Shown: positions 1 to 64,000 of the stretch, piece after piece
Layout of the letters: each line of letters begins with the position of its first letter
Numbering within the stretch: the first letter of the stretch is position 1
Assembly: GCF_902153245.2 (NCBI RefSeq)
Contig: NZ_CABFWF030000012.1
Coordinates: forward strand, 188,501 to 252,500
Source of the DNA: Pseudorhizobium endolithicum
GTDB lineage: Bacteria; Pseudomonadota; Alphaproteobacteria; Rhizobiales; Rhizobiaceae
Direction: 5' to 3'
Length of the DNA stretch: 64,000 nt
Translations under genes and position numbers: made by a program
Notes under the pieces: model-generated
What the model was told of the DNA's origin: nothing
The model's input: only the letters and a program-made list of their open reading frames with translations
Databases searched by the model: none

Positions 1-19
1 TAATTGTCAACTGGTGGAA

Positions 20-44
20 GGAACGAATGCTGCGTCGCTCCATT
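20..44 (+). promoter_or_regulatory. EcfG-type promoter of glgX
   Basis: GGAAC at 20-24, a 16-base spacer and CATT at 41-44 match the alphaproteobacterial EcfG consensus (GGAAC, 18-19 bases, TT). The glgX ATG lies 29 bases downstream. Confidence 0.7.
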
Positions 45-72
45 GTTAGGGAGTTACGCACAGGGGCGACGC

Positions 73-2148
73 ATGAAATCCGAAAACCAGTCCTTCACAA
101 TCCAGCCCGGCAGTTGGTCCGAGCTCGGCGCGACGTATGATGGCGATGGCACCAATTTCGCGATCTTCTCGGCCCACGCGGAGCGGGTGGAGCTATGCCT
201 CTTCGACAGCACGGGCACCAGGGAGATCGCGCGGCTCGAGCTTCCCGAATATACGCACGAGATCTGGCATGGATATGTCCCCGGCCTTAGGCCCGGTGCG
301 CTGTATGGCTACCGCGTTTACGGCCCTTTCGAGCCGGAGAACGGCCACAGGTTCAACCCGAACAAGCTGGTGATCGACCCATACGCCCGCGAACTCGTGG
401 GGGATGTGAACTGGAACGAGGCACACTTCGCCTATGATTTGCTGCATGAGGACAAGGACCTCACCTTCGACGAGCGCGACAGCGCGCCGTTCATGCCCAA
501 GTGCCGGGTAACGGACCCGAACGGCTTCGACTGGCACGATGCGACCCGGCCCAACATCTCCTGGCCCTCGGCAATTGTCTATGAAACGCACGTGAAAGGC
601 TTCACGCAGCTCAACCCGGCCATCCCTCAGGAGTTGCGGGGAACGTTCGAGGGCATGGGCCACAAGGCAAGCGTCGACTACATCAAGAGCCTGGGCATCA
701 CATCCGTCGAATTGATGCCCGTCCATTACTTCCCGGATGACCAGCATCTGCTGGACAAGGGGCTGCACAACTTCTGGGGCTACAACACCCTCGGATTCTT
801 CGCACCCGCTCCCCGCTATTACGGGTCGCGCGGTCTGGAGGGCTTCCGGGAGATGGTCCGCAACTTCCACGACGCGGGGATCGAGGTGATCCTCGACGTC
901 GTCTACAACCATACCGCCGAAGGCAACGAACTCGGGCCAACCCTGTCCTTCAAGGGGATCGACAACTTCTCCTACTACAGGACCATGCCCGACCAGCACC
1001 GGTACTACATCAACGATACCGGCACCGGAAACACGGTCAACACTTCGCATCCGCGGGTCCTGCAGATGATCATGGATTCGCTGCGCTACTGGGTGCAGCA
1101 CATGCATGTCGACGGCTTCCGCTTCGACCTCGGCACGATTCTCGGCCGGGAGCCGGCGGGTTTTGACGAGCGGGGCGGCTTCTTCGACGCCGTAACGCAG
1201 GATCCGGTGCTCTCGAAGGTCAAGCTGATCGGCGAGCCTTGGGACATAGGTCCGGGTGGATATCAGGTCGGCGGCTTTCCCCCCGGCTGGGCGGAGTGGA
1301 ATGATAAGTACAGGGATACCGTTCGCGAGTACTGGATGGGCGTCAACGTCTCGACCGACTTCGCCGCCCGCCTTCTAGGCTCCGGCGATATCTACGACCT
1401 GCGCGGCCGGCGCCCCTGGGCAAGCGTCAATTTCATCGCGGCCCATGACGGCTTTACCCTCAACGACCTCGTCTCCTACAACGAGAAGCACAACGAGGCG
1501 AACGGCGAGGACAACAACGACGGTCACAACGACAACCGCAGCTTCAACTACGGCGCCGAAGGCCCTACGGACGACGAGGGCATCAACGACGTCCGCGAGC
1601 GCCAGAAGCGCAACTTCCTGGCGACGCTCTTCCTGTCGCACGGTACGCCGATGCTGCTCGCCGGCGACGAGTTCGGCCGCAGCCAGATGGGCAACAACAA
1701 CGGCTACTGCCAGGACAGCGAGATCTCCTGGGTCCACTGGGAGAACCTTCCCGATGCGAACGAGCAACTGCGAGAGTTCACTCGCCAGATCATCGCGCTG
1801 AGAAAGGCGCAGCCGATCTTCCGGCGCGAGAGCTGGCGCGACGGCATGGAGGTCCGCTGGTTCAACGCGGGAGGCGGCGAGCAGCTTCCGGAACAGTGGC
1901 AGGAGGGGACGACACTGGGCCTCAACCTCCGCCGTGCGGATCTTGCGGAGGAGGGGGTGTGGTCCAACGTCCTCGTGCTGTTCAATCCCTTCGAGGGAAC
2001 GGTTCCGTTCCATATTCCTCGGATCGGAGAGGGTCGGTGGGTGATGGAACTCACCACCGCCGACCCATCCCTCCATGGGGTGGAGGTTGAGCAGGATCAG
2101 GATTTCGAACTCGAAGGCAGGACCTTGGTGGTGATGCGACGCACCTGA
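73..2148 (+). CDS. glgX: Glycogen debranching enzyme GlgX
   Basis: This 691-residue protein hydrolyses alpha-1,6 branches of phosphorylase-limited glycogen in the cytoplasm. An N-terminal CBM48-like domain precedes a GH13 barrel. All four GH13 regions are visible: DVVYNH near residue 275, GFRFD with the nucleophile Asp near 352, GEPWD with the acid Glu near 388, and AAHDG with Asp near 459. The ATG at 73 is chosen because AGGGG lies about 8 bases upstream; the open frame extends further 5' through a TTG that would overlap the promoter. It converges on glgA, and an EcfG box puts it in the stress regulon. glgB, glgC and glgP are not in the window. Confidence 0.93.
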   Translation: MKSENQSFTIQPGSWSELGATYDGDGTNFAIFSAHAERVELCLFDSTGTREIARLELPEYTHEIWHGYVPGLRPGALYGYRVYGPFEPENGHRFNPNKLVIDPYARELVGDVNWNEAHFAYDLLHEDKDLTFDERDSAPFMPKCRVTDPNGFDWHDATRPNISWPSAIVYETHVKGFTQLNPAIPQELRGTFEGMGHKASVDYIKSLGITSVELMPVHYFPDDQHLLDKGLHNFWGYNTLGFFAPAPRYYGSRGLEGFREMVRNFHDAGIEVILDVVYNHTAEGNELGPTLSFKGIDNFSYYRTMPDQHRYYINDTGTGNTVNTSHPRVLQMIMDSLRYWVQHMHVDGFRFDLGTILGREPAGFDERGGFFDAVTQDPVLSKVKLIGEPWDIGPGGYQVGGFPPGWAEWNDKYRDTVREYWMGVNVSTDFAARLLGSGDIYDLRGRRPWASVNFIAAHDGFTLNDLVSYNEKHNEANGEDNNDGHNDNRSFNYGAEGPTDDEGINDVRERQKRNFLATLFLSHGTPMLLAGDEFGRSQMGNNNGYCQDSEISWVHWENLPDANEQLREFTRQIIALRKAQPIFRRESWRDGMEVRWFNAGGGEQLPEQWQEGTTLGLNLRRADLAEEGVWSNVLVLFNPFEGTVPFHIPRIGEGRWVMELTTADPSLHGVEVEQDQDFELEGRTLVVMRRT

Positions 2149-2165
2149 GGCGGACGCAGACGAAA

Positions 2166-2188
2166 GGAACCCCGCGCTGCGGGGTTCC
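2166..2188. terminator. Hairpin between convergent glgX and glgA
   Basis: A perfect 10-bp stem (GGAACCCCGC with GCGGGGTTCC) around a 3-base loop lies between the two convergent stop codons. There is no good T tract, so termination is inferred from position and stem strength. Confidence 0.6.
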
Positions 2189-2214
2189 GGCGCCCTAGCG
2201 CCTAGTTCTGATTA

Positions 2215-3780
2215 TCATCGAAGGGGGCCACGGACCGGGGAACTGGCAGCTTTACGGACCAGGCTGGCATAGACCGTTGCATACTGCTGGGCGCTGCGAT
2301 CCCAGGAGAACTTTGCTTTCATTCCCTGGTTCTGGAGCCGGGCCCATTGCTTCGGATCCTGGTAGACGTGCAAGGCACGGCGCAGCGCCATGCGCAGCCC
2401 GTCGACAGTCACCGGATGGAACTGAAACCCCGTCGCCACCCGCGCGGACATGGCGGCGTCGTTTGCATCAATGATCGTCTCGGAAAGACCGCCAGTGCGG
2501 GAGACCACGGGCACGGCACCGTAACGCAGGGCGTAAAGCTGGGTCAGGCCGCAGGGCTCGAACCGCGATGGCTGCACGATCGCATCCGAACCACCATGGA
2601 TGAGGTGGGCGGTCGGTTCGTCATAACCGATGCGGACGGCCATCCGCCCTGGATGGCGGCCGGCCACCTCCATCAGCTGCTGCTCGATTGCATGATCCCC
2701 CTGACCGAAGACAATCAGCTTGCCGCCGTTCCAGATGATCTCGTCGGCCGTTTCGGCCAGCATGTCCATGCCCTTCTGCCACGTAAGGCGGCTGACAGCA
2801 GAGAAGACCGGGCCTGCGTCCTGGGCGTCGAGACCAAATTTCCCGAGGAGCGCCATTCGGTTCGCCCGCTTTCGCTTGAGGCTCGTTGCATCGTAGGTCA
2901 CGGGCAGGTGCGGATCGGCAGCGGGATTCCACACGTCGAGGTCGATGCCGTTGACTATCCCCCTTAAGGCCGCTACGCGCTCATTCAATACCCCGTCCAT
3001 ACCCATGCCGAAGCGAGGCGTCAGGATTTCGCGTGCATAGGTGGGGCTCACGGTCGTGATGACGTCGGATGTCCGCAGGCCACCCTTCAGGTAGCTGATG
3101 TCCCCAAAGTACTCCAGGCAATCCATCGAGTACAGGTCCGGTCTCAACCCCAGTGCCGGCAGGAGACCGGCAGGGAACTGGCCTTGGAAGGCGATATTAT
3201 GGATCGTCAATACCACCGGGGTCGGCAGCGACATCTCGCGCATGTAGACGGAGGTCAGCGCGGTCTGCCAGTCATGGGTATGAACCAACTCGGGGATCCA
3301 GCCGGGAAGCGCGCCATCGGCAAGTTCCGCAGCCGCGAGGCTGAGGACCGCGAAACGCTTCCAGTTGTCGGAATGGTCGATCCCGCCGGAGTTCACGTAT
3401 GGCCCACCCTCTCTCAGGTAGAGCGCCGGGCAATGCAGTGCGAAAATGCTCAAACCATCGACCCGCCCGTAGAGCAGCGACGCCCGTTCTCCCAGCAGGT
3501 CATCGAAAAGCAGAAGAGGAGGGGCGCTGCCGAGCTTTTGCAGCACGGCCGGATAGCCGGGAACCAGGGTGATGGTTTCGATTCCGCAACGTTGCAGCGC
3601 CTTTGGCAGGGACCCGGTTACGTCGGCAAGCCCCCCCGTCTTGACCAGGGGGAAGACCTCCGAAGTGACGGAAAGCACCTTCATGGGCGAGATGCTTGGC
3701 GTTCGCGTCACCTGACGCAGAAAGTCGTCCGCAAAGCTCCCCGTCGGGAAGGGTTCAGGCGAGAAAAACGCGTTGGTCAT
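2215..3780 (-). CDS. glgA: Glycogen synthase GlgA (GT5)
   Basis: This 521-residue enzyme transfers glucose from ADP-glucose to growing alpha-1,4 glucan. The GT5 signature KTGGLADV occurs near residue 47, and the C-terminal Rossmann half has the SRFEPCGL motif near residue 400. Two starts are possible. The ATG at 3780 has GGAGG six bases upstream and is chosen; the ATG at 3684, where canonical GlgA proteins begin (MKVLSVTSE), has no ribosome-binding site. The chosen start adds a 32-residue, Phe- and Pro-containing extension. An EcfG box lies 36 bases upstream of the chosen start. Convergence with glgX suggests joint control of glycogen under stress. Confidence 0.93.
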   Translation of the reverse strand: MTNAFFSPEPFPTGSFADDFLRQVTRTPSISPMKVLSVTSEVFPLVKTGGLADVTGSLPKALQRCGIETITLVPGYPAVLQKLGSAPPLLLFDDLLGERASLLYGRVDGLSIFALHCPALYLREGGPYVNSGGIDHSDNWKRFAVLSLAAAELADGALPGWIPELVHTHDWQTALTSVYMREMSLPTPVVLTIHNIAFQGQFPAGLLPALGLRPDLYSMDCLEYFGDISYLKGGLRTSDVITTVSPTYAREILTPRFGMGMDGVLNERVAALRGIVNGIDLDVWNPAADPHLPVTYDATSLKRKRANRMALLGKFGLDAQDAGPVFSAVSRLTWQKGMDMLAETADEIIWNGGKLIVFGQGDHAIEQQLMEVAGRHPGRMAVRIGYDEPTAHLIHGGSDAIVQPSRFEPCGLTQLYALRYGAVPVVSRTGGLSETIIDANDAAMSARVATGFQFHPVTVDGLRMALRRALHVYQDPKQWARLQNQGMKAKFSWDRSAQQYATVYASLVRKAASSPVRGPLR

Positions 3781-3815
3781 GCCAGCCTCCACCGTGCACC
3801 GGGCCGGTTCTGTCC

Positions 3816-3841
3816 AACGGGAAGGGAGGCACATGCGTTCC
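3816..3841 (-). promoter_or_regulatory. EcfG-type promoter of glgA
   Basis: On the minus strand GGAAC (3841-3837), 17 bases, CGTT (3819-3816) is an exact EcfG consensus. The distance to the ATG at 3780 leaves room for a short leader. Confidence 0.8.
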
Positions 3842-3939
3842 AAGGAAGAAGAGAATTAGGATGTCCATAGCAGCGCACAGGGATTCCGCCTGACGAAACA
3901 AAGAGCACCCGGCTCGATGCCAGGGGCATTGTGTGGAGT

Positions 3940-4194
3940 TCAGTCTTGTTTCGGCGGCTTCTTGGCGCCTTTTGATCCAGCCTTTTTCGGCGCAGGCGAC
4001 GATGACGCCAAGGAGCCTTTGGCCGCAGCGGCTGCCGAAGTGCGCGAGGCTCTTTTCGGCTTGTCTGCACGGAACGCCGCCAGTTCCTGTCGAGCCTTTT
4101 CCCAATGCTCGGCATGCTTCCCGGATGGACGCCCTTCTTCCTCCCAAAGCGAGTAGGCTCGCCTGCGAATCCATTCGTCCTCGTTGTCCGCCAT
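3940..4194 (-). CDS. DUF2934 family protein with basic tail
   Basis: This 84-residue protein starts with a short helical segment (DEWIRRRAYSLWEEEGRPSG, then KHAEHWEKA) that matches the DUF2934 family, common in rhizobia and without known function. The second half is rich in Ala, Lys, Ser and Pro and ends in a lysine-rich tail, which could bind nucleic acid (inference). The ATG at 4194 is chosen because GGAG sits six bases upstream; the frame is open further upstream without support. An exact EcfG box precedes it, so it is a likely stress protein. It is a separate unit from glgA, whose promoter lies after this stop. Confidence 0.8.
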   Translation of the reverse strand: MADNEDEWIRRRAYSLWEEEGRPSGKHAEHWEKARQELAAFRADKPKRASRTSAAAAAKGSLASSSPAPKKAGSKGAKKPPKQD

Positions 4195-4220
4195 TGATGT
4201 CTCCATTCGCCGGAGTTCGA

Positions 4221-4245
4221 AACGCACCGGCGGTAGGGAAGTTCC
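4221..4245 (-). promoter_or_regulatory. EcfG-type promoter of the DUF2934 gene
   Basis: Minus strand GGAAC (4245-4241), 16 bases, CGTT (4224-4221), an exact match ending 26 bases before the ATG. Confidence 0.8.
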
Positions 4246-4283
4246 AGAAGTAAGGATGATTTTCAGACGCAGGCGAGATGAAG

Positions 4284-4308
4284 GGAACTTTTGGTCCCGC
4301 CGGGAGTT
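4284..4308 (+). promoter_or_regulatory. EcfG-type promoter of the 72-residue protein gene
   Basis: Plus strand GGAAC (4284-4288), 16 bases, AGTT (4305-4308). It is back to back with the DUF2934 promoter, 38 bases apart. Confidence 0.65.
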
Positions 4309-4332
4309 TGCACGCGCTGAAGGAGGATCATC

Positions 4333-4551
4333 ATGAACAAGTACTGTGACATCATCCCGCACTGCGATGGATGGACCTACGTCCTGAACGGGGTCGAAGC
4401 AGGCTGCACGTTTCATACCTATGAACTTGCGGTGGAGGCCGCAAAGCGGCAACTGCTCCGGGAGCAGCGGGACCGGGTCTTCCGGCAAAAGGGACTGAAC
4501 GGGGAGATGCTGCCGATCAGGCCGCCGGCGTTTCCTCAGGCCTCTTTCTGA
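4333..4551 (+). CDS. Small protein resembling DUF2188
   Basis: This 72-residue protein has the pattern DGWTYVLNGVEAGCTFHTYELAVEAA, which resembles the short DUF2188 fold (a small sheet in which a residue run is read against a repeated Ala-rich helix); the assignment is tentative. There is no signal peptide or membrane segment. The start is firm: AAGGAGGATCATC precedes the ATG. It has its own EcfG box and its own rho-independent terminator, so it is a monocistronic stress gene. Function is unknown. Confidence 0.75.
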   Translation: MNKYCDIIPHCDGWTYVLNGVEAGCTFHTYELAVEAAKRQLLREQRDRVFRQKGLNGEMLPIRPPAFPQASF

Positions 4552-4567
4552 GTTCAGTCGATAAAAA

Positions 4568-4590
4568 AGCCCGGCGTTACCGGGCTTTTT
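4568..4590 (+). terminator. Rho-independent terminator
   Basis: Stem AGCCCGG with CCGGGCT around CGTTA, followed by TTTT and preceded by AAAAA. It can serve the 72-residue gene and, read backwards, the convergent DUF892 gene. Confidence 0.85.
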
Positions 4591-4625
4591 CGCTGTTACG
4601 CATGGCGCTCTGGTGCCATTCGCGC

Positions 4626-5123
4626 TCAGGCTGCCTTCTGCGCCGCGGCGTTGACGGCGGACTCGGCCAGTCCGGTCAGTGTCTCGTCCGTCTTGCTTTC
4701 TTCCGCGAGGGTTTCCTCCAGAAGACGCACGGCGTCCTTCAGGCCGAGTTGCTGAGCCCAGGCGCGCAGCGTGCCGTAGCGGCTGATCTCGTAATGTTCG
4801 ACCGCCTGCGCAGCAGCGAGGAGACCGGCGTCGAGAGCTGGGGTGCCCTTGAACTCTTCGAGGATCTCTTCACCCTCTTCGATGATGCCGTCGATCGCCG
4901 GGCAGGTCTTGCCGCGGGCGCGCTTGCCGATGATTTCGAAGACTTCCTTCAGCCGCTCGATCTGGCCTTCGGTTTCTTCCTTGTGTTGCTGGAAGGCGGC
5001 CTTCAGCTTCTCGTCCTGAGCGCCGCGAGCCATCTTCGGCAGAGCCTTCACAATCTGGCGCTCCGCATAATAGATGTCCTTCAGCGTCTCGTAGAACAGG
5101 TCGTCGAGGGTCTTGCTAGCCAT
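4626..5123 (-). CDS. DUF892 ferritin-like protein (YciE/YciF type)
   Basis: This 165-residue, nearly all-helical protein begins with TLDDLFYETLKDIYYAERQI and ends in an Ala-rich tail, the pattern of the DUF892 ferritin-like family. Paired carboxylates and histidines (E21, the HKEETE segment near 66, VEHYE near 120) fit a di-iron helix bundle; iron binding is inference. YciF-type proteins are stress-induced in enterobacteria. The ATG has AGGAG upstream, and an exact EcfG box lies 42 bases before the start. Confidence 0.88.
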   Translation of the reverse strand: MASKTLDDLFYETLKDIYYAERQIVKALPKMARGAQDEKLKAAFQQHKEETEGQIERLKEVFEIIGKRARGKTCPAIDGIIEEGEEILEEFKGTPALDAGLLAAAQAVEHYEISRYGTLRAWAQQLGLKDAVRLLEETLAEESKTDETLTGLAESAVNAAAQKAA

Positions 5124-5164
5124 GCTTCGTCTCCTGATTTGGGTTGGGTGTTTCCGCTGCTGTT

Positions 5165-5189
5165 AACGGCGCGTCCCGGCAAAGGTTCC
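5165..5189 (-). promoter_or_regulatory. EcfG-type promoter of the DUF892 gene
   Basis: Minus strand GGAAC (5189-5185), 16 bases, CGTT (5168-5165), an exact match. Confidence 0.8.
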
Positions 5190-5198
5190 GCCTAACCG

Positions 5199-5381
5199 CT
5201 ATTGCCTGAAGGTCGTCTGACGGCCGCCTTCAGGCTTGTCGTAGAGGCGCTCAACAGCCTCTTCCTGGCGAAGCTTTTCAGCCGCCCCGAGGCGTCGACG
5301 ACGCATCAGCCCGTAGGCGATGACGATACCGAGAAGGACCGGTCCCAGCGCTACGATGATGAACCAAAGCTTGTCGGCCAT
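5199..5381 (-). CDS. Small single-span membrane protein
   Basis: This 60-residue protein has one hydrophobic segment (residues 5-25, LWFIIVALGPVLLGIVIAYG) followed by an RRRR cluster and a charged C-terminal tail, so an inside C-terminus is likely. GGAGA lies six bases before the ATG. It follows the BON gene by 21 bases on the same strand and is read as the second gene of that stress operon. I do not recognise a named family. Confidence 0.75.
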   Translation of the reverse strand: MADKLWFIIVALGPVLLGIVIAYGLMRRRRLGAAEKLRQEEAVERLYDKPEGGRQTTFRQ

Positions 5382-5402
5382 GGATATCTCCTCTCCTCGA
5401 GA

Positions 5403-5795
5403 TCAGTGGCGCTCGGCGGAGACGGTAAGCCGATTGTTGCAGCCCGTCACTCCGGCCACGGCCATTGCGCATTCCTCGGCGCGCCGGGCGTCCGCCTCGC
5501 GGGCCACCGAGCCCGTTAACGAGACCACACCGTCGTTGACCTCGACCATGATGTTCGTCGGATCGAGAAATGCATCCTGCGTCAGCGCCTCGTTGACCGC
5601 TGCCTGGACCTGATCGTCGGGTCGATCGTATCCAGCAGGGGCTACGTCGCGCTTTTTCTCCTGGCCCTCGTTCTCCGCGAAGATGTTCGCCTCTCCCTGC
5701 AGATAGCCGCTCGGACGGTTTTCCGCCGGGCCCTCCCAGCGGGGCCATTGCGAGGTTTCGCCGGGGCGACCGGGTTTCGGCTGTTCGTGTTTCAT
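5403..5795 (-). CDS. BON-domain protein
   Basis: The 130-residue product has a Pro/Gly-rich, disordered-looking N-terminal 60 residues and one BON domain (residues 60-128): DDQVQAAVNEAL, then IMVEVNDGVVSLTGSVA and the GVTGCNNRL end. BON domains bind phospholipid or other envelope components and occur in osmotic-shock proteins such as OsmY. There is no signal peptide, so a cytoplasmic or membrane-surface role is possible. GGAGAAACGCC precedes the ATG. It heads a two-gene operon with the 60-residue membrane protein. Confidence 0.88.
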   Translation of the reverse strand: MKHEQPKPGRPGETSQWPRWEGPAENRPSGYLQGEANIFAENEGQEKKRDVAPAGYDRPDDQVQAAVNEALTQDAFLDPTNIMVEVNDGVVSLTGSVAREADARRAEECAMAVAGVTGCNNRLTVSAERH

Positions 5796-5830
5796 GGCGT
5801 TTCTCCGTCGTGAAGGTTCTATGTCGAGAC

Positions 5831-5856
5831 AACCTGCTGACGGCCTCGAAGGTTCC
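5831..5856 (-). promoter_or_regulatory. EcfG-type promoter of the BON operon
   Basis: Minus strand GGAAC (5856-5852), 17 bases, GGTT (5834-5831). It lies just upstream of the BON gene and partly in the intergenic gap after the hydrolase stop at 5859. Confidence 0.65.
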
Positions 5857-5858
5857 GC

Positions 5859-6443
5859 CTACGCCCACCAATCCAGCACGTCCGGGACACTCGAAAGACG
5901 AAGCTGGGAGGAGAAACGGGTGCCGTAGAGCTCCAGTGTCGCATCATGGGTCTGGTCGGAAGTGCTGCAGATGGCGTCCTTGAGCAGGGTGATCGAGTAG
6001 CCGAGATCGACGGCCCCCATGACCGCAGCTAGGACGCAGACGTCGGTCTCTCCCCCGGATATGATGAGCGATGTCACCTCCTGTTCCTGCAGGAACCGGT
6101 GAAGCCGCCCGTCGAGCCAGGGAGAATAGATGGTCTTGTCGAATACTGTTGCTGGCGGCACCAACGCGCGCAGTTCCGGTAGGATATCCACCATTTCGTC
6201 CCCAAGGATGGCTCGCGTCATCATCGGCCATTTGCGGTAGTAGTCCCGCCACGTCCCTTGTCTGTCCTCCGCCTGCACCGGTGGAATAAACCGTGTAAAT
6301 ACGGTCTCCGCCGGATGTGCTGCCGCCAAGCGGGCAACCGGGCCCCGCACCTTGTCCATCCAGGGAACGTTCCACGGGGTGTCTTCCGCGAACATGCGCT
6401 GCATGTCGACGCACAGGTGACGACACCGAAGTGGATCTTCCAT
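5859..6443 (-). CDS. Isochorismatase-like cysteine hydrolase
   Basis: This 194-residue protein belongs to the isochorismatase/nicotinamidase fold. The catalytic triad can be read: Asp in VDMQRMF near residue 14, Lys in FDKTIYSPW near residue 102, and Cys in the SGGETDVCVLA motif near residue 135. The natural substrate (an amide, carbamoyl or similar group) cannot be deduced. AGGAGGAGC is placed well before the ATG. It is monocistronic, with an exact EcfG box 28 bases upstream. Confidence 0.88.
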   Translation of the reverse strand: MEDPLRCRHLCVDMQRMFAEDTPWNVPWMDKVRGPVARLAAAHPAETVFTRFIPPVQAEDRQGTWRDYYRKWPMMTRAILGDEMVDILPELRALVPPATVFDKTIYSPWLDGRLHRFLQEQEVTSLIISGGETDVCVLAAVMGAVDLGYSITLLKDAICSTSDQTHDATLELYGTRFSSQLRLSSVPDVLDWWA

Positions 6444-6470
6444 CTGCTCCTCCTGCTATCGGAGAGCTTG

Positions 6471-6495
6471 AACGGAAGGTCGCCGCCAAAGTTCC
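6471..6495 (-). promoter_or_regulatory. EcfG-type promoter of the cysteine hydrolase gene
   Basis: Minus strand GGAAC (6495-6491), 16 bases, CGTT (6474-6471), an exact match. From 6496 to the next stop at 6625 nothing else was seen. Confidence 0.8.
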
Positions 6496-6624
6496 GGAGA
6501 TGAGGGACGTGAAAGGAAGAGAGGCGCGTCTATCGGCGACGGGGGGTGCAGCAGAAGGAGATTCTGCGGATGATGTCAGGCAGAATAGGCTCCAGGACGC
6601 CTCGGACCGGGGACCTGTCTTCGT

Positions 6625-6795
6625 CTACTTCTCCAGCTTTTCCGAAAGGGCCTTCTGAAGTTGCTGGGCCAGTTCCAGGAGACGATCGGGCACGGGCTCG
6701 TTCTCGATCTCGTTGAGCAGGACTGCCACTTCGCGGCTGACGCGCCGTCCAAGCCGAAGTTCGGCCTCTGTCCCCTGATCGATTTTCTTTACCAT
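6625..6795 (-). CDS. Second NepR-like anti-sigma factor
   Basis: The 56-residue product carries the NepR core: a helix with charged residues (RRVSREVAVLLNEIE), then EPVPDRLLELAQQL and a short helical tail. The hallmark (V/I)PDR(L/F)L(E/D)L is shared with the NepR encoded at 49176-49385 (IPDRFLDLLEKL). NepR proteins hold EcfG inactive until phosphorylated PhyR captures them. The ATG at 6795 has AGAGG in place; an ATG at 6825 is the alternative. No EcfG box was found upstream, and no phyR or ecfG is adjacent, so this is an orphan paralogue whose partner is unknown. Confidence 0.78.
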   Translation of the reverse strand: MVKKIDQGTEAELRLGRRVSREVAVLLNEIENEPVPDRLLELAQQLQKALSEKLEK

Positions 6796-6917
6796 TCCGA
6801 CCTCTGACGATGGAGTGAAGGTCATCGCCCACCTTTTCGCCGACCTTACATTGTTCCTCCATACAGCAATATTGAAAACTTCGGAAATCCCGAAAAAGTC
6901 AGGGGTCAAAATAAGCG

Positions 6918-6944
6918 AAAGGCGACCTGCGTGCGGTCGCCTTT
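6918..6944 (-). terminator. Hairpin terminator after the 62-residue gene
   Basis: A 10-bp stem (AAAGGCGACC with GGTCGCCTTT) around a 7-base loop; on the minus strand the stem ends in TTT and is followed by a T-rich stretch. It separates the 62-residue gene from the NepR-like gene. Confidence 0.75.
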
Positions 6945-6963
6945 AGACAGATGCTTTCGCCTG

Positions 6964-8084
<1,121 letters not shown>

Positions 8085-8088
8085 GAGG

Positions 8089-10629
8089 CTAACGCTTTCG
8101 CCTTGTCTTCCCCGCAACCGTGATTTCGGCCTCCGCCGCGCGGAAATCCGCCCATGGATCGTTTCCGAGTTGCTCAAGGCGGGCTACGGCATTGTTCACG
8201 GTGAAGTAGGCGGGTCCGATGGCTCCGCCCAATTCCTCCCACGCCACCGGCATGGAGACCGGCGCGCCGGCTCGGGCGCGTGTGGAATAGGGCGCCACCG
8301 CCGTCGCTCCCCGCCCGTTGCGCAGGTAATCGATGAGGATCTTGCCCTTGCGTTTGGATTTGGTGATCGTGGAGACGTAGCGGTCGGGACTGTCGCCCGC
8401 CATGCTGTCGGCCAGCGCCTTCATGGCGGCCTTCACGTCCGGCCATTCTGCCTTCGGTTTCACCGGAGCGACCACATGCAGTCCCTTGCCGCCTGAGGTT
8501 TTGACAAATCCGGCCAAACCCATGGCTTCGAAACGCGCTTTCACTTCGTGCGCGGCGGCAATGACGTCATCCCACGTGGTCCCTTCGCCCGGATCGAGGT
8601 CGATGTTGACCATGTCCGGCTTCTCCCAGCGATCGATGGTCGATCCCCAGGGATGAATTTCCAGCGTACCGCCCTGCACCAGGCCCAGAAGCCCGTCCAG
8701 GTCGTGGATGACGATGTCCTCCTCTGAAGGATCGGCCGGGTCCTTCGCCGTCCTGATCTGCTTGTTCATGCCTTTCCAGGCGTGCTTCTGGAAGAACAGC
8801 GCCTTGCCGATCCCGTCCGGTCCACGCACCAGGGCGAGAGGCCGGTTGACGACATAGGGCGCCATGAAGCGCCAGACCTGGATATAGTAGTCCGCAAGCC
8901 CCGCCTTGGTCACGCCCGCCTCCGGCCAGTATACCCTGTCGGGATGGGTCAGGTTGACGGTGCGCCTGGCCGGATCCTCCGGAGGCTCGGCTTTTGCTTC
9001 CATGGGACCTGTCTCCCGGATCACGTCGCGGGCCAGCTTGTCCTCCCTGAGGCCCCGGTAAGCCGCATGGCGGATGTGGGAATCCGCCGTCCACCCACGG
9101 AACTCCACCTCTGCCACCAGTTCAGGCTTCAGGAAGACGACATCCTTCTTCTCCACACCCGTCAGCTTCTCTCCGAAAGGGCTCCTGTCGGTCCGCAGAT
9201 CCTGCAACTGGCGGAAGAGCGATTGCGCGACCTTGTTACTGTAACCCGTGCCCACGCGGCCGGCATGCTTCAGCGTGTCGCCATCGTAGTAACCCATGAC
9301 CAGCGAGCCGATCGCATTGCTGGAGACGGACGAGGGGACATAGCCGGCGACCACGAACTCCTGCCGCGCAGAACATTTCGACTTGACCCAATCCCGGCCC
9401 CGACCGCCGCGATAGGGAGCATCGCCGATCTTCGAGATGATCCCCTCCAGGCTCAGGCGGCAGGCATGCTTGAGGACGAGCCCGCCTTCGTCGCCGAAGT
9501 GCTCGCTGTATCTCAGCACGGCCGCGCAGTCCGCGAGAATGGCTTCCAGTGCCTGCTTTCTGTCCAGGAGCTTCGCGCCGGTGAGATCATTTCTATCAAG
9601 GTGGAGGAGATCGAAGGCGAAGAAGACGAAGCGGTTCGTGCGGCCTTCGCTCAGGTCCTGTTGGAGGAGGGAGAAATCCGTTGCCCCCGATCCGCCATTG
9701 ACCACGATTTCGCCGTCTATGATCGCCTGCTTGACCGGCAGTTGCCTGAGCGCGTCGACGATTGGCTTGCCGAACTTGTGTGTCCAATCCAGGCCTGTCC
9801 GCGTCAGCAACCGGACATCGCCGCCATCGATGCGTGCCTGAAGCCGATAACCGTCGAGCTTGATCTCGTGGATCCAGCGTTTGCCGGACGGGGCGCCCTT
9901 CACCAGCGTTGCAAGCTGCGGAGCAACGAAGTCCGGCAGGTTGGCCTTTCGTGCACCTTTGATCTTCTGTATATCGGGTGTGACGGGACCGTTGAGTTCC
10001 TTGTCCGTCGGAGGTTGGACGCCCGTTGCGGTTGTTCTTTTCTTCGCAAGCTTCTTGGGCGCTTTCCCGCCCTGGAGTTCCTCGATCACGCGTCCGGTCT
10101 TCACGGACTTCGGGAGTTCCTCGAGGATGTCCGGATCGCTCTCGGCTCGGGCAAACTCGTCCTCGCCCTTTATGAGCAGCCAGTTCTCGCGCTTCTCGCC
10201 CCTGCGATTGGCCATCTTCACCAGGTGCCATCGGCCCCGCAGTTTTTCGCCCTCGAGCTCGAATTCCATGTGGCCCTTCCTGTAGGCCTTGTGAGGATCT
10301 CCGGTTGCGCTCCAGGTGCCGCGGTCCCAGAGCAGGACGGCGCCGGCGCCGTAATTGCCTTCGGGTATGACGCCTTCGAAGCCGCCGTAGTCCAGCGGAT
10401 GATCCTCCACATGGACCGAAAGCCTCTTTTCTCCCGGCACGAGGCTCGGGCCGCGGGTGACCGCCCAGCTTTTCAGAACGCCATCCATCTCGAGCCGGAA
10501 GTCATAGTGAAGCCGGCGCGCCGCATGCTTCTGGATGACGAAGCTCTTTCCGCCCGCTTTCGCTCTTTTTCCCTTGGGTTCGGGAGAAACAGTGAAGTCG
10601 CGTTTCTCATTGTAGGTTTCGAGCGCCAT
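8089..10629 (-). CDS. ligD: Multidomain ATP-dependent DNA ligase LigD
   Basis: This 846-residue NHEJ enzyme has the domain order phosphoesterase, ligase, polymerase. Residues 1-180 hold the 3'-phosphoesterase (RRLHYDFRLEMDG near 39-51, DHPLDYGGFEG near 77). The ligase runs from about 230 to 530, with the adenylated Lys257 in EIKLDGYR. The primase-type polymerase runs from about 555 to 835, with the metal-binding pair Asp677 and Asp679 in NIDLDPGEG. It starts 2 bases after the stop of ku2 on the same strand, so the two are one operon under the ku2 promoter. Confidence 0.95.
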   Translation of the reverse strand: MALETYNEKRDFTVSPEPKGKRAKAGGKSFVIQKHAARRLHYDFRLEMDGVLKSWAVTRGPSLVPGEKRLSVHVEDHPLDYGGFEGVIPEGNYGAGAVLLWDRGTWSATGDPHKAYRKGHMEFELEGEKLRGRWHLVKMANRRGEKRENWLLIKGEDEFARAESDPDILEELPKSVKTGRVIEELQGGKAPKKLAKKRTTATGVQPPTDKELNGPVTPDIQKIKGARKANLPDFVAPQLATLVKGAPSGKRWIHEIKLDGYRLQARIDGGDVRLLTRTGLDWTHKFGKPIVDALRQLPVKQAIIDGEIVVNGGSGATDFSLLQQDLSEGRTNRFVFFAFDLLHLDRNDLTGAKLLDRKQALEAILADCAAVLRYSEHFGDEGGLVLKHACRLSLEGIISKIGDAPYRGGRGRDWVKSKCSARQEFVVAGYVPSSVSSNAIGSLVMGYYDGDTLKHAGRVGTGYSNKVAQSLFRQLQDLRTDRSPFGEKLTGVEKKDVVFLKPELVAEVEFRGWTADSHIRHAAYRGLREDKLARDVIRETGPMEAKAEPPEDPARRTVNLTHPDRVYWPEAGVTKAGLADYYIQVWRFMAPYVVNRPLALVRGPDGIGKALFFQKHAWKGMNKQIRTAKDPADPSEEDIVIHDLDGLLGLVQGGTLEIHPWGSTIDRWEKPDMVNIDLDPGEGTTWDDVIAAAHEVKARFEAMGLAGFVKTSGGKGLHVVAPVKPKAEWPDVKAAMKALADSMAGDSPDRYVSTITKSKRKGKILIDYLRNGRGATAVAPYSTRARAGAPVSMPVAWEELGGAIGPAYFTVNNAVARLEQLGNDPWADFRAAEAEITVAGKTRRKR

Positions 10630-10631
10630 TG

Positions 10632-11492
10632 TCAGCCTGCCTTCCGTTGCGGCTGGGTGCCGGTCTTCGGCTTGCGGGCCGGCTTCTTGGCCGCGGACGC
10701 CTTCTTGCTACGTTTTGCATCGGCGCCGGCGCTCTGGCGAAGGGCATCGAGCAGGTTCGAAACCTTCTTCGGCTCCGGCTTCGGCTTCTTCGCCAGCTTG
10801 CGCCCCTCGATCTTCGCCTTGATCAAATCGGCAAGCGCCGTCTCGTAGCGGTCGTCGAATTCGGTCGGATCGAACTTGCCTTTCTTGGTGCCGATGATGT
10901 GCCGGGCGAGGTCGAGCATTTCGCCCTCGATCTTGAACTGGGCTATATCCGAGAATACCTCGCTGGCAGGCCTGACCTCATAGTCGTAGTTGAGAGTGCT
11001 GGCGATCAGGCCCTGATCCGTCGGGCGGATCAGCAACGTACGCAGTCTGCGAAACAAAACGGTCCGGGCAAGCGCCGCGACATTCTTCTCCTCCAGCCCC
11101 TTGCGGATCAGCGAGTAGACCTCGGTTGCCGCCTTGTCTGCCGGTGCAAGATAATAGGGACGATCCAGAAAGATCGTGTCCACCTCGCCGCAGGGAATGA
11201 AGCTTTCCAGTGCGAGCGTCTTGTCACTGTCGGGCACCGCCGCCTTGATCTCCTCCGGTTCGAGGATGACATACTGGCCGCTCGCGACTTCATAGCCCTT
11301 TACGATGTCCTCGTTATCCACTTCACGGCCGGTATCGGCATCGACGAGCTGGCGATGGACGCGATGCCCCGTCTCCCGGTTGACGATATGAAAACTGACG
11401 CGGTCGGCGGTCGAAGCGGCGGTATAGAGCGCCACCTGGCAGCTCAACTCTCCTACCTTGAGATAGCCCTTCCAGTTTGCTCTCGGTGCCAC
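10632..11492 (-). CDS. ku2: Ku protein (NHEJ), second copy
   Basis: This 286-residue Ku begins MAPRANWKGYLKVGEL and carries the core LDRPYYLAPADK and YEVRPASEVF segments, followed by a long Lys/Ala/Pro-rich tail from about residue 225 (DNA-binding extension). The start codon is GTG with GGGGAG nine bases upstream. It forms an operon with ligD. The symbol ku2 only marks the second copy here. It is the better match to the long-tailed Ku proteins that pair with LigD; the EcfG box suggests induction in stress or stationary phase, when no sister chromosome is available. Confidence 0.92.
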   Translation of the reverse strand: MAPRANWKGYLKVGELSCQVALYTAASTADRVSFHIVNRETGHRVHRQLVDADTGREVDNEDIVKGYEVASGQYVILEPEEIKAAVPDSDKTLALESFIPCGEVDTIFLDRPYYLAPADKAATEVYSLIRKGLEEKNVAALARTVLFRRLRTLLIRPTDQGLIASTLNYDYEVRPASEVFSDIAQFKIEGEMLDLARHIIGTKKGKFDPTEFDDRYETALADLIKAKIEGRKLAKKPKPEPKKVSNLLDALRQSAGADAKRSKKASAAKKPARKPKTGTQPQRKAG

Positions 11493-11519
11493 GGATCGAA
11501 CTCCCCGAAAAGCCTTATC

Positions 11520-11545
11520 AACAGAGGCCGGTGGAACTTTGTTCC
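11520..11545 (-). promoter_or_regulatory. EcfG-type promoter of ku2-ligD
   Basis: Minus strand GGAAC (11545-11541), 17 bases, TGTT (11523-11520). Confidence 0.7.
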
Positions 11546-11594
11546 TTCTTCCGGTTGCAGCTCGATGGAGATGACGAATGTCAACCTGCTTCGG

Positions 11595-11620
11595 GGAACC
11601 AAAGGCGTGAACGGCGCGTT
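11595..11620 (+). promoter_or_regulatory. EcfG-type promoter of the ECF sigma-sodC operon
   Basis: Plus strand GGAAC (11595-11599), 17 bases, CGTT (11617-11620), an exact match. The -10 element overlaps the TTG at 11620 that opens the reading frame, which rules that start out. Confidence 0.8.
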
Positions 11621-11664
11621 TGCCACCGTCATCCCGTCAGCGAGACTTCGGAGAGGTAGGCACG

Positions 11665-12171
11665 GTGTCTGAATCACAGTTGAATCGTGATCCTGCACGC
11701 GCAGACATAGTAAAGCTTATTCCCGCTCTCCGCGCGTTTGCCCGCACCTTCTGCCGCAATCCCACGGATGCCGACGATCTTGTTCAGGAAACGCTGATGA
11801 AGGCCCTGGCGAATCTCGACAAGTTCGAGCCCGGGACGAAGCTGAAGTCCTGGCTGTTCACCATCATGCGCAACACCTTCTACACCCGTTCCAAGGTGCT
11901 TGGCCGGGAGGCGCCGGGCATGGACGAGCCGGTGTCCGGAGATTCTCCGATGCCGGCGACCCAGGAGGTGAGTGCGCGCGCCAAGGAAGTGCAGCGCGCC
12001 CTGCAGAAACTGCCGCCGCATTACCGCGAGGTGCTGACGCTCGTGGCGATCCTCGGCGAGAGCTACGAGACGACCGCAGAAATTTGCGACTGTGCCGTCG
12101 GCACCGTCAAAAGCCGGCTGAACCGGGCACGGCACCAGATCCTGCTGGAGCTCGGCGAAGAGCCGGTGTGA
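11665..12171 (+). CDS. ECF sigma factor, EcfG-like paralogue
   Basis: This 168-residue sigma-70 family protein has region 2 (residues 20-85: DADDLVQETLMKAL, then LKSWLFTIMRNTF) and region 4 (105-160: LPPHYREVLTLVAILGESYETTAEICDCAVGTVKSRL written in two pieces here for brevity). Its closest relative in the window is EcfG at 48616 (shared CAVGT(V/I)KSR). The GTG at 11665 is the chosen start, with GGAGAGG upstream. It has no anti-sigma gene beside it and is followed by sodC. It is itself preceded by an exact EcfG box, so it may be a second tier of the stress cascade. Confidence 0.87.
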   Translation: MSESQLNRDPARADIVKLIPALRAFARTFCRNPTDADDLVQETLMKALANLDKFEPGTKLKSWLFTIMRNTFYTRSKVLGREAPGMDEPVSGDSPMPATQEVSARAKEVQRALQKLPPHYREVLTLVAILGESYETTAEICDCAVGTVKSRLNRARHQILLELGEEPV

Positions 12172-12198
12172 CGAACAGGAAGGCCAAGGGAGGTTCAC

Positions 12199-12708
12199 AT
12201 GGCAGGCAGATTGGTGGCAGCATTCGCGGCGGCGGCTTTCTTCGGCAGCGGCGCCACGGCTCAGGAGACGACAGCCACGGCAAAGTTCATCGGCGCGGAC
12301 GGGGCCGAGGTCGGAACCGCAACGCTGACCGCGACGCCAGCCGGCGTTCTGGTCGAAGCCGAGGTTTCCGGACTGCCCGCGGGCCAGTGGGTCGGCTTCC
12401 ATTTTCACGAGAACGGGACGTGCGATCACCAGAGCGGCCACGAGAGTGCAGGTGGACATTTCAATCCCCAGGGCAAGGAACACGGATACAGATCGGCCGG
12501 CGGCCCCCATGCGGGCGATATGCCCAATCAATATGTCGACGCCGAAGGCGTGCTGCGCGCCCAGGCCTTCAACACCTTCGTTTCTCTCGATCAGGGCGCC
12601 AACAGCGTCAAGGGGAAGTCGCTGATGATCCATGGCGGGTCCGACGACTACCAGAGCCAGCCCTCCGGCAAGGCAGGGGATCGTCTGGCCTGCGCAGTCA
12701 TCCAATAG
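12199..12708 (+). CDS. sodC: Periplasmic Cu/Zn superoxide dismutase (SodC type)
   Basis: This 169-residue protein has a signal peptide (residues 1-21, ending ATAQ). The SodC fold is recognisable from FHFHENGTCDH (copper ligands HxH near 74), SAGGHFNP near 93, GPHAGDMPN near 109 and MIHGGSDDY near 141. It would convert superoxide to hydrogen peroxide in the periplasm. The C-terminal Cys in LACAV can form the family disulphide with Cys in GTC. It lies 27 bases after the sigma gene with GGGAGG upstream, so the pair is one operon. Confidence 0.88.
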   Translation: MAGRLVAAFAAAAFFGSGATAQETTATAKFIGADGAEVGTATLTATPAGVLVEAEVSGLPAGQWVGFHFHENGTCDHQSGHESAGGHFNPQGKEHGYRSAGGPHAGDMPNQYVDAEGVLRAQAFNTFVSLDQGANSVKGKSLMIHGGSDDYQSQPSGKAGDRLACAVIQ

Positions 12709-12722
12709 ACTGCGCCGTGGCC

Positions 12723-13445
12723 TCAGCGATCGAGGTCCAGTTCGGGGTAATGGCGGAAGATGCCGGATTCGTTGAAGGCCGGCCTCCTGTCGGACTGAAG
12801 GTAGGCCCAGATATTCGGCCGCTTCTTCACCGCCTCTGCAAGCGCCGCCACCGCCGGCCAATCTGTCTCCACGTCGCGCATCGCGTTCGGAAACGCGTAT
12901 CGAAGCCCCTCGACAACCTGAAACAGGGACAGATCGACATAACTGGTCTCATTCCCGACCAGATGGGTCGGGCCGGTCGGACTGGCGCTCAGGATCTTCT
13001 CGAAATAGCCCATGAATTTGGGCAGCCTGGACTGAATGAACCGGCGTGACCTCATCTTTGCCTCGTCCTTCTGGTCCTCATAATAGGCGTCCATTCCCAG
13101 AGGATGATGGGTATCGTGAATCTCCGTGACGAAGTCGGCGATGGTCAGTTGCAGGCCATGCGCAAAGGATCGGGCGTCCTCGCCGGCAGGTGCGAGGTTC
13201 AGTTTCGGCCCGAGATGCCGCAGGATGTTGGCGACATGCGAGATCACCCGGTCGCCATCCTTCAGGAAGGGCGGTGCGAATGGTATCTGATGGCCATGCT
13301 TCCCTTCCAGGAACGCCGTCATCTTCTCCGTACCGCCTGGCTCACGGGCGACGTCCCGGTACGATGCACCGGCGTCCTCAAGGACCAGCCTGACGAACGC
13401 GCCGCGGCCCTGGATGCCGTCCCAATAGTACAGCTCATAGGTCAT
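12723..13445 (-). CDS. Glutathione S-transferase family protein
   Basis: This 240-residue cytosolic protein has the GST N-terminal thioredoxin fold (MTYELYYWDGIQGRG, with Tyr residues at the usual glutathione site) and an all-helical C-terminal domain (from about 90). The segment DRVISHVANILRHLG around residues 62-76 occupies the place of the glutathione-binding E/S motif. The substrate is unknown. GGAGG precedes the ATG at 13445. It lies 16 bases after the udgX stop and is read with it. Confidence 0.85.
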   Translation of the reverse strand: MTYELYYWDGIQGRGAFVRLVLEDAGASYRDVAREPGGTEKMTAFLEGKHGHQIPFAPPFLKDGDRVISHVANILRHLGPKLNLAPAGEDARSFAHGLQLTIADFVTEIHDTHHPLGMDAYYEDQKDEAKMRSRRFIQSRLPKFMGYFEKILSASPTGPTHLVGNETSYVDLSLFQVVEGLRYAFPNAMRDVETDWPAVAALAEAVKKRPNIWAYLQSDRRPAFNESGIFRHYPELDLDR

Positions 13446-13461
13446 GCGCTTCCTCCGCCTG

Positions 13462-14097
13462 TCACGAGACATAGTTTGCGATCTGCCGCAACTCGTCAAT
13501 GAACCGCTGCCTCTCCTGGGCGGACTCCGGCCTGTCCATGGTTCTGAGGAGAGCAGAGGGATGAATGGTGACGAGCACCGACAGGCCGTCGGGCGCCTGC
13601 AGGACCCTGCCCCCGTCCCGGGTCACTTTGGCGTCCTTCCCCAGGAGGGAAAACAAGGCGGTTGCTCCAAGCGCGACCACGAGGGACGGACGGATGATGC
13701 GAAGCTCTGCTGCAAGCCACCACGCACAGGCCCTTGTTTCGCCGGCATTGGGCTTGGCGTGTATCCGCCGCTTGCCGCGGGGGGTGAACTTGAAGTGCTT
13801 CACGGCATTGGTGACGTAGCAGCGGGTACGGTCCACGTCAGCCTCCTCCAGGCATCGGTCCAGCAGCCGGCCGGCCGGTCCGACGAAGGGTCGGGCCGCG
13901 AGGTCTTCCTTGTCGCCCGGCTGTTCTCCGACGAGTACCACATCCGCATCGGGCGACCCTTCGCCGAACACGACATGGGTCGCGTGCCTGTAGAGGTCGC
14001 AGCGCGTACAGTCCTCGGCAATTGTACGAACGGCATGCAGATCGTCGCCAGGTTGACCGGGGGTCTGGAACGCCGGCCCCGCATGGTTGGATTCCAT
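13462..14097 (-). CDS. udgX: UdgX-type uracil-DNA glycosylase
   Basis: This 211-residue member of the family-4-like uracil-DNA glycosylase group carries the UdgX hallmarks: GEQPGDKEDLAARPFVGPAG (57-76) and the KRRIH loop (109-113). In mycobacterial UdgX the His of KRRIH attacks the abasic site and leaves the enzyme covalently bound to uracil-containing DNA. Cys30, Cys33, Cys93 and Cys124 can ligate a 4Fe-4S cluster, and HPSALLR lies near 180. The ATG at 14097 is chosen for its GGAGG. It heads an operon with a GST under an EcfG box, so it is a stress-linked repair gene. Confidence 0.92.
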   Translation of the reverse strand: MESNHAGPAFQTPGQPGDDLHAVRTIAEDCTRCDLYRHATHVVFGEGSPDADVVLVGEQPGDKEDLAARPFVGPAGRLLDRCLEEADVDRTRCYVTNAVKHFKFTPRGKRRIHAKPNAGETRACAWWLAAELRIIRPSLVVALGATALFSLLGKDAKVTRDGGRVLQAPDGLSVLVTIHPSALLRTMDRPESAQERQRFIDELRQIANYVS

Positions 14098-14115
14098 GGT
14101 CACCTCCGGCTTGGG

Positions 14116-14141
14116 AACACTGCGTCGCGCCCCTTGGTTCC
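14116..14141 (-). promoter_or_regulatory. EcfG-type promoter of udgX-GST
   Basis: Minus strand GGAAC (14141-14137), 17 bases, TGTT (14119-14116), 18 bases before the udgX ATG. Confidence 0.7.
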
Positions 14142-14169
14142 ATCTGGGCTCGAGCAACGGCCATGGCGT

Positions 14170-14194
14170 GGAACTTTCAGCCGAGCGATGGGTT
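14170..14194 (+). promoter_or_regulatory. EcfG-type promoter of gcd
   Basis: Plus strand GGAAC (14170-14174), 16 bases, GGTT (14191-14194). It is divergent from the udgX promoter. Confidence 0.65.
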
Positions 14195-14257
14195 GACGGT
14201 CGGGGGTTCGCGGCGCCAGCGGCGATCCGATGCAGCAGTCGGAACAGGATATTCATC

Positions 14258-16603
14258 ATGGCTATTGTGATCACCACGATCGTTATGGGGCTTCTCGGGT
14301 TGGCCCTGACCGCCGGCGGCGCCTATCTCGTGAGCCTCGGCGGGAGCGTCTACTACCTCATTACCGGGATTGCCTTCATCCTCACCGCCGTCCTGCTCTA
14401 CATGCGGCGGCCACTTGCCCTTCTCGTCTACGCGCTCATCGTCGTCGGTTCGCTCGCATGGGCGATTTGGGAAGTGGGGTTCGACTGGTGGCAGCTTGGC
14501 CCGCGCGGCGGCGTGATCGTTCTGCTCGGGCTGTGGTTGCTGACGCCTTGGGTCAGGAAGCCGTTGGGTTTCCAAAGCCCAACCGGAAATCGCTATCCGG
14601 TCGGTGCGACGCCGCTGGCAGTCTCGATCATGCTGGCGATCATCATCGCCGTTGGCTCCATGTTCACCGATCCCTACCGTATCGATGGCGAGCTTCCGGA
14701 GGAATCCGTCGCTGCGGCGCCCGCAATGGGCAATGCTGTGCCGCCCGGGGAATGGCATCAGTACGGACGAACAAACTATGGCCAGCGCTATTCGCCCCTG
14801 GACCAGATTACCGTGGAGAATGTCGACCAACTCGAGGAGGTCTGGCGGTACCAGACCGGAGACGTGAAGCTTCCGGAAGATGTCGGGGAAACCACTTATC
14901 AGGTCACGCCGCTGAAGGTCGGAAACAGCCTCTACCTCTGCACTCCCCATAACTGGGCCATCGCGATCGACGCCACCACGGGCGAGGAGAAGTGGAAGTT
15001 CGATCCGAACGCGGGGCTCAATCCCGACCGGCAGCACCAGACCTGCAGGGGGGTGACCTATTATGCCGATTCTGCCGCACAGCCCGGCGCACCATGCTCG
15101 CAACGTGTCTATCTGCCGACGTCGGACGCCCGGCTCATCGCCTTGGATGCAGCCAACGGTCAGGTCTGCCCCTCCTTCGCCGATCAGGGAACGCTGAGGC
15201 TTGAGGCCGGTATGCCCTACAATCCGGCCGGATACTATTATTCGACCTCTCCTCCCGTAGTTGCCGGCGGGAAGATCATCATCGGAGGGGCCGTCAACGA
15301 CAACTATTCGGTACGTTCCCAGTCGGGAGTCATCCGCGCCTTCGACGTCGATACGGGAGAACTTGTCTGGAACTGGGATTCCGGTAACCCGACCCAAACG
15401 ACACCCTTGCCGCCCGGTCAGACCTACACGCCCAATTCCCCCAACAGTTGGTCGGTGTTCAGCGTCGATGAAGAACTGGGGCTCGTCTATATTCCGCTCG
15501 GCAACCAGGTTCCCGACCAGTTGGGGATGGGCCGCAGCGAATCCGTCGAGAAATACTCGTCCTCGATCGTCGCGCTCGATATCAATACTGGCGCGGATCG
15601 GTGGGTATTCCAGACGGTACACCACGATCTGTGGGACATGGACGTGCCTGCGCAGCCGGTCCTGCTCGATCTTGCGCAGGAGGACGGAACCATGGTGCCC
15701 GCGCTGGTCGGGCCGACCAAGCAGGGCGACATCTACGTTCTCGACCGCCGGACGGGCGAGCCGATTATCGACGTAACGGAGGAACCTGCTCCGGGTGGCG
15801 CGATACCGGAAGACTTCACCGCCCCGACCCAGCCGACTTCTGCACTGACGTTCAAGCCGGAACCGCTGCAGGAAAAGGACATGTGGGGTATCTCCATGTT
15901 GGACCAGATGGTGTGCCGCATCCGGTTCCACCAGTTGAACTATGAGGGCCGGTATACACCCCCGTCGCTGAACGGGACGCTCGTCTATCCCGGCAATTTC
16001 GGCACGTTCAACTGGGGTAGTGTCGCCGTCGATCCGGAACGGCAGGTGATGTTCGGAATGCCCACCTATCTTGCCTTTACCGTGCGGCTGGTCCCCCGCG
16101 AGGAGATCCCGCCGAAGGGCGCGGACGAGAAGGGAAGCGAACAGGGGCTGAACCGCAACGAAGGAGCACCCTACGGCGTCTATATGGGGCCGTTCCTGGG
16201 CCCGCTTCAGATTCCGTGCCAGGCACCGCCATGGGGCTATGTCGCAGGAGCGGATCTACGCACGGGCGAAATCGCTTACAAGCGTCGCAACGGAACGGTC
16301 TACGACATGACGCCCCTGCCGCTGTCGTTCAAGGTTGGGGTCCCGGGTATAGGGGGGCCGATGATCACGAAAGGTGGCGTGGCCTTCCTTGGGGCGGCCG
16401 TCGATAACTATCTGCGCGCCTATGACCTCACCACCGGTGAACAGCTTTGGCGCGCTCGGCTGCCGGCCGGTGGACAAGCCACTCCCATGACTTATGCAGT
16501 CGACGACGGGCGCCAGTTCGTGGTGATGGTCGCTGGCGGTCACGGCTCCGTCGGGACGAAGCCGGGCGACTATATCATTGCCTATGCGTTGCCTCGCAAC
16601 TGA
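14258..16603 (+). CDS. gcd: Membrane PQQ-dependent glucose dehydrogenase
   Basis: The 781-residue quinoprotein oxidises glucose (and similar aldoses) to gluconate in the periplasm and passes electrons to ubiquinone. Five hydrophobic helices fill residues 1-135; the rest is a PQQ beta-propeller starting with EWHQYGRTNYGQRYSPL near 165. Repeated propeller motifs such as ATTGEEKWKFD (near 240) and FQTVHHDLWDMDVPAQP (near 455) and the end VMVAGGHGSVGTKPGDYIIAY are typical. The ATG at 14258 is chosen because the membrane domain starts there; AGGA is upstream. PQQ synthesis genes are not in the window. It has an EcfG box, unusual for a carbon-oxidation enzyme. Confidence 0.93.
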   Translation: MAIVITTIVMGLLGLALTAGGAYLVSLGGSVYYLITGIAFILTAVLLYMRRPLALLVYALIVVGSLAWAIWEVGFDWWQLGPRGGVIVLLGLWLLTPWVRKPLGFQSPTGNRYPVGATPLAVSIMLAIIIAVGSMFTDPYRIDGELPEESVAAAPAMGNAVPPGEWHQYGRTNYGQRYSPLDQITVENVDQLEEVWRYQTGDVKLPEDVGETTYQVTPLKVGNSLYLCTPHNWAIAIDATTGEEKWKFDPNAGLNPDRQHQTCRGVTYYADSAAQPGAPCSQRVYLPTSDARLIALDAANGQVCPSFADQGTLRLEAGMPYNPAGYYYSTSPPVVAGGKIIIGGAVNDNYSVRSQSGVIRAFDVDTGELVWNWDSGNPTQTTPLPPGQTYTPNSPNSWSVFSVDEELGLVYIPLGNQVPDQLGMGRSESVEKYSSSIVALDINTGADRWVFQTVHHDLWDMDVPAQPVLLDLAQEDGTMVPALVGPTKQGDIYVLDRRTGEPIIDVTEEPAPGGAIPEDFTAPTQPTSALTFKPEPLQEKDMWGISMLDQMVCRIRFHQLNYEGRYTPPSLNGTLVYPGNFGTFNWGSVAVDPERQVMFGMPTYLAFTVRLVPREEIPPKGADEKGSEQGLNRNEGAPYGVYMGPFLGPLQIPCQAPPWGYVAGADLRTGEIAYKRRNGTVYDMTPLPLSFKVGVPGIGGPMITKGGVAFLGAAVDNYLRAYDLTTGEQLWRARLPAGGQATPMTYAVDDGRQFVVMVAGGHGSVGTKPGDYIIAYALPRN

Positions 16604-16612
16604 GGAGAAAAG

Positions 16613-16632
16613 GGCCCGGCACCGTCCGGGCC
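16613..16632. terminator. Hairpin between convergent gcd and BON gene
   Basis: Stem GGCCCGG with CCGGGCC around a 6-base loop, between two convergent stops. Confidence 0.6.
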
Positions 16633-16648
16633 TCAATTCTGAAGCGCG

Positions 16649-16924
16649 TCAAGCAATCCGGCCGGAGCGGATCTCGTTGCGTACGTCGCCTACGCCGTCC
16701 ACGCTTCGGGCGATTTCCTCCGCTCGGGCGATCTCCTTCTCGTCCATGACAGAGCCGGTGAGGACGACGGTATTCCCTTCGACCACAACCTGTACGCCCG
16801 TCGCATCTATGCCGCCCGCCGCAGCCAGGCTGTCCGCCACGGCGCCTTCCAGCGTGGCGGCCGGCGGAAATTCGCTCTCGACGGTCGGCGGGATCTCATG
16901 AAAACTCTGATGCTTGAATACCAC
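16649..16924 (-). CDS. Small BON-domain protein
   Basis: This 91-residue protein is little more than a BON domain: PPAATLEGAVADSLAAAGGI, then VQVVVEGNTVVLTGSVMDE and VDGVGDVRNEI. The GTG at 16924 is taken as the start because GGAGG lies seven bases upstream; the frame has no suitable ATG there. No signal peptide is visible. It resembles the BON protein at 5403-5795 in domain but lacks its long N-terminus. Upstream is a near-consensus EcfG box (TGAAC instead of GGAAC). The stop of the hybrid kinase overlaps that box, so read-through from the kinase promoter is also possible. Confidence 0.82.
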   Translation of the reverse strand: MVFKHQSFHEIPPTVESEFPPAATLEGAVADSLAAAGGIDATGVQVVVEGNTVVLTGSVMDEKEIARAEEIARSVDGVGDVRNEIRSGRIA

Positions 16925-16954
16925 GGCAAATCCTCCAGCTGAGACTGGAGGATC

Positions 16955-16979
16955 AACGCGTGGCAGCAGGGTTGGTTCA
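16955..16979 (-). promoter_or_regulatory. Near-consensus EcfG box upstream of the small BON gene
   Basis: Minus strand TGAAC (16979-16975), 16 bases, CGTT (16958-16955). The first -35 base deviates. It overlaps the stop codon of the kinase. Confidence 0.35.
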
Positions 16980-18908
16980 GCGTTTCTGGATCGCCGACGA
17001 AAGGATCTCTGCCAGTTGCACCTGCGAAAACGGTTTCGACAGCTTCGGCAGCCTCTCTCCTTCGTTCGAGGGAAGCTCGGCATAGCCGGTCGCGAGGATG
17101 ACGGGCAGTTCCGGCCATCGCCTGTGAACGCGGTCGGCCAGCTCGGCGCCGGTCATCTTGGGCATCGAGTGATCGGTCAGTAAAAGATCGACCCGCTCTC
17201 CTCCCTCCAGCATTTCCAGGGCCTGGGCGCCGTTATAGGCTTCGACGACCTGGTGCCCGAGATCCTCCAGCATCAGCGTCGTGTTCATCAGTACGAGAGC
17301 ATCGTCATCCACGGCCATGACGCGCAAGGTCTCGGGCAGGGGAGGCAGGGCCTGCTCCTGCCGGTGATCCGACGTGACGTGTAGGGCCGACTGATCTGCG
17401 ACGGGAAGTATGAGGGAAATGCTGGTGCCATGTCCCTTGCTGCTTTCGATCACCAGCTTTCCGCCCGATTGCTCGGCCAGTCCCTGGACCATTGAAAGTC
17501 CAAGACCGGTGCCTTTTCCGACGCCCTTCGTCGTGAAGAACGGGGTGGTCGCGCGCTCGATCGTTTCCGTGTCCATTCCCTCGCCCGTATCCTCCACCGA
17601 TAGCTGGACGAATTCCTTGCCGTCTCCTGAGACCGAAGAGCTCGGGAGGGGGGTGCGACAGGCTCTGATGGTGATCCTGCCGCCTTGCGGCATCGCATCC
17701 CTGGCGTTGACGATAAGATTGAGCAGAGCCGTCTCCAGTTGCACCGCATCCGTCAGCACAAGGGGCAGATCGGGCGAGAACTCCGTCTCGATCTCGATCG
17801 CCGCGCCGACCGACCGGCGGACGAAATCCATCATGCCCCCGACGACGGAGGAAGTGTCGACGGGTGTCAGGTCGAGATCCTGCTTACGGGAGTAGGCCAG
17901 CATCCTCTGGATCAGCGCCACGCCGCGTTCGGCCCCCTGGATCGCGTTGTCCAGAAGCGGCATGAGAGAAGGATCCTGCGGCAGCCTCTTCTTTAGGATG
18001 CCGAGGCTTCCGAGGACCGCCATCAGGAGATTGTTGAAGTCATGGGCGATGCCTCCGGTCAACTGGCCGATTGCCTCCATCTTCTGCGCCTGGAAAAGCT
18101 CTTCGCGCGCCTGGTTCAAGGCGTTCTGCGCCTCGATCTTCTCCGTGATGTCATGGGTGACCTTGGCAAAGCCCAGAAGCTCGCCGCTTCTGTCACGGAT
18201 CGCTTCTATGGTGACATGAGCCCAGAAACGGGTGCCATCCTTCCGGACCCTAATTCCTTCCTTCTCGAAACGGCCGTCTCGACGTGCTGCCTCCAAGCCG
18301 ATTCCTGGCAGACCGGCGGCGCGGTCTTCATCCGTGTAAAAGCGAGAAAAATGGGACCCGATGACTTCTTCACCTCGGTAGCCCTTGATCAACTCGGCTC
18401 CCGAATTCCAATTGGTTATGTGGCCACTCGGGTCGAGCATATAGATGGCATAATCGCGAACTCCCTGTACCAGAAGTTGAAACTGCTGCTCGGTCCGCTT
18501 CAGTTCCTGCTCCACCCGCCTTCGCTCCGTCAGGTCGCGTGTCACCTTCGCGAAGCCTAGCAGTTCGTGCGAGGGGCTCCAGATCGGGTCTATGATGACG
18601 TCTGCCCAAAAGCGGGTACCGTCCTTTTTCACCCGCCAGCCTTCGTTTTCGAACCTACCTTGCGTGGCCGCAGTCTGCAGCGCGCGTCCGGGAAGGCCGT
18701 CCTCGCGATCCTCCTCCGTGTAGAAACGGGAGAAGTGGTGGCCGAGTATTTCGTGTTCCTTGTAGCCCTTGAAACGCTCCGCTCCGGGGTTCCAACTGCT
18801 CACCCGCCCCTCAGGGTCGAGCATGTAGATGGCATAGTCAGTAATCGAATCGACAAGGAGACGATAACGCTCCTCTTGAATCCCTAGAGTCTGCGGTTGA
18901 GTTCGCAT
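16977..18908 (-). CDS. Hybrid histidine kinase with two PAS domains
   Basis: This 643-residue cytoplasmic protein has two tandem PAS-PAC units (about 10-125 and 135-255; both contain DYAIYMLDP, WNSGAE or WNPGAE, and the HFSRFYTEED/HFSRFYTDED ends), a HisKA domain with His289 in AHDFNN, a HATPase domain (NARDAMP, then GTGLGLSM near 465) and a C-terminal receiver (about 525-640, Asp579 in LTDHSMPK). There is no membrane segment. The two PAS copies are alike and look like an internal duplication. An EcfG box precedes it; the receiver could pass phosphate on to another protein. Confidence 0.9.
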   Translation of the reverse strand: MRTQPQTLGIQEERYRLLVDSITDYAIYMLDPEGRVSSWNPGAERFKGYKEHEILGHHFSRFYTEEDREDGLPGRALQTAATQGRFENEGWRVKKDGTRFWADVIIDPIWSPSHELLGFAKVTRDLTERRRVEQELKRTEQQFQLLVQGVRDYAIYMLDPSGHITNWNSGAELIKGYRGEEVIGSHFSRFYTDEDRAAGLPGIGLEAARRDGRFEKEGIRVRKDGTRFWAHVTIEAIRDRSGELLGFAKVTHDITEKIEAQNALNQAREELFQAQKMEAIGQLTGGIAHDFNNLLMAVLGSLGILKKRLPQDPSLMPLLDNAIQGAERGVALIQRMLAYSRKQDLDLTPVDTSSVVGGMMDFVRRSVGAAIEIETEFSPDLPLVLTDAVQLETALLNLIVNARDAMPQGGRITIRACRTPLPSSSVSGDGKEFVQLSVEDTGEGMDTETIERATTPFFTTKGVGKGTGLGLSMVQGLAEQSGGKLVIESSKGHGTSISLILPVADQSALHVTSDHRQEQALPPLPETLRVMAVDDDALVLMNTTLMLEDLGHQVVEAYNGAQALEMLEGGERVDLLLTDHSMPKMTGAELADRVHRRWPELPVILATGYAELPSNEGERLPKLSKPFSQVQLAEILSSAIQKR

Positions 18909-18928
18909 TTAATGCATCATCCCCCTGG

Positions 18929-18945
18929 AACCGTGATCCACGGTT
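18929..18945 (-). promoter_or_regulatory. Leader hairpin before the hybrid kinase
   Basis: A perfect 7-bp stem (AACCGTG with CACGGTT, loop ATC) lies between the promoter and the start codon, in the expected mRNA leader. Its function is unknown. Confidence 0.4.
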
Positions 18946-18955
18946 AACCCAATAA

Positions 18956-18980
18956 AATGTCGGTTTCAGCCGTTTGTTCC
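18956..18980 (-). promoter_or_regulatory. EcfG-type promoter of the hybrid kinase
   Basis: Minus strand GGAAC (18980-18976), 16 bases, CATT (18959-18956). Confidence 0.65.
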
Positions 18981-19030
18981 ACGGATCGATAAAAAATTGA
19001 CGATCATCAAGACCATAGTGACGGGGTTGT

Positions 19031-19990
19031 CTAATGGGCGGGACGTTCCGATCGAGTGTGATGCAGCCGGCCACCGCTGGAACTGGGACGAAGGAACGCA
19101 TCCTGGGCCGCTTGCACGGCGGAATAGATGTAGTCTGACACGAAACGCACGCGAGGGACGTTGCTGAGATCCCTGTGGCAGACGAGCCAGTAATTGCGAG
19201 TAAGCGTAATCTCCCGCGGCAGCACGATCTGCAGGTCAGTCAGGGTGCCTGCGATGAAGTGCGGCAGCACGCAAAGGCCGAGGCCGTTCCTGGTCGCGGT
19301 CAGCTGGGCGAAAATGCTGGAGCTCTGGAACTGCGGCCTGATGCCCGGATGCACGTCGCCCAGATAGTCCAGCCCGGGCGCAAAGATCATGTCCTGGATA
19401 TAACCGATAAACGGATGCTCCAGGAGATCGTCGCGCCGGCGGATGGGAGGCGCCTTGGCCAGATAGGCGGTGGATGCGTAGACGTTCAGATTGTAGTCGG
19501 TGATCTTCTCGGTCCGGTAGGGCCCCGCCTTCGGCGGGTCCAGCGTCACCGCAATGTCGGCTTCCTTGCGCGAAAGCGACATGATCTGCTGGATGGTCAC
19601 CAGTTCCAGCGAGATGTTCGGATACTGGGCGAAGAACGCCCCTATCCGCTGCGAAAAGAAGAAGTTCGCAAAGCCCTCGGGAGCACTCAGCCGAATCACG
19701 CCCCGCTGCGCCATGGCTCCCGCCGCGACGTCCGCCTGCAGGCGATCGGTTTCGGCCTCCATCTTCTCGGCCGTCTCGACGAAGCGCTGGCCGACCGAGG
19801 TCAGGACATAGCCGCGGGGGTTCCGCTCGAAGAGCTTCACCTTCAGCGCGAACTCCAGACGATCGATGCGCCGCGATACCGTTGCGTGGCTGGTGCGCAG
19901 ATGTCTGGCTGCCGTGGACAATTGTCCGGTTCTCGCGACGGCGAGAAAATACTGCAGGTCGTCCCAAGTGAAATTCGGGTTGCCGCTCAT
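19031..19990 (-). CDS. LysR-family transcriptional regulator
   Basis: This 319-residue protein has an N-terminal winged HTH (residues 8-67: WDDLQYFLAVARTGQLSTAA, then SHATVSRRIDRLE) and a C-terminal effector-binding domain (about 95-300). It is divergent from the Liv-type operon starting at 20162, so it is the expected regulator of that operon; the effector is probably the imported compound or a catabolite (inference). The 171-base gap between the two genes contains the palindrome at 20027-20036. Confidence 0.88.
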   Translation of the reverse strand: MSGNPNFTWDDLQYFLAVARTGQLSTAARHLRTSHATVSRRIDRLEFALKVKLFERNPRGYVLTSVGQRFVETAEKMEAETDRLQADVAAGAMAQRGVIRLSAPEGFANFFFSQRIGAFFAQYPNISLELVTIQQIMSLSRKEADIAVTLDPPKAGPYRTEKITDYNLNVYASTAYLAKAPPIRRRDDLLEHPFIGYIQDMIFAPGLDYLGDVHPGIRPQFQSSSIFAQLTATRNGLGLCVLPHFIAGTLTDLQIVLPREITLTRNYWLVCHRDLSNVPRVRFVSDYIYSAVQAAQDAFLRPSSSGGRLHHTRSERPAH

Positions 19991-20026
19991 CGTTTCTTCT
20001 GTTCACAAATGCACAGAGTCTGTTTG

Positions 20027-20036
20027 CAATTAATTG
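20027..20036. promoter_or_regulatory. Possible LysR operator
   Basis: The perfect 10-base palindrome CAATTAATTG lies in the divergent LysR/Liv intergenic region. It is AT-rich in a GC-rich region; binding by the LysR protein is inference. Confidence 0.3.
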
Positions 20037-20161
20037 GACCTCTTACCTTGCGTCAACCGGTGAAATCCGGAACCATAGCCGCGGTAAGGGTCGCCTTGAG
20101 GAGGGCGGCCTCCCAAAAATGAACAGATTCGCACTCTGGCTTTCTCTGGGAGGAGAATATC

Positions 20162-21367
20162 ATGCGGAAGAACCTCATCACGTCGCTGGCATTCCTGCTG
20201 GCGGGCAGCACCGCTGCGCTGGCGCAGAGCGCCTCAGACGGCAAGGTCAAGATCGGCATCCTGAACGACCAGTCCGGCGTCTATGCGGACTTCGGCGGCA
20301 AGTCTTCCGTCGAGGCCGCGAAAATGGCCATAGAAGATTTCGGCGGCAAGGTGCTCGACGTGCCGGTGGAGATCGTCGACGCCGACCACCAGAACAAGCC
20401 GGACATCGCTTCGAACATCGCTCGCCAGTGGTACGACACCGAGCAGGTCGACTCCATCATGGAGCTGACGACATCGTCGGTTGCGCTCGCCGTGCAGGCG
20501 CTCAGCAAGGAAAAGAAGAAGATCAACATGGTCACGGGTGCCGCGACGACGGACCTGACCGGCAAGCAGTGCAGTCCCTACGGCTTCCATTGGGCCTATG
20601 ACACCCATGCGCTCGCCGTCGGCACGGGTGGCGCGCTCGTGAAGCAGGGCGGCGACAGCTGGTTTTTCCTCACGGCCGACTACGCTTTCGGCTATTCGCT
20701 GGAAGAGCAGACCGGTACCTTCGTGAAGTCGGCCGGCGGTAACGTGGTGGGAGCTGTCCGCCATCCGCTCGCCACCAACGACTTCTCGTCATTCCTGCTG
20801 CAGGCGCAGTCTTCGGGCGCGAAGGTTATCGGCCTCGCCAATGCGGGCCTCGATACGGCAAACGCCATCAAGCAGGCGGCAGAATTCGGCATCACCGCCG
20901 GCGGGCAGAACCTCGCCGCACTGCTGTTCACGCTGGCGGAAGTCCATGGTCTCGGCGTCGAGGCGGCGCAGGGACTGACGCTGACGGAGGGCTATTACTG
21001 GAACCTCGACGACCAGAGCCGCGAGTTCGGCAAGCGCTTCTTCGAGCGTACCGGGAAGATGCCGAACATGATCCATGCCGGCACCTATTCCGCAGTCCTC
21101 CAGTATCTGAAGGCCGTGGAGAAGGCAGGCACGGACGAGACGGAAGCCGTCGCGAGGGCCCTGCATGAAATGCCGGTCGAGGATTTCTTCGCCCGCAACG
21201 GCACGGTCGGCGCGAACGGCCGGATGATCCACGACATGTATCTCCTGCAGGTGAAGAAGCCCGGTGAGAGCAGTGAGCCGTGGGACTATTTCAACGTGCT
21301 GGCGACGATTCCGGGCAAGGAAGCCTATATCGACCCGGCCAAGAGCGGCTGCGAGCTGGTGAAGTAA
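20162..21367 (+). CDS. ABC transporter substrate-binding protein, Leu/Ile/Val type
   Basis: The 401-residue precursor has a signal peptide (1-21, ending ALAQ) and the two-lobed type I periplasmic-binding fold (VKIGILNDQSGVYADFGGKS near 28). It would capture a small solute and present it to the permeases LivH/LivM-type encoded downstream. The ligand is unknown: this family includes amino-acid, amide, urea and aromatic-acid binders. GGGAGGAG precedes the ATG. It is first in a run of seven genes with short gaps (20162-27541). Confidence 0.88.
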   Translation: MRKNLITSLAFLLAGSTAALAQSASDGKVKIGILNDQSGVYADFGGKSSVEAAKMAIEDFGGKVLDVPVEIVDADHQNKPDIASNIARQWYDTEQVDSIMELTTSSVALAVQALSKEKKKINMVTGAATTDLTGKQCSPYGFHWAYDTHALAVGTGGALVKQGGDSWFFLTADYAFGYSLEEQTGTFVKSAGGNVVGAVRHPLATNDFSSFLLQAQSSGAKVIGLANAGLDTANAIKQAAEFGITAGGQNLAALLFTLAEVHGLGVEAAQGLTLTEGYYWNLDDQSREFGKRFFERTGKMPNMIHAGTYSAVLQYLKAVEKAGTDETEAVARALHEMPVEDFFARNGTVGANGRMIHDMYLLQVKKPGESSEPWDYFNVLATIPGKEAYIDPAKSGCELVK

Positions 21368-21373
21368 GCCGTC

Positions 21374-22156
21374 ATGGCAAATACCGCAGTCCATGCGAAC
21401 GAGGAGCCGCGGGTGGTGCTGTCCGCCCGCGGCCTCACCAAGGTCTTCGGCGCGTTCGCCGCCGTGAAGGATGTCGACCTCGATGTCCATCACGCCCGCG
21501 TGCATGCGCTGATTGGTCCAAACGGCGCCGGCAAGACCACCGTATTCAACCTCCTGACCAAGTTCCTGCAGCCATCCGCAGGCCGCATCACCCTGCTCGG
21601 AACGGACATCACCAATACCGCGCCGGACAAGGTGGCGCGCATGGGGCTGGTGCGCTCCTTCCAGATTTCAGCAGTCTTTCCGCACCTGACCGTGCTGGAC
21701 AACGTCCGGGTTGCCCTGCAACGGCCCAACAGCCTCGCCACCCAGTTCTGGCTGCCCATGTCTTCGCTCGGCCGGCTTAACCAGCGTGCCGAGGAGCTTC
21801 TGTCGGCGGTTGGGCTGCTCGACGCCCGCAACACGATGGCCGCCGATCTCTCCTATGGCCGCAAGCGCGTGCTGGAGATCGCCACCACCCTGGCGCTCGA
21901 TCCCAAGGTGCTGCTGCTCGACGAGCCCATGGCCGGCATGGGGCAGGAGGATATCGGCACCGTCTCCGGTATCATCCGCAACGTTGCCAGGGAGCGCGCC
22001 GTCCTGATGGTGGAGCACAATCTTTCGGTCGTTGCCGACATCTGCCATCACGTGACGGTGCTGCAGCGCGGCGAGATCCTGGCGGAAGGCGACTATGCGA
22101 CCGTCAGTCAGGATCCGCGCGTGCGGACGGCCTATATGGGCACGGAGGAGGCGTGA
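21374..22156 (+). CDS. ABC transporter ATP-binding protein (LivG type)
   Basis: This 260-residue ATPase has Walker A GPNGAGKT (48-55), signature LSYGRKRVLEIA near 158, Walker B VLLLDEPMAG near 177, and the H-loop VEHNL. Its LivG-type signature LSYG differs from the LSGGQ of most transporters. It pairs with the LivF-type ATPase that begins 1 base after its stop. It follows the binding-protein gene by 6 bases. Confidence 0.9.
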   Translation: MANTAVHANEEPRVVLSARGLTKVFGAFAAVKDVDLDVHHARVHALIGPNGAGKTTVFNLLTKFLQPSAGRITLLGTDITNTAPDKVARMGLVRSFQISAVFPHLTVLDNVRVALQRPNSLATQFWLPMSSLGRLNQRAEELLSAVGLLDARNTMAADLSYGRKRVLEIATTLALDPKVLLLDEPMAGMGQEDIGTVSGIIRNVARERAVLMVEHNLSVVADICHHVTVLQRGEILAEGDYATVSQDPRVRTAYMGTEEA

Positions 22157-22157
22157 G

Positions 22158-22859
<702 letters not shown>

Positions 22860-22861
22860 CG

Positions 22862-23749
22862 ATGACGATGATCTTCGGTATCCCCCTCCAGGCCTTTCTC
22901 GGTCAGTTGCTGATCGGCCTCATCAACGGCTCGTTCTACGCGCTCTTGAGTCTCGGGCTGGCTGTTATCTTCGGCCTTCTCAGGGTCATCAACTTCGCGC
23001 ACGGTGCGCAGTACATGCTGGGGGCCTTCGTCGCGCTGCTGCTGCTTCAGTATTTCGGGATCAGCTATTGGCTGGCGCTCGTCATCGCGCCGATCGTCGT
23101 AGGCCTCGTGGGGGCTGTGATCGAGCGGACGATGCTGAGCCGCCTCTACAAGCTCGATCCCCTCTACGGCCTTCTCTTCACCTTCGGGCTGGCCCTGGCG
23201 ATCGAGGGGACCTTCCGCTACCTCTACGGTGCGGCGGGGCAACCCTATTCGGTTCCGGCAGCGCTTGCGGGCGGCACCAATCTCGGCTTCATGTTCCTGC
23301 CGATCTACCGCGGCTGGGTGGTCGTCATCTCGCTCGTCGCCTGCATCGGCACCTGGCTCCTCATCGAGAAGACCAAGCTCGGCTCCTATCTGCGGGCAGC
23401 GACGGAGAATCCCGTTCTCGTCCAGGCCTTCGGCGTGAATGTGCCGATGCTTCTGACCTTGACCTATGGCCTCGGCGCCGGCCTCGCCGCGTTTGCCGGC
23501 GTGCTTGCGGCGCCCGTCTACCAGGTCTCGCCGCTGATGGGTACGAACCTCATCATCGTCGTCTTCGCGGTGGTCGTCGTCGGCGGCATGGGCTCGATCA
23601 TGGGCGCCATCGTCACGGGTTACATGCTGGGCATCGCCGAAGGGCTGACCAAGGTCTTCTATCCGGAGGCATCGAACATCGTCATCTTCGTCATCATGGC
23701 GATCGTACTGCTCATCAGGCCGGCTGGCCTCTTCGGACGGGATGCGTGA
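22862..23749 (+). CDS. ABC transporter permease (LivH type)
   Basis: This 295-residue membrane protein has about eight hydrophobic helices and the LivH-type N-terminus QLLIGLINGSFYALLSLGLAV and FARGV-like segment INFAHGAQYMLGAF near 45. The conserved loop YMLGIAEGLTKVFYP is near 260. It starts 2 bases after the ATPase stop and is followed by the LivM-type permease after a single base. Confidence 0.9.
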   Translation: MTMIFGIPLQAFLGQLLIGLINGSFYALLSLGLAVIFGLLRVINFAHGAQYMLGAFVALLLLQYFGISYWLALVIAPIVVGLVGAVIERTMLSRLYKLDPLYGLLFTFGLALAIEGTFRYLYGAAGQPYSVPAALAGGTNLGFMFLPIYRGWVVVISLVACIGTWLLIEKTKLGSYLRAATENPVLVQAFGVNVPMLLTLTYGLGAGLAAFAGVLAAPVYQVSPLMGTNLIIVVFAVVVVGGMGSIMGAIVTGYMLGIAEGLTKVFYPEASNIVIFVIMAIVLLIRPAGLFGRDA

Positions 23750-23750
23750 C

Positions 23751-24749
23751 ATGAGCCATACGACCCACACGGCCACTGAAGTTCGGGCAGAACGAGCCCC
23801 CACGGCATCGTTCACCTATGCGGCGTTCCTGCTGGCGGGACTTGCCTTCCTGCTGGTCGCGCCGATGTTCTTCTACCCCATCTTCCTGATGAAGCTTCTC
23901 TGCTTCGCGCTCTTCGCCTGCGCCTTCAACCTGCTGCTCGGCTATACGGGGCTTCTCTCCTTCGGCCATGCCACCTTCTTCGGCGGGGCGGCCTATTTCA
24001 CGGCACATGCGGTGAAGGAATGGGGCTGGACGCCGGAACTGGGCGTGCTGCTCGGCGTGGCCGGCGCGGCAGCGCTCGGCCTCGTCATGGGTTTCGTCGC
24101 CATCCGCCGCCAGGGCATCTATTTCGCGATGATCACGCTGGCGCTGTCGCAGATGTTCTTCTTCTTCTGCCTGCAGGCGGAGTTCACGCGCGGCGAGGAC
24201 GGCATCCAGCAGGTGCCGCGCGGCCACCTCTTCGGCTTCATCGACCTCAACGTCGCGACCAACATGTATTACTTCGTGCTGGCCGTCTTCGTCATCGGCC
24301 TCGCGGTCATCTGGCGCTTCGTGAACTCGCCCTTCGGCATGATCCTCAAGTCGATCCGCGAGAACGAGGCGCGCGCCACCTCGCTCGGCTATTCCGTAGC
24401 GCACTACAAGCTCGGCGCCTTCGTCATGTCGGCGGCGCTCGCGGGGCTGGCTGGCGGGGTGAAATCGCTCGTCTTCCAGTTCGCGACGCTCACGGACGTC
24501 ACCTGGCAGATGTCCGGTGAGGTGATCCTGATGACGCTTCTCGGCGGCATCGGCACGCTGATCGGGCCCATCTTCGGGGCGGGCCTGGTCGTCACGCTGC
24601 AGAACTACCTCGCGACCTCCGACTTCCCGGTCACGATCATCACCGGCGTCGTCTTCATGGTCTGCGTGCTTGTCTTCCGCCGCGGCATCATCGGCGAATT
24701 CTACGCATCGCGTCTCGGTCGTCGGCTGGGGTTCGAGCACAGGCACTGA
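23751..24749 (+). CDS. ABC transporter permease (LivM type)
   Basis: The 332-residue membrane protein has a 25-residue hydrophilic start, about ten hydrophobic segments and the LivM motifs FNLLLGYTGLLSFGHATFFG (residues 63-82) and ENEARATSLGYSV near 205. It forms the translocation pore with the LivH-type protein. It is the last transport gene; the GMC dehydrogenase follows after 102 bases. Confidence 0.9.
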   Translation: MSHTTHTATEVRAERAPTASFTYAAFLLAGLAFLLVAPMFFYPIFLMKLLCFALFACAFNLLLGYTGLLSFGHATFFGGAAYFTAHAVKEWGWTPELGVLLGVAGAAALGLVMGFVAIRRQGIYFAMITLALSQMFFFFCLQAEFTRGEDGIQQVPRGHLFGFIDLNVATNMYYFVLAVFVIGLAVIWRFVNSPFGMILKSIRENEARATSLGYSVAHYKLGAFVMSAALAGLAGGVKSLVFQFATLTDVTWQMSGEVILMTLLGGIGTLIGPIFGAGLVVTLQNYLATSDFPVTIITGVVFMVCVLVFRRGIIGEFYASRLGRRLGFEHRH

Positions 24750-24851
24750 CGGCGGGGCCGGACGCGCCGGGCGCGCGTCCATCGGGAAAGATCGAGGCAG
24801 CCGGACCGCAGGCTTTCGTCTGTGGTGACGGCGAGCCTTTGGAGGCGTGTC

Positions 24852-26447
24852 ATGGAACAGTACGACTATATCGTCGTGGGCGCAGGGAGCGCGGGATGCG
24901 TTCTCGCCAATCGGCTGTCGGCCGACAGCCGCAACCGGGTGCTCTTGCTGGAGGCGGGCGGGACGGACAACTACCACTGGGTTCATATTCCGGTAGGCTA
25001 TCTCTACTGCATCAACAATCCGCGTACCGACTGGTGCTTCACCACGGAGAAGGAAGAAGGGCTCAACGGCCGCTCGCTCTTCTATCCGCGTGGAAAGCTG
25101 CTCGGCGGCTGTTCCTCCATCAACGGCATGATCTACATGCGCGGCCAGGCGCGCGATTACGACCTCTGGCGCCAGTCGGGCTGCGAGGGCTGGGGCTGGG
25201 ACGACGTGCTGCCCTATTTCAGGAAGTCGGAGGATCATTATCGCGGGGCGGACGATCTGCACGGCGCCGGAGGCGAATGGCGGGTGGAGAAGTCGCGCGT
25301 ACGCTGGGCCGTGCTCGACGCCTTCCAGAAGGCGGCGGAGGAGGCCGGGATCCCGATCACGGAGGATTTCAACCGCGGTTCGAACGAGGGATCCGGCTAT
25401 TTCGACGTCAACCAGCGGGCCGGCATCCGCTGGAATACGTCGAAGGCCTTCCTTCGGCCGGCCAAGGGGCGGCGCAACCTGAGGATCCTCACCAAGGCCC
25501 ATGCGCGGCGACTGATCGTCGAGGGTGGCGAGGTGAGGGGCGTGGAATTCCAGCACAACGGCGTCGCCAAGCGCGCGCTCGCGTCCCGTGAGACGATCCT
25601 CAGCGCCGGCTCGATCGGGTCGCCGCAGATCCTCGAGCTTTCCGGCATCGGCCGCGGGGAGGTGCTGCGGCAGGCGGGGATCGAGGTCCTCAAGGAGGTG
25701 AAGGGGGTGGGCGAGAACCTGCAGGACCACCTGCAACTACGCATGGTCTACAAGGTCACCGGCGTCCCGACGCTGAACGAGAAGGCGTCGCGGCTCATCG
25801 GCAAGGCGGCGATCGGCCTCGAATACGCCTTCCGCCGGTCAGGGCCCATGTCGATGGCGCCGAGCCAGCTCGGCATCTTCACGCGGTCGGGGCCGGACAA
25901 GGAAATGCCCGACCTGCAATACCACATCCAGCCCGTCTCGCTCGACAAGTTCGGAGACCCGGTGCACGGCTTCCCGGCGATGACGGCGAGCGTCTGTAAC
26001 CTCAGGCCGGAAAGCCGCGGCTCGGTGCATGTGAAGAGCGGCGACTTCGCGGCCGCGCCCGCGATCAAGCCCAACTACCTTTCAGCACCGGCGGACCGTG
26101 ACGTCGCGGTGAAGGCGATCCGGCTGACGCGCGAGATCGTCAAAAAGCCGTCCTTCGCCCGCTATCATCCCGAGGAGTACAAGCCGGGGCCGGGCTACGA
26201 AACGGATGCCGACCTGGAAAAGGCGGCGGGCGATATCGGCACGACGATCTTCCACCCGGTCGGCACCCTGCGGATGGGCGCCGACGTCGACAGCGTCGTG
26301 GATTCCCGCTTGCGTATGCGGGCACTCGGGAGGCTCAGGGTGGCGGATGCGTCGATCATGCCGAATATCGTTTCCGGCAACACCAATTCCCCGACTATCA
26401 TGATCGCCGAAAAGGCGGCGGAGATGATTCTGGCCGACAATCGATGA
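24852..26447 (+). CDS. GMC-family flavin dehydrogenase (choline dehydrogenase-like)
   Basis: This 531-residue FAD enzyme has the ADP-binding motif [17 protein letters not shown] (7-23), the GMC signature 1 region ([19 protein letters not shown], about 85-103), signature 2 ([17 protein letters not shown] near 257) and the C-terminal His in [12 protein letters not shown] near 470. GMC enzymes oxidise primary or secondary alcohols; the substrate is unknown and BetA-like naming would be a guess. GGAGG lies six bases before the ATG at 24852. Its position suggests it acts on the compound imported by the Liv-type transporter. Confidence 0.88.
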
Positions 26448-27541
26448 TGCCGGAGGACAGCGTGCGGGGCGTGGCGACGATGAGCGATGAAGTGATACTC
26501 GACCGGGCCGGCTCGGCGGCGGTGATCCGGCTCAACCGGCCGAAGGCGTTGAACAGCATCAACCTGCCGATGGTGCGGACCATTCATACCGCGCTGGCGC
26601 AGTATCTGGACGATCCAGCGGTCGGAGCCGTCATCTTGCAGGGCGAGGGCGAACGCGGGCTCTGCGCCGGCGGCGATATCCGCGTGCTGTACGACATGGG
26701 GAAAGCCGGCGATCCCGAGGCTACCCGATTCTGGCGGGAGGAGTTTCCCCTCAACTACGCGATCTCCCATTACCGCAAGCCCTATATCGCCCTGATGGAC
26801 GGGATCACCATGGGCGGCGGCGTGGGGCTCTCCTCGCACGGCCGCCATCGGATCGTGACGGAGCGGACACGGCTCGCCATGCCCGAAACCGGCATCGGCT
26901 ACTTCCCGGACGTCGGCGCCACTTGGCTCCTGCCGAAGGCTCCTGGCGAGGTCGGGACTTGGATCGGCCTGACGGGCGGGGAGATGGATGCCGCCGATGC
27001 CATCCACGCCGGGCTTGCGGATGCGCTTGTCCCGTCGGAGCGGCTGTCGGAACTCGTCGAAGCGATCGGCGCGCTGGAGGCGGATGCCGGCGACGAGGCT
27101 GTTGGAAAGGTGATTTCACGCTTCGCGGTCAGGCCTGGCGCGAGCAAGCTTCAGGCGAACCAGGCGACGATCGACCGCTGCTTCGGCTTCGACCGCGTCG
27201 AGGACATTCTGGAGGCGCTCGCCAGGGAGGAGGGGGAGTTCGCCGCTGCCGCCCGCGAAACCATGCTCAAGCGCTCCCCGACCAGCCTGAAGCTGACCTT
27301 GCGCCTGCTGCGCGCGGGACGGGAGAGTTCCGGTCTCGTGGAGTGCCTCGAACGGGAGTTCGGAGCAGGTGTGGAGATCCTGCGGAACCACGACTTCTAC
27401 GAAGGCGTCCGTGCGGCGATCATAGACAAGGACCGTAATCCGCAATGGTCGCCGGCGACGCTCGACGAGGTGACGGCGGAGAGCATCGACCGGTACCTCG
27501 GCGGCAGGCACGGAAGTCTTTTCCCGGATCATCGGCTCTGA
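26444..27541 (+). CDS. 3-hydroxyisobutyryl-CoA hydrolase-like enoyl-CoA hydratase family protein
   Basis: This 365-residue crotonase-fold protein is longer than enoyl-CoA hydratase (about 260) and has the HIBYL-CoA hydrolase pattern: [11 protein letters not shown] near 68, [20 protein letters not shown] near 108 and [16 protein letters not shown] near 142, where the Glu and Asp of ETxxGxFPDVG are catalytic. It would release 3-hydroxyisobutyrate in valine catabolism or hydrolyse a related acyl-CoA. The ATG at 26444 overlaps the dehydrogenase stop (ATGA), implying coupled translation; an ATG at 26480 is the alternative. Confidence 0.87.
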
Positions 27542-27701
27542 CGCAGCTTTAGCGTCTGCACTCGATCGATGAAGCGTTGCTGTGATCCGGCAGAAAAAGA
27601 AATGGAAATTCTAAAGCGCGTGCCCGGTGGGGTCGTGGGTTTCTCGCGATCCCTTTCGTCTGCCGGTAGGTTCGGATCATCCTCGAATACCGGAGACCTT
27701 C

Positions 27702-28688
27702 ATGAACCGCCTCCTCATCCTCGGCACCGCCGTTGCCGCCTTGTTCGCAGCGCCGGCTTTCGCGCAGTCGCCGACAACCCTTCTCAATGCCTCCTATGAC
27801 GTGGCCCGCGAAGTCTTTGCCGCGGAGAATGAAGCGTTCATAAAGCAGCATCCCGGCGTCACCATCGACCAGTCGCATGCCGGCACCTCCAAGCAGGCGC
27901 GCGCCATCGTCGAGGGGTTGGAAGCGGATGTGGTCACCTTCAACCAGGTCACCGACATCGATTTCCTGGTGAAGCAGGGCTTCGTCTCCGACGACTGGCA
28001 GCAGGATTTCGCCAACAGCGCCTCGCCCTTCTATTCTTTCCCGTCCTTCCTCGTACGCGCGGGCAATCCCAAGAACATCAAGGATTGGAGCGACCTGGCC
28101 CGGGACGACGTGAAGGTCATCTTCCCGAACCCGAAGACGTCGGGTAACGCCCGTTACACCTACCTTGCCGCATTGGCCTACGCCAAGGAGGCGTTCAAGG
28201 GCGACGAGGAGCAGGTCGAGGCATTCATCGCGAAGATCTTCGACAACGTGCCCGTCTTCGATACCGGAGGCCGCGCGGCCACCACCACCTTCGTCGAGCG
28301 CGAGATCGGCGATGTGATCATCACCTTCGAATCCGAGACGCGTTCCATCGCCAAGGAATACGGAACCGACAAGTTCAAAGCCGTGGTTCCCTCGGTCAGC
28401 CTGCTTGCCGAATTCCCCGTCGCGATCGTCGACAAGGTGGTAGACAAGCGCGGTTCGCGCGACCTTGCCAAGACCTATCTCGACTTCCTCTACACCGAAG
28501 AAGGTCAACGTATCGCCGCTGAATTCGGTCACCGCGTCCACAACGAGAAGGTTTCCGCCGAGTTCAAGGACCAGTTCCCGGAGATCCGGCTGGTCAATGT
28601 CGATGATGTCTTCGGGGGCTGGAGCAAGATCCAGGAGGAGCACTTCGCCTCCGGCGCCACGCTCGACAAGCTGTACGGCAGCCGTTAA
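27702..28688 (+). CDS. Sulfate/thiosulfate-type ABC substrate-binding protein
   Basis: The 328-residue precursor has a signal peptide (1-21, APAFAQ) and the Sbp/CysP features: LLNASYDVAREVFAAENEAF near 25, SHAGTSKQARAIVEGL, and GGRAATTTFVEREIGDV. It binds sulfate or thiosulfate in the periplasm. GGAGA lies upstream of the ATG at 27702. It is followed by cysTWA after a hairpin. Whether it is Sbp or CysP in preference cannot be told from sequence alone. The 160 bases before it hold no gene. Confidence 0.9.
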   Translation: MNRLLILGTAVAALFAAPAFAQSPTTLLNASYDVAREVFAAENEAFIKQHPGVTIDQSHAGTSKQARAIVEGLEADVVTFNQVTDIDFLVKQGFVSDDWQQDFANSASPFYSFPSFLVRAGNPKNIKDWSDLARDDVKVIFPNPKTSGNARYTYLAALAYAKEAFKGDEEQVEAFIAKIFDNVPVFDTGGRAATTTFVEREIGDVIITFESETRSIAKEYGTDKFKAVVPSVSLLAEFPVAIVDKVVDKRGSRDLAKTYLDFLYTEEGQRIAAEFGHRVHNEKVSAEFKDQFPEIRLVNVDDVFGGWSKIQEEHFASGATLDKLYGSR

Positions 28689-28704
28689 TCCGTCTCCCAG
28701 GACG

Positions 28705-28739
28705 GACCCTCCCGGCGGTCGCAAGGCCGTCGGGTCTTT
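28705..28739 (+). terminator. Hairpin between the binding-protein gene and cysT
   Basis: GACCC pairs with GGGTC enclosing an inner CGGCGG/CCGTCG stem, followed by TTT. It may be a partial terminator that lowers permease expression relative to the binding protein. Confidence 0.5.
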
Positions 28740-28765
28740 CGCATTCCGAGCACAGGGGAATAGGC

Positions 28766-29587
28766 TTGAGACGCAATGTCCTGCCGGGGCTTTCGTTATC
28801 GCTTGGCGTCACGCTCTTCTACGTCGGGCTGATCGTGGTGCTGCCGCTTGTCGCACTCATCTTCAAGGCGGCGAGCCTTGGGCCCGCCGACTACTGGTCG
28901 ATCGTTTCCTCGCCGCGCGCGGTCGCCAGCTACCGTGTCACCGTGCTTTCGGCTCTCGGTGCCACTGCCTTCAATCTCGTCTTCGGGCTGGCGCTGGCCT
29001 GGGTTCTCACCCGCTACCGCTTCCCCGGCTGGCGCTTCGTAGACGCAATGGTGGATCTTCCGTTCGCCTTGCCGACGGCGGTCGCGGGCATTTCGCTGAC
29101 CGCCCTCTTCGCCAGCAACGGCTGGTTCGGCTCGGTCCTCTCCGATCTCGGGATCAAGGTCGCCTATACGCCGCTCGGCATCATGATTGCCATGTGCTTC
29201 ACCTCGCTGCCCTTCATCGTGCGGACGGTGCAGCCGGTGCTGGAGGATCTGGACCCGGCACTGGAGGAGGCGGCGCAGTCGCTTGGCGGCTCGGACTGGA
29301 CGATCTTCGGCACGGTCATCTTCCCCTTGCTGAAGCCGGCGCTGCTGGCGGGCCTTTCGCTCTCTTTCGCGCGGTCGCTCGGGGAGTTCGGGGCGATCAT
29401 CTTCATCGCCGGCAACCAACCCATGTCGACGGAGATCACGGCGCTTCTCGTCTTCATCCGGCTGGAGGAATATGACTACCAGGCCGCGGCTGCGATCGCC
29501 TCGGTCCTGCTCTTTACCGCCTTTGCCATGCTGGCGATCACCAACCTCCTGCAGGCGCGTGCCTTGCGCTATACCGCGAGGAACTGA
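28766..29587 (+). CDS. cysT: Sulfate ABC permease CysT
   Basis: The 273-residue permease has six hydrophobic helices and the inner-membrane signature EEAAQSLGGSDWTIFGTVIFP near 170 (shown in part). The start is a TTG at 28766 with AGGGGAA upstream; the nearest ATG is out of frame. It forms a heterodimer with CysW, with CysA as ATPase. Confidence 0.9.
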   Translation: MRRNVLPGLSLSLGVTLFYVGLIVVLPLVALIFKAASLGPADYWSIVSSPRAVASYRVTVLSALGATAFNLVFGLALAWVLTRYRFPGWRFVDAMVDLPFALPTAVAGISLTALFASNGWFGSVLSDLGIKVAYTPLGIMIAMCFTSLPFIVRTVQPVLEDLDPALEEAAQSLGGSDWTIFGTVIFPLLKPALLAGLSLSFARSLGEFGAIIFIAGNQPMSTEITALLVFIRLEEYDYQAAAAIASVLLFTAFAMLAITNLLQARALRYTARN

Positions 29588-29590
29588 CCG

Positions 29591-30478
29591 ATGTCCGCCG
29601 TCCATACCCGGCGCAAGCCACCACGCGTCGGCGACCAGCCGCTCTTCCGGCGCCTGCTGATCGCCACCGTGCTGATCCTCGGGGCGTTGCTGATCCTGGC
29701 GCCGCTCATCGTCATCGGCTTCGAAGCCTTCTCGGAAGGCTGGCGCGCCTATGCCTCTACGATCGCGCATCCCGACACGCGGCACGCGATCTTCCTCACA
29801 GTGGTCACGGCGCTCGTCGCCGTACCCGTCAACACGATCTTCGGGGTGGCCGCGGCATGGGCGATCACGAAGTTCGACTTTCCGGGCCGGCGGTTCCTGC
29901 TGGTGGTGATCGAAATCCCCTTTTCCATCTCGCCGATCGTCGCCGGGGTGGCCTATCTCTTCGTCTACGGATTGCAAGGTTTCTTCGGCCCCCTCCTCGA
30001 GGCCTACGAGATCAAGGTTCTCTTCGCGCTGCCAGGCATCGTTCTGGCCTCGATGTTCGTCACCGCTCCCTTCGTGGCGCGGGAACTCATTCCGCTGATG
30101 CAGGCCCAGGGGCGCGACCTGGAGGAGGCCGCGACCTCGCTCGGCGCGTCCGGCTGGCGCACCTTCTTCTCCGTCACGCTTCCCAACATCAAGTGGGCAC
30201 TGCTCTACGGCGTGGTGCTCTGCAATGCCCGCGTGATGGGCGAGTTCGGTGCGGTGTCGGTGGTGTCCGGCAACATTCGCGGCCAAACGAACACTCTGCC
30301 GCTGCATATCGAACTGCTCTATCACGACTACCAGGCCGCGGGCGCATTTGCCTCGGCCTCCATTCTGGCGGTCATCGCCGTCTTCACCATCATCGCCAAG
30401 GTGGCGCTGGAACGGCAAGGAGCCGGCCGCATCCGTCGACCCGCCCTTGCCGCCGGTGCGGCCGCTTCTACCGAGTGA
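29591..30478 (+). CDS. cysW: Sulfate ABC permease CysW
   Basis: The 295-residue permease has a charged N-terminus, six hydrophobic helices, and [20 protein letters not shown] near 180. The motif [20 protein letters not shown] near 218 is characteristic of CysW. It starts 3 bases after the cysT stop and ends 4 bases before cysA. Confidence 0.92.
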
Positions 30479-30482
30479 ACCC

Positions 30483-31502
30483 ATGAAGATCCGCCTCGAT
30501 CACGTCGTCAAGACGTTCCACACCTTCCGCGCCGTGCGCGATGTCTCACTCGATATCGAGAGCGGCGAGCTTGTCGCGCTGCTCGGCCCCTCGGGATCCG
30601 GCAAGACGACCATCCTGCGCATGGTGGCCGGCCTCGAATATGCCGATGGCGGCCATATCTATTTCGGCGATCAAGACGCGACCGACATTCCGGTGCGCGA
30701 CCGCGGCGTCGGCTTCGTCTTCCAGCACTATGCGCTCTTCCCGCATATGACCGTGGCCGAGAACATCGCCTTCGGCATGAAGGTCTCGAAGGTGAAGCGC
30801 GAGAAGGCTGCGATCGCCGCCCGCGTGGAGGAATTGCTGCGGCTCGTGCGGCTCGAAGGGCTGGGCGACAGGTTCCCGGCGCAGATCTCCGGCGGCCAGC
30901 GGCAGCGGGTGGCATTGGCGCGCGCGCTCGCCGTCGATCCCAAGGTGCTGCTGCTCGATGAACCCTTCGGGGCGCTCGATGCCAACGTCCGGCGGGAGTT
31001 GCGCCGGTGGCTGCGGGAAATCCACGACGAGCTCGGCATCACGACGCTGTTCGTCACCCACGACCAGGAAGAGGCGCTCGATCTCGCCGACCGCGTCGTC
31101 ATCCTCAACGAGGGCACGATCGTCCAGCAGGGGACGCCGGAAGAAGTCTGCCGCTCGCCCGGCTCCGCCTTCGTGACCCGCTTCCTCGGGGATGCCAACC
31201 GGCTCGAGGCAGAAGTGCGCGGCGGCAAGGCCCATGTCGGCAGCGTCTCGCTTGCGGCCGACGGTATTCCCGATGGCGCAGCCGAAGTTTATGCGCGACC
31301 GAGCGACCTCGAATGGTCGGCCGCTGGGCCGGGCATCGCGGCCTCTATCACCCGTGTGCTCGACCGTCCCGGCGGCCGGCGGGTGATGGCCATCACCACG
31401 GGCGGAGAGCATCTGGAGTTCGACGTGGAGCCCGAGCTTGCTGTGCATGCGGGCCAGCAGGGCTTCGTAACCCTGCGCCGTGCACAGGTTTTCGCCCGCT
31501 GA
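30483..31502 (+). CDS. cysA: Sulfate ABC ATPase CysA
   Basis: The 339-residue ATPase has Walker A GPSGSGKT (35-42), signature [15 protein letters not shown] near 137, Walker [13 protein letters not shown] near 157 and the [15 protein letters not shown]-loop near 188. A C-terminal TOBE-like domain follows from about 240. It closes the cysTWA operon, which ends at a strong terminator. Confidence 0.92.
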
Positions 31503-31536
31503 CGGTGCTGCGCGAACGAGAGCAGGACAAACGCCA

Positions 31537-31564
31537 AAGCCGGCAGGATGACCTGCCGGCTTTC
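31537..31564. terminator. Bidirectional terminator between cysA and aldehyde dehydrogenase
   Basis: A perfect 12-bp stem (AAAGCCGGCAGG with CCTGCCGGCTTT) around a 4-base loop, ending in TTT in both directions, between convergent genes. Confidence 0.85.
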
Positions 31565-31583
31565 GCCTTCTCCGCGTCAGGCC

Positions 31584-33020
31584 TCAGTTCATCTGCGTGA
31601 CGAACCGGGTCTCCAGATAGGCTTCCACCGCTTCCGAGCCGCCCTCCGTGCCATAGCCGGAATCCTTGATGCCGCCGAAGGGCACTTCCGGGATCGACAG
31701 GCCGTTGTGGTTGATCGTCAGCATGCCGGCTTCCATGTGGCGGCTCAGGGCATGCGCCGTCTTCACGGAGCCGGTGAACGCGTAGGATGCAAGGCCGAAG
31801 GGCAGGCGGTTTGCCTCTTCGAGCGCGTCGTCCAGATGCGAGAACCGGTTGATGATGGCGAGCGGTCCGAAGGGTTCCTCGTTCATCATCTTGGCGGAGG
31901 TGGGCACTTCCGTCAGCACGGTCGGTTCAAAGAAATAGCCCTTGTTGCCGATCCGGCGGCCGCCGGTCTTCAGCTCAGCCCCCTTGCCGACCGCGTCGTT
32001 GATCATGTCTTCCATGGCGGGCATGCGGCGCTCGTTGGCGAGCGGCCCCATGGTCACGCCGTCTTCCAGGCCATTGCCCACCCTGATCGCCTGCGAGGCC
32101 TTCACGAAACCTTCCACGAAACGGTCGGCGATGCCGTCCTGAACCAGGAAACGGGTGGGCGCAACGCAGACCTGGCCGGCATTGCGGAACTTCGCTGCCG
32201 CCGTGACCTCGATCGCCTTCTCGATATCGGCGTCGTCGAAGATGATCGCCGGCGCATGTCCGCCGAGTTCCATGGTGGCACGCTTCATATGCTTGCCGGC
32301 CAGTGCCGCCAGATGCTTACCCACGGGCGTGGAGCCGGTGAAGGAGATCTTGCGGATCACCGGATGCGGGATGAGGTATTCCGAAATCTCCGAGGGGATG
32401 CCGTAGACGAGGTTGACGACACCGGCCGGCACGCCGGCATCGGCGAAAACCCGGATCAGTTCGGCCGGGGAGGCGGGTGTTTCTTCCGGCGCCTTGACGA
32501 TGATCGAGCAGCCGGTGCAGAGCGCAGCCGACAGCTTGCGGACGATCTGGTTGATCGGGAAGTTCCACGGCGTAAAGGCCGCAACCGGGCCGACCGGGAG
32601 CTTGACCGTCATCTGGGAGACGCCGCTGAAGCGGGACGGGATGATCTGGCCGTAGGTTCGGCGGCCTTCCTCGGCGAACCAGTCGATCGTATCGGCGGCG
32701 CCGAGGATCTCCGTCTTCGACTGAGCCAGAGGCTTGCCCTGCTCGCGGGTCATCAGCCAGGCGACGTAGTCCACCCGCTGGCGCAGCAGGTCGGCCGCCT
32801 TGCGCATGATCTTCGACCGTTCGAGGGGCGAGGTCTCGCGCCAGACCTTGAAACCCCGTTCAGCCGCTTCCAGCGCCATGTCGAGGTCCGCCTGCCGGGC
32901 ATGGGCAATCTTCCCGATGACTTCCTCCGTCGCCGGATCGGAAACCGGGATGGTCTCGCCCCCGGCGGCGTCGCGCCAGGTGCCGTTGATGAAGAGCTGG
33001 ACGTCGGGATAGGAGTGCAT
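31584..33020 (-). CDS. NAD(P)-dependent aldehyde dehydrogenase (succinate-semialdehyde type)
   Basis: The 478-residue enzyme has the aldehyde-dehydrogenase fold with [19 protein letters not shown] (149-167), Glu251 in MELGGHAP and the catalytic Cys285 in [10 protein letters not shown]. Sequence style and length fit the GabD group (succinate or glutarate semialdehyde). It lies 252 bases downstream of glutaryl-CoA dehydrogenase on the same strand, which makes glutarate semialdehyde a reasonable substrate (inference). GAGG is upstream of the ATG. Confidence 0.88.
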
Positions 33021-33272
33021 CGGATCGACCTCGTTGCGGGTGGCGTCGTATCAGGCGCCTGAAGAAATGGCTGCGGGCTGCGGTCGTTGACACGACAACA
33101 GCGCCGCCGCCGGATGGCGGGAGTGGCGAGGGGGCTCGCCGCCGCTCCGGCGGAGACGATTCCCTTCGCAGGTCCTATGTAGGATGCCGGATCAGGCGAG
33201 CCAAGACACGTTGTCGGACAACGGACGTGTCTTCTGGCGCTGCGCCGCCCGACGGGCGCCTGTGGCGTTCGA

Positions 33273-34460
<1,188 letters not shown>

Positions 34461-34555
34461 GATGATGCCTCCGGTTTGGTAGCGGATTATCGGGGAGGGC
34501 GGGCGGATCGGCAAGGCGCGTTTACTCATTCGGCCATGATTGATAGTAATACGAC

Positions 34556-35476
34556 ATGACAAGCCTCAGCCGCCGCCTCCTGCCCTCCACCGCCGCGCTC
34601 GCCGCCTTCGAATCCGTGGCGCGGCTGCGGAGTTTTTCGGCTGCGGCAGAGGAGCTGGCGCTGACGCAAGGCGCCATAAGCCGGCAGGTATCGGGACTTG
34701 AAGACCTGCTGGGCGTTCTCCTGTTCGAGCGCACCAGCCGCGGCGTCGTGCTGACGTCGGCGGGGGCCGAATATGCTAAGTCGGTGGGTGCCGCACTCTC
34801 GCAGATACGCTCGGCATCGCTGCAGGCCATGACGAAACGGCATAGCGACACGCTGAACCTCGCCATCCTGCCGACCTTCGGTACCCGTTGGCTCATGCCC
34901 CGCATCCCGGGCTTCGTCGCGCGCCATCCGGAGATCACGCTGAACTTCGCCACCCGCATCGGGATCTTCGACTTCGACCGGGACGGCATCGACATGGCGA
35001 TCCACATCGGGCAGCCGGACTGGCCGGGCTCCGACTGCACCTTCCTGATGGAGGAGATGGTGGCGCCCGTCTGCAGCCCGTCCTTCCTTGCGGAGCATCC
35101 GGTCGCGCGGCCGGAGGACATCCTGGCGCTGCCCCTGCTGCACATGGCGTCACGGCCGGGTGCCTGGACCCACTGGTTCCAGAGCCTGGGCGTTGCCGGC
35201 GGCCCGGCGCAGGGCATGCGCTTCGAGCAGTTCGGCAGCGTGGCGCAGGCCTGCGCCGCCGGCCTCGGCGTCGCGCTGATGCCGCTCTTCCTGATCGATT
35301 CCGAACTGGCGACGGGCCAGATCGTCCAGGCCTATCCGCACCAGGTGCGCAGCCCGAGCGCCTATTATGCCGTCGCGCCGCTCACCAAGACGGATTTCAG
35401 GCCGGTGGTCGCCTTCCGCTCCTGGCTGCTGGAGGAGGTGGAACGGTATCGCGGCGGCGAGGTCATGGCCTGGTGA
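34556..35476 (+). CDS. LysR-family regulator (GcvA/GcdR type)
   Basis: This 306-residue regulator has the N-terminal HTH (residues 12-70: [20 protein letters not shown], then [14 protein letters not shown]) and a C-terminal effector domain with the GcvA-type segment [11 protein letters not shown] near 122. Its divergent position next to gcdH suggests that it controls glutarate breakdown. Confidence 0.88.
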
Positions 35477-35590
35477 GGCGCGGAAGGCCACATAAATGTC
35501 ACGAGCCGTCTTGCGGTCGCGGGGCTGCCGGTTAGGATCGGGTATCACCCACGACGCGACTCCCTTCGCATTCTCATCAGGACATAACCC

Positions 35591-36640
35591 ATGGAAATGG
35601 TGTTCGACGGCCATAACGACGTGCTCTTGCGGCTTTGGCGGACGATGAAGGCTGGCGGCGATCCGGTTGCCGAATACGTGGAAGGGACGTCGGAAGGACA
35701 TATCGATGCGCCGCGTGCCAAGGCAGGCGGGCTGGCTGGCGGTTTCTGCGCCATCTACATCCCGTCGGGCGACCTGATTCTCAAGGAACCGGACGCCACG
35801 GGTCACTATGACACACCGCTTGCGGCGCCGCTGACACTGGAGCCCTCGCTGGAGATCGCGCTTGAAAAGGCCGTGATCGCCTTGCGGCTGGAGCGGGCGG
35901 GGGCCTGGCGTATCTGCCGCTCTACCGCCGAGATCCGCCGGGCGATGGGCGACGGCGTGTTCGCCGCGGTCCTGCATATGGAAGGCTGCGAGGCGATCGA
36001 CGCCGATCTAAGCAATCTGGAGGTCTTCTATGCGGTCGGGCTGCGTTCGCTCGGGCCCGTCTGGAGCCGCAACAATATCTTCGGCCACGGCGTGCCGTTC
36101 TCCTTCCCGAAGTCTCCCGACACCGGCCCCGGCCTCACCGAAGCCGGATTCGAACTCGTGCGCGCCTGCAACCGGATGGGCATCCTGATCGACCTCGCGC
36201 ACATCACCGAGCAGGGTTTCTGGGATGTGGCGAAGACGACCGACCAGCCGCTCGTCGCCAGCCATTCGAACGTGCATGCGCTGACGCCCGTGGCACGGAA
36301 CCTCACGGATCGGCAGTTGGATGCCGTTCGCGAATCAAAGGGTATCGTCGGCTTGAACTATGCGGTGACGATGCTTCGCCCCGACGGGCGGGACAGTGCG
36401 GAGACACCGCTTTCCGACATGGTCCGCCACGTGGACTACATGGTGGAGCGCATGGGGATAGACCATGTCGCGCTGGGTTCGGACTTCGACGGTGCGACAA
36501 TTCCGGAAGACATCCGGGACGCCGCGGGCAATCAGAATCTGGTTGCGGCCCTCCGGGACGCGGGATACGCTGACAATGAATTGAAGAAGATATGCCGGGA
36601 GAACTGGCTCAGGATCTTGGCGTCTGCCTGGCGCGAATAG
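35591..36640 (+). CDS. M19 membrane dipeptidase family protein
   Basis: This 349-residue metallopeptidase has the M19 zinc ligands His8 and Asp10 (DGHNDV), Glu in HMEGCEAI near 131, and the SHSNVHAL and GSDFDGA motifs near 218 and 297. It hydrolyses dipeptides, including D-amino-acid ones. No signal peptide is visible, unlike mammalian dipeptidase, so a cytoplasmic site is likely. It precedes a peptide ABC transporter by 46 bases and fits a pathway of dipeptide uptake followed by hydrolysis. Confidence 0.88.
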   Translation: MEMVFDGHNDVLLRLWRTMKAGGDPVAEYVEGTSEGHIDAPRAKAGGLAGGFCAIYIPSGDLILKEPDATGHYDTPLAAPLTLEPSLEIALEKAVIALRLERAGAWRICRSTAEIRRAMGDGVFAAVLHMEGCEAIDADLSNLEVFYAVGLRSLGPVWSRNNIFGHGVPFSFPKSPDTGPGLTEAGFELVRACNRMGILIDLAHITEQGFWDVAKTTDQPLVASHSNVHALTPVARNLTDRQLDAVRESKGIVGLNYAVTMLRPDGRDSAETPLSDMVRHVDYMVERMGIDHVALGSDFDGATIPEDIRDAAGNQNLVAALRDAGYADNELKKICRENWLRILASAWRE

Positions 36641-36686
36641 CCGCTCGACGGCTGACAAGCAGCTCATCAACAGGGGAATGAAAACA

Positions 36687-38327
36687 ATGATCGACTTGCT
36701 GAACAAACGCGTGCGTCTGATGGCCACGAGCGCAGCGCTGGCGCTGCTTCTGGCGGGGACTCCGCAGGCATTTGCCGCCACCCCGGCGGACACGCTGGTT
36801 CAGGGCTGGGCCTTCGACGACATCATCACGCTCGACCCTGCGGAAGCCTTCGAAATCTCGACGGCGGAAGTGACCGCCAATACCTACAACAAGCTCGTCG
36901 CGCTCGACCTCAACGACACATCGAAGGTGGTCGGAGAACTCGCCGACAGCTGGACGGTCTCCGATGACGGCCTGACCTATACGTTCAAGCTGAAGTCAGG
37001 ACTGACCTTCGCCTCCGGCAATCCGGTCACGGCAGAAGACGTCGCCTTCTCCTTCGAGCGGGCCGTCAAGCTCGATAAGTCTCCGGCCTTCCTGCTGACC
37101 CAGTTCGGACTTAACGGCGACAACGTGACCGAGAAAGCCAAGGCTTCCGATGAAAGCACCTTCGTTCTGACTGTCGACAAGCCCTACGCTCCAAGCTTTG
37201 TCCTCAACGTGCTGACCTCCACCGTCGCCTCCGTCGTCGACAAAAAGGTGGTGATGGAAAATGCCAAGTCGGTCACGCCGAGCGACGACTACAAATACGA
37301 CAGCGATTTCGGCAACGAGTTCCTCAAGACTGGTTATGCAGGCTCGGGACCGTTCAAGCTGCGCGAATGGCGCGCGAACGAGGTGATCGTGCTTGAGCGC
37401 AACGACAGCTACTTCGGCGAGAAGCCGCCGCTGGCACGCGTCATCTACCGCCACATGAAGGAAAGCGCCGGCCAGCGTCTCGCGCTCGAGAATGGCGACA
37501 TCGACGTCGCCCGTAACCTAGAGCCGGGCGACATCCAGGCGATCTCCGACAAGGAGGGCCTCGACACGACGTCCGCTCCGAAGGGCACGATCTACTACTT
37601 CAGCCTCAACCAGAAGAACGAAAACCTGGCGAAGCCGGAAGTCATCGAAGCCTTCAAGTATCTCGTCGACTATGACGCGATCGGTGAGACCCTAATCAAG
37701 GGCATAGGCACCATCCACCAGACTTTCCTTCCCGCCGGCCAACTTGGTGCGTTGGACGAAAAGCCCTACAGCCTGAATGTCGAGAAGGCGAAGGAACTGC
37801 TGGCCAAGGCAGGGCTTGCCGATGGCCTGACCGTCACGATGGATGTGCGCAATACCCAGCCGGTCACCGGCATCGCTGAAAACGTACAGCAGACGCTGGC
37901 GCAGGCCGGGATCAAGCTGGAGATCATCCCGGGCGACGGCAAGCAGACGCTCACCAAGTACCGTGCCCGCCAGCACGACATCTATATCGGCCAGTGGGGT
38001 TCGGACTATTTCGACCCGAACTCGAATGCCGAGACCTTCACCTTCAACCCGGACAATTCCGACGAAGGCACCAACAAGACGCTCGCCTGGCGTAATGCCT
38101 GGGACCCGGCCGAACTGAGCGAAAAGACGCAGGCCGCCCTGCTCGAGAAGGACAGCGCCAAGCGTGCTGCCATCTACGAGGAACTGCAGAAGGAAGTCCT
38201 GGCGCGCGGCCCGTTCGTGATCGTGTTCCAGCAAACGGAAGTGGCCGGATATTCGGACAAGCTGAAGAACTACAAGCTCGGCCCAAGCTTCGACACCAAC
38301 TTCCTCTACGCCGTTTCCAAGGAATAG
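36687..38327 (+). CDS. Peptide-type ABC substrate-binding protein (first system)
   Basis: The 546-residue precursor has a signal peptide (1-30, AFA) and the SBP_bac_5 fold: TLDPAEAFEISTAEVTANTY near 48, and ADSWTVSDDGLTYTFKLKSG. The ligand is a peptide or similar compound. ATGs at 36678 and 36687 are in frame; the second is chosen because AGGGGA is then nine bases away, while it would be too close to the first. Confidence 0.9.
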   Translation: MIDLLNKRVRLMATSAALALLLAGTPQAFAATPADTLVQGWAFDDIITLDPAEAFEISTAEVTANTYNKLVALDLNDTSKVVGELADSWTVSDDGLTYTFKLKSGLTFASGNPVTAEDVAFSFERAVKLDKSPAFLLTQFGLNGDNVTEKAKASDESTFVLTVDKPYAPSFVLNVLTSTVASVVDKKVVMENAKSVTPSDDYKYDSDFGNEFLKTGYAGSGPFKLREWRANEVIVLERNDSYFGEKPPLARVIYRHMKESAGQRLALENGDIDVARNLEPGDIQAISDKEGLDTTSAPKGTIYYFSLNQKNENLAKPEVIEAFKYLVDYDAIGETLIKGIGTIHQTFLPAGQLGALDEKPYSLNVEKAKELLAKAGLADGLTVTMDVRNTQPVTGIAENVQQTLAQAGIKLEIIPGDGKQTLTKYRARQHDIYIGQWGSDYFDPNSNAETFTFNPDNSDEGTNKTLAWRNAWDPAELSEKTQAALLEKDSAKRAAIYEELQKEVLARGPFVIVFQQTEVAGYSDKLKNYKLGPSFDTNFLYAVSKE

Positions 38328-38335
38328 TCGGAACC

Positions 38336-39403
38336 TTGGCTATCTCTGACACCAATGCGACGCTTCGGCGCGGCGGAAGCCGCGCCAGGCGCCGCGGGCT
38401 GGCGATCCTCGGCTTCCTGCTGACGGTCGCCACCACATTCCTCGGCTTGCTGGCCGTCACCTTCTTCATCGGCCGCGTCGTGCCGATCGATCCGGCGCTC
38501 GCCATCGTCGGCGATCGGGCGCCAGCTCATGTAGTGGAGCGGGTGCGGCTGGAACTCGGCCTGCACCTGCCGCTCTACCAGCAGTTCTGGATCTACCTGA
38601 AGCAGGCTCTATCCGGTGACTTCGGTACTTCGGTGCTGACGACCAACCCGGTGCTCACGGACATAAAGAGGGTCTTCCCGGCGACGATGGAACTGGCCAC
38701 CGTCGGCACCCTGATCGGTGCCGTCTTCGGCGTGCCGCTCGGCGTGCTGGCGGCCGTCAAGCGCGGCTCTGTCATCGACCAGATCGTGCGCGTGATCGGC
38801 CTCGTCGGTTATTCGGTGCCGATCTTCTGGCTCGGCCTCCTGGCGCTGCTCCTCTTCTACGCGAAGCTCGGCTGGGTCGCCTATCCGGGCCGTGTGGATA
38901 TCGTCCACGAGTACAGCTTCACGCCGGTCACCGGCTTCTTCCTGCTCGATGCGACGATGCAGAGGCAGTGGGACGTGCTTTGGGACCTCTTCCGGCACAT
39001 CATCCTGCCCGGTTCGCTGCTCGGCTATTTCTCGCTTGCCTATATCAGCCGCATGACGCGTTCCTTCATGCTCAACGAACTGTCCCAGGAATATGTCGTC
39101 GCCGCGCGCGCCAAGGGTCTTTCCGAGACCCGCATCATCTGGTTCCACGCGCTGCGCAATGCCGCGGTGCCTCTGGTCACCGTGATCGCGCTGTCCTATG
39201 CTGGACTCTTGGAAGGCTCGGTGCTGACGGAGACGATCTTCTCCTGGCCCGGCCTCGGCCTCTACATCACCAATTCGCTCCAGAACGCCGACATGAATGC
39301 CGTGCTGGGCGGAACCGTGGTCATCGGCTCCGTCTTCGTTGGCATCAACCTCCTGTCCGACCTTCTCTACCGGACGCTCGATCCAAGGACGCGCAGCCGA
39401 TGA
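38336..39403 (+). CDS. Peptide-type ABC permease (DppB type), first system
   Basis: The 355-residue permease begins with a TTG (38336) and has a 23-residue hydrophilic start rich in Arg, then six hydrophobic helices. The inner-membrane loop with the EAA-type motif (VVAARAKGLSETRIIWFHAL near 257) is typical. A periplasmic loop (about 180-215) is longer than in E. coli DppB. It starts 8 bases after the binding-protein stop and overlaps the next gene by 4. Confidence 0.9.
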   Translation: MAISDTNATLRRGGSRARRRGLAILGFLLTVATTFLGLLAVTFFIGRVVPIDPALAIVGDRAPAHVVERVRLELGLHLPLYQQFWIYLKQALSGDFGTSVLTTNPVLTDIKRVFPATMELATVGTLIGAVFGVPLGVLAAVKRGSVIDQIVRVIGLVGYSVPIFWLGLLALLLFYAKLGWVAYPGRVDIVHEYSFTPVTGFFLLDATMQRQWDVLWDLFRHIILPGSLLGYFSLAYISRMTRSFMLNELSQEYVVAARAKGLSETRIIWFHALRNAAVPLVTVIALSYAGLLEGSVLTETIFSWPGLGLYITNSLQNADMNAVLGGTVVIGSVFVGINLLSDLLYRTLDPRTRSR

Positions 39404-40332
39404 GCATCGTCGAGACCTCCCCGAGACCCTACAGCCGCGAATGGCTCCTGTCGGAGCGGCCGGCATCGCGCCGGCAGGCGCGGCTGGGCCGAGCCTATGT
39501 GATCTGGCGGCGCTTTTCGGAAAACAGGCTCGCGCTTCTCGGGCTGATGATCATCATCGGCTTGCTGGTCGTGGCAGCCTTCGCGGATGTCCTGGCGCCG
39601 CACAATCCGCTGCAGGGCGATTTGCGCAATGCACGCCTGCTGCCGCCGGGTGCAGACGGCTACCTCCTCGGCTCCGACGACCAGGGCCGGGACATCCTCT
39701 CCCGCCTCATCCACGGCACGCGGCTGACGCTGCTGGTGGTGGTGCTCGTGGCCACCATCGCCGCGCCGGTCGGGCTCATCGTCGGGACCGTCTCCGGCTA
39801 TGCCGGCGGATGGATCGATGCGGTGTTGATGCGCATCACCGATATCTTCCTCGCCTTTCCGAAACTCGTGCTGGCGCTGGCGCTGGTCGCAGCCCTCGGG
39901 CCGGGAATTGAAAACGCGATCCTGGCGATCGCGGTCACGTCATGGCCGCCCTATGCCCGCATCGCCCGCGCCGAGACGATGACCTTCCGCCATTCGGAGT
40001 TCATCTCGGCCGTGCGGCTGATGGGGGCCTCACCCTTCCGCATCGTGCTGCGCCATGTGATGCCGCTCTGTCTCTCCTCTCTCATCGTGCGCGTCACGCT
40101 GGACATGGCAGGCATCATCCTCACCGCCGCGGGCCTCGGCTTCCTCGGGCTCGGTGCGCAGCCGCCGCTGCCGGAATGGGGTGCGATGATCGCCTCCGGC
40201 CGCCGTTTCATCCTGGACCAGTGGTGGGTCGCCGCCATGCCGGGGATCGCCATCCTGATCGTCAGCCTCGGCTTCAACCTGCTCGGCGACGGCCTGCGCG
40301 ACGCGCTCGACCCGAAGGAGGCCGGCCAATGA
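39400..40332 (+). CDS. Peptide-type ABC permease (DppC type), first system
   Basis: The 310-residue permease has the DppC N-terminal domain and the motif GSDDQGRDILSRLIHGTRLTL near 87, then five further hydrophobic helices and SAVRLMGASPFRIVLRHVMP near 203. The ATGA overlap with the previous stop indicates translational coupling. Confidence 0.92.
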   Translation: MSIVETSPRPYSREWLLSERPASRRQARLGRAYVIWRRFSENRLALLGLMIIIGLLVVAAFADVLAPHNPLQGDLRNARLLPPGADGYLLGSDDQGRDILSRLIHGTRLTLLVVVLVATIAAPVGLIVGTVSGYAGGWIDAVLMRITDIFLAFPKLVLALALVAALGPGIENAILAIAVTSWPPYARIARAETMTFRHSEFISAVRLMGASPFRIVLRHVMPLCLSSLIVRVTLDMAGIILTAAGLGFLGLGAQPPLPEWGAMIASGRRFILDQWWVAAMPGIAILIVSLGFNLLGDGLRDALDPKEAGQ

Positions 40333-41159
40333 CGCTCCTGACGGTGGATGATCTGAAGGTAAGCTTTCCCACGCGCACCGGCGAAGTGAAGGCGGTGCGG
40401 GGCGTCTCCTTCACCCTCGGCCGCGAACGGCTCGGGATCGTCGGCGAGTCCGGCTCCGGCAAGTCGCAGACGGGCCGCGCGATCATGGGTTTGACCCCGC
40501 GTCAGGCGAAGATCACGGCCGATCGGCTGGCTTTCGGCGACACGGACCTTCTGTCGCTCGGCCTCAAGGAGCGGCGGCGCCTGCGCGGCAAGCGCATGGC
40601 GATGATCCTGCAGGACCCGAAATACTCGCTCAACCCGGTCATGACGATCGGGCGCCAGATCGTCGAGACGTTGAAGACCCATGAGGACATCGGCAGTGCG
40701 GAAGCCAAGGCGCGTACGTTGGCAATGCTGGAGGCCGTGCAGATCAGCGATCCGGAACGGGTCTTCAATCTCTATCCCCACGAAGTGTCGGGCGGCATGG
40801 GACAGCGGGCGATGATCGCCATGATGCTGATCTGCGGTCCGGAACTGCTGATCGCCGACGAGCCCACCTCGGCGCTGGACGTGACGGTGCAACTGGAAGT
40901 GCTGGACATCCTCGACAGGTTGGTGGCGGAGCGCGGCATGGGGCTGATCTTCATCAGCCACGACCTCAGGCTCGTCTCCACCTTCTGCGACCGCGTGCTG
41001 GTGATGTATGCGGGCCGGGTGGTCGAGGAGCTCTCCTCCGCCAACCTGCACGAGGCGAAGCATCCCTATACGCAGGGCCTCCTGAACTGCCTGCCGCAGA
41101 TCGGCAGCCATCGCCATCCGCTTCCCGTGCTGGAGCGCAAGCCGGAGTGGGCGCTATGA
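40329..41159 (+). CDS. Peptide-type ABC ATPase (DppD type), first system
   Basis: The 276-residue ATPase has Walker A GESGSGKS (39-46), signature VSGGMGQRAMIAMML near 156 and Walker [14 protein letters not shown] near 175. A C-terminal extension ends in HPYTQGLLNCLPQIG, typical of oligopeptide ATPases that carry a Fe-S or ligand loop. The signature has GGM instead of GGQ, as in DppD. It overlaps both neighbours by 4 bases. Confidence 0.9.
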   Translation: MTLLTVDDLKVSFPTRTGEVKAVRGVSFTLGRERLGIVGESGSGKSQTGRAIMGLTPRQAKITADRLAFGDTDLLSLGLKERRRLRGKRMAMILQDPKYSLNPVMTIGRQIVETLKTHEDIGSAEAKARTLAMLEAVQISDPERVFNLYPHEVSGGMGQRAMIAMMLICGPELLIADEPTSALDVTVQLEVLDILDRLVAERGMGLIFISHDLRLVSTFCDRVLVMYAGRVVEELSSANLHEAKHPYTQGLLNCLPQIGSHRHPLPVLERKPEWAL

Positions 41160-41905
41160 CGACGGCACTCTCCATCCGCGACATGCTGGTGCACTACGAT
41201 GGGTTCGCCGCGCTGAACCGCGTCAGCGTCGATGTCGAGTACGGCCAATCCTACGGCATCGTCGGAGAATCCGGTTCAGGCAAGTCCACGCTGCTCAGGG
41301 CCGTCACCGGCCTCACGAGCTTCCAGGAAGGCAGCCTGACCGTGGATGGCCGCAGCTACAGCGGCCGCAAGCGCGACCATGCCTTCTACCGGACGGTTCA
41401 GATGGTGTTCCAGGACCCCTACGGGTCGCTGCATCCGCGCCAGACGGTGGACAGGCTGCTGCTCGAGCCGCTGACGATCCACGGTTTTGACAATGTCGAT
41501 GCGCGCATTGCGCGGGCGCTGGACGAGGTCGGCCTCGGTTCGGGCTTCCGCTTCCGCTATTCGCACCAGCTTTCCGGCGGCCAGCGGCAGCGCATCGCGA
41601 TCGCGCGGGCGCTCATCGTCGAGCCGAAGATTCTGCTTCTGGACGAACCGACCTCGGCGCTCGATGCTTCCATCCAGGCGGAAATCCTCAATCTGCTCGA
41701 ACAGGCTCGCCACGATCGTAACCTCACCTTCGTTATGGTGAGCCACGATCTCGGCGTCATCAGCCACATGTGCGAGCGGGTGGCGGTGATGAAGGGCGGC
41801 GAGGTGGTCGAGACGGTGCCGGTCGACGCGCTGGAGAACCGGCAGTTCTCCGCCGACTATACCCGCCGGCTGCTGGTCGCCAGCGAGGGCTTTCGCCGTG
41901 ACTGA
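41156..41905 (+). CDS. Peptide-type ABC ATPase (DppF type), first system
   Basis: The 249-residue ATPase has Walker A GESGSGKS (37-44), signature [20 protein letters not shown] near 138, and Walker B ILLLDEPTSALDA near 160. It is shorter than E. coli DppF and lacks the usual C-terminal tail. It completes the first peptide transporter. These two ATPases could also serve the second transporter, which has none. Confidence 0.88.
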   Translation: MTTALSIRDMLVHYDGFAALNRVSVDVEYGQSYGIVGESGSGKSTLLRAVTGLTSFQEGSLTVDGRSYSGRKRDHAFYRTVQMVFQDPYGSLHPRQTVDRLLLEPLTIHGFDNVDARIARALDEVGLGSGFRFRYSHQLSGGQRQRIAIARALIVEPKILLLDEPTSALDASIQAEILNLLEQARHDRNLTFVMVSHDLGVISHMCERVAVMKGGEVVETVPVDALENRQFSADYTRRLLVASEGFRRD

Positions 41906-41920
41906 GGCTCGCTCGACGTC

Positions 41921-42826
41921 ATGAACCTGCGCGCCCTCATGTACTTCGACGAACTGGTGCGTACCAGGTCGATGCGCGCCGCCGCGGAAAACCTGGGGGT
42001 GGCGGCAACCGCCGTCAGCCGCCAGATCGAGAATCTCGAGGAGCATTTCGGTGCGCAGCTCGTCGAGCGGACCAATCGCGGTATCCGCCTGACGGCCGCC
42101 GGCCGGCTGCTTGCGGACCGGGCGGGCAAGACGCTGCGGGAGCTCGACCAGGTCCACCAGTTGATCGGCGATCTGCAGGGGCTGCAGAGCGGCAAGGTCG
42201 TGCTCTACGCCAATGGCGCCACGGTCGCCAACGTCATCGCGCCGGTGCTGGCCGAATTCAGCCTGCAGCATCCGAAGCTGCGCTTCGAAGTGGCGATCAC
42301 CAGTGCACGCGAGGCGATCGACGCACTGACGAGCGGGGAGGCAGATATCGCCGTCACCCTGTTTGCGCCCGCCATGTCCGGCGTGAAGCTCAGGCTCAGG
42401 TCGGAGATCCGCTACGATGCGATCATTCATCCCCGGGAGGTGCCTTCCGGGGTAACCGAGATCGCACTCGCCGATCTTGCGAAAATGCCGCTTGCGCTGC
42501 CGGATCGCAGCTTCGCCGCCCGCCAGGCCATCGATGAGATCTTTGGCCGGGAAGGGCTTCACCTCGATCCGGTGTTCATCACCAGTTCGCTCGATATGCT
42601 GAAGGAGCTCGTCCTGCGCGGCGCGGCCGTGACGCTGCTTCCGCCGCTCTCCGTGCAACGCGAGGTCGAGGCGGGGATGCTCGTCGCAGTGCCGGTCGTG
42701 GAAGACGCGGCCGTGCGGACGGCCATCGACCTGTGCGTCGCGCCAGATCGGCAACTCTCCTTCGCCGCCAATGCTCTGGTCGCCTTCATCGAAAACCATA
42801 TGCGCCGCTCAGTCCCGGAAGCATGA
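41921..42826 (+). CDS. LysR-family transcriptional regulator
   Basis: This 301-residue protein has the LysR HTH (2-60: NLRALMYFDELVRTRSMRAA, then VAATAVSRQIENLE) and an effector-binding domain. It lies between the first and second peptide transporters on the same strand, 15 bases after the ATPase stop, so it may be the last gene of the first operon, a regulator of the second, or both. A 5-7-5 inverted repeat follows it. Confidence 0.88.
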   Translation: MNLRALMYFDELVRTRSMRAAAENLGVAATAVSRQIENLEEHFGAQLVERTNRGIRLTAAGRLLADRAGKTLRELDQVHQLIGDLQGLQSGKVVLYANGATVANVIAPVLAEFSLQHPKLRFEVAITSAREAIDALTSGEADIAVTLFAPAMSGVKLRLRSEIRYDAIIHPREVPSGVTEIALADLAKMPLALPDRSFAARQAIDEIFGREGLHLDPVFITSSLDMLKELVLRGAAVTLLPPLSVQREVEAGMLVAVPVVEDAAVRTAIDLCVAPDRQLSFAANALVAFIENHMRRSVPEA

Positions 42827-42845
42827 TCGCACCGCTCGCATTGGT

Positions 42846-42862
42846 GTAGCTTTTTTGGCTAC
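42846..42862. promoter_or_regulatory. Inverted repeat, possible operator of the second peptide system
   Basis: GTAGC and GCTAC are separated by 7 bases (a T run and G) in the gap between the LysR stop and the second binding-protein gene. This could be a regulator site or a weak hairpin. Confidence 0.35.
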
Positions 42863-42945
42863 GCAGATCGCGCTGAATCGCTATTGTGTGTTCGCCGGGA
42901 AGATGCGATAGACCCTCCATCTTCGCCAATTCCTGGAGATCGACC

Positions 42946-44475
42946 ATGCGCCGTTCTTTCTTCCCGCATGCTCCCGCCTTTCTTCACCGCTTCCTGCTGT
43001 CGGCAGCGCTCGTGGCCGGTACGGCTTTCGCCGCCGTTCAGGCCGAGGCCGCACCCAAAACCTCCGTCACGATAGGCATGTCGGTCGAGCCCACAGGACT
43101 TGATCCGACGATCGCCGCACCCGTCGCCATCGGGCAGGTGACATGGCAGAACATCTTCGAAGGGCTGACGACCGTCGACCGGACCGGCAAGGTGCAGCCG
43201 CAACTGGCGGAGAGCTGGGAGATTTCGCCGGACGGGCTCACCTACACGTTCAAGCTGCGCTCCGGCGTCACCTTCCACGACGGAGAGGTCTTCGATTCCT
43301 CCGTCGCCCGCTTTGCGATAGAGCGGGCGCGTGGCGAGACCTCTGTGAACCCGCAGAAGCGCTACTTCCAGACCATCACGTCCATCGAAACGCCGGATCC
43401 GCAGACCCTGGTGCTGAAGCTCTCGAAGCCGACCGGCAGCCTTCTCTACTGGCTCGCCTGGCCCTCTTCCAGCATCGTCGGCACCCGGTCGGCGGAGAAC
43501 AACAAGACCACGCCGGTAGGCACTGGCCCCTTCCGCTTCGTCAGCTGGGCCAAAGGCGACAGGGTGGAGCTCGCCCGCAATCCCGACTACTGGAACAAGC
43601 AAGGTGCAGCCAGGCTCGAAAGAGCCGTCTTCCGGTTCATGTCCGAACCACAGGCGCAAGCCGCGGCGCTACAGGCGGGCGATATCGATGCCTTTCCGGA
43701 GTTCGCGGCGCCGGAACTGATGCAGAGCTTCGAAGGCCATGAGCGCCTCGTGACCGTGATCGGCAACACCGAGCTCAAGGTCGTCGCCGGCATGAACAAT
43801 GCCCGCAAGCCCTTCGATGACAAGCGCGTCCGCCAGGCGCTGATGATGGCGATCGACCGCAACACGCTCATCGAAGGCGCATGGTCCGGCTTCGGCACGC
43901 CGATCGGCAGCCATTACACGCCGAACGATCCGGGTTACGTCGACCTGACCGGCACCTATCCCTACGATCCTGAAAAAGCGAAGGCACTGCTGGCGGAAGC
44001 CGGCTACGGCAACGGGCTTGCCTTCACCATCAAGGCGCCGCAGATGGCCTATGCCCAGCGTTCGTCGCAGATCATGCAGGCGATGTTTGCCGAGATCGGC
44101 GTGACGATGAACATCGAGACGACCGAGTTTCCTGCAAAATGGGTCTCCGATGTCTTCAAGGGCGCCGACTACGAGATGACCATCGTTGCGCATGCGGAGC
44201 CGATGGACATCGACATCTATGCGCGCGATCCCTACTACTTCAACTACGGGAACCCTGACTTCAACGCCGTGCTGGACAAGGTGCAACTGACCAGCGATGC
44301 TGCCGAGCAGGCTGTTCACTACGGCGAGGCACAGAAGATCCTCGCGGGGGATGTTCCGGCGCTCTATCTGTTCGTGATGCCGAAGCTCGGCGTGTGGGAC
44401 AGGAAGCTGAAGGGCCTTTGGGAAAACGAGCCGATCCCGTCCAACGTGCTGACGGAGGTGTACTGGGAGGAGTAG
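42946..44475 (+). CDS. Peptide-type ABC substrate-binding protein (second system)
   Basis: The 509-residue precursor has a signal peptide (1-35, with a long hydrophilic n-region) and the SBP_bac_5 fold: MSVEPTGLDPTIAAPVAIGQ near 46, AESWEISPDGLTYTFKLRSG near 88. GGAG is upstream of the ATG at 42946. It is followed by two permeases but no ATPase. Confidence 0.9.
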   Translation: MRRSFFPHAPAFLHRFLLSAALVAGTAFAAVQAEAAPKTSVTIGMSVEPTGLDPTIAAPVAIGQVTWQNIFEGLTTVDRTGKVQPQLAESWEISPDGLTYTFKLRSGVTFHDGEVFDSSVARFAIERARGETSVNPQKRYFQTITSIETPDPQTLVLKLSKPTGSLLYWLAWPSSSIVGTRSAENNKTTPVGTGPFRFVSWAKGDRVELARNPDYWNKQGAARLERAVFRFMSEPQAQAAALQAGDIDAFPEFAAPELMQSFEGHERLVTVIGNTELKVVAGMNNARKPFDDKRVRQALMMAIDRNTLIEGAWSGFGTPIGSHYTPNDPGYVDLTGTYPYDPEKAKALLAEAGYGNGLAFTIKAPQMAYAQRSSQIMQAMFAEIGVTMNIETTEFPAKWVSDVFKGADYEMTIVAHAEPMDIDIYARDPYYFNYGNPDFNAVLDKVQLTSDAAEQAVHYGEAQKILAGDVPALYLFVMPKLGVWDRKLKGLWENEPIPSNVLTEVYWEE

Positions 44476-44544
44476 CGTGCCGATAACGGACAGCCAGCGG
44501 CAACCCGTAGACCGGCATGCTGTATCGGTAATTGGGTCGGACCG

Positions 44545-45495
44545 TTGATAACGCTTCTTCTGCGCCGCCTCGTTGGCCTCGTCGTCTCGCTGCTGGTCGT
44601 GTCGGTCCTGATCTTCACGGTCATGGATCTGCTTCCGGGGGATCCGGCATCCATCATGCTGGGAACCTCGGCCAGCCCGGATACGCTCGCCGCGCTTCAG
44701 CGCGAGCTCGGGCTCGATCGGCCGCTTCCCGAGCGGTATCTCTCCTGGCTCGGCGGGGTTCTTACGGGAGATCTGGGGCAGTCTTATACCTACGGCGTAC
44801 CTGTCGCCGGACTGATCGCCGAAAGGCTGACCCTGACCCTGCCGCTGGCGGCGATGGCCATCGCCATCGCGCTTTCCGTCGCCATCCCGCTGGGGGTGGA
44901 GGCCGCCCGGCGCCACGGCGGCGTCTGGGATTTCATGATCGGCCTCTTTTCCTATCTCGGCATCGCCCTTCCGGCCTTCTGGTTCGGCCTGCTGCTGATC
45001 CTGCTGTTCTCCGTGAGGCTGGGATGGATGCCGGCGGGCGGGTTCTCCGGCTGGCAGGAGGGATTTGCAGCTGGCATGCAGGCACTGCTTCTACCGGCGA
45101 TCGCCCTGGCGCTACCCCAGGCCGCAGTCCTGACGCGAGTAACCCGCACCGCCGTCCTCGACAATATAGGCGAAGATTTCGTCCGCACCGCGCGTGCCAA
45201 GGGGCTGGGGGAGGGGGCGGCGATCTGGCGCCATGCATTCCCCGCGGCGCTGGTGCCGATCACGACGATGCTCGGCCTGCAGTTCAGCTTTCTCGTCGCC
45301 GGCGCCGTGCTGGTGGAGAACGTCTTCAACCTGCCGGGCCTCGGCAGGCTTGCCTTGCAGTCGCTGTCGCAGCGGGATGTGATCGTGATGCAGGACGTCG
45401 TCCTGTTCTTCGCTGCTCTGGTCATCACGGTCAACGTCCTCGTCGACCTTGTCCATCTGGTGGTGGATCCCCGGTTGAGAAGGGAGGCCGGGTGA
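44545..45495 (+). CDS. Peptide-type ABC permease (DppB type), second system
   Basis: This 316-residue permease starts at TTG 44545 (no strong ribosome-binding site) and has six hydrophobic helices, the N-terminal segment LLRRLVGLVVSLLVVSVLIF, and VRTARAKGLGEGAAIWRHAF near 212. The TTG is chosen because the first transmembrane helix starts there and nothing better is in frame. Confidence 0.88.
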   Translation: MITLLLRRLVGLVVSLLVVSVLIFTVMDLLPGDPASIMLGTSASPDTLAALQRELGLDRPLPERYLSWLGGVLTGDLGQSYTYGVPVAGLIAERLTLTLPLAAMAIAIALSVAIPLGVEAARRHGGVWDFMIGLFSYLGIALPAFWFGLLLILLFSVRLGWMPAGGFSGWQEGFAAGMQALLLPAIALALPQAAVLTRVTRTAVLDNIGEDFVRTARAKGLGEGAAIWRHAFPAALVPITTMLGLQFSFLVAGAVLVENVFNLPGLGRLALQSLSQRDVIVMQDVVLFFAALVITVNVLVDLVHLVVDPRLRREAG

Positions 45496-46310
45496 TGCGG
45501 GCTGGTCTCAGGCGCCCGATCCTGGCGGCAGGGCTGCTGCTGACGGCAGGCCTGGTGTCGCTGGCGGTGCTCTCCCTGTTCTGGACGCCGCGGCCGCCCG
45601 GGCAGATGCAGATCGCCATGCGCCTCAAGCCCCCGTTCGAGCAGGGGTTGCTCGGCACCGACCAGTTCGGGCGCGATGTCGCGTCGATGCTGATGTCCGG
45701 TGCGTGGAATTCCCTGTCGACCGCCATGGCAGCGGTCGCGCTGGGTGCTTCTCTCGGCTGCGCGCTGGGCCTCGGCGCCGCGGTGTGGCGTGGCTGGGCG
45801 CAGGCGCTGGTTCTGAGGGGCTGTGACATCGTCTTTGCCGTACCGCCGATCCTTTCGGCGATGATGCTGGCAGCCTTCCTGGGGCCGGGACGCGGAACGG
45901 CCATCATTGCGATCGCGACCTTCATGGTTCCGGTCTTCGCCCGCCTGACATTGGGCGGGGCGCGTCAGATCTGGAGCCGTCCCTATGTGGAGGCGGCGAT
46001 CGGCATGGGACGGCCGCCGTGGAGGATCACGTTCCTACATGTCCTTCCCAACATCGCCGACCAGATCATCGTGCAGGCCACCATCCAGCTCGGCCTCGCG
46101 ATCCTGACGGAAGCCGGGCTCAGCTTTCTCGGCCTCGGCATGGCTCCCCCGGCACCCACCTGGGGGCGTATGCTTGCGGATGCGCAGACCTTTCTCGGGC
46201 CTGCGCCCTGGCTGGCCATCCTTCCGGGGCTGGCCATTCTTCTCTCCGTGCTCGGCTTCAGTCTGTTGGGTGATGGCCTGCGCGACCTGCTCGATCCTCG
46301 GGCCTCCTAA
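45495..46310 (+). CDS. Peptide-type ABC permease (DppC type), second system
   Basis: This 271-residue permease has the short DppC-like start, GTDQFGRDVASMLMSGAWNS near 52, and ARQIWSRPYVEAAIGMGRPP near 157. It begins at an ATG whose first base is the last base of the previous stop. No ATPase follows; the next DNA holds an EcfG box. Confidence 0.88.
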   Translation: MRAGLRRPILAAGLLLTAGLVSLAVLSLFWTPRPPGQMQIAMRLKPPFEQGLLGTDQFGRDVASMLMSGAWNSLSTAMAAVALGASLGCALGLGAAVWRGWAQALVLRGCDIVFAVPPILSAMMLAAFLGPGRGTAIIAIATFMVPVFARLTLGGARQIWSRPYVEAAIGMGRPPWRITFLHVLPNIADQIIVQATIQLGLAILTEAGLSFLGLGMAPPAPTWGRMLADAQTFLGPAPWLAILPGLAILLSVLGFSLLGDGLRDLLDPRAS

Positions 46311-46320
46311 CCTCTGCTCT

Positions 46321-46345
46321 GGAACAAATCCGACCGAACAGCGTT
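46321..46345 (+). promoter_or_regulatory. EcfG-type promoter of the DUF883 operon
   Basis: Plus strand GGAAC (46321-46325), 16 bases, CGTT (46342-46345), an exact match, directly after the permease stop. Confidence 0.8.
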
Positions 46346-46403
46346 CACTGCTCGCAGCATGGAGGGGCGGCCGTGCCAGTTTCGTTCCGCCCGGGAGGAT
46401 CGG

Positions 46404-46480
46404 ATGAAGGGCATTCTTCTGTGGCTGGTCGGCATTCCGGTCCCGTGATCATCCTGCTTTATCTTTTTGATTTCCTTTGA
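46404..46480 (+). pseudogene. Frameshifted micro-ORF for a short hydrophobic peptide
   Basis: After GGGAGG the ATG at 46404 encodes MKGILLWLVGIPVP and then hits a stop at 46446-46448. In the neighbouring frame the reading continues IILLYLFDFL before a stop at 46478-46480, so inserting one base near 46445 would give a single hydrophobic peptide of about 25 residues. Such very short membrane peptides occur in rhizobia (from memory, not verified). It lies behind an exact EcfG box and before the DUF883 gene. It could also be a real 14-residue peptide or a sequencing error. Confidence 0.45.
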
Positions 46481-46544
46481 CGTAACTCAAAAGAGCTCCG
46501 GCGCTGACCGATAGTCTGACGCAAAACCAGTACAGGAGAAGGAC

Positions 46545-46883
46545 ATGGCACCAGTGAACGCTTCCAACGAGCCGGCAGGCTCTTCCGCATCCTCGTCCCG
46601 AGGCGACATCGACGCTCAGTTGCAGCAGTTGCGCGACGACATCGCCGCTCTTGCGCGAAGCGTCGCGGCCGTCGGTGCGGATAAGGCCGATGATTATCGC
46701 AGCCGCGTGCGCAAGGCGACGAACGACGCCACCGATGCGTCCATGCAGATGGTCGAGGCTGCCCGCGAACAGGCCCTTTCCCTTGAGAAGGATCTGGAAC
46801 GGAAGATCCGCACCAATCCCCTGCAGGCCGTTGCGATGGCGGCGGGCGTGGGCTTCCTGATCGCGCTTCTGGCTCGTCGCTGA
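46545..46883 (+). CDS. DUF883/ElaB-like protein
   Basis: This 112-residue protein has a Ser/Pro/Gly-rich start, a long amphipathic helical region (about 20-90: DIDAQLQQLRDDIAALARSV) and a C-terminal hydrophobic helix (AMAAGVGFLIALLARR). This is the ElaB/YgaM (DUF883) pattern; those proteins are inner-membrane, stress-linked and tied to ribosomes in E. coli. AGGAGAAGG precedes the ATG. It overlaps the next gene by one base. Confidence 0.82.
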   Translation: MAPVNASNEPAGSSASSSRGDIDAQLQQLRDDIAALARSVAAVGADKADDYRSRVRKATNDATDASMQMVEAAREQALSLEKDLERKIRTNPLQAVAMAAGVGFLIALLARR

Positions 46884-47368
46884 TGCTGTCCGGACTGGCC
46901 CCGCTTCTGGCATCCCTGGCCGCGATCGATGCCACGGCGTTCGTCCAGCGGCTGCGGCGGAATGCGATCCTGTACGCGCTGGTGCTGCTGTTCGTCCTCA
47001 CGGCCTACGGCGCTCTGGTGGCGGCTGCAGCCCTGGCCATCGCCCAAAGCCTTGGGGCGATAGGGGCATTGCTGGTCGTTGCCGGTGGGGCGCTGCTTCT
47101 CGCATTGATCTTCTTCCTCGTCCTCCGGTCTACGGCTAAGGCGGAGGAGAGGCGAAAGCGGCAGGCGGCGGCGACCGGCGGAAGCCGTGCTCTGATGGTG
47201 ACGGCCGCCCTGTCCGCACTGCCTGTGGTCGCCCGGTCGCGGCCCCTGGCCCTGATCGCGATAGCGGGAGGGCTGGGATTCCTCGCCATGAGGAACATGG
47301 ACAAGGTTGCGCCGCTCTTGGGAAGAGGCCGCAGCGATCCCGGCGGAATAGACCGCGATCTGCGCTAG
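46883..47368 (+). CDS. Membrane protein, phage-holin-like family
   Basis: The 161-residue protein has two close hydrophobic helices (about 28-52 and 56-80), a basic linker (AKAEERRKRQ) and a third hydrophobic segment near 120-135. The pattern resembles the DUF1469/holin-like proteins often next to DUF883 genes. Its ATG uses the last base of the preceding stop, so the two are coupled. Function is unknown; I infer an envelope-stress role. Confidence 0.75.
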   Translation: MLSGLAPLLASLAAIDATAFVQRLRRNAILYALVLLFVLTAYGALVAAAALAIAQSLGAIGALLVVAGGALLLALIFFLVLRSTAKAEERRKRQAAATGGSRALMVTAALSALPVVARSRPLALIAIAGGLGFLAMRNMDKVAPLLGRGRSDPGGIDRDLR

Positions 47369-47372
47369 CCGT

Positions 47373-48128
47373 TCAGATGAACGGCCGGTGCCCTTCCTCC
47401 GGTGGGTGCCATCCCGCTACGCGATAGAGCCCTTCGGGGTTGACGATCTCGCATCCCCGGTCGAGCCAGCGGACAAGGCCCTGGTCCATCAGTTTCCGAA
47501 GCGTCTTGTTGGTATGGACCAGCGAAAGCCCGAGCGTATCGGCAACATGCTGCTGCGTGAGCGGCAGTTGCCGTGCGTGCCCGTCGGCCCCCATGGTCGC
47601 GTCGGCCCTGGCGTGCAGAAAGGCCAACAGATAGGCCGCACGTTCCTGGGCGCTTCGTCTGCCGACACTCAGCAAATGCTCGTCGAGCATCGATTCCTCG
47701 CGAGCCGCGATCCAGGTTATGTCGAAGGCAAGAGAGGGATGGTTGCGAAAGAGGTTCGGAAACCTCTCCCGCTCGAACGTGCACAAGGTCATGCGGGTGA
47801 GGGCCTCCACCGAATGCTGCATCTCCAGCATGACATTGCCTTGCAGCCCGATCATGTCCCCCGGCAGGACATAGTTGAGAATCTGCCGGCGCCCGTCCTC
47901 GAGGATCTTGTAGCGGAAGCCCCAGCCGCTGAGCACGGTATAGAGCGACGGATTCCGTTCCCCCTCCACCATGATCGCCATTCCAGGCTCCGCAGGCGTC
48001 TCGGAAACCTTGAAGCGCGAGACGAACTCCAGTTCGTCGGCGCTGAAGTCGCGGAAGGACGGCCGCTGCCGGAGCGGACAGCGCTGGCACGGAACACGCG
48101 GAGGGACGACGGGCTTTGATACGGCCAT
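47373..48128 (-). CDS. Crp/Fnr-family transcriptional regulator
   Basis: This 251-residue protein has an N-terminal CQRCPLR (CxxC) motif, a cyclic-nucleotide-binding-type beta roll (FKVSETPAEPGMAIMVEGE, GDMIGLQGN) and a C-terminal HTH (LPLTQQHVADTLGLSLVHTN near 195). It has only two Cys at the N-terminus, fewer than oxygen-sensing Fnr, so the signal is unknown. The ATG at 48128 is taken; a GTG at 48137 is an alternative. It is convergent with the upstream operon, 4 bases between stops. Confidence 0.88.
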   Translation of the reverse strand: MAVSKPVVPPRVPCQRCPLRQRPSFRDFSADELEFVSRFKVSETPAEPGMAIMVEGERNPSLYTVLSGWGFRYKILEDGRRQILNYVLPGDMIGLQGNVMLEMQHSVEALTRMTLCTFERERFPNLFRNHPSLAFDITWIAAREESMLDEHLLSVGRRSAQERAAYLLAFLHARADATMGADGHARQLPLTQQHVADTLGLSLVHTNKTLRKLMDQGLVRWLDRGCEIVNPEGLYRVAGWHPPEEGHRPFI

Positions 48129-48244
48129 GAGAATCACTGGAACGGGAACGAACGACTAGCGCAGTCCGGTCATCGTTACTGTGTCTTTTTTAAATGACCA
48201 GCACCGTTACGGCACTCATAGAGGCGTTTCTGCGGAAGGAGAGC

Positions 48245-48619
48245 GTGATTCCCATTGTCCCAAAGATCCTGATTGTCGAGCGTGAATATCTCGTCGCGAT
48301 GGAAGCCGAGCGCATACTGTCCGACGCGATGACCTGTACGACCCGGATCGCCACGCCGCATGATTACCTTCTGGCGCTGGGAGAAGACGGTTACGACATC
48401 CTCGTGATCGACGTCGATTTGCTGCGGGACGAACTCGTGGAAATCCTAAGGGATCGCCAGAGAAACGGCACGCGCATCGTCGTCACGACATTGACAAAGG
48501 GCTACGGCGACCGGCTGCCTCAATTGAGCGGCCTCGCCTTCGTCACGAAGCCCTTCCTTGATGAGGAACTGGCTTTCGCTGTCGGATTGTCGCAACCGTC
48601 TGGCCAACTGGACGCCTAG
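48245..48619 (+). CDS. Single-domain receiver protein, atypical
   Basis: The 124-residue product is one receiver domain: KILIVEREYLVAMEAERILS, Asp56 in LVIDVDLL, and FVTKPF near 100. The acidic pair that binds Mg2+ is Glu12-Arg13 instead of two acids, so phosphorylation may be weak. GTG 48245 with GGAAGGAG just upstream is chosen; an ATG at 48194 lacks a ribosome-binding site. No output domain is present. Its stop overlaps the stop of ecfG by 4 bases. It may act as a phosphate sink or as a partner of a GSR kinase. Confidence 0.75.
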   Translation: MIPIVPKILIVEREYLVAMEAERILSDAMTCTTRIATPHDYLLALGEDGYDILVIDVDLLRDELVEILRDRQRNGTRIVVTTLTKGYGDRLPQLSGLAFVTKPFLDEELAFAVGLSQPSGQLDA

Positions 48620-49179
48620 CTGCCGAATGCGCGCGCCGTAATGGCCGCATGACCGGCGTCCGGACCGAAATCGCCTTCTCCGGAAACCCCCAGCAGTTCC
48701 TGCAATCGCGTCCGTGCCCGGCTGACGCGGCTCTTGATCGTGCCGACAGCGCAGCCGCAGATCGTTGCAGCCTCCTCGTAGGCGAAGCCTGCCGCTCCGA
48801 CCAGGATGATCGCCTCGCGCTGATCGTCGGGCAGCTTGTCCAGCGCCTTTCGGAAATCCTGCAGGTCGAGCCGGCCGTACTGCTCCGGGTGCACGGAAAA
48901 ACGTTCGCTGAACAGGCCGTCGGTATCCTGGACCTCCCGGCCCCGCTTGCGCATCTGGCTGTAGAACTCGTTGCGAAGGATGGTGAACAGCCAGGCGCGC
49001 ATGTTGGTGCCGGCCGTGAAGCTGGTCTGGTTCGCCCAAGCCTTCATGATCGTATCCTGGACGAGGTCATCGGCCTTGTCATGGCGGCCGGTCAGCGATA
49101 CCGCGAACGCTCGGAGATTGGGCAAGGATGCGAGAAGGTCGCGCTTGAAGCCGCGATCGTCGTTCTCGGTCATCGTCAT
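48616..49179 (-). CDS. ecfG: General stress response sigma factor EcfG (RpoE2)
   Basis: This 187-residue ECF15-type sigma has region 2 (residues 18-85: LPNLRAFAVSLTGRHDKADD, LVQDTIMKAWAN, then WLFTILRNEFYSQMRKRGR) and region 4 (115-165: LDKLPDDQREAIILVGAAG, and CGCAVGTIKSRVSRAR). It directs RNA polymerase to GGAAC/NNTT promoters such as those listed here. Its ATG overlaps the nepR stop (ATGA), the standard arrangement that couples anti-sigma and sigma translation. It shares the nepR promoter. Confidence 0.93.
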   Translation of the reverse strand: MTMTENDDRGFKRDLLASLPNLRAFAVSLTGRHDKADDLVQDTIMKAWANQTSFTAGTNMRAWLFTILRNEFYSQMRKRGREVQDTDGLFSERFSVHPEQYGRLDLQDFRKALDKLPDDQREAIILVGAAGFAYEEAATICGCAVGTIKSRVSRARTRLQELLGVSGEGDFGPDAGHAAITARAFGS

Positions 49180-49385
49180 TTCACCTTCACCGACTTCGCG
49201 TTGCGCTCGGCGTCTTCCAGCTTCTCCAGAAGATCCAGAAAACGGTCAGGAATGCCTTCTTCCTGCACCGCGTCGTAAAACTCGCGGAGCTTCCGGGAAA
49301 TCGATGCGTTTGGGGGCATCGATCCTGGTCTTATGTCTTGATGGGAGATGGTCATGTCCTGCTTTTTTCTGTTGTCGTCACTCAT
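49176..49385 (-). CDS. nepR: Anti-sigma factor NepR
   Basis: This 69-residue protein has a flexible N-terminal part and the NepR core (ISRKLREFYDAVQEEGIPDR, then FLDLLEKLEDAERN). It binds EcfG until phospho-PhyR takes its place. The frame is open to 49427, but an EcfG box with its -10 at 49424-49421 puts transcription start inside that segment, so the ATG at 49385 (or 49355, 59 residues) is more likely. Neither has a strong ribosome-binding site. Confidence 0.88.
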   Translation of the reverse strand: MSDDNRKKQDMTISHQDIRPGSMPPNASISRKLREFYDAVQEEGIPDRFLDLLEKLEDAERNAKSVKVK

Positions 49386-49420
49386 CACGCCGGCAGCCTG
49401 TTGCGATATCGTGACAAGAG

Positions 49421-49445
49421 AATGCATTGCCCGAAAAATAGTTCC
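49421..49445 (-). promoter_or_regulatory. EcfG-type promoter of nepR-ecfG
   Basis: Minus strand GGAAC (49445-49441), 16 bases, CATT (49424-49421). It indicates autoregulation of the sigma gene. Confidence 0.75.
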
Positions 49446-49454
49446 ACCCCTTGC

Positions 49455-49479
49455 GGAACTTTTTTTCAGGCCCCACGTT
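49455..49479 (+). promoter_or_regulatory. EcfG-type promoter of phyR
   Basis: Plus strand GGAAC (49455-49459), 16 bases, CGTT (49476-49479), an exact match. The -35 elements of the two divergent promoters are 9 bases apart. Confidence 0.82.
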
Positions 49480-49523
49480 CCCCTCCTGTAATTGCCCGTC
49501 GGGCATCAGGGGAGAATTTCTGT

Positions 49524-50318
49524 ATGTCACTTACCACACGCGTTGCATCACACCTTCCGTACCTGCGCCGATACGCGCGCGCCGTGACCGGGTCCCAGAC
49601 TTCCGGTGACGCCTATGTGGCGGCGGTATTGGAAGCTTTGATCGCCGATGTTTCGATCTTTCCTGAAACATCCAAGGACCGTGTCTCGCTCTACAAACTA
49701 TTCGTGGCAATCTTTGGTTCCACTTCGATCGAGATCAGACCGATCGAGTCTCCCTTCGCCTGGGAACAGCGGGCCGCCGCCAATCTGGCGTCGCTTCCTT
49801 CCATGGCCCGTCACGCCTTCCTGCTGGTGTCCGTCGAGGGTTTCACGATCGAAGAGACTGCGGAAGTGCTGGATGTCAGCGTCCAGAGGGCAACCGAACT
49901 TCTGGACGAGGCATCCAGAGAAATCTCCCGACAGGTTGCCACGGACATCATGATCATCGAGGACGAACCGCTGATCGCCTTGGATATCGAACAGATGGTG
50001 CAGGAGCTCGGCCACCGCGTGACCGGCATTGCGCGCACCCATAGGGAAGCGGTGGACCTGTTCCAGAGTTCCAATCCGAAGATGGTGCTCGCCGACATCC
50101 AGTTGGCCGACGGCAGTTCCGGCATCGACGCCGTCAATGAGATCCTCAAGTCCTCGAACGTTCCGGTGATCTTCATCACGGCGTTCCCGGAGCGTCTCCT
50201 GACGGGCGAGCGTCCGGAGCCGGCGTTCCTGGTGACGAAGCCCTTCAACCCGGACATGGTGAAGGCCCTGATCAGCCAGGCCCTGTTCTTCAACGAAACG
50301 GTGAAGGCGGCTGCCTGA
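49524..50318 (+). CDS. phyR: General stress response regulator PhyR
   Basis: This 264-residue protein joins an N-terminal sigma-like domain (1-135, with AFLLVSVEGFTIEETAEVLD near 98-117, the EcfG mimic) to a C-terminal receiver (140-260: DIMIIEDEPLIALDIEQMVQ, Asp191 in VLADIQL, VTKPFN). When phosphorylated it binds NepR and frees EcfG. The ATG at 49524 has GGGGAG nine bases upstream and gives the usual PhyR length; the frame is open further 5' through the promoter. Confidence 0.95.
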   Translation: MSLTTRVASHLPYLRRYARAVTGSQTSGDAYVAAVLEALIADVSIFPETSKDRVSLYKLFVAIFGSTSIEIRPIESPFAWEQRAAANLASLPSMARHAFLLVSVEGFTIEETAEVLDVSVQRATELLDEASREISRQVATDIMIIEDEPLIALDIEQMVQELGHRVTGIARTHREAVDLFQSSNPKMVLADIQLADGSSGIDAVNEILKSSNVPVIFITAFPERLLTGERPEPAFLVTKPFNPDMVKALISQALFFNETVKAAA

Positions 50319-50349
50319 ACCCCATGACCAAAAGGGGACGCCGGATGTT

Positions 50350-50373
50350 TGTCCGCAGCCCCTCTTTGGAACA
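50350..50373 (+). repeat. Direct repeat copy 1 in the kinase leader
   Basis: TGTCCGCAGCCCCT (50350-50363) recurs at 50547-50560; the following 10 bases are also similar (TTTGGAACAA against CTTGAAACGA). This copy includes the -35 of the kinase promoter. Confidence 0.55.
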
Positions 50374-50392
50374 AAGGCTCGGGGTGCCGGTT
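50368..50392 (+). promoter_or_regulatory. EcfG-type promoter of the HWE kinase
   Basis: Plus strand GGAAC (50368-50372), 16 bases, GGTT (50389-50392). It leaves a leader of about 190 bases, long for this regulon. Confidence 0.6.
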
Positions 50393-50546
50393 TGCGCCAG
50401 ACTTCGCGATCGCTTTGCAGCGAGGAGCTTTCTGCGCTGCGATAGGGCCGACGCACTCGAAGACCCGAGGTGATATGAGAAAAGGCGGGTTGTTGGCCCG
50501 ATGGCCAGTCTCTATAACGATGCAGGCAGATCGGGGTATGACGGCA

Positions 50547-50572
50547 TGTCCGCAGCCCCTTCCTTGAAACGA
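50547..50572 (+). repeat. Direct repeat copy 2 in the kinase leader
   Basis: Second copy of TGTCCGCAGCCCCT with a degenerate TTGAAAC in place of TTGGAAC. It ends about 14 bases before the kinase start codon. Confidence 0.55.
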
Positions 50573-50586
50573 GACGGAGTTACAAA

Positions 50587-51591
50587 TTGGTGCATCCGCT
50601 GACATGGCAGCGAGCTGGTCAGAGTGATGACAAGTTGCGAGAGTTTTTTATGCCTGCGCTGGTCGATCTCGGCGCGAGCATCATCATCCAGGATGGTGAG
50701 TATAACTATCTTCTCGTCGCTAACCTGCCAGAGGTGTGGTCCAAGGAGTACTCCGTCACGCCTACCGATATGCAGCTCTTCGGGGAAGATGTCGCCGCGC
50801 GCCTCGCAGCGTTGAAGGCGGACATGCTGGAGCCCGGCCGCAAGGGCCAGCTTGAGGTCGTCGTCGGAGCCGAGCAGTTTTTCGAATTCAGGGTGCAGGC
50901 CGTGGAATTCGCCTTTGGCGGGTTGCATCTCGTGACGACCATCGTGGACCGCTCGGAGGAGCGGCACAGGGAGCGGCTGCTGCGCGCGCTTCTGCGCGAG
51001 GTCAGCCACCGTTCAAAGAACCTTCTCGCCATCATCCAGAGCATCGCGTTGCAGACGGCACGATATTCGGGATCGCTCGATCTTTTCCTGCACAAGTTTC
51101 GCGGCCGGCTCTATTCGCTGTCGCAGTCCCAGGACCTGATCACCGATTCCAGCTGGCGCGGCGCCTATTTCTTCGATCTGGTGCAGCAGCAGACGGAGAA
51201 GTACCTGCCCGAGAACCGCCATCTCGTGAAGGTGAGCGGAGACAACCTGCTCCTCAGCCCGAACGCATCATTGCACCTGGGGCTTGCGCTGCATGAGCTG
51301 ATCGTGAACGCCGTCAGCCACGGATCCCTGCTGCGAAGCGGACTGCCGGTAGAGGTGTCGTGCATGCGCAAGCGTGTGGACGATCACGACATGGTGGAAA
51401 TGGTCTGGCACGAGCCCCTGCAGCCGGGTCATGGTCCGGGCGAGAATACGCAGCAGCTCAAGGCGCATTTCGGAAGCACCGTGCTCGAACGGGTCGTGCC
51501 CGCTTCGGTCAACGGCAAGGCAGAATACCTGATTTCCCGCCAGCGGATTTCCTATCACCTGACATTCCCTCTGGAGCCGGCGAACGAGTGA
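50587..51591 (+). CDS. HWE-family histidine kinase of the GSR locus
   Basis: This 334-residue soluble kinase has a PAS-like N-terminal sensor (about 25-120), the HWE phosphoacceptor His141 (REVSHRSKNLLAIIQSIALQ), the ATPase N-box (LALHELIVNAVSHG near 237) and the WxE motif in VWHEPLQPGHG near 278 that gives HWE kinases their name. Kinases of this type phosphorylate PhyR. It matches the arrangement of the Sinorhizobium locus, where an HWE kinase (RsiC) is encoded beside rpoE2. Start TTG 50587 (GGAG seven bases upstream) or GTG 50590. Confidence 0.88.
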   Translation: MVHPLTWQRAGQSDDKLREFFMPALVDLGASIIIQDGEYNYLLVANLPEVWSKEYSVTPTDMQLFGEDVAARLAALKADMLEPGRKGQLEVVVGAEQFFEFRVQAVEFAFGGLHLVTTIVDRSEERHRERLLRALLREVSHRSKNLLAIIQSIALQTARYSGSLDLFLHKFRGRLYSLSQSQDLITDSSWRGAYFFDLVQQQTEKYLPENRHLVKVSGDNLLLSPNASLHLGLALHELIVNAVSHGSLLRSGLPVEVSCMRKRVDDHDMVEMVWHEPLQPGHGPGENTQQLKAHFGSTVLERVVPASVNGKAEYLISRQRISYHLTFPLEPANE

Positions 51592-51624
51592 CGCCTCTTG
51601 CCTGCCGCAGGGGGAAACGCAGAA

Positions 51625-51653
51625 TTGGCCCGGTTCCAGGGGAACCGAGCCAA
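51625..51653. terminator. Hairpin between convergent kinase and permease
   Basis: TTGGC-C-CGGTTCC pairs with GGAACCG-A-GCCAA (one mismatch) around AGG. No T tract; position suggests termination. The rest of the 214-base gap holds nothing I recognise. Confidence 0.55.
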
Positions 51654-51805
51654 CTCATCTCTTCGAGGGGGACTGAAGAGTATCGTCCGGAAGCTTTGTA
51701 GGGCGGGGGACGGGGGGTGCTTCCAGACCTCCACATAACGGCCAGATCTCGGGAACGTTCCGTCGCCCGCAAACTTTTTTGAATTTTTCTTCCGACCGGC
51801 TTTCT

Positions 51806-52726
51806 CTAGCGCTTCAAGGCCCGGGGATCGAGCGCATCGCGGATCGCATCGCCCATGAAGTTGACGCTGAGGACGGTGAGGGAGATCGCCAGTCCGGGCC
51901 ACAGGACACGGGACGGCGTTAGCTGCATGAAATTGGCGCCGTCGTATAGGAGGCGGCCCCAGGTCGGAAAGTCGGACGGGAAGCCGAGCCCCAGGAAGCT
52001 GAGCGCCGATTCCGTGATGATGGCCGAAGCGATGCCGAGCGTGGCCGATACCATGATCGAACTCAGAACGTTCGGCAGGACGTGGCGGATGATGATCCGG
52101 TGCTCGCGCATGCCGCTGCTCTTCGCGGCCACGATGAATTCCTGGCTTTTCACCGCGAGAACATCGCCTCGGACGATGCGGGCGGTATGCATCCAACTGG
52201 TGATACCGATCACGAACACGATCAGGATGAAGATGCCAGTCTCCGGACCGAAGGCCGACCGCAGTGTATCGCGGAACAGCATCAGGATGACGAGCAGCAG
52301 CGGCAGGAGCGGCAGGGCCAGGAACAGGTCGGTCATGCGCATCAACGGCCCGTCCAGCCGCCGGAAATAGCCGGACAGCACGCCCACCAGCGTGCCGAGG
52401 AGAAGGGCCAGCAGCATGGCCGTTATCCCGACCGCGAGGGAAATCCGCCCGCCGGCCAGCACCTGTGCCAGCATGTCCTTGCCGAGATTGTCCGTGCCGA
52501 AGGGATGCGCCCATGACGGCCACTGGTTCCGTTCCCGGACGTTGATCGTGTTGGGAGCCACTTGGTGGATATAGGGGCCGACATAGACGGCAAGCACGAT
52601 GAAGACGAAGACGAAAAGCCCGGCGAGCCCGCCCCGGTGGGCGCGGAACTGCCGCCAGATATCGCCGGCCACCGACCGGGACGGCGCGATTCCGGGAAGG
52701 GGTGCCGTGGCGGAAGCATCAGTCAT
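51806..52726 (-). CDS. Peptide-type ABC permease (DppC type), third system
   Basis: The 306-residue permease has the DppC domain with FGTDNLGKDMLAQVLAGGRI near 94 and VAAKSSGMREHRIIIRHVLP near 203 and six hydrophobic helices. The ATG at 52726 is chosen; it overlaps the preceding gene by 8 bases. It is the last gene of the minus-strand operon. Confidence 0.9.
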   Translation of the reverse strand: MTDASATAPLPGIAPSRSVAGDIWRQFRAHRGGLAGLFVFVFIVLAVYVGPYIHQVAPNTINVRERNQWPSWAHPFGTDNLGKDMLAQVLAGGRISLAVGITAMLLALLLGTLVGVLSGYFRRLDGPLMRMTDLFLALPLLPLLLVILMLFRDTLRSAFGPETGIFILIVFVIGITSWMHTARIVRGDVLAVKSQEFIVAAKSSGMREHRIIIRHVLPNVLSSIMVSATLGIASAIITESALSFLGLGFPSDFPTWGRLLYDGANFMQLTPSRVLWPGLAISLTVLSVNFMGDAIRDALDPRALKR

Positions 52727-53729
52727 AGCGGATCCTCGGGTCCAGGATGCCGTAAAGCACGTCGGCAATCAGGTTGAAGAGGACGATCAGCAAAGCGAAG
52801 ATGAAGGTCAGCGTCTGGACCAGTGGAATATCGGCTCCCTGGACTGCGGTGATCAGCAGTTGGCCCAGACCGTTCACGCGGAAGATCTGCTCTGTGATGA
52901 TCGCGCCTGAGAAGATGGTGGGGACGCCGAGGGCGACGACCGTGACCACGGGAATGAGACTGTTTCGAAGGACGTGGACGAGAAGGACCGCCTTCTCCTT
53001 GACGCCCTTTGCGCGGGCGGTCCGCACGTAATCCTGGTTGAGGTTGTCAAGCATCGAAGCGCGCACGAAGCGCGTGATCTGCGAGGCGTTGTAGAGCGCC
53101 AGAACCGCGACCGGCATCGCCATCTGCTTCACCTGCAGCCACAGGCTGTCGAGATCGGTGACCCGCAGATTGGTATCGTAGACGGACGGAAACCACTGCA
53201 GATAGGAGCTGAAGACGACGATCATCACGATGCCGGTGAAGAAGGTGGGGACGGAATAGCCGACCATCGAGACGAAGGTGCCCACCTGATCAAAGATGGA
53301 ATACTGCTTGTAGGCGGATATCACACCGATCGGGATCGCGATGAGGATCCCGAACAGGTAGGCCAGCCCGACGACCCAGAGCGTCTGCGGCAGGCGCTGG
53401 ACGATCAGGTCCACCACCGGGCTTCGGGTCGCCCAGGACAGCACGCGCATGCGCTCCCCGTCGCCGAACTGCCAGCCGGTCAGGCTCTCCAGCAGGTTCA
53501 GGGGCTCGTTCACGAAGAACTGCTGCAGCCACTTGAGGTAGCGGATCAGGAAGGTCTGGTCGAGACCGAGGGAGGCCCGGATCTGCTCGCGGACCTCGGG
53601 AGGAATGGTGAGAGGCAGGTCGCCCGTCGGATCGCTGGGAGCGAGGTCGAGCAGGGCGAAGATCACGAAGCTGATGACCAGCAGGGTCGGGATCGCGAAG
53701 AACAATCGCCGAAGGGTGTAGGTAAACAT
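52719..53729 (-). CDS. Peptide-type ABC permease (DppB type), third system
   Basis: The 336-residue permease has the DppB start MFTYTLRRLFFAIPTLLVIS, six hydrophobic helices, and YVRTARAKGVKEKAVLLVHV near 231. GGAGACGCC is well placed upstream. It lies 72 bases after the binding-protein stop with a strong hairpin in between. Confidence 0.9.
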   Translation of the reverse strand: MFTYTLRRLFFAIPTLLVISFVIFALLDLAPSDPTGDLPLTIPPEVREQIRASLGLDQTFLIRYLKWLQQFFVNEPLNLLESLTGWQFGDGERMRVLSWATRSPVVDLIVQRLPQTLWVVGLAYLFGILIAIPIGVISAYKQYSIFDQVGTFVSMVGYSVPTFFTGIVMIVVFSSYLQWFPSVYDTNLRVTDLDSLWLQVKQMAMPVAVLALYNASQITRFVRASMLDNLNQDYVRTARAKGVKEKAVLLVHVLRNSLIPVVTVVALGVPTIFSGAIITEQIFRVNGLGQLLITAVQGADIPLVQTLTFIFALLIVLFNLIADVLYGILDPRIRYD

Positions 53730-53763
53730 GCAGGCGTCTCCAGACGGCGCGGAGGTAGCGCAG

Positions 53764-53795
53764 CCGCGGGGCCGGCCTTCCAGCCGGCCCCGCGG
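53764..53795 (-). promoter_or_regulatory. Intercistronic hairpin after the third binding-protein gene
   Basis: A perfect 13-bp GC-rich stem (CCGCGGGGCCGGC with GCCGGCCCCGCGG) with a 6-base loop and no T run on the transcribed strand. It probably protects the binding-protein mRNA end or reduces read-through to the permeases. Confidence 0.7.
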
Positions 53796-53801
53796 ACGGC
53801 A

Positions 53802-55508
53802 TCACTTCTTGCGCGACCAGTCGGCGACGTTCCAGAGTTCGGAATCCCAGGCATTCATCCTGAGGCCTTCGATGCTGAGCGAAACGGCAGAAGGCTGTCC
53901 GCGGTGGATGAGCGGGATGTGCGCGCCCTCGGCGGTCAGCATGTCATTGGCCTTCCTCGCCAGTTCCGCGCGCTTTCCGAGGTCACCCGTCTTGGCCAGT
54001 TCGGCGACTAGCTTGTCGTATTCCGGATTGCAGTAGCGCGGGATGTTCTGGCCCTGCCAGCCGTTCTCCGGCCCAGGAACCTTGTCGCAAAGCCACTCTG
54101 CCAGGTATTTCTCAGGATCGGTGCCGTCGAAGTTGTTCGTGTACATCTCGACGTCCGCATAGAACTTCTGGAAGGTGTCCGGGCTTGCAGGATCGCCACC
54201 GAAGAAGACGGAGGCGCTGACGTTGCGCAGTTCCGATGCCACGCCGATCTGCGACCACATGTCCTTCACCAGTTCCTGGGTCGCTTGGCGGACCGAATTG
54301 GTCGAGGTCTGGTAGAGGAAGGAGAGGCGCACGCCGTCCTTGGCGCGGATGCCGTCCGGGCCGGGCGTCCAGCCGGCTTCGTCAAGAAGCTTCTTGGCGC
54401 CTTCGATGTCCTGGGTGAGGCACCAGTCATTTGCCGTGGATATGTACATATCCGGGGCGGGGACGATGTTGCATGTGGGCTGGCCCGACTCCCCGTAGCC
54501 GGCCTCGTCGATGATGGTCCGATCGATCGCCATGGAGAGGGCGCGGCGGACTGCGGGGTCGGACAGCGCGGGATGCGGACCGGCTTCCTTGGTTGAACGC
54601 TTGTCGCCGAGCGCCGGATCCGGGTTGTACCAGTTGAGGTTGATACGCTCGACCTGTGTTCCGAAGGCGGTCTCGATCTTGCCCTTGCCCGCCTGCAGCA
54701 TAGTAGCCAGGACTTCGGGCTCGACCTGCATGTTCCAGGCGTAGTCGAACTCGCCGGTCTCGAGTACCGCGCGGGCCGCGGACGTCGCGTCGCCGCCACC
54801 CTTGAGTGTCACCGTGGCGAAGGCCGGCTTGGCGGGATCGCGGTAGTTCGGGTTTGCCTCGAAGGTGATCACGTCGTTCGGCTTGAAGTCCTTCACGACG
54901 AAGGGCCCGGTGCCGATCGGTCCGAAGTTGGCCGATGTGCATCCAGGCGCCTTGGCGCCGACGCAATCCTTGAACTGCGCCTTCTGGATGATCGGCGACT
55001 GGGCACCGACGAAGGCGCTGTAGGGATAGTATTTCGGTTCGCTGAAGGTAATCTTGACAGTCTGCGGGTCGACCGCTTCTACGGATTTGACGCCTTCGTA
55101 CTGCGCCGCCTGGGCGCAGCCGCCGTCGGGTGCCGTGCAGTATTGCCAGGTGAAGACGACATCCTCGGCGGTAAAGGGCGTTCCGTCCGACCATTTGACA
55201 TCCGGGATGAGCTTCCAGGTCATGCTCATCATGTCGGGGGAAACACCGCCGTTGTCGGCCGTGGGGATTTCCGTCACCAGCGTCGGAGTAAGTTCGCCTT
55301 TCTCGTCGTAGCGGGCTAGAGGCTCGATCACCATGGACGAGCTGTAGACTTCCTTCGTGCCACCCGAGAGATACGGATTGAGTGTCGATACGGCCTGCCA
55401 GAAGAGGATCTTCAGCTCTCCGTCCGTGCCCCTTTCGGCGTGTGCCACGGACCCCGAGACGGCGAGCGCCGCCACCGTTCCGGCGAGCAGGATCTTGACT
55501 TTCCTCAT
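53802..55508 (-). CDS. Peptide-type ABC substrate-binding protein (third system)
   Basis: The 568-residue precursor has a signal peptide (1-24, VAHA) and the SBP_bac_5 fold: LKILFWQAVSTLNPYLSGGT near 30, and the PDVKWSDGTPFTAEDVVFTW stretch. It has two Cys pairs (CTAPDGGC near 125, KDCVGAKAPGC near 172) that could form disulphides in the periplasm, uncommon in peptide binders. AGGGG precedes the ATG at 55508. The ligand is unknown. Confidence 0.9.
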   Translation of the reverse strand: MRKVKILLAGTVAALAVSGSVAHAERGTDGELKILFWQAVSTLNPYLSGGTKEVYSSSMVIEPLARYDEKGELTPTLVTEIPTADNGGVSPDMMSMTWKLIPDVKWSDGTPFTAEDVVFTWQYCTAPDGGCAQAAQYEGVKSVEAVDPQTVKITFSEPKYYPYSAFVGAQSPIIQKAQFKDCVGAKAPGCTSANFGPIGTGPFVVKDFKPNDVITFEANPNYRDPAKPAFATVTLKGGGDATSAARAVLETGEFDYAWNMQVEPEVLATMLQAGKGKIETAFGTQVERINLNWYNPDPALGDKRSTKEAGPHPALSDPAVRRALSMAIDRTIIDEAGYGESGQPTCNIVPAPDMYISTANDWCLTQDIEGAKKLLDEAGWTPGPDGIRAKDGVRLSFLYQTSTNSVRQATQELVKDMWSQIGVASELRNVSASVFFGGDPASPDTFQKFYADVEMYTNNFDGTDPEKYLAEWLCDKVPGPENGWQGQNIPRYCNPEYDKLVAELAKTGDLGKRAELARKANDMLTAEGAHIPLIHRGQPSAVSLSIEGLRMNAWDSELWNVADWSRKK

Positions 55509-55830
55509 GCTACTGTTCCCCTTTGTCGTTATCGTAAAGGTTGCATTGCGCGTCGGAAGCGAAAAATGCTCCTTCAGCGCCAACTCGGTATCAGCATGGA
55601 GTGATGTGATTGATTTGGCAGAAGGCTTTCTAAACGTCCCTCCTTCGGATGGCCTGCAGGTGCGTGCCGGATCCCGCACTCCCAGTTGTGCGTGACCAAA
55701 TTTTGAGCCATCTAAGCATAGGCCTATTTTACGTTCAAGTCGGAAAATTGAAGCTTGCAAAGTGATCGTAGGGCATCGCAATATCCGCGGACAAAGTGGG
55801 AAAAACGACAACCAAAGACGAGGTCGCGGG
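55509..55830. other. Divergent intergenic region of the third peptide system
   Basis: This 322-base gap separates the binding-protein gene (minus) from the amidohydrolase gene (plus) and must hold both promoters. I see AT-rich stretches and the perfect palindrome ATAGGCCTAT at 55718-55727, a possible operator, but no gene, EcfG box or clear -35/-10 pair. Confidence 0.5.
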
Positions 55831-56994
55831 ATGCCTGTGCTCAATCGTGCAGCGGAAATGCAGGAGGAAGTCGCGGGCTGGAGGCGTCACCTGCACGAAC
55901 ACCCTGAGATCCTCTACGACGTGCACAAGACCGCCGCCTTCGTCGCCGACAAGCTTCGCTCGTTCGGCTGCGATGTCGTCGAGACGGGTGTCGGCCGCAC
56001 CGGCGTGGTGGCTATCATCAAGGGACGCCTGGGCGAGGGGCCGGTCGTCGGGTTCCGGGCCGACATGGACGCGCTCCCGATCCTGGAGACAAGCGGCAAG
56101 CCCTGGGCTTCCAAAACTCCCGGAAAGGCTCATTCCTGCGGCCACGACGGTCATACGGCCATGCTGCTCGGTGCAGCGCAGTACCTCGCGGAAACCCGCA
56201 ATTTCAAAGGCTCGGTCGCCTTGATCTTCCAGCCTGCGGAGGAGGGCGGTGCCGGTGCGCTCGCCATGGTGGAGGACGGCTTCCTCGACAAGTATGGGAT
56301 CGGCCAGGTCTACGGCATGCACAATTCGCCGGGGCTGCCGCTCGGCCGGTTCGCCATCCGCAAGGGCTCGGTCATGGCGGCGGCGGATACGTTCGAGATC
56401 ACCATCAACGGGCGCGGCAGCCATGCGGCCCAGCCCCATCACTCCGTCGATCCGGTGCTGGTTTCATCCTACGTGGTGCTGGCGCTGCAGTCGATCGTGT
56501 CGCGGCAGACGGACCCGCTGCACTCGCTGGTCGTGACGGTTGCCTCCATCCACGGCGGTGAGGCCAACAACGTCATCCCGGACACTGTGACGATGGGCGG
56601 TACGGTCCGCACACTGCTTCCGGAAACGCGGGATTTCGCCGAGAAGCGCCTCAAGGACGTGGTGCAGGCGACCGCGCTTGCCCACGGCGCCTCGGCAGAG
56701 ATCAACTATCGTCGCGGCTATCCGGTCACGTTCAACCACGATGCCGAGACCGATTTTGCCGCCGAGGTGGCCGGCAAGGTCGGCGGGCCGAACACGGTGG
56801 ACATGGCCATGGCGCCGCATATGGGGGCGGAGGACTTCTCCTACATGCTGGAGCGCCGTCCCGGCGCCTTCATCTTCATCGGCAACGGCGACACGGCCAA
56901 CCTTCACAATCCGGCCTATGATTTCAATGATGAGGCGCTGCCCTACGGCATCAGCTACTGGGTCACCCTCGCCGAAACGGCCCTCGCCGCCTGA
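55831..56994 (+). CDS. M20-family amidohydrolase (hippurate hydrolase-like)
   Basis: The 387-residue metallohydrolase has the M20 metal ligands: [13 protein letters not shown] near 72, [16 protein letters not shown] near 101, [11 protein letters not shown] near 135, MHNSPG near 161 and [11 protein letters not shown] near 329. It hydrolyses N-acyl amino acids or similar amides in the cytoplasm. GAGG precedes the ATG at 55831. With the ATPase gene 30 bases downstream, it suggests import of N-acyl amino acids or peptides followed by deacylation. Confidence 0.9.
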
Positions 56995-57024
56995 CGATCC
57001 ACGTCCACAGAACGGGAGTATCGC

Positions 57025-58872
57025 ATGTCGCTTGCGGAAACGGCGTCCCAGGAGGTGAGCGGTTCGACGCAGCCGGTGCTCTCGGTCCGGAACCTGACCA
57101 CGTCCTTCAAGGTCGAGAACCGGTGGCGACCGGTGGTCAAGGACATTTCGTTCGACGTTGCGCCGGGGGAGACGGTGGCCATCGTCGGCGAGTCGGGGTC
57201 GGGAAAGAGCGTGACCTCGCTTTCCATCATGCGTCTTCTGCCGAAGAACTCCAGCCGCGTCGAGGGCAGCGTCCGGCTCACGGGGCGCGAACTCCTGACG
57301 CTGCCGGACGAGCAGATGCGGCAGGTGCGCGGCAACGAGATCTCGATGATCTTCCAGGAGCCGATGACGTCGCTCAACCCGATCTTCCCGATCGGCAAGC
57401 AGATCGCAGAGGCGCTGACCGTCCACAAGGACATAAGCAAGTCCGAGGCGAGGGCGGAGGTGGTCCGGCTTCTGGAAAAGGTAAGGATCCCCAACGCCAA
57501 GGATCGTTACGACGAGTTTCCGCACCAGTTCTCGGGCGGGATGCGCCAGCGCGTTATGATCGCCATGGCGCTGGCGTCGAAGCCGAAGCTGCTCATCGCG
57601 GACGAGCCGACCACGGCGCTCGACGTCACGATCCAGGGGCAGATTCTCGATCTCATCAAGACGTTGCAGGACGAGGAGGGAATGTCCGTCCTCTTCATCA
57701 CCCATGACATGGGCGTGGTCGCGGAAGTCGCGGATCGGACCATCGTGATGTTCCGGGGCGAGGCGGTCGAGACAGGGCCGACCGGCGAAATCTTCCTCCG
57801 TGGCCGGCACCCCTATACGCGGGCGCTTCTTTCGGCGGTGCCGCGGCTGGGCTCCATGGCGGACCGCAAGCTGCCGCTGCGTTTTCCGAGCATCAGCATC
57901 GAAACCGGCGAGCAGGTCGAACTTCAGGAGGTGACGGATACGGTCGCCAGGAACAAATTGCCGATCGTCGACGTCAGGAACCTCACGACCCGGTTCGACA
58001 TTCACTCCGGGCTGTTCGGCCGCAAGACGGGCGCCGTTCATGCGGTGGAAAAGGTGTCCTTCCAGCTTTTCGAAGGAGAGACACTGGCCCTGGTCGGAGA
58101 ATCGGGCTGCGGAAAATCCACCACGGGTCGCTCCGTCACCCGGTTGATCACACCCACGAGCGGCGACGTGACGATCGACGGCTACAATGTCCTGCAACTC
58201 GACAAGACCAGCTTGCGCAGCATGCGCCGCTCGATCCAGATGGTGTTCCAGGATCCGTTTGCCAGCCTCAACCCGCGCATGAGCATCGGCTCCGCCGTCA
58301 TGGAGCCCTATCTGGAGCACCGGCTGGGCACGAAGGGCCAGGCCCGTGACAAGGCGGCCGATCTTCTGGAGAAGGTCGGTCTGTCGGCGGACATGATGGG
58401 GCGCTTTCCGCACGAGTTCTCGGGCGGGCAGCGGCAGCGCATCGCCATCGCGCGTGCCCTGATGCTGGATCCGAAGGTGATCGTGGCGGACGAGGCGGTG
58501 TCGGCGCTCGACGTCTCCATCAAGGCGCAGGTGTGCAACCTGCTTCTCGACCTGCAGCAGAGCCTCAAGCTCGCCTATCTCTTCATCAGCCATGACATGG
58601 CCGTCGTCGAACGGGTCAGCCATCGCGTCGCCGTGATGTATCTCGGCGAGATCGTGGAGATCGGGCCGCGCGCCGCGGTCTTCGAGAACCCGCAGCATTC
58701 CTATACGCGCAAGCTGATGGCGGCGGTGCCGATCCCCGATCCCTCGCGCCGGGGAATCAAGCGCAACACCGCAGTGGACGAGATCAGGAGCCCGATCCGT
58801 CCGCCCGGCTACGTTCCTCCTCCAAGGCAATACCGGGAAGTCTCAGCCGGCCATCTCGTGCAGGTCTCCTGA
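57025..58872 (+). CDS. Fused double ATPase of the third peptide system
   Basis: This 615-residue protein is a tandem of two ATPase domains (DppD+DppF, GsiA-like). The first has Walker A GESGSGKS (55-62), [20 protein letters not shown] near 171, [13 protein letters not shown] near 190. The second has GESGCGKS (358-365), [20 protein letters not shown] near 469 and [13 protein letters not shown] near 488, where the usual Pro after Glu is Ala. It supplies energy to the permeases on the opposite strand. GGGAG precedes the ATG. Confidence 0.92.
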
Positions 58873-58946
58873 CGCCGCAGCGTCCGTCCGGATGTTTGAC
58901 ATGCGGCGGCGAAGCATGGCAGCAACACTGCGGCGGAGGACGTGAT

Positions 58947-59900
58947 ATGGCCAAACGGTCCGACATTCATGGAAGGCTGGACGATGCGGCACGGGCGGGC
59001 TGGCTCTACTATGTGGCCGGCCGCACGCAGGACGAGATCGCAGCCGCCATGGGAATATCGCGCCAGTCGGCGCAGCGCCTGGTTTCGCTGGCCGTGGCCG
59101 AGCGCCTGATCAAGGTGAGGCTGGATCATCCGATCGCCGCCTGCCTCGAACTGGGCGAGGCGCTGCGGGGGAGGTTCGGCCTGCGGCAGGTGGAAGTCGT
59201 GCCCAGCGATCCCGCCGGCACATCCGCGACCGTGGGTATAGCAGAGGCGGGAGCCGCCGAAATCGAACGCTGGCTGAAGCGCCCCGAGCCGATCATCCTC
59301 GCCGTCGGGACGGGACGGACGCTGAAGGCCGCCGTGGACCAGCTGCCGCCGATGGAATGCCCGCAACACCGGATCGTCTCGCTCACCGGGAATATCGGAC
59401 CGGACGGGTCCGCGGCCTACTACAACGTCATCTTCTCGATGGCCGATGCCATCAAGTCGCGGCATTTCCCGATGCCGCTGCCGGTGCTCTGCTCCTCGGC
59501 GGAGGAGCGGGAGACGCTCCACGAGCAGGCGCTCGTGCGCTCGACGCTGGCGCTGGGCGCCAAGGCGGACGTGACCTTCGTCGGGATCGGCGAACTCGGT
59601 CCCGAGGGTCCGCTCTGCGTCGACGGCTTCCTGGCGCGAGAGGAAATGGCGCGCCTCGTCGAAAGCGGCGCGGCCGGCGAGATCTGCGGCTGGATGTTCG
59701 ATCACGACGGCAGGCTCTTGCGGGAATCGGTCAACGAGCGCGTCGCCAGCGTGCCGATCCCGTCCATCGAGACCTCCTGCGTCATCGGACTGGCGCAGGG
59801 GCGACGCAAGCTGGGGGCGGTCCGGGCGGCCTTGAAGGGCAGGCTCATCAACGGGCTGATCACCGACGAAGCGACTGCCGAGCAATTGCTCGGCAGTTAA
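58947..59900 (+). CDS. SorC-family sugar-binding transcriptional regulator
   Basis: This 317-residue protein has an N-terminal HTH (residues 8-45: AGWLYYVAGRTQDEIAAAMG, then ISRQSAQRLVSLAVAERL) and a C-terminal SorC-type sugar-binding domain (ILAVGTGRTLKAAVDQLPPM near 114, CSSAEERETL near 188). It lies upstream of smoEFGK on the same strand and is the likely regulator, with a sugar (alcohol) or its phosphate as effector. GGCGGAGGAC is upstream of the ATG at 58947. Confidence 0.9.
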   Translation: MAKRSDIHGRLDDAARAGWLYYVAGRTQDEIAAAMGISRQSAQRLVSLAVAERLIKVRLDHPIAACLELGEALRGRFGLRQVEVVPSDPAGTSATVGIAEAGAAEIERWLKRPEPIILAVGTGRTLKAAVDQLPPMECPQHRIVSLTGNIGPDGSAAYYNVIFSMADAIKSRHFPMPLPVLCSSAEERETLHEQALVRSTLALGAKADVTFVGIGELGPEGPLCVDGFLAREEMARLVESGAAGEICGWMFDHDGRLLRESVNERVASVPIPSIETSCVIGLAQGRRKLGAVRAALKGRLINGLITDEATAEQLLGS

Positions 59901-60042
59901 GCAGAAATTTTTCCATCAATTCAGGAGCTTGTTTGCACGTGCTGCAGTGCAGCATCGAATCGCCGTTGACTTGCGAGGCTCAAAGGTGGGTAATTGCTCA
60001 CGGGCAAAGCGAATGCTCGTTTCCATCTTCTGGGAGGAAGAT

Positions 60043-61356
60043 ATGACACTGAAGACGATTCTGCTGGGCGCCTGCTCGGCGCTGGTCCTTGCCGGCATGG
60101 CTTCGGCCGAAACCCTCACCATCGCGACCGTCAACAATGGCGACATGATCCGCATGCAGGGGCTGACGGAGGATTTCACCTCCAAGAACCCGGACATCCA
60201 GCTCGAATGGGTAACTCTTGAAGAAAACGTCCTGCGTGAGCGCGTCACCACCGACATCGCAACGGGCGGCGGCCAGTACGACATCCTGACCATCGGCAAC
60301 TACGAGGTTCCGATCTGGGCCAAGCAGGGTTGGCTGATGGAACTGAACGGCCTTGGCGATTCCTACGACGTGGATGACCTTCTGCCGGCGATCCGCGGCG
60401 GCCTGTCGGTCGACGGCAAGCTCTATGCCGCGCCGTTCTACGGCGAGTCGGCGATGATCATGTATCGCACCGACCTCTTCGAGAAGGCCGGGCTGAAGAT
60501 GCCGGAAAGCCCGACCTGGGAATTCATCGGGGATGCAGCTCGCAAGATCACCGACCGTGATGCCGACATCAACGGCATCTGCCTGCGCGGCAAGGCCGGC
60601 TGGGGCGAGAACATGGCCTTCCTCACCGCGCTGACGAATTCGTTCGGCGGACGCTGGTTCGACGAGAACTGGCAGCCGCAGTTCGACCAGCCGGAGTGGA
60701 AGGAGGCGCTGCAGTTTTACGTCGACCTGATGAAGGATGCCGGCCCGGCCGGTGCCTCTTCCAACGGCTTTAACGAGAACCTGACGCTCTTCCAGCAGGG
60801 CAAGTGCGGCATGTGGATGGATGCGACCGTCGCAGCCTCCTTCGTCTCCAACCCGAAGGATTCGACCGTCGCGGACAAGGTCGGCTATGCGATCTTCCCT
60901 TCGAAGGAAGGCGTGGACAATCACGGTCACTGGCTGTGGTCGTGGAACCTTGCCATCCCCTCGAGCTCGAAGAACGCCGAGGCCGCCCAGAAGTTCATCT
61001 CATGGGCGACAAGCAAGGAATACACCGAGCTCGTCGCATCCAAGGAAGGCTGGGCCAACGTTCCTCCGGGTACGCGCACCTCGCTCTACGAGAACGAGGA
61101 ATACAAGAAGGCGGCGCCGTTCGCGGAGCCGACCCTTGCTGCCATGCAGGCCGCCGACATCACCAAGCCTTCGGTGAAGCCGGTTCCCTATACGGGCGGG
61201 CAGTTCGTGGCGATTCCTGAATTCCAGGCGATCGGCACCAATGTCGGGCAGCTCTTCTCGGCGGTGGTCGCAGGTCAGTCGTCGGTGGACGATGCGCTGG
61301 CCCAGGCGCAGTCCGCGACGGTGCGCGAGATGACCCGCGCCGGCTACATCAAGTAA
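60043..61356 (+). CDS. smoE: Sorbitol/mannitol-type ABC substrate-binding protein SmoE
   Basis: This 437-residue precursor has a signal peptide (1-22, GMASA). The stretch TLTIATVNNGDMIRMQGLTE after it, and the QYDILTIGNYEVPIWAKQGW segment, resemble the Rhodobacter sorbitol/mannitol binder SmoE (from memory). The length fits. GGGAGG precedes the ATG. A hairpin follows before smoF. Confidence 0.85.
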   Translation: MTLKTILLGACSALVLAGMASAETLTIATVNNGDMIRMQGLTEDFTSKNPDIQLEWVTLEENVLRERVTTDIATGGGQYDILTIGNYEVPIWAKQGWLMELNGLGDSYDVDDLLPAIRGGLSVDGKLYAAPFYGESAMIMYRTDLFEKAGLKMPESPTWEFIGDAARKITDRDADINGICLRGKAGWGENMAFLTALTNSFGGRWFDENWQPQFDQPEWKEALQFYVDLMKDAGPAGASSNGFNENLTLFQQGKCGMWMDATVAASFVSNPKDSTVADKVGYAIFPSKEGVDNHGHWLWSWNLAIPSSSKNAEAAQKFISWATSKEYTELVASKEGWANVPPGTRTSLYENEEYKKAAPFAEPTLAAMQAADITKPSVKPVPYTGGQFVAIPEFQAIGTNVGQLFSAVVAGQSSVDDALAQAQSATVREMTRAGYIK

Positions 61357-61373
61357 GCTCCTCCCGAGCGCTT

Positions 61374-61403
61374 GCCGTCCGGCCTGGAGCCGGGCGGCCT
61401 TTT
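61374..61403 (+). terminator. Hairpin terminator/attenuator between smoE and smoF
   Basis: A 10-bp stem (GCCGTCCGGC with GCCGGGCGGC, one G-T pair) around CTGGA, followed by C and TTTT. It is inside the operon, so partial termination is likely. Confidence 0.7.
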
Positions 61404-61486
61404 CCAGTCTGCCTCATTGAACGAAGAACATGCCGGCTCGGTCTTCGAGATAAAAAGTCAACGGCATTTGGAGGGAGGACGCCGGT

Positions 61487-62359
61487 ATGGCAACGCAGAA
61501 TACGAAAGGACTGGCACGCCTGATGATGGCGCCGTCCGTCATTCTCCTGCTGGTCTGGATGATCGTGCCCTTGTCCATGACGCTGTGGTTCTCGTTTCAG
61601 AACTACAACCTGCTCAATCCGGCCAATGTCAGCTTCGCGGGCCTGTTCAACTACAAGTTCTTCTATTCCGATCCGGCCTTCTTCCAGTCGATCTGGAATA
61701 CGCTCGTCATCGTCGGAGGCGTGCTCCTCATCACCGTCATCGGCGGCACGCTGATCGCGCTCCTCATCGACCAGCCGATCTTCGGGCAGGGCATCGTCCG
61801 CATCCTGGTGATCTCGCCCTTCTTCGTCATGCCGCCGGTCGCCGCGCTGGTGTGGAAGAACATGATCATGCATCCCGGCTACGGCGTGCTGGCCGATTTC
61901 AACCGCTTCTTTGGGCTGCAGCCGGTCGACTGGTTCGCGCAGTATCCGCTGCTTTCCATCGTCATCATTGTCGCCTGGCAATGGCTGCCGTTCGCGACGC
62001 TGATCCTGCTGACAGCATTGCAGTCGCTCGACAGCGAGCAGAAGGAGGCGGCGGAGATGGACGGCGCCAATGTCTTCAACCGCTTCATCTACCTGACGCT
62101 GCCGCATCTCGCTCGGGCCATCACCGTCGTCATCCTGATCCAGACGATCTTCCTGCTCGGTGTCTATGCGGAGATCCTCGTCACCACCAATGGCGGTCCC
62201 GGCTACGCCTCCACCAACCTGGTCTTCCTGATCTATCGCACCGCGCTGCTCGGCTATGACGTGGGCGGTGCGTCGGCCGGCGGCATCATCGCCATCATCC
62301 TCGCCAACATCGTCGCCATCTTTCTGATGCGTGCGGTGGGCCGGAACCTGGACCGATAG
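61487..62359 (+). CDS. smoF: Polyol ABC permease SmoF
   Basis: This 290-residue MalF-type permease has six hydrophobic helices, the start LMMAPSVILLLVWMIVPLSM, and the cytoplasmic EAA loop EAAEMDGANVFNRFIYLTLP near 187. GGAGG and GGTATGG-type spacing support the ATG. It is followed by smoG after 9 bases. Confidence 0.88.
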   Translation: MATQNTKGLARLMMAPSVILLLVWMIVPLSMTLWFSFQNYNLLNPANVSFAGLFNYKFFYSDPAFFQSIWNTLVIVGGVLLITVIGGTLIALLIDQPIFGQGIVRILVISPFFVMPPVAALVWKNMIMHPGYGVLADFNRFFGLQPVDWFAQYPLLSIVIIVAWQWLPFATLILLTALQSLDSEQKEAAEMDGANVFNRFIYLTLPHLARAITVVILIQTIFLLGVYAEILVTTNGGPGYASTNLVFLIYRTALLGYDVGGASAGGIIAIILANIVAIFLMRAVGRNLDR

Positions 62360-62368
62360 GAGCCGATC

Positions 62369-63193
62369 ATGGCACGCGCAGTCACCACCCGCCACAAGGT
62401 CATCGCCACCGCTGCCGCCTGGGCGGTCGCGCTCGTGATCTTCTTTCCGATCCTCTACACGCTGATCACCAGCATCAAGACGGAGCCCGAGGCGATCGCT
62501 GGCTTCAGCCTCATCCCCTCCGGCACGTTCGAGAACTACGTGACGGTGCAGACCCAGCGGGACTACATCAAGCCGTTCATGAATTCGGTGATCCTGTCGG
62601 TCGGCTCGACCATCCTGGCGCTGATCATCGGCATCCCGTCCGCCTGGGCAATGGCGTTCTCGCCCACAAAGCGCACGAAGGACGTGCTGATGTGGATGCT
62701 GTCGACGAAGATGATGCCGGCAGTCGCAGTATTGGTGCCGATCTACCTGATGTTTCGCGACTTCGGTCTCCTCGACACCCGCATCGGCCTGGCGATCATG
62801 CTGACGCTGATCAACCTGCCGATCGTCATCTGGATGCTCTACACCTATTTCCGCGAGATACCGGGGGAGATCCTCGAAGCCGCGCGCATGGACGGCGCGG
62901 GGCTCTGGCAGGAGATCGTCTACGTGCTCACGCCGATGGCGGTGCCGGGGATCGCCTCGACCCTCCTCCTCAACATCATCCTCGCCTGGAACGAAAGCTT
63001 CTGGACGATCCGCCTGACGACCACCAATGCGGCGCCGTTGACGGCCTTCATCGCCTCCTTCTCCAGTCCGCAGGGCCTGTTCTGGGCAAAGCTCTCGGCC
63101 GCCTCCACGATGGCGATCGCGCCGATCCTGATCATGGGCTGGTTCAGCCAGAAACAACTCGTTCGCGGCCTCACCTTCGGCGCGGTTAAGTAG
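62369..63193 (+). CDS. smoG: Polyol ABC permease SmoG
   Basis: This 274-residue MalG-type permease has six hydrophobic helices and EAARMDGAGLWQEIVYVLTP near 170. AGGAG precedes the ATG. It forms the pore with SmoF. Confidence 0.88.
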   Translation: MARAVTTRHKVIATAAAWAVALVIFFPILYTLITSIKTEPEAIAGFSLIPSGTFENYVTVQTQRDYIKPFMNSVILSVGSTILALIIGIPSAWAMAFSPTKRTKDVLMWMLSTKMMPAVAVLVPIYLMFRDFGLLDTRIGLAIMLTLINLPIVIWMLYTYFREIPGEILEAARMDGAGLWQEIVYVLTPMAVPGIASTLLLNIILAWNESFWTIRLTTTNAAPLTAFIASFSSPQGLFWAKLSAASTMAIAPILIMGWFSQKQLVRGLTFGAVK

Positions 63194-63205
63194 GGGAAGA
63201 CGAAG

Positions 63206-64000
<795 letters not shown>

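Follow-up and report, generated by a model that had tools for sequence, protein, structure and literature searches.

The first 19 kb of the stretch analysed here, a window of 64,000 nucleotides from Pseudorhizobium endolithicum, very probably hold a conserved cluster of general-stress genes with EcfG-type promoters, located on the same tract of about 110 kb as the phyR-nepR-ecfG master switch. The initial annotation had assigned a GGAAC-N16/17-NNTT promoter to each of 14 transcription units between positions 1 and 18,980. All 14 promoters were found, each supported by 20 related loci, and are listed here with their genes.

20..44, + strand: EcfG-type promoter of glgX, -10 element CATT (motif in 19 of 20 relatives, 27-31 nt from the start)
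73..2148, + strand: glgX, glycogen debranching enzyme (Pfam CBM_48 and Alpha-amylase)
2215..3684, - strand: glgA, second glycogen synthase copy (NCBIfam GlgA; 57% to the copy at C12:346902)
3816..3841, - strand: EcfG-type promoter of glgA, exact CGTT (17 of 20 relatives)
3940..4194, - strand: DUF2934 protein (Pfam PF11154)
4220..4245, - strand: EcfG-type promoter of the DUF2934 gene, exact CGTT (10 of 10 relatives kept; 20 of 20 with a looser filter)
4284..4309, + strand: EcfG-type promoter of the 72-residue gene (16 of 16 relatives with the gene)
4333..4551, + strand: conserved protein of 72 residues, without a family match
4626..5123, - strand: DUF892 protein (Pfam PF05974)
5165..5189, - strand: EcfG-type promoter of the DUF892 gene, exact CGTT (19 of 19 relatives kept)
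5199..5795, - strand: BON-domain protein (5403-5795; Pfam BON) and a 60-residue protein (5199-5381)
5831..5856, - strand: EcfG-type promoter of the BON operon (12 of 12 relatives kept)
5859..6443, - strand: isochorismatase-family cysteine hydrolase (Pfam PF00857)
6471..6495, - strand: EcfG-type promoter of the hydrolase gene, exact CGTT (8 of 8 relatives with the gene)
6964..7152, - strand: conserved protein of 62 residues (20 of 20 relatives)
7183..7208, - strand: EcfG-type promoter of the 62-residue gene, exact CGTT
7227..7252, + strand: EcfG-type promoter of ku1, exact CGTT (20 of 20 relatives)
7284..8084, + strand: ku1, NHEJ protein Ku (NCBIfam TIGR02772, 290 bits)
8089..10629, - strand: ligD, NHEJ ligase-polymerase-phosphoesterase (Pfam), without its own promoter
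10632..11492, - strand: ku2, NHEJ protein Ku (NCBIfam TIGR02772, 275 bits)
11520..11545, - strand: EcfG-type promoter of ku2-ligD (20 of 20 relatives)
11595..11620, + strand: EcfG-type promoter of the island sigma gene, exact CGTT (exact in 20 of 20 relatives)
11665..12171, + strand: EcfG-like ECF sigma factor, paralogue of the core EcfG (the island sigma)
12199..12708, + strand: sodC, Cu/Zn superoxide dismutase (Pfam Sod_Cu), without its own promoter
12723..13445, - strand: glutathione S-transferase, second gene of the udgX operon (Pfam GST_C_3)
13462..14097, - strand: udgX, uracil-DNA-binding protein (NCBIfam TIGR03914, 273 bits)
14116..14141, - strand: EcfG-type promoter of udgX-gst (11 of 11 relatives with udgX)
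14170..14194, + strand: EcfG-type promoter of gcd (18 of 20 relatives)
14258..16603, + strand: gcd-type membrane-bound PQQ dehydrogenase (NCBIfam TIGR03074, 1171 bits)
16977..18908, - strand: PAS-PAS hybrid histidine kinase with a receiver domain (Pfam)
18955..18980, - strand: EcfG-type promoter of the PAS kinase gene, -10 element CATT (18 of 19 relatives kept)

As in bacterial Ku-LigD NHEJ, the set combines Ku with a LigD that carries ligase, polymerase and phosphoesterase domains.

The exact motif, GGAAC-N16/17-CGTT, occurs ten times on the two strands of the window, one more than the nine initially counted. Shuffled sequences averaged 0.95 matches, in agreement with the estimate of about one by chance, and none of 100 shuffles had ten or more. 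Seven of the matches lie between 3816 and 11620 and are the promoters of the glgA, DUF2934, DUF892, hydrolase, 62-residue, ku and ECF-sodC units, the same seven to which a CGTT -10 element had been attributed. The remaining three are at 46321(+), 49455(+, phyR) and 51737(-). The exact matches had been described as all standing just upstream of genes; the one at 51737(-) precedes a candidate GsrN-like small RNA rather than a protein gene. The loose NNTT form taken alone is weak evidence because 9.5 matches are expected per 64 kb by chance; the window contains 35. Positions 1 to 18,980 include 19 distinct NNTT sites, 14 of which are the listed promoters. As for the others, the site at 2163(-), in the space separating glgX from glgA, is a palindrome with T's after it, those at 2708 and 3174 are inside glgA, the one at 14114(+) is the udgX promoter seen from the opposite strand, and the one at 14241(+) overlaps the gcd start.

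Conservation across relatives sets the 14 promoters apart from this NNTT background. The loose motif was found upstream of 208 of 215 orthologues of 13 units in the 20 related loci, and the reversed motif upstream of one; an orthologue was counted if it had 40% identity or more across over half of the protein, a filter that keeps 10 of the 20 loci for DUF2934. With the looser filter the count was 231 of 239, the window included. The 14th unit, the 62-residue gene, has the exact motif in 20 of 20 relatives. The spacers diverge, while the -35 and -10 elements and the distance to the start codon persist, and operon-internal genes have no motif of their own (ligD, 0 of 20; sodC, 0 of 5). Judged by their sequence, the promoters are of the EcfG type. 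An artefact of chance or base composition, or control by another regulator such as LexA, is a negligible prospect. The NNTT form is indeed common by chance, but conservation, the reversed-motif controls, the whole-genome scan and random placements speak against such an origin. The repeat GAAC-N7-GAAC, which we take to be LexA-type, occurs four times in the window and at none of the 14 promoters.

When the whole genome was scanned with the untuned exact motif, 92 matches were obtained against 75 for the reversed pattern. Most are therefore background, and a refined motif was used because the exact one is too background-rich to predict a regulon. The exact motif nonetheless places 7 of its 92 matches in the first 19 kb, against 0.4 expected from length, and 15 in the 110-kb tract, against 2.4 expected. 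The refined motif had been adjusted by eye to the sites of the window, which it favours (the untuned motif gives the smaller excess of 15 in 92 for the tract); it found 85 sites in the genome, with 25 for its reversed control, and its NNTT form found 160 against 85. Ten of the 85 sites lie inside 10 kb of the window, a density reached by none of 20,000 random placements. The tract amounts to 2.6% of the genome and contains 24 of the 85 sites, about a quarter, two of which, C12:129783 and C12:238196 (within phyR), are intragenic and perhaps not promoters. In the 144 kb of C12:108501-252500, the reversed version of the refined motif has a single match. No 19-kb stretch outside the tract was equally dense in refined sites anywhere in the genome; the runner-up has six in 18.6 kb at C12:472-491 kb, and six-site clusters also occur elsewhere, in this genome and in Neorhizobium SOG26. 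An overlapping 19 kb from C12:177666, left of the window start, also has ten. By the whole-genome scan that the initial annotation had named as a possible refutation, the dense stress island it proposed is upheld as a cluster and corrected in extent: the 19 kb form the densest slice of a longer tract, some 110 kb in length, to which the phyR-nepR-ecfG core and the GsrN-like small RNA also belong.

The same tract is found in SOG26, where it contains 24 of 77 refined sites (reversed control, 33). Shared ancestry makes this a case of retention, not of independent origin. In the more distant Rhizobium leguminosarum, the one outgroup genome scanned, such sites are scattered over the replicons, as the initial annotation had said is usual for EcfG regulons. 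With a quarter of the promoters in one tract and the same promoters in related species, the clustering looks real and conserved in bacteria related to Neorhizobium. The packing of sites around the core, as opposed to the scatter seen in R. leguminosarum, is the difference from the known EcfG regulon.

Two other origins of the cluster were considered. One is a horizontally acquired mobile genomic island, a very improbable reading. The island sigma is patchily distributed (at E<=1e-65, in 11 of 297 sampled genomes of the family and 4 of 109 genera), but G+C content stays between 61.5 and 64.3% across the 12-kb bins of C12:108501-252500, with no outlying bin among them, no tRNA gene is present in those 144 kb, and the island neighbours are common to the 20 loci. 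The other, to which we assign somewhat less than an even chance, is functionless clustering, in which stress genes would have piled up in an insertion-tolerant segment and been kept by common descent; it is compatible with our preferred explanation. Internal rearrangements fit this reading: relative to the island, the core has opposite orientations in the window genome and in SOG26, and the Ku-LigD-Ku module that separates the island sigma gene from the 62-residue gene is present or absent depending on the relative. Against it, phyR and ligD remain linked, 36-62 kb apart, in 17 of the 17 relatives with both on one contig, a count made on this pair alone that leaves out 3 of 19 clade genomes and the same-genus genome G282, which has no island-type LigD. 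Replication position was also considered as a reason for clustering, and the GC skew of the SOG26 chromosome (20 sampled 10-kb stretches plus the tract) was too noisy to locate origin or terminus.

The stress-response core lies in the same window, as follows.

48616..49179, - strand: ecfG, core general-stress sigma factor (NCBIfam PRK12516 and PRK12547, above cut-off)
49176..49427, - strand: nepR, anti-sigma factor, by position and a weak NCBIfam NepR match (23.6 bits against a cut-off of 100)
49524..50318, + strand: phyR, anti-anti-sigma response regulator (Pfam PhyR_sigma2, PhyR_sigma-like and Response_reg)
50587..51591, + strand: HWE-family histidine kinase (Pfam PF07536)
51622..51761, - strand: candidate GsrN-like small RNA gene with an exact EcfG-type promoter at 51737-51761

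The genome thus has a phyR-nepR-ecfG core, nepR being recognised by position and a sub-threshold match. The core sigma gene was named ecfG for its place beside phyR, and nepR and ecfG overlap by 4 bases. The locus at 51622..51761 is a candidate small RNA related to GsrN. Its promoter, C-rich loops and terminator-like stem are kept in the regions of 17 of 20 relatives, a divergent form is found in two more, and the locus was not found in the region of one. Since Rfam returned nothing at gathering scores within the 64-kb window, the small-RNA assignment rests on this conservation. The candidate shares with the GsrN-like RNAs of Rhizobiaceae (PMC5869019) an EcfG-type promoter, a place next to the core and an exposed C-rich loop; the likeness is one of description, and our locus is known from its DNA.

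The island sigma gene was present in 20 of 20 clade loci, and the spacer of its promoter is 17 nt in 21 of 21 rows, the window among them. The protein does not reach the cut-offs of the curated models matched by the core EcfG (PRK12547, 142 bits against 219; PRK12516, 139 against 321) and is for this reason called EcfG-like. Its best curated model gave 156 bits against a cut-off of 270, and among the 25 model matches listed it passes only the general sigma70-ECF model. In the tree it belongs to its own ten-row group, in which one gene is represented twice (support 83/98, not starred), and the core EcfG to another of ten (99/98); a row with a long branch may have affected the topology. In R. 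leguminosarum, the core EcfG was the only match to the island sigma at E<=1e-22.

These features raise the possibility, which we hold to be somewhat unlikely, of a local sigma module, in which the core EcfG only primes the island sigma and the latter reads the neighbouring promoters. Such a module is compatible with the clustering. The invariance of the island sigma promoter, the most invariant of all, the presence of the gene throughout the clade and its separate tree group are in its favour, as is the finding that in genera g106, g84 and g81 it adjoins parts of the same gene set. Two further EcfG-like sigma genes (G000 C6:147370 and SOG26 C1:1139303) are likewise preceded, at about 50 bases, by an EcfG-type site. 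On the other hand, the same motif stands upstream of the core phyR and GsrN-like genes and of scattered genes elsewhere, and in genome G018 (locus L074) the island promoters persist even though the island sigma gene is in two pieces. In addition, GGAAC-N16-CGTT is the published motif of the core-type R. etli EcfG1 (PMC3892343).

The PhyR-NepR-EcfG switch is established in other bacteria. In our preferred explanation, a conserved cluster under the general-stress switch, stress-activated PhyR would free EcfG from NepR, and EcfG-RNA polymerase would fire about 14 separate promoters. One promoter per gene or short operon would mean co-regulation without co-transcription. By recognising the same -35 element, the island sigma might amplify the response in a feed-forward manner. 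A point against this explanation is that in R. etli the EcfG1 motif precedes 1 of 19 EcfG2-dependent units (PMC3892343), so that sharing of the motif by an EcfG-like paralogue is not to be taken for granted. The products would ready non-growing cells for drying, oxidation and starvation: Ku-LigD-Ku may repair breaks without a template and UdgX may bind uracil-DNA, while superoxide dismutase, the DUF892 protein (which we take to be ferritin-like), glycogen synthesis and debranching, periplasmic glucose oxidation and the sensor kinase may contribute as well. The cluster may have grown as added genes brought their own EcfG-type promoters.

Regulons concentrated in one place are known from the acid fitness island of E. 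coli, where many genes of one stress response lie side by side. That island has another type of regulator, whereas here a sigma-factor core is linked, 36-62 kb away. A 2019 study by Dupuy reportedly concerns, by its title, stress-inducible NHEJ of Sinorhizobium meliloti, which would place NHEJ under stress control as proposed here; in our case, ku1 and ku2-ligD have separate EcfG-type promoters within a larger stress cluster. The motif and the core are those of the alphaproteobacterial EcfG (ECF15) regulons, known from R. etli (EcfG1), from Sphingopyxis and S. melonis (EcfG) and from S. meliloti (RpoE2). The targets in common are ku or ku-ligD, glgX and topoisomerase IB; ku-ligD belongs to the Sphingopyxis general-stress regulon (PMC7083833), and the S. 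melonis regulon includes a ku gene (PMC6599016). R. etli and Sphingopyxis also have an extra EcfG-like sigma, EcfG2, besides the canonical one. The island sigma differs from such non-canonical paralogues in its own tree group (R. etli EcfG2 stood outside the comparison) and in its place inside the target cluster behind an invariant EcfG-type promoter. Literature searches over open-licence papers brought up no expression study of EcfG in the genus, nor any title about EcfG targets being grouped around phyR.

A more speculative idea, for which we hold out only modest expectations, is that the stress response of the genus has a chromosomal territory, in which about a quarter of its promoters have gathered around the master switch with an EcfG-like relay among them, and that selection keeps sigma factor, relay and targets close. 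If so, sigma production, relay and targets would share a nucleoid region or be inherited as a unit. A conserved tract in which targets with their own promoters surround the sigma core offers a testable case of the role of gene position in a global response that lacks operons. The graded versions of the cluster in related genera, including the presence or absence of the NHEJ module, may let its stepwise growth be traced.

The window is G000:C12:188501-252500. It holds 10 copies of the exact motif GGAAC-N16/17-CGTT, where 0.95 are expected, and 35 of the loose form GGAAC-N16/17-NNTT, where 9.5 are expected. For R. etli EcfG1 the motif GGAAC-N16-CGTT has been published; there it precedes 19 of 56 EcfG1-dependent units (PMC3892343). 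The initial annotation had counted nine exact matches, all just upstream of genes. The strong excess holds, with a corrected count of ten that includes 46321(+), 49455(+) and 51737(-), the last without a protein gene found downstream; the seven exact-CGTT promoters it had named are all among the ten. Positions 1-18980 hold 19 distinct loose sites, 14 of them the promoters originally listed and five background or overlap. The exact site at 46321-46345 (+) lies about 200 bases ahead of a DUF883_C gene (46545), a long gap, and has a counterpart at C1:2326880 of Neorhizobium sp. SOG26.

Conservation of the promoters was assessed in 20 related ligD loci (L035-L050, L071, L073, L074 and L076), chosen from 51 fetched because they carry island genes; the closest ligD relatives belong to Neorhizobium and Pseudorhizobium. 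The 200 bases upstream of each orthologue were read, and orthologues were kept at 40% identity or more over more than half of the protein. For 13 units the motif preceded 208 of 215 kept orthologues and the reversed motif 1 of 215. The 62-residue gene, present in all 20 loci, carried the exact motif in 20/20, so the 14 proposed EcfG-type promoters are borne out.

Promoter motif ahead of the other 13 units
glgX: 19/20 relatives
glgA: 17/20 relatives
DUF2934: 10/10 kept orthologues
72-residue gene: 16/16 kept orthologues
DUF892: 19/19 kept orthologues
BON: 12/12 kept orthologues
hydrolase: 8/8 kept orthologues
ku1: 20/20 relatives
ku2: 20/20 relatives
island sigma: 20/20 relatives
udgX: 11/11 kept orthologues
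gcd: 18/20 relatives
PAS kinase: 18/19 kept orthologues

The distance from motif to start codon is steady across relatives, while the spacer sequences diverge. Within 200 bases upstream, no motif was found for operon-internal ligD (0/20) or sodC (0/5); gst had one in 7/20, among them loci without a preceding udgX, and operon-internal genes otherwise mostly lack it. With a looser orthologue filter and the window included, the motif was present in 231/239 cases, and each unit had its own -10 class: CGTT for the island sigma gene (21/21), TGTT or GGTT for ku2 (21/21), CATT or AATT for glgX (19/20). A constant GGAAC with a variable -10 box is also described in Sphingopyxis, where the authors suggest that the variation might allot different targets to each of two EcfG paralogues (PMC7083833). 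In 13/20 relatives (L039:13694-13695, and alike in L040, L042-L049, L071, L074 and L076) the ku1 and 62-residue promoters point away from each other with their -35 boxes touching, where the window has 18 bases between them; the touching arrangement means that two polymerases may compete there. The 62-residue protein (6964-7152, -), conserved in 20/20 relatives, has a strongly conserved core of 15 residues.

A refined motif, GGAACNWWN13/14NGTT, tuned by eye on the sites of the window, matched the 4.19-Mb draft genome 85 times, against 25 for the reversed pattern. Ten refined sites fall within C12:192784-202694, and none of 20,000 random placements reached at least 10 in 10 kb. The result was again 0/20,000 for 19, 60 and 112 kb (the last length picked after the list of sites had been seen) and once sites less than 150 bases apart were merged. 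The untuned exact motif placed 7 of its 92 genome matches in the 19 kb first described (0.4 expected) and 15 in a 110-kb tract (2.4 expected). The densest place outside the tract has six refined sites in 18.6 kb (C12:472130-490699), and the genome-wide scan upholds the dense packing originally claimed. Refined sites number 7-13 in each of the 20 island loci vs 0-3 in the other 31 fetched.

The cluster had been described as a 19-kb stress island. It is dense, but its extent was underestimated, as sites extend over about 110 kb, starting to the left of it in the genome and reaching as far as the phyR-nepR-ecfG core inside the window, with 24 of the 85 refined sites in C12:129783-240261. Two of these are intragenic (C12:129783 and C12:238196, the latter within phyR).

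48616-49179 (-), ecfG
49176-49427 (-), nepR
49524-50318 (+), phyR
50587-51591 (+), HWE kinase

Left of the window, sites lie ahead of or near genes for an exo/endonuclease-phosphatase, a phospholipase-D protein, an LPG-synthase-like membrane protein, topoisomerase IB, an HWE kinase and a cytochrome oxidase operon. Also in the tract, at L034:10018-11736 (+), is a second HWE histidine kinase, a candidate stress sensor with a sub-threshold Cache-domain match. Compared gene by gene, SOG26 shows this tract too, the core being inverted relative to the island, with 24 of 77 refined sites in C1:2326880-2440997 (reversed control, 33 genome matches). Another cluster of that genome (G017:C1:1135652-1142594) has six refined sites in 7 kb; one of its genes (1139303-1139770) encodes an EcfG-like sigma factor and, as in the island, is preceded by a site at about 50 bases. 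The distance between phyR and ligD is 36-62 kb in 17/17 relatives having both on one contig, a count outside which stand 3 of 19 clade genomes with the two on separate draft contigs. The same-genus genome G282 is without island-type LigD. Among outgroups, phyR and ligD are on separate contigs in 3/4 genomes; in R. leguminosarum their chromosomal coordinates differ by 3.1 Mb, and the densest 19 kb of its chromosome has six sites, five of them at the core.

Downstream of the exact motif at 51737-51761 (-) no protein gene was found; the next 115 bases or so contain C-rich loops and a stem resembling a terminator.

51622-51761 (-), candidate GsrN-like small RNA gene with exact EcfG-type promoter and conserved element

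Of 20 regions from relatives, 17 repeat these loops and stem behind this promoter, counting L154, whose alignment row took a neighbouring site and whose printed sequence has the same element. Two more regions (G022 and G023; R. leguminosarum and R. bangladeshense) have a divergent form, and the element was not found in G020. GsrN-like RNAs predicted for Rhizobiaceae (PMC5869019) match in position, promoter and C-rich loop.

Partial versions of the island occur elsewhere, with 1-5 refined sites each. In the two loci of genus g84, only gcd and glgA accompany the sigma gene. In the three g106 loci it occurs with DUF2934, glgA and glgX, and partly with DUF892, gcd and the two small genes of 62 and 72 residues. 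In the one g81 locus a sodC-like gene stands next to it, and relatives of the 62-residue, BON and 60-residue genes lie at a greater distance. phyR and the island-type sigma gene are on different contigs in all six genomes. Such graded loci are consistent with island growth by the addition of separately promoted genes. The G282 locus (L149) has most other island genes. Its sigma and 62-residue genes adjoin (L149:10271-10505), promoters pointing apart with 30 bases between, because Ku-LigD-Ku is absent; its only LigD proteins are 45-46% paralogues located elsewhere. This absence could instead represent a loss. Ku-LigD-Ku is also absent between the sigma and 62-residue genes, with both flanks kept, in two g106 genomes (L144, L145). 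The glgA of the island (2215-3684, -) is the second of two copies, which share 57% identity; two copies were found in 9/9 clade genomes searched and one in 3/4 outgroup genomes, and the second is possibly a stress-dedicated paralogue.

The island sigma factor is EcfG-like by sequence; related models score below their cut-offs, while the core EcfG passes two. It forms a separate group in the tree (support 83/98), and a search of 297 sampled genomes of the family detected it at E<=1e-65 in 11. In G018 (L100) it matches as two overlapping pieces in different frames; the gene is possibly disrupted there, or its sequence misread. The P. endolithicum genome has a third EcfG-like sigma gene (G000:C6:147370-147916, -), preceded at about 54 bases by an EcfG-type site with -10 AATT.

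Among the open-licence papers searched, no report was found of EcfG targets clustered around the core. For sphingomonads, ku or ku-ligD, glgX and topoisomerase IB are described in the literature as depending on EcfG. The original observation stands, stronger than sequence alone could show. The comparisons support a conserved general-stress cluster with EcfG-type promoters and predicted EcfG dependence. Its known part is the general stress regulon; its new part is the dense, core-linked and conserved layout.
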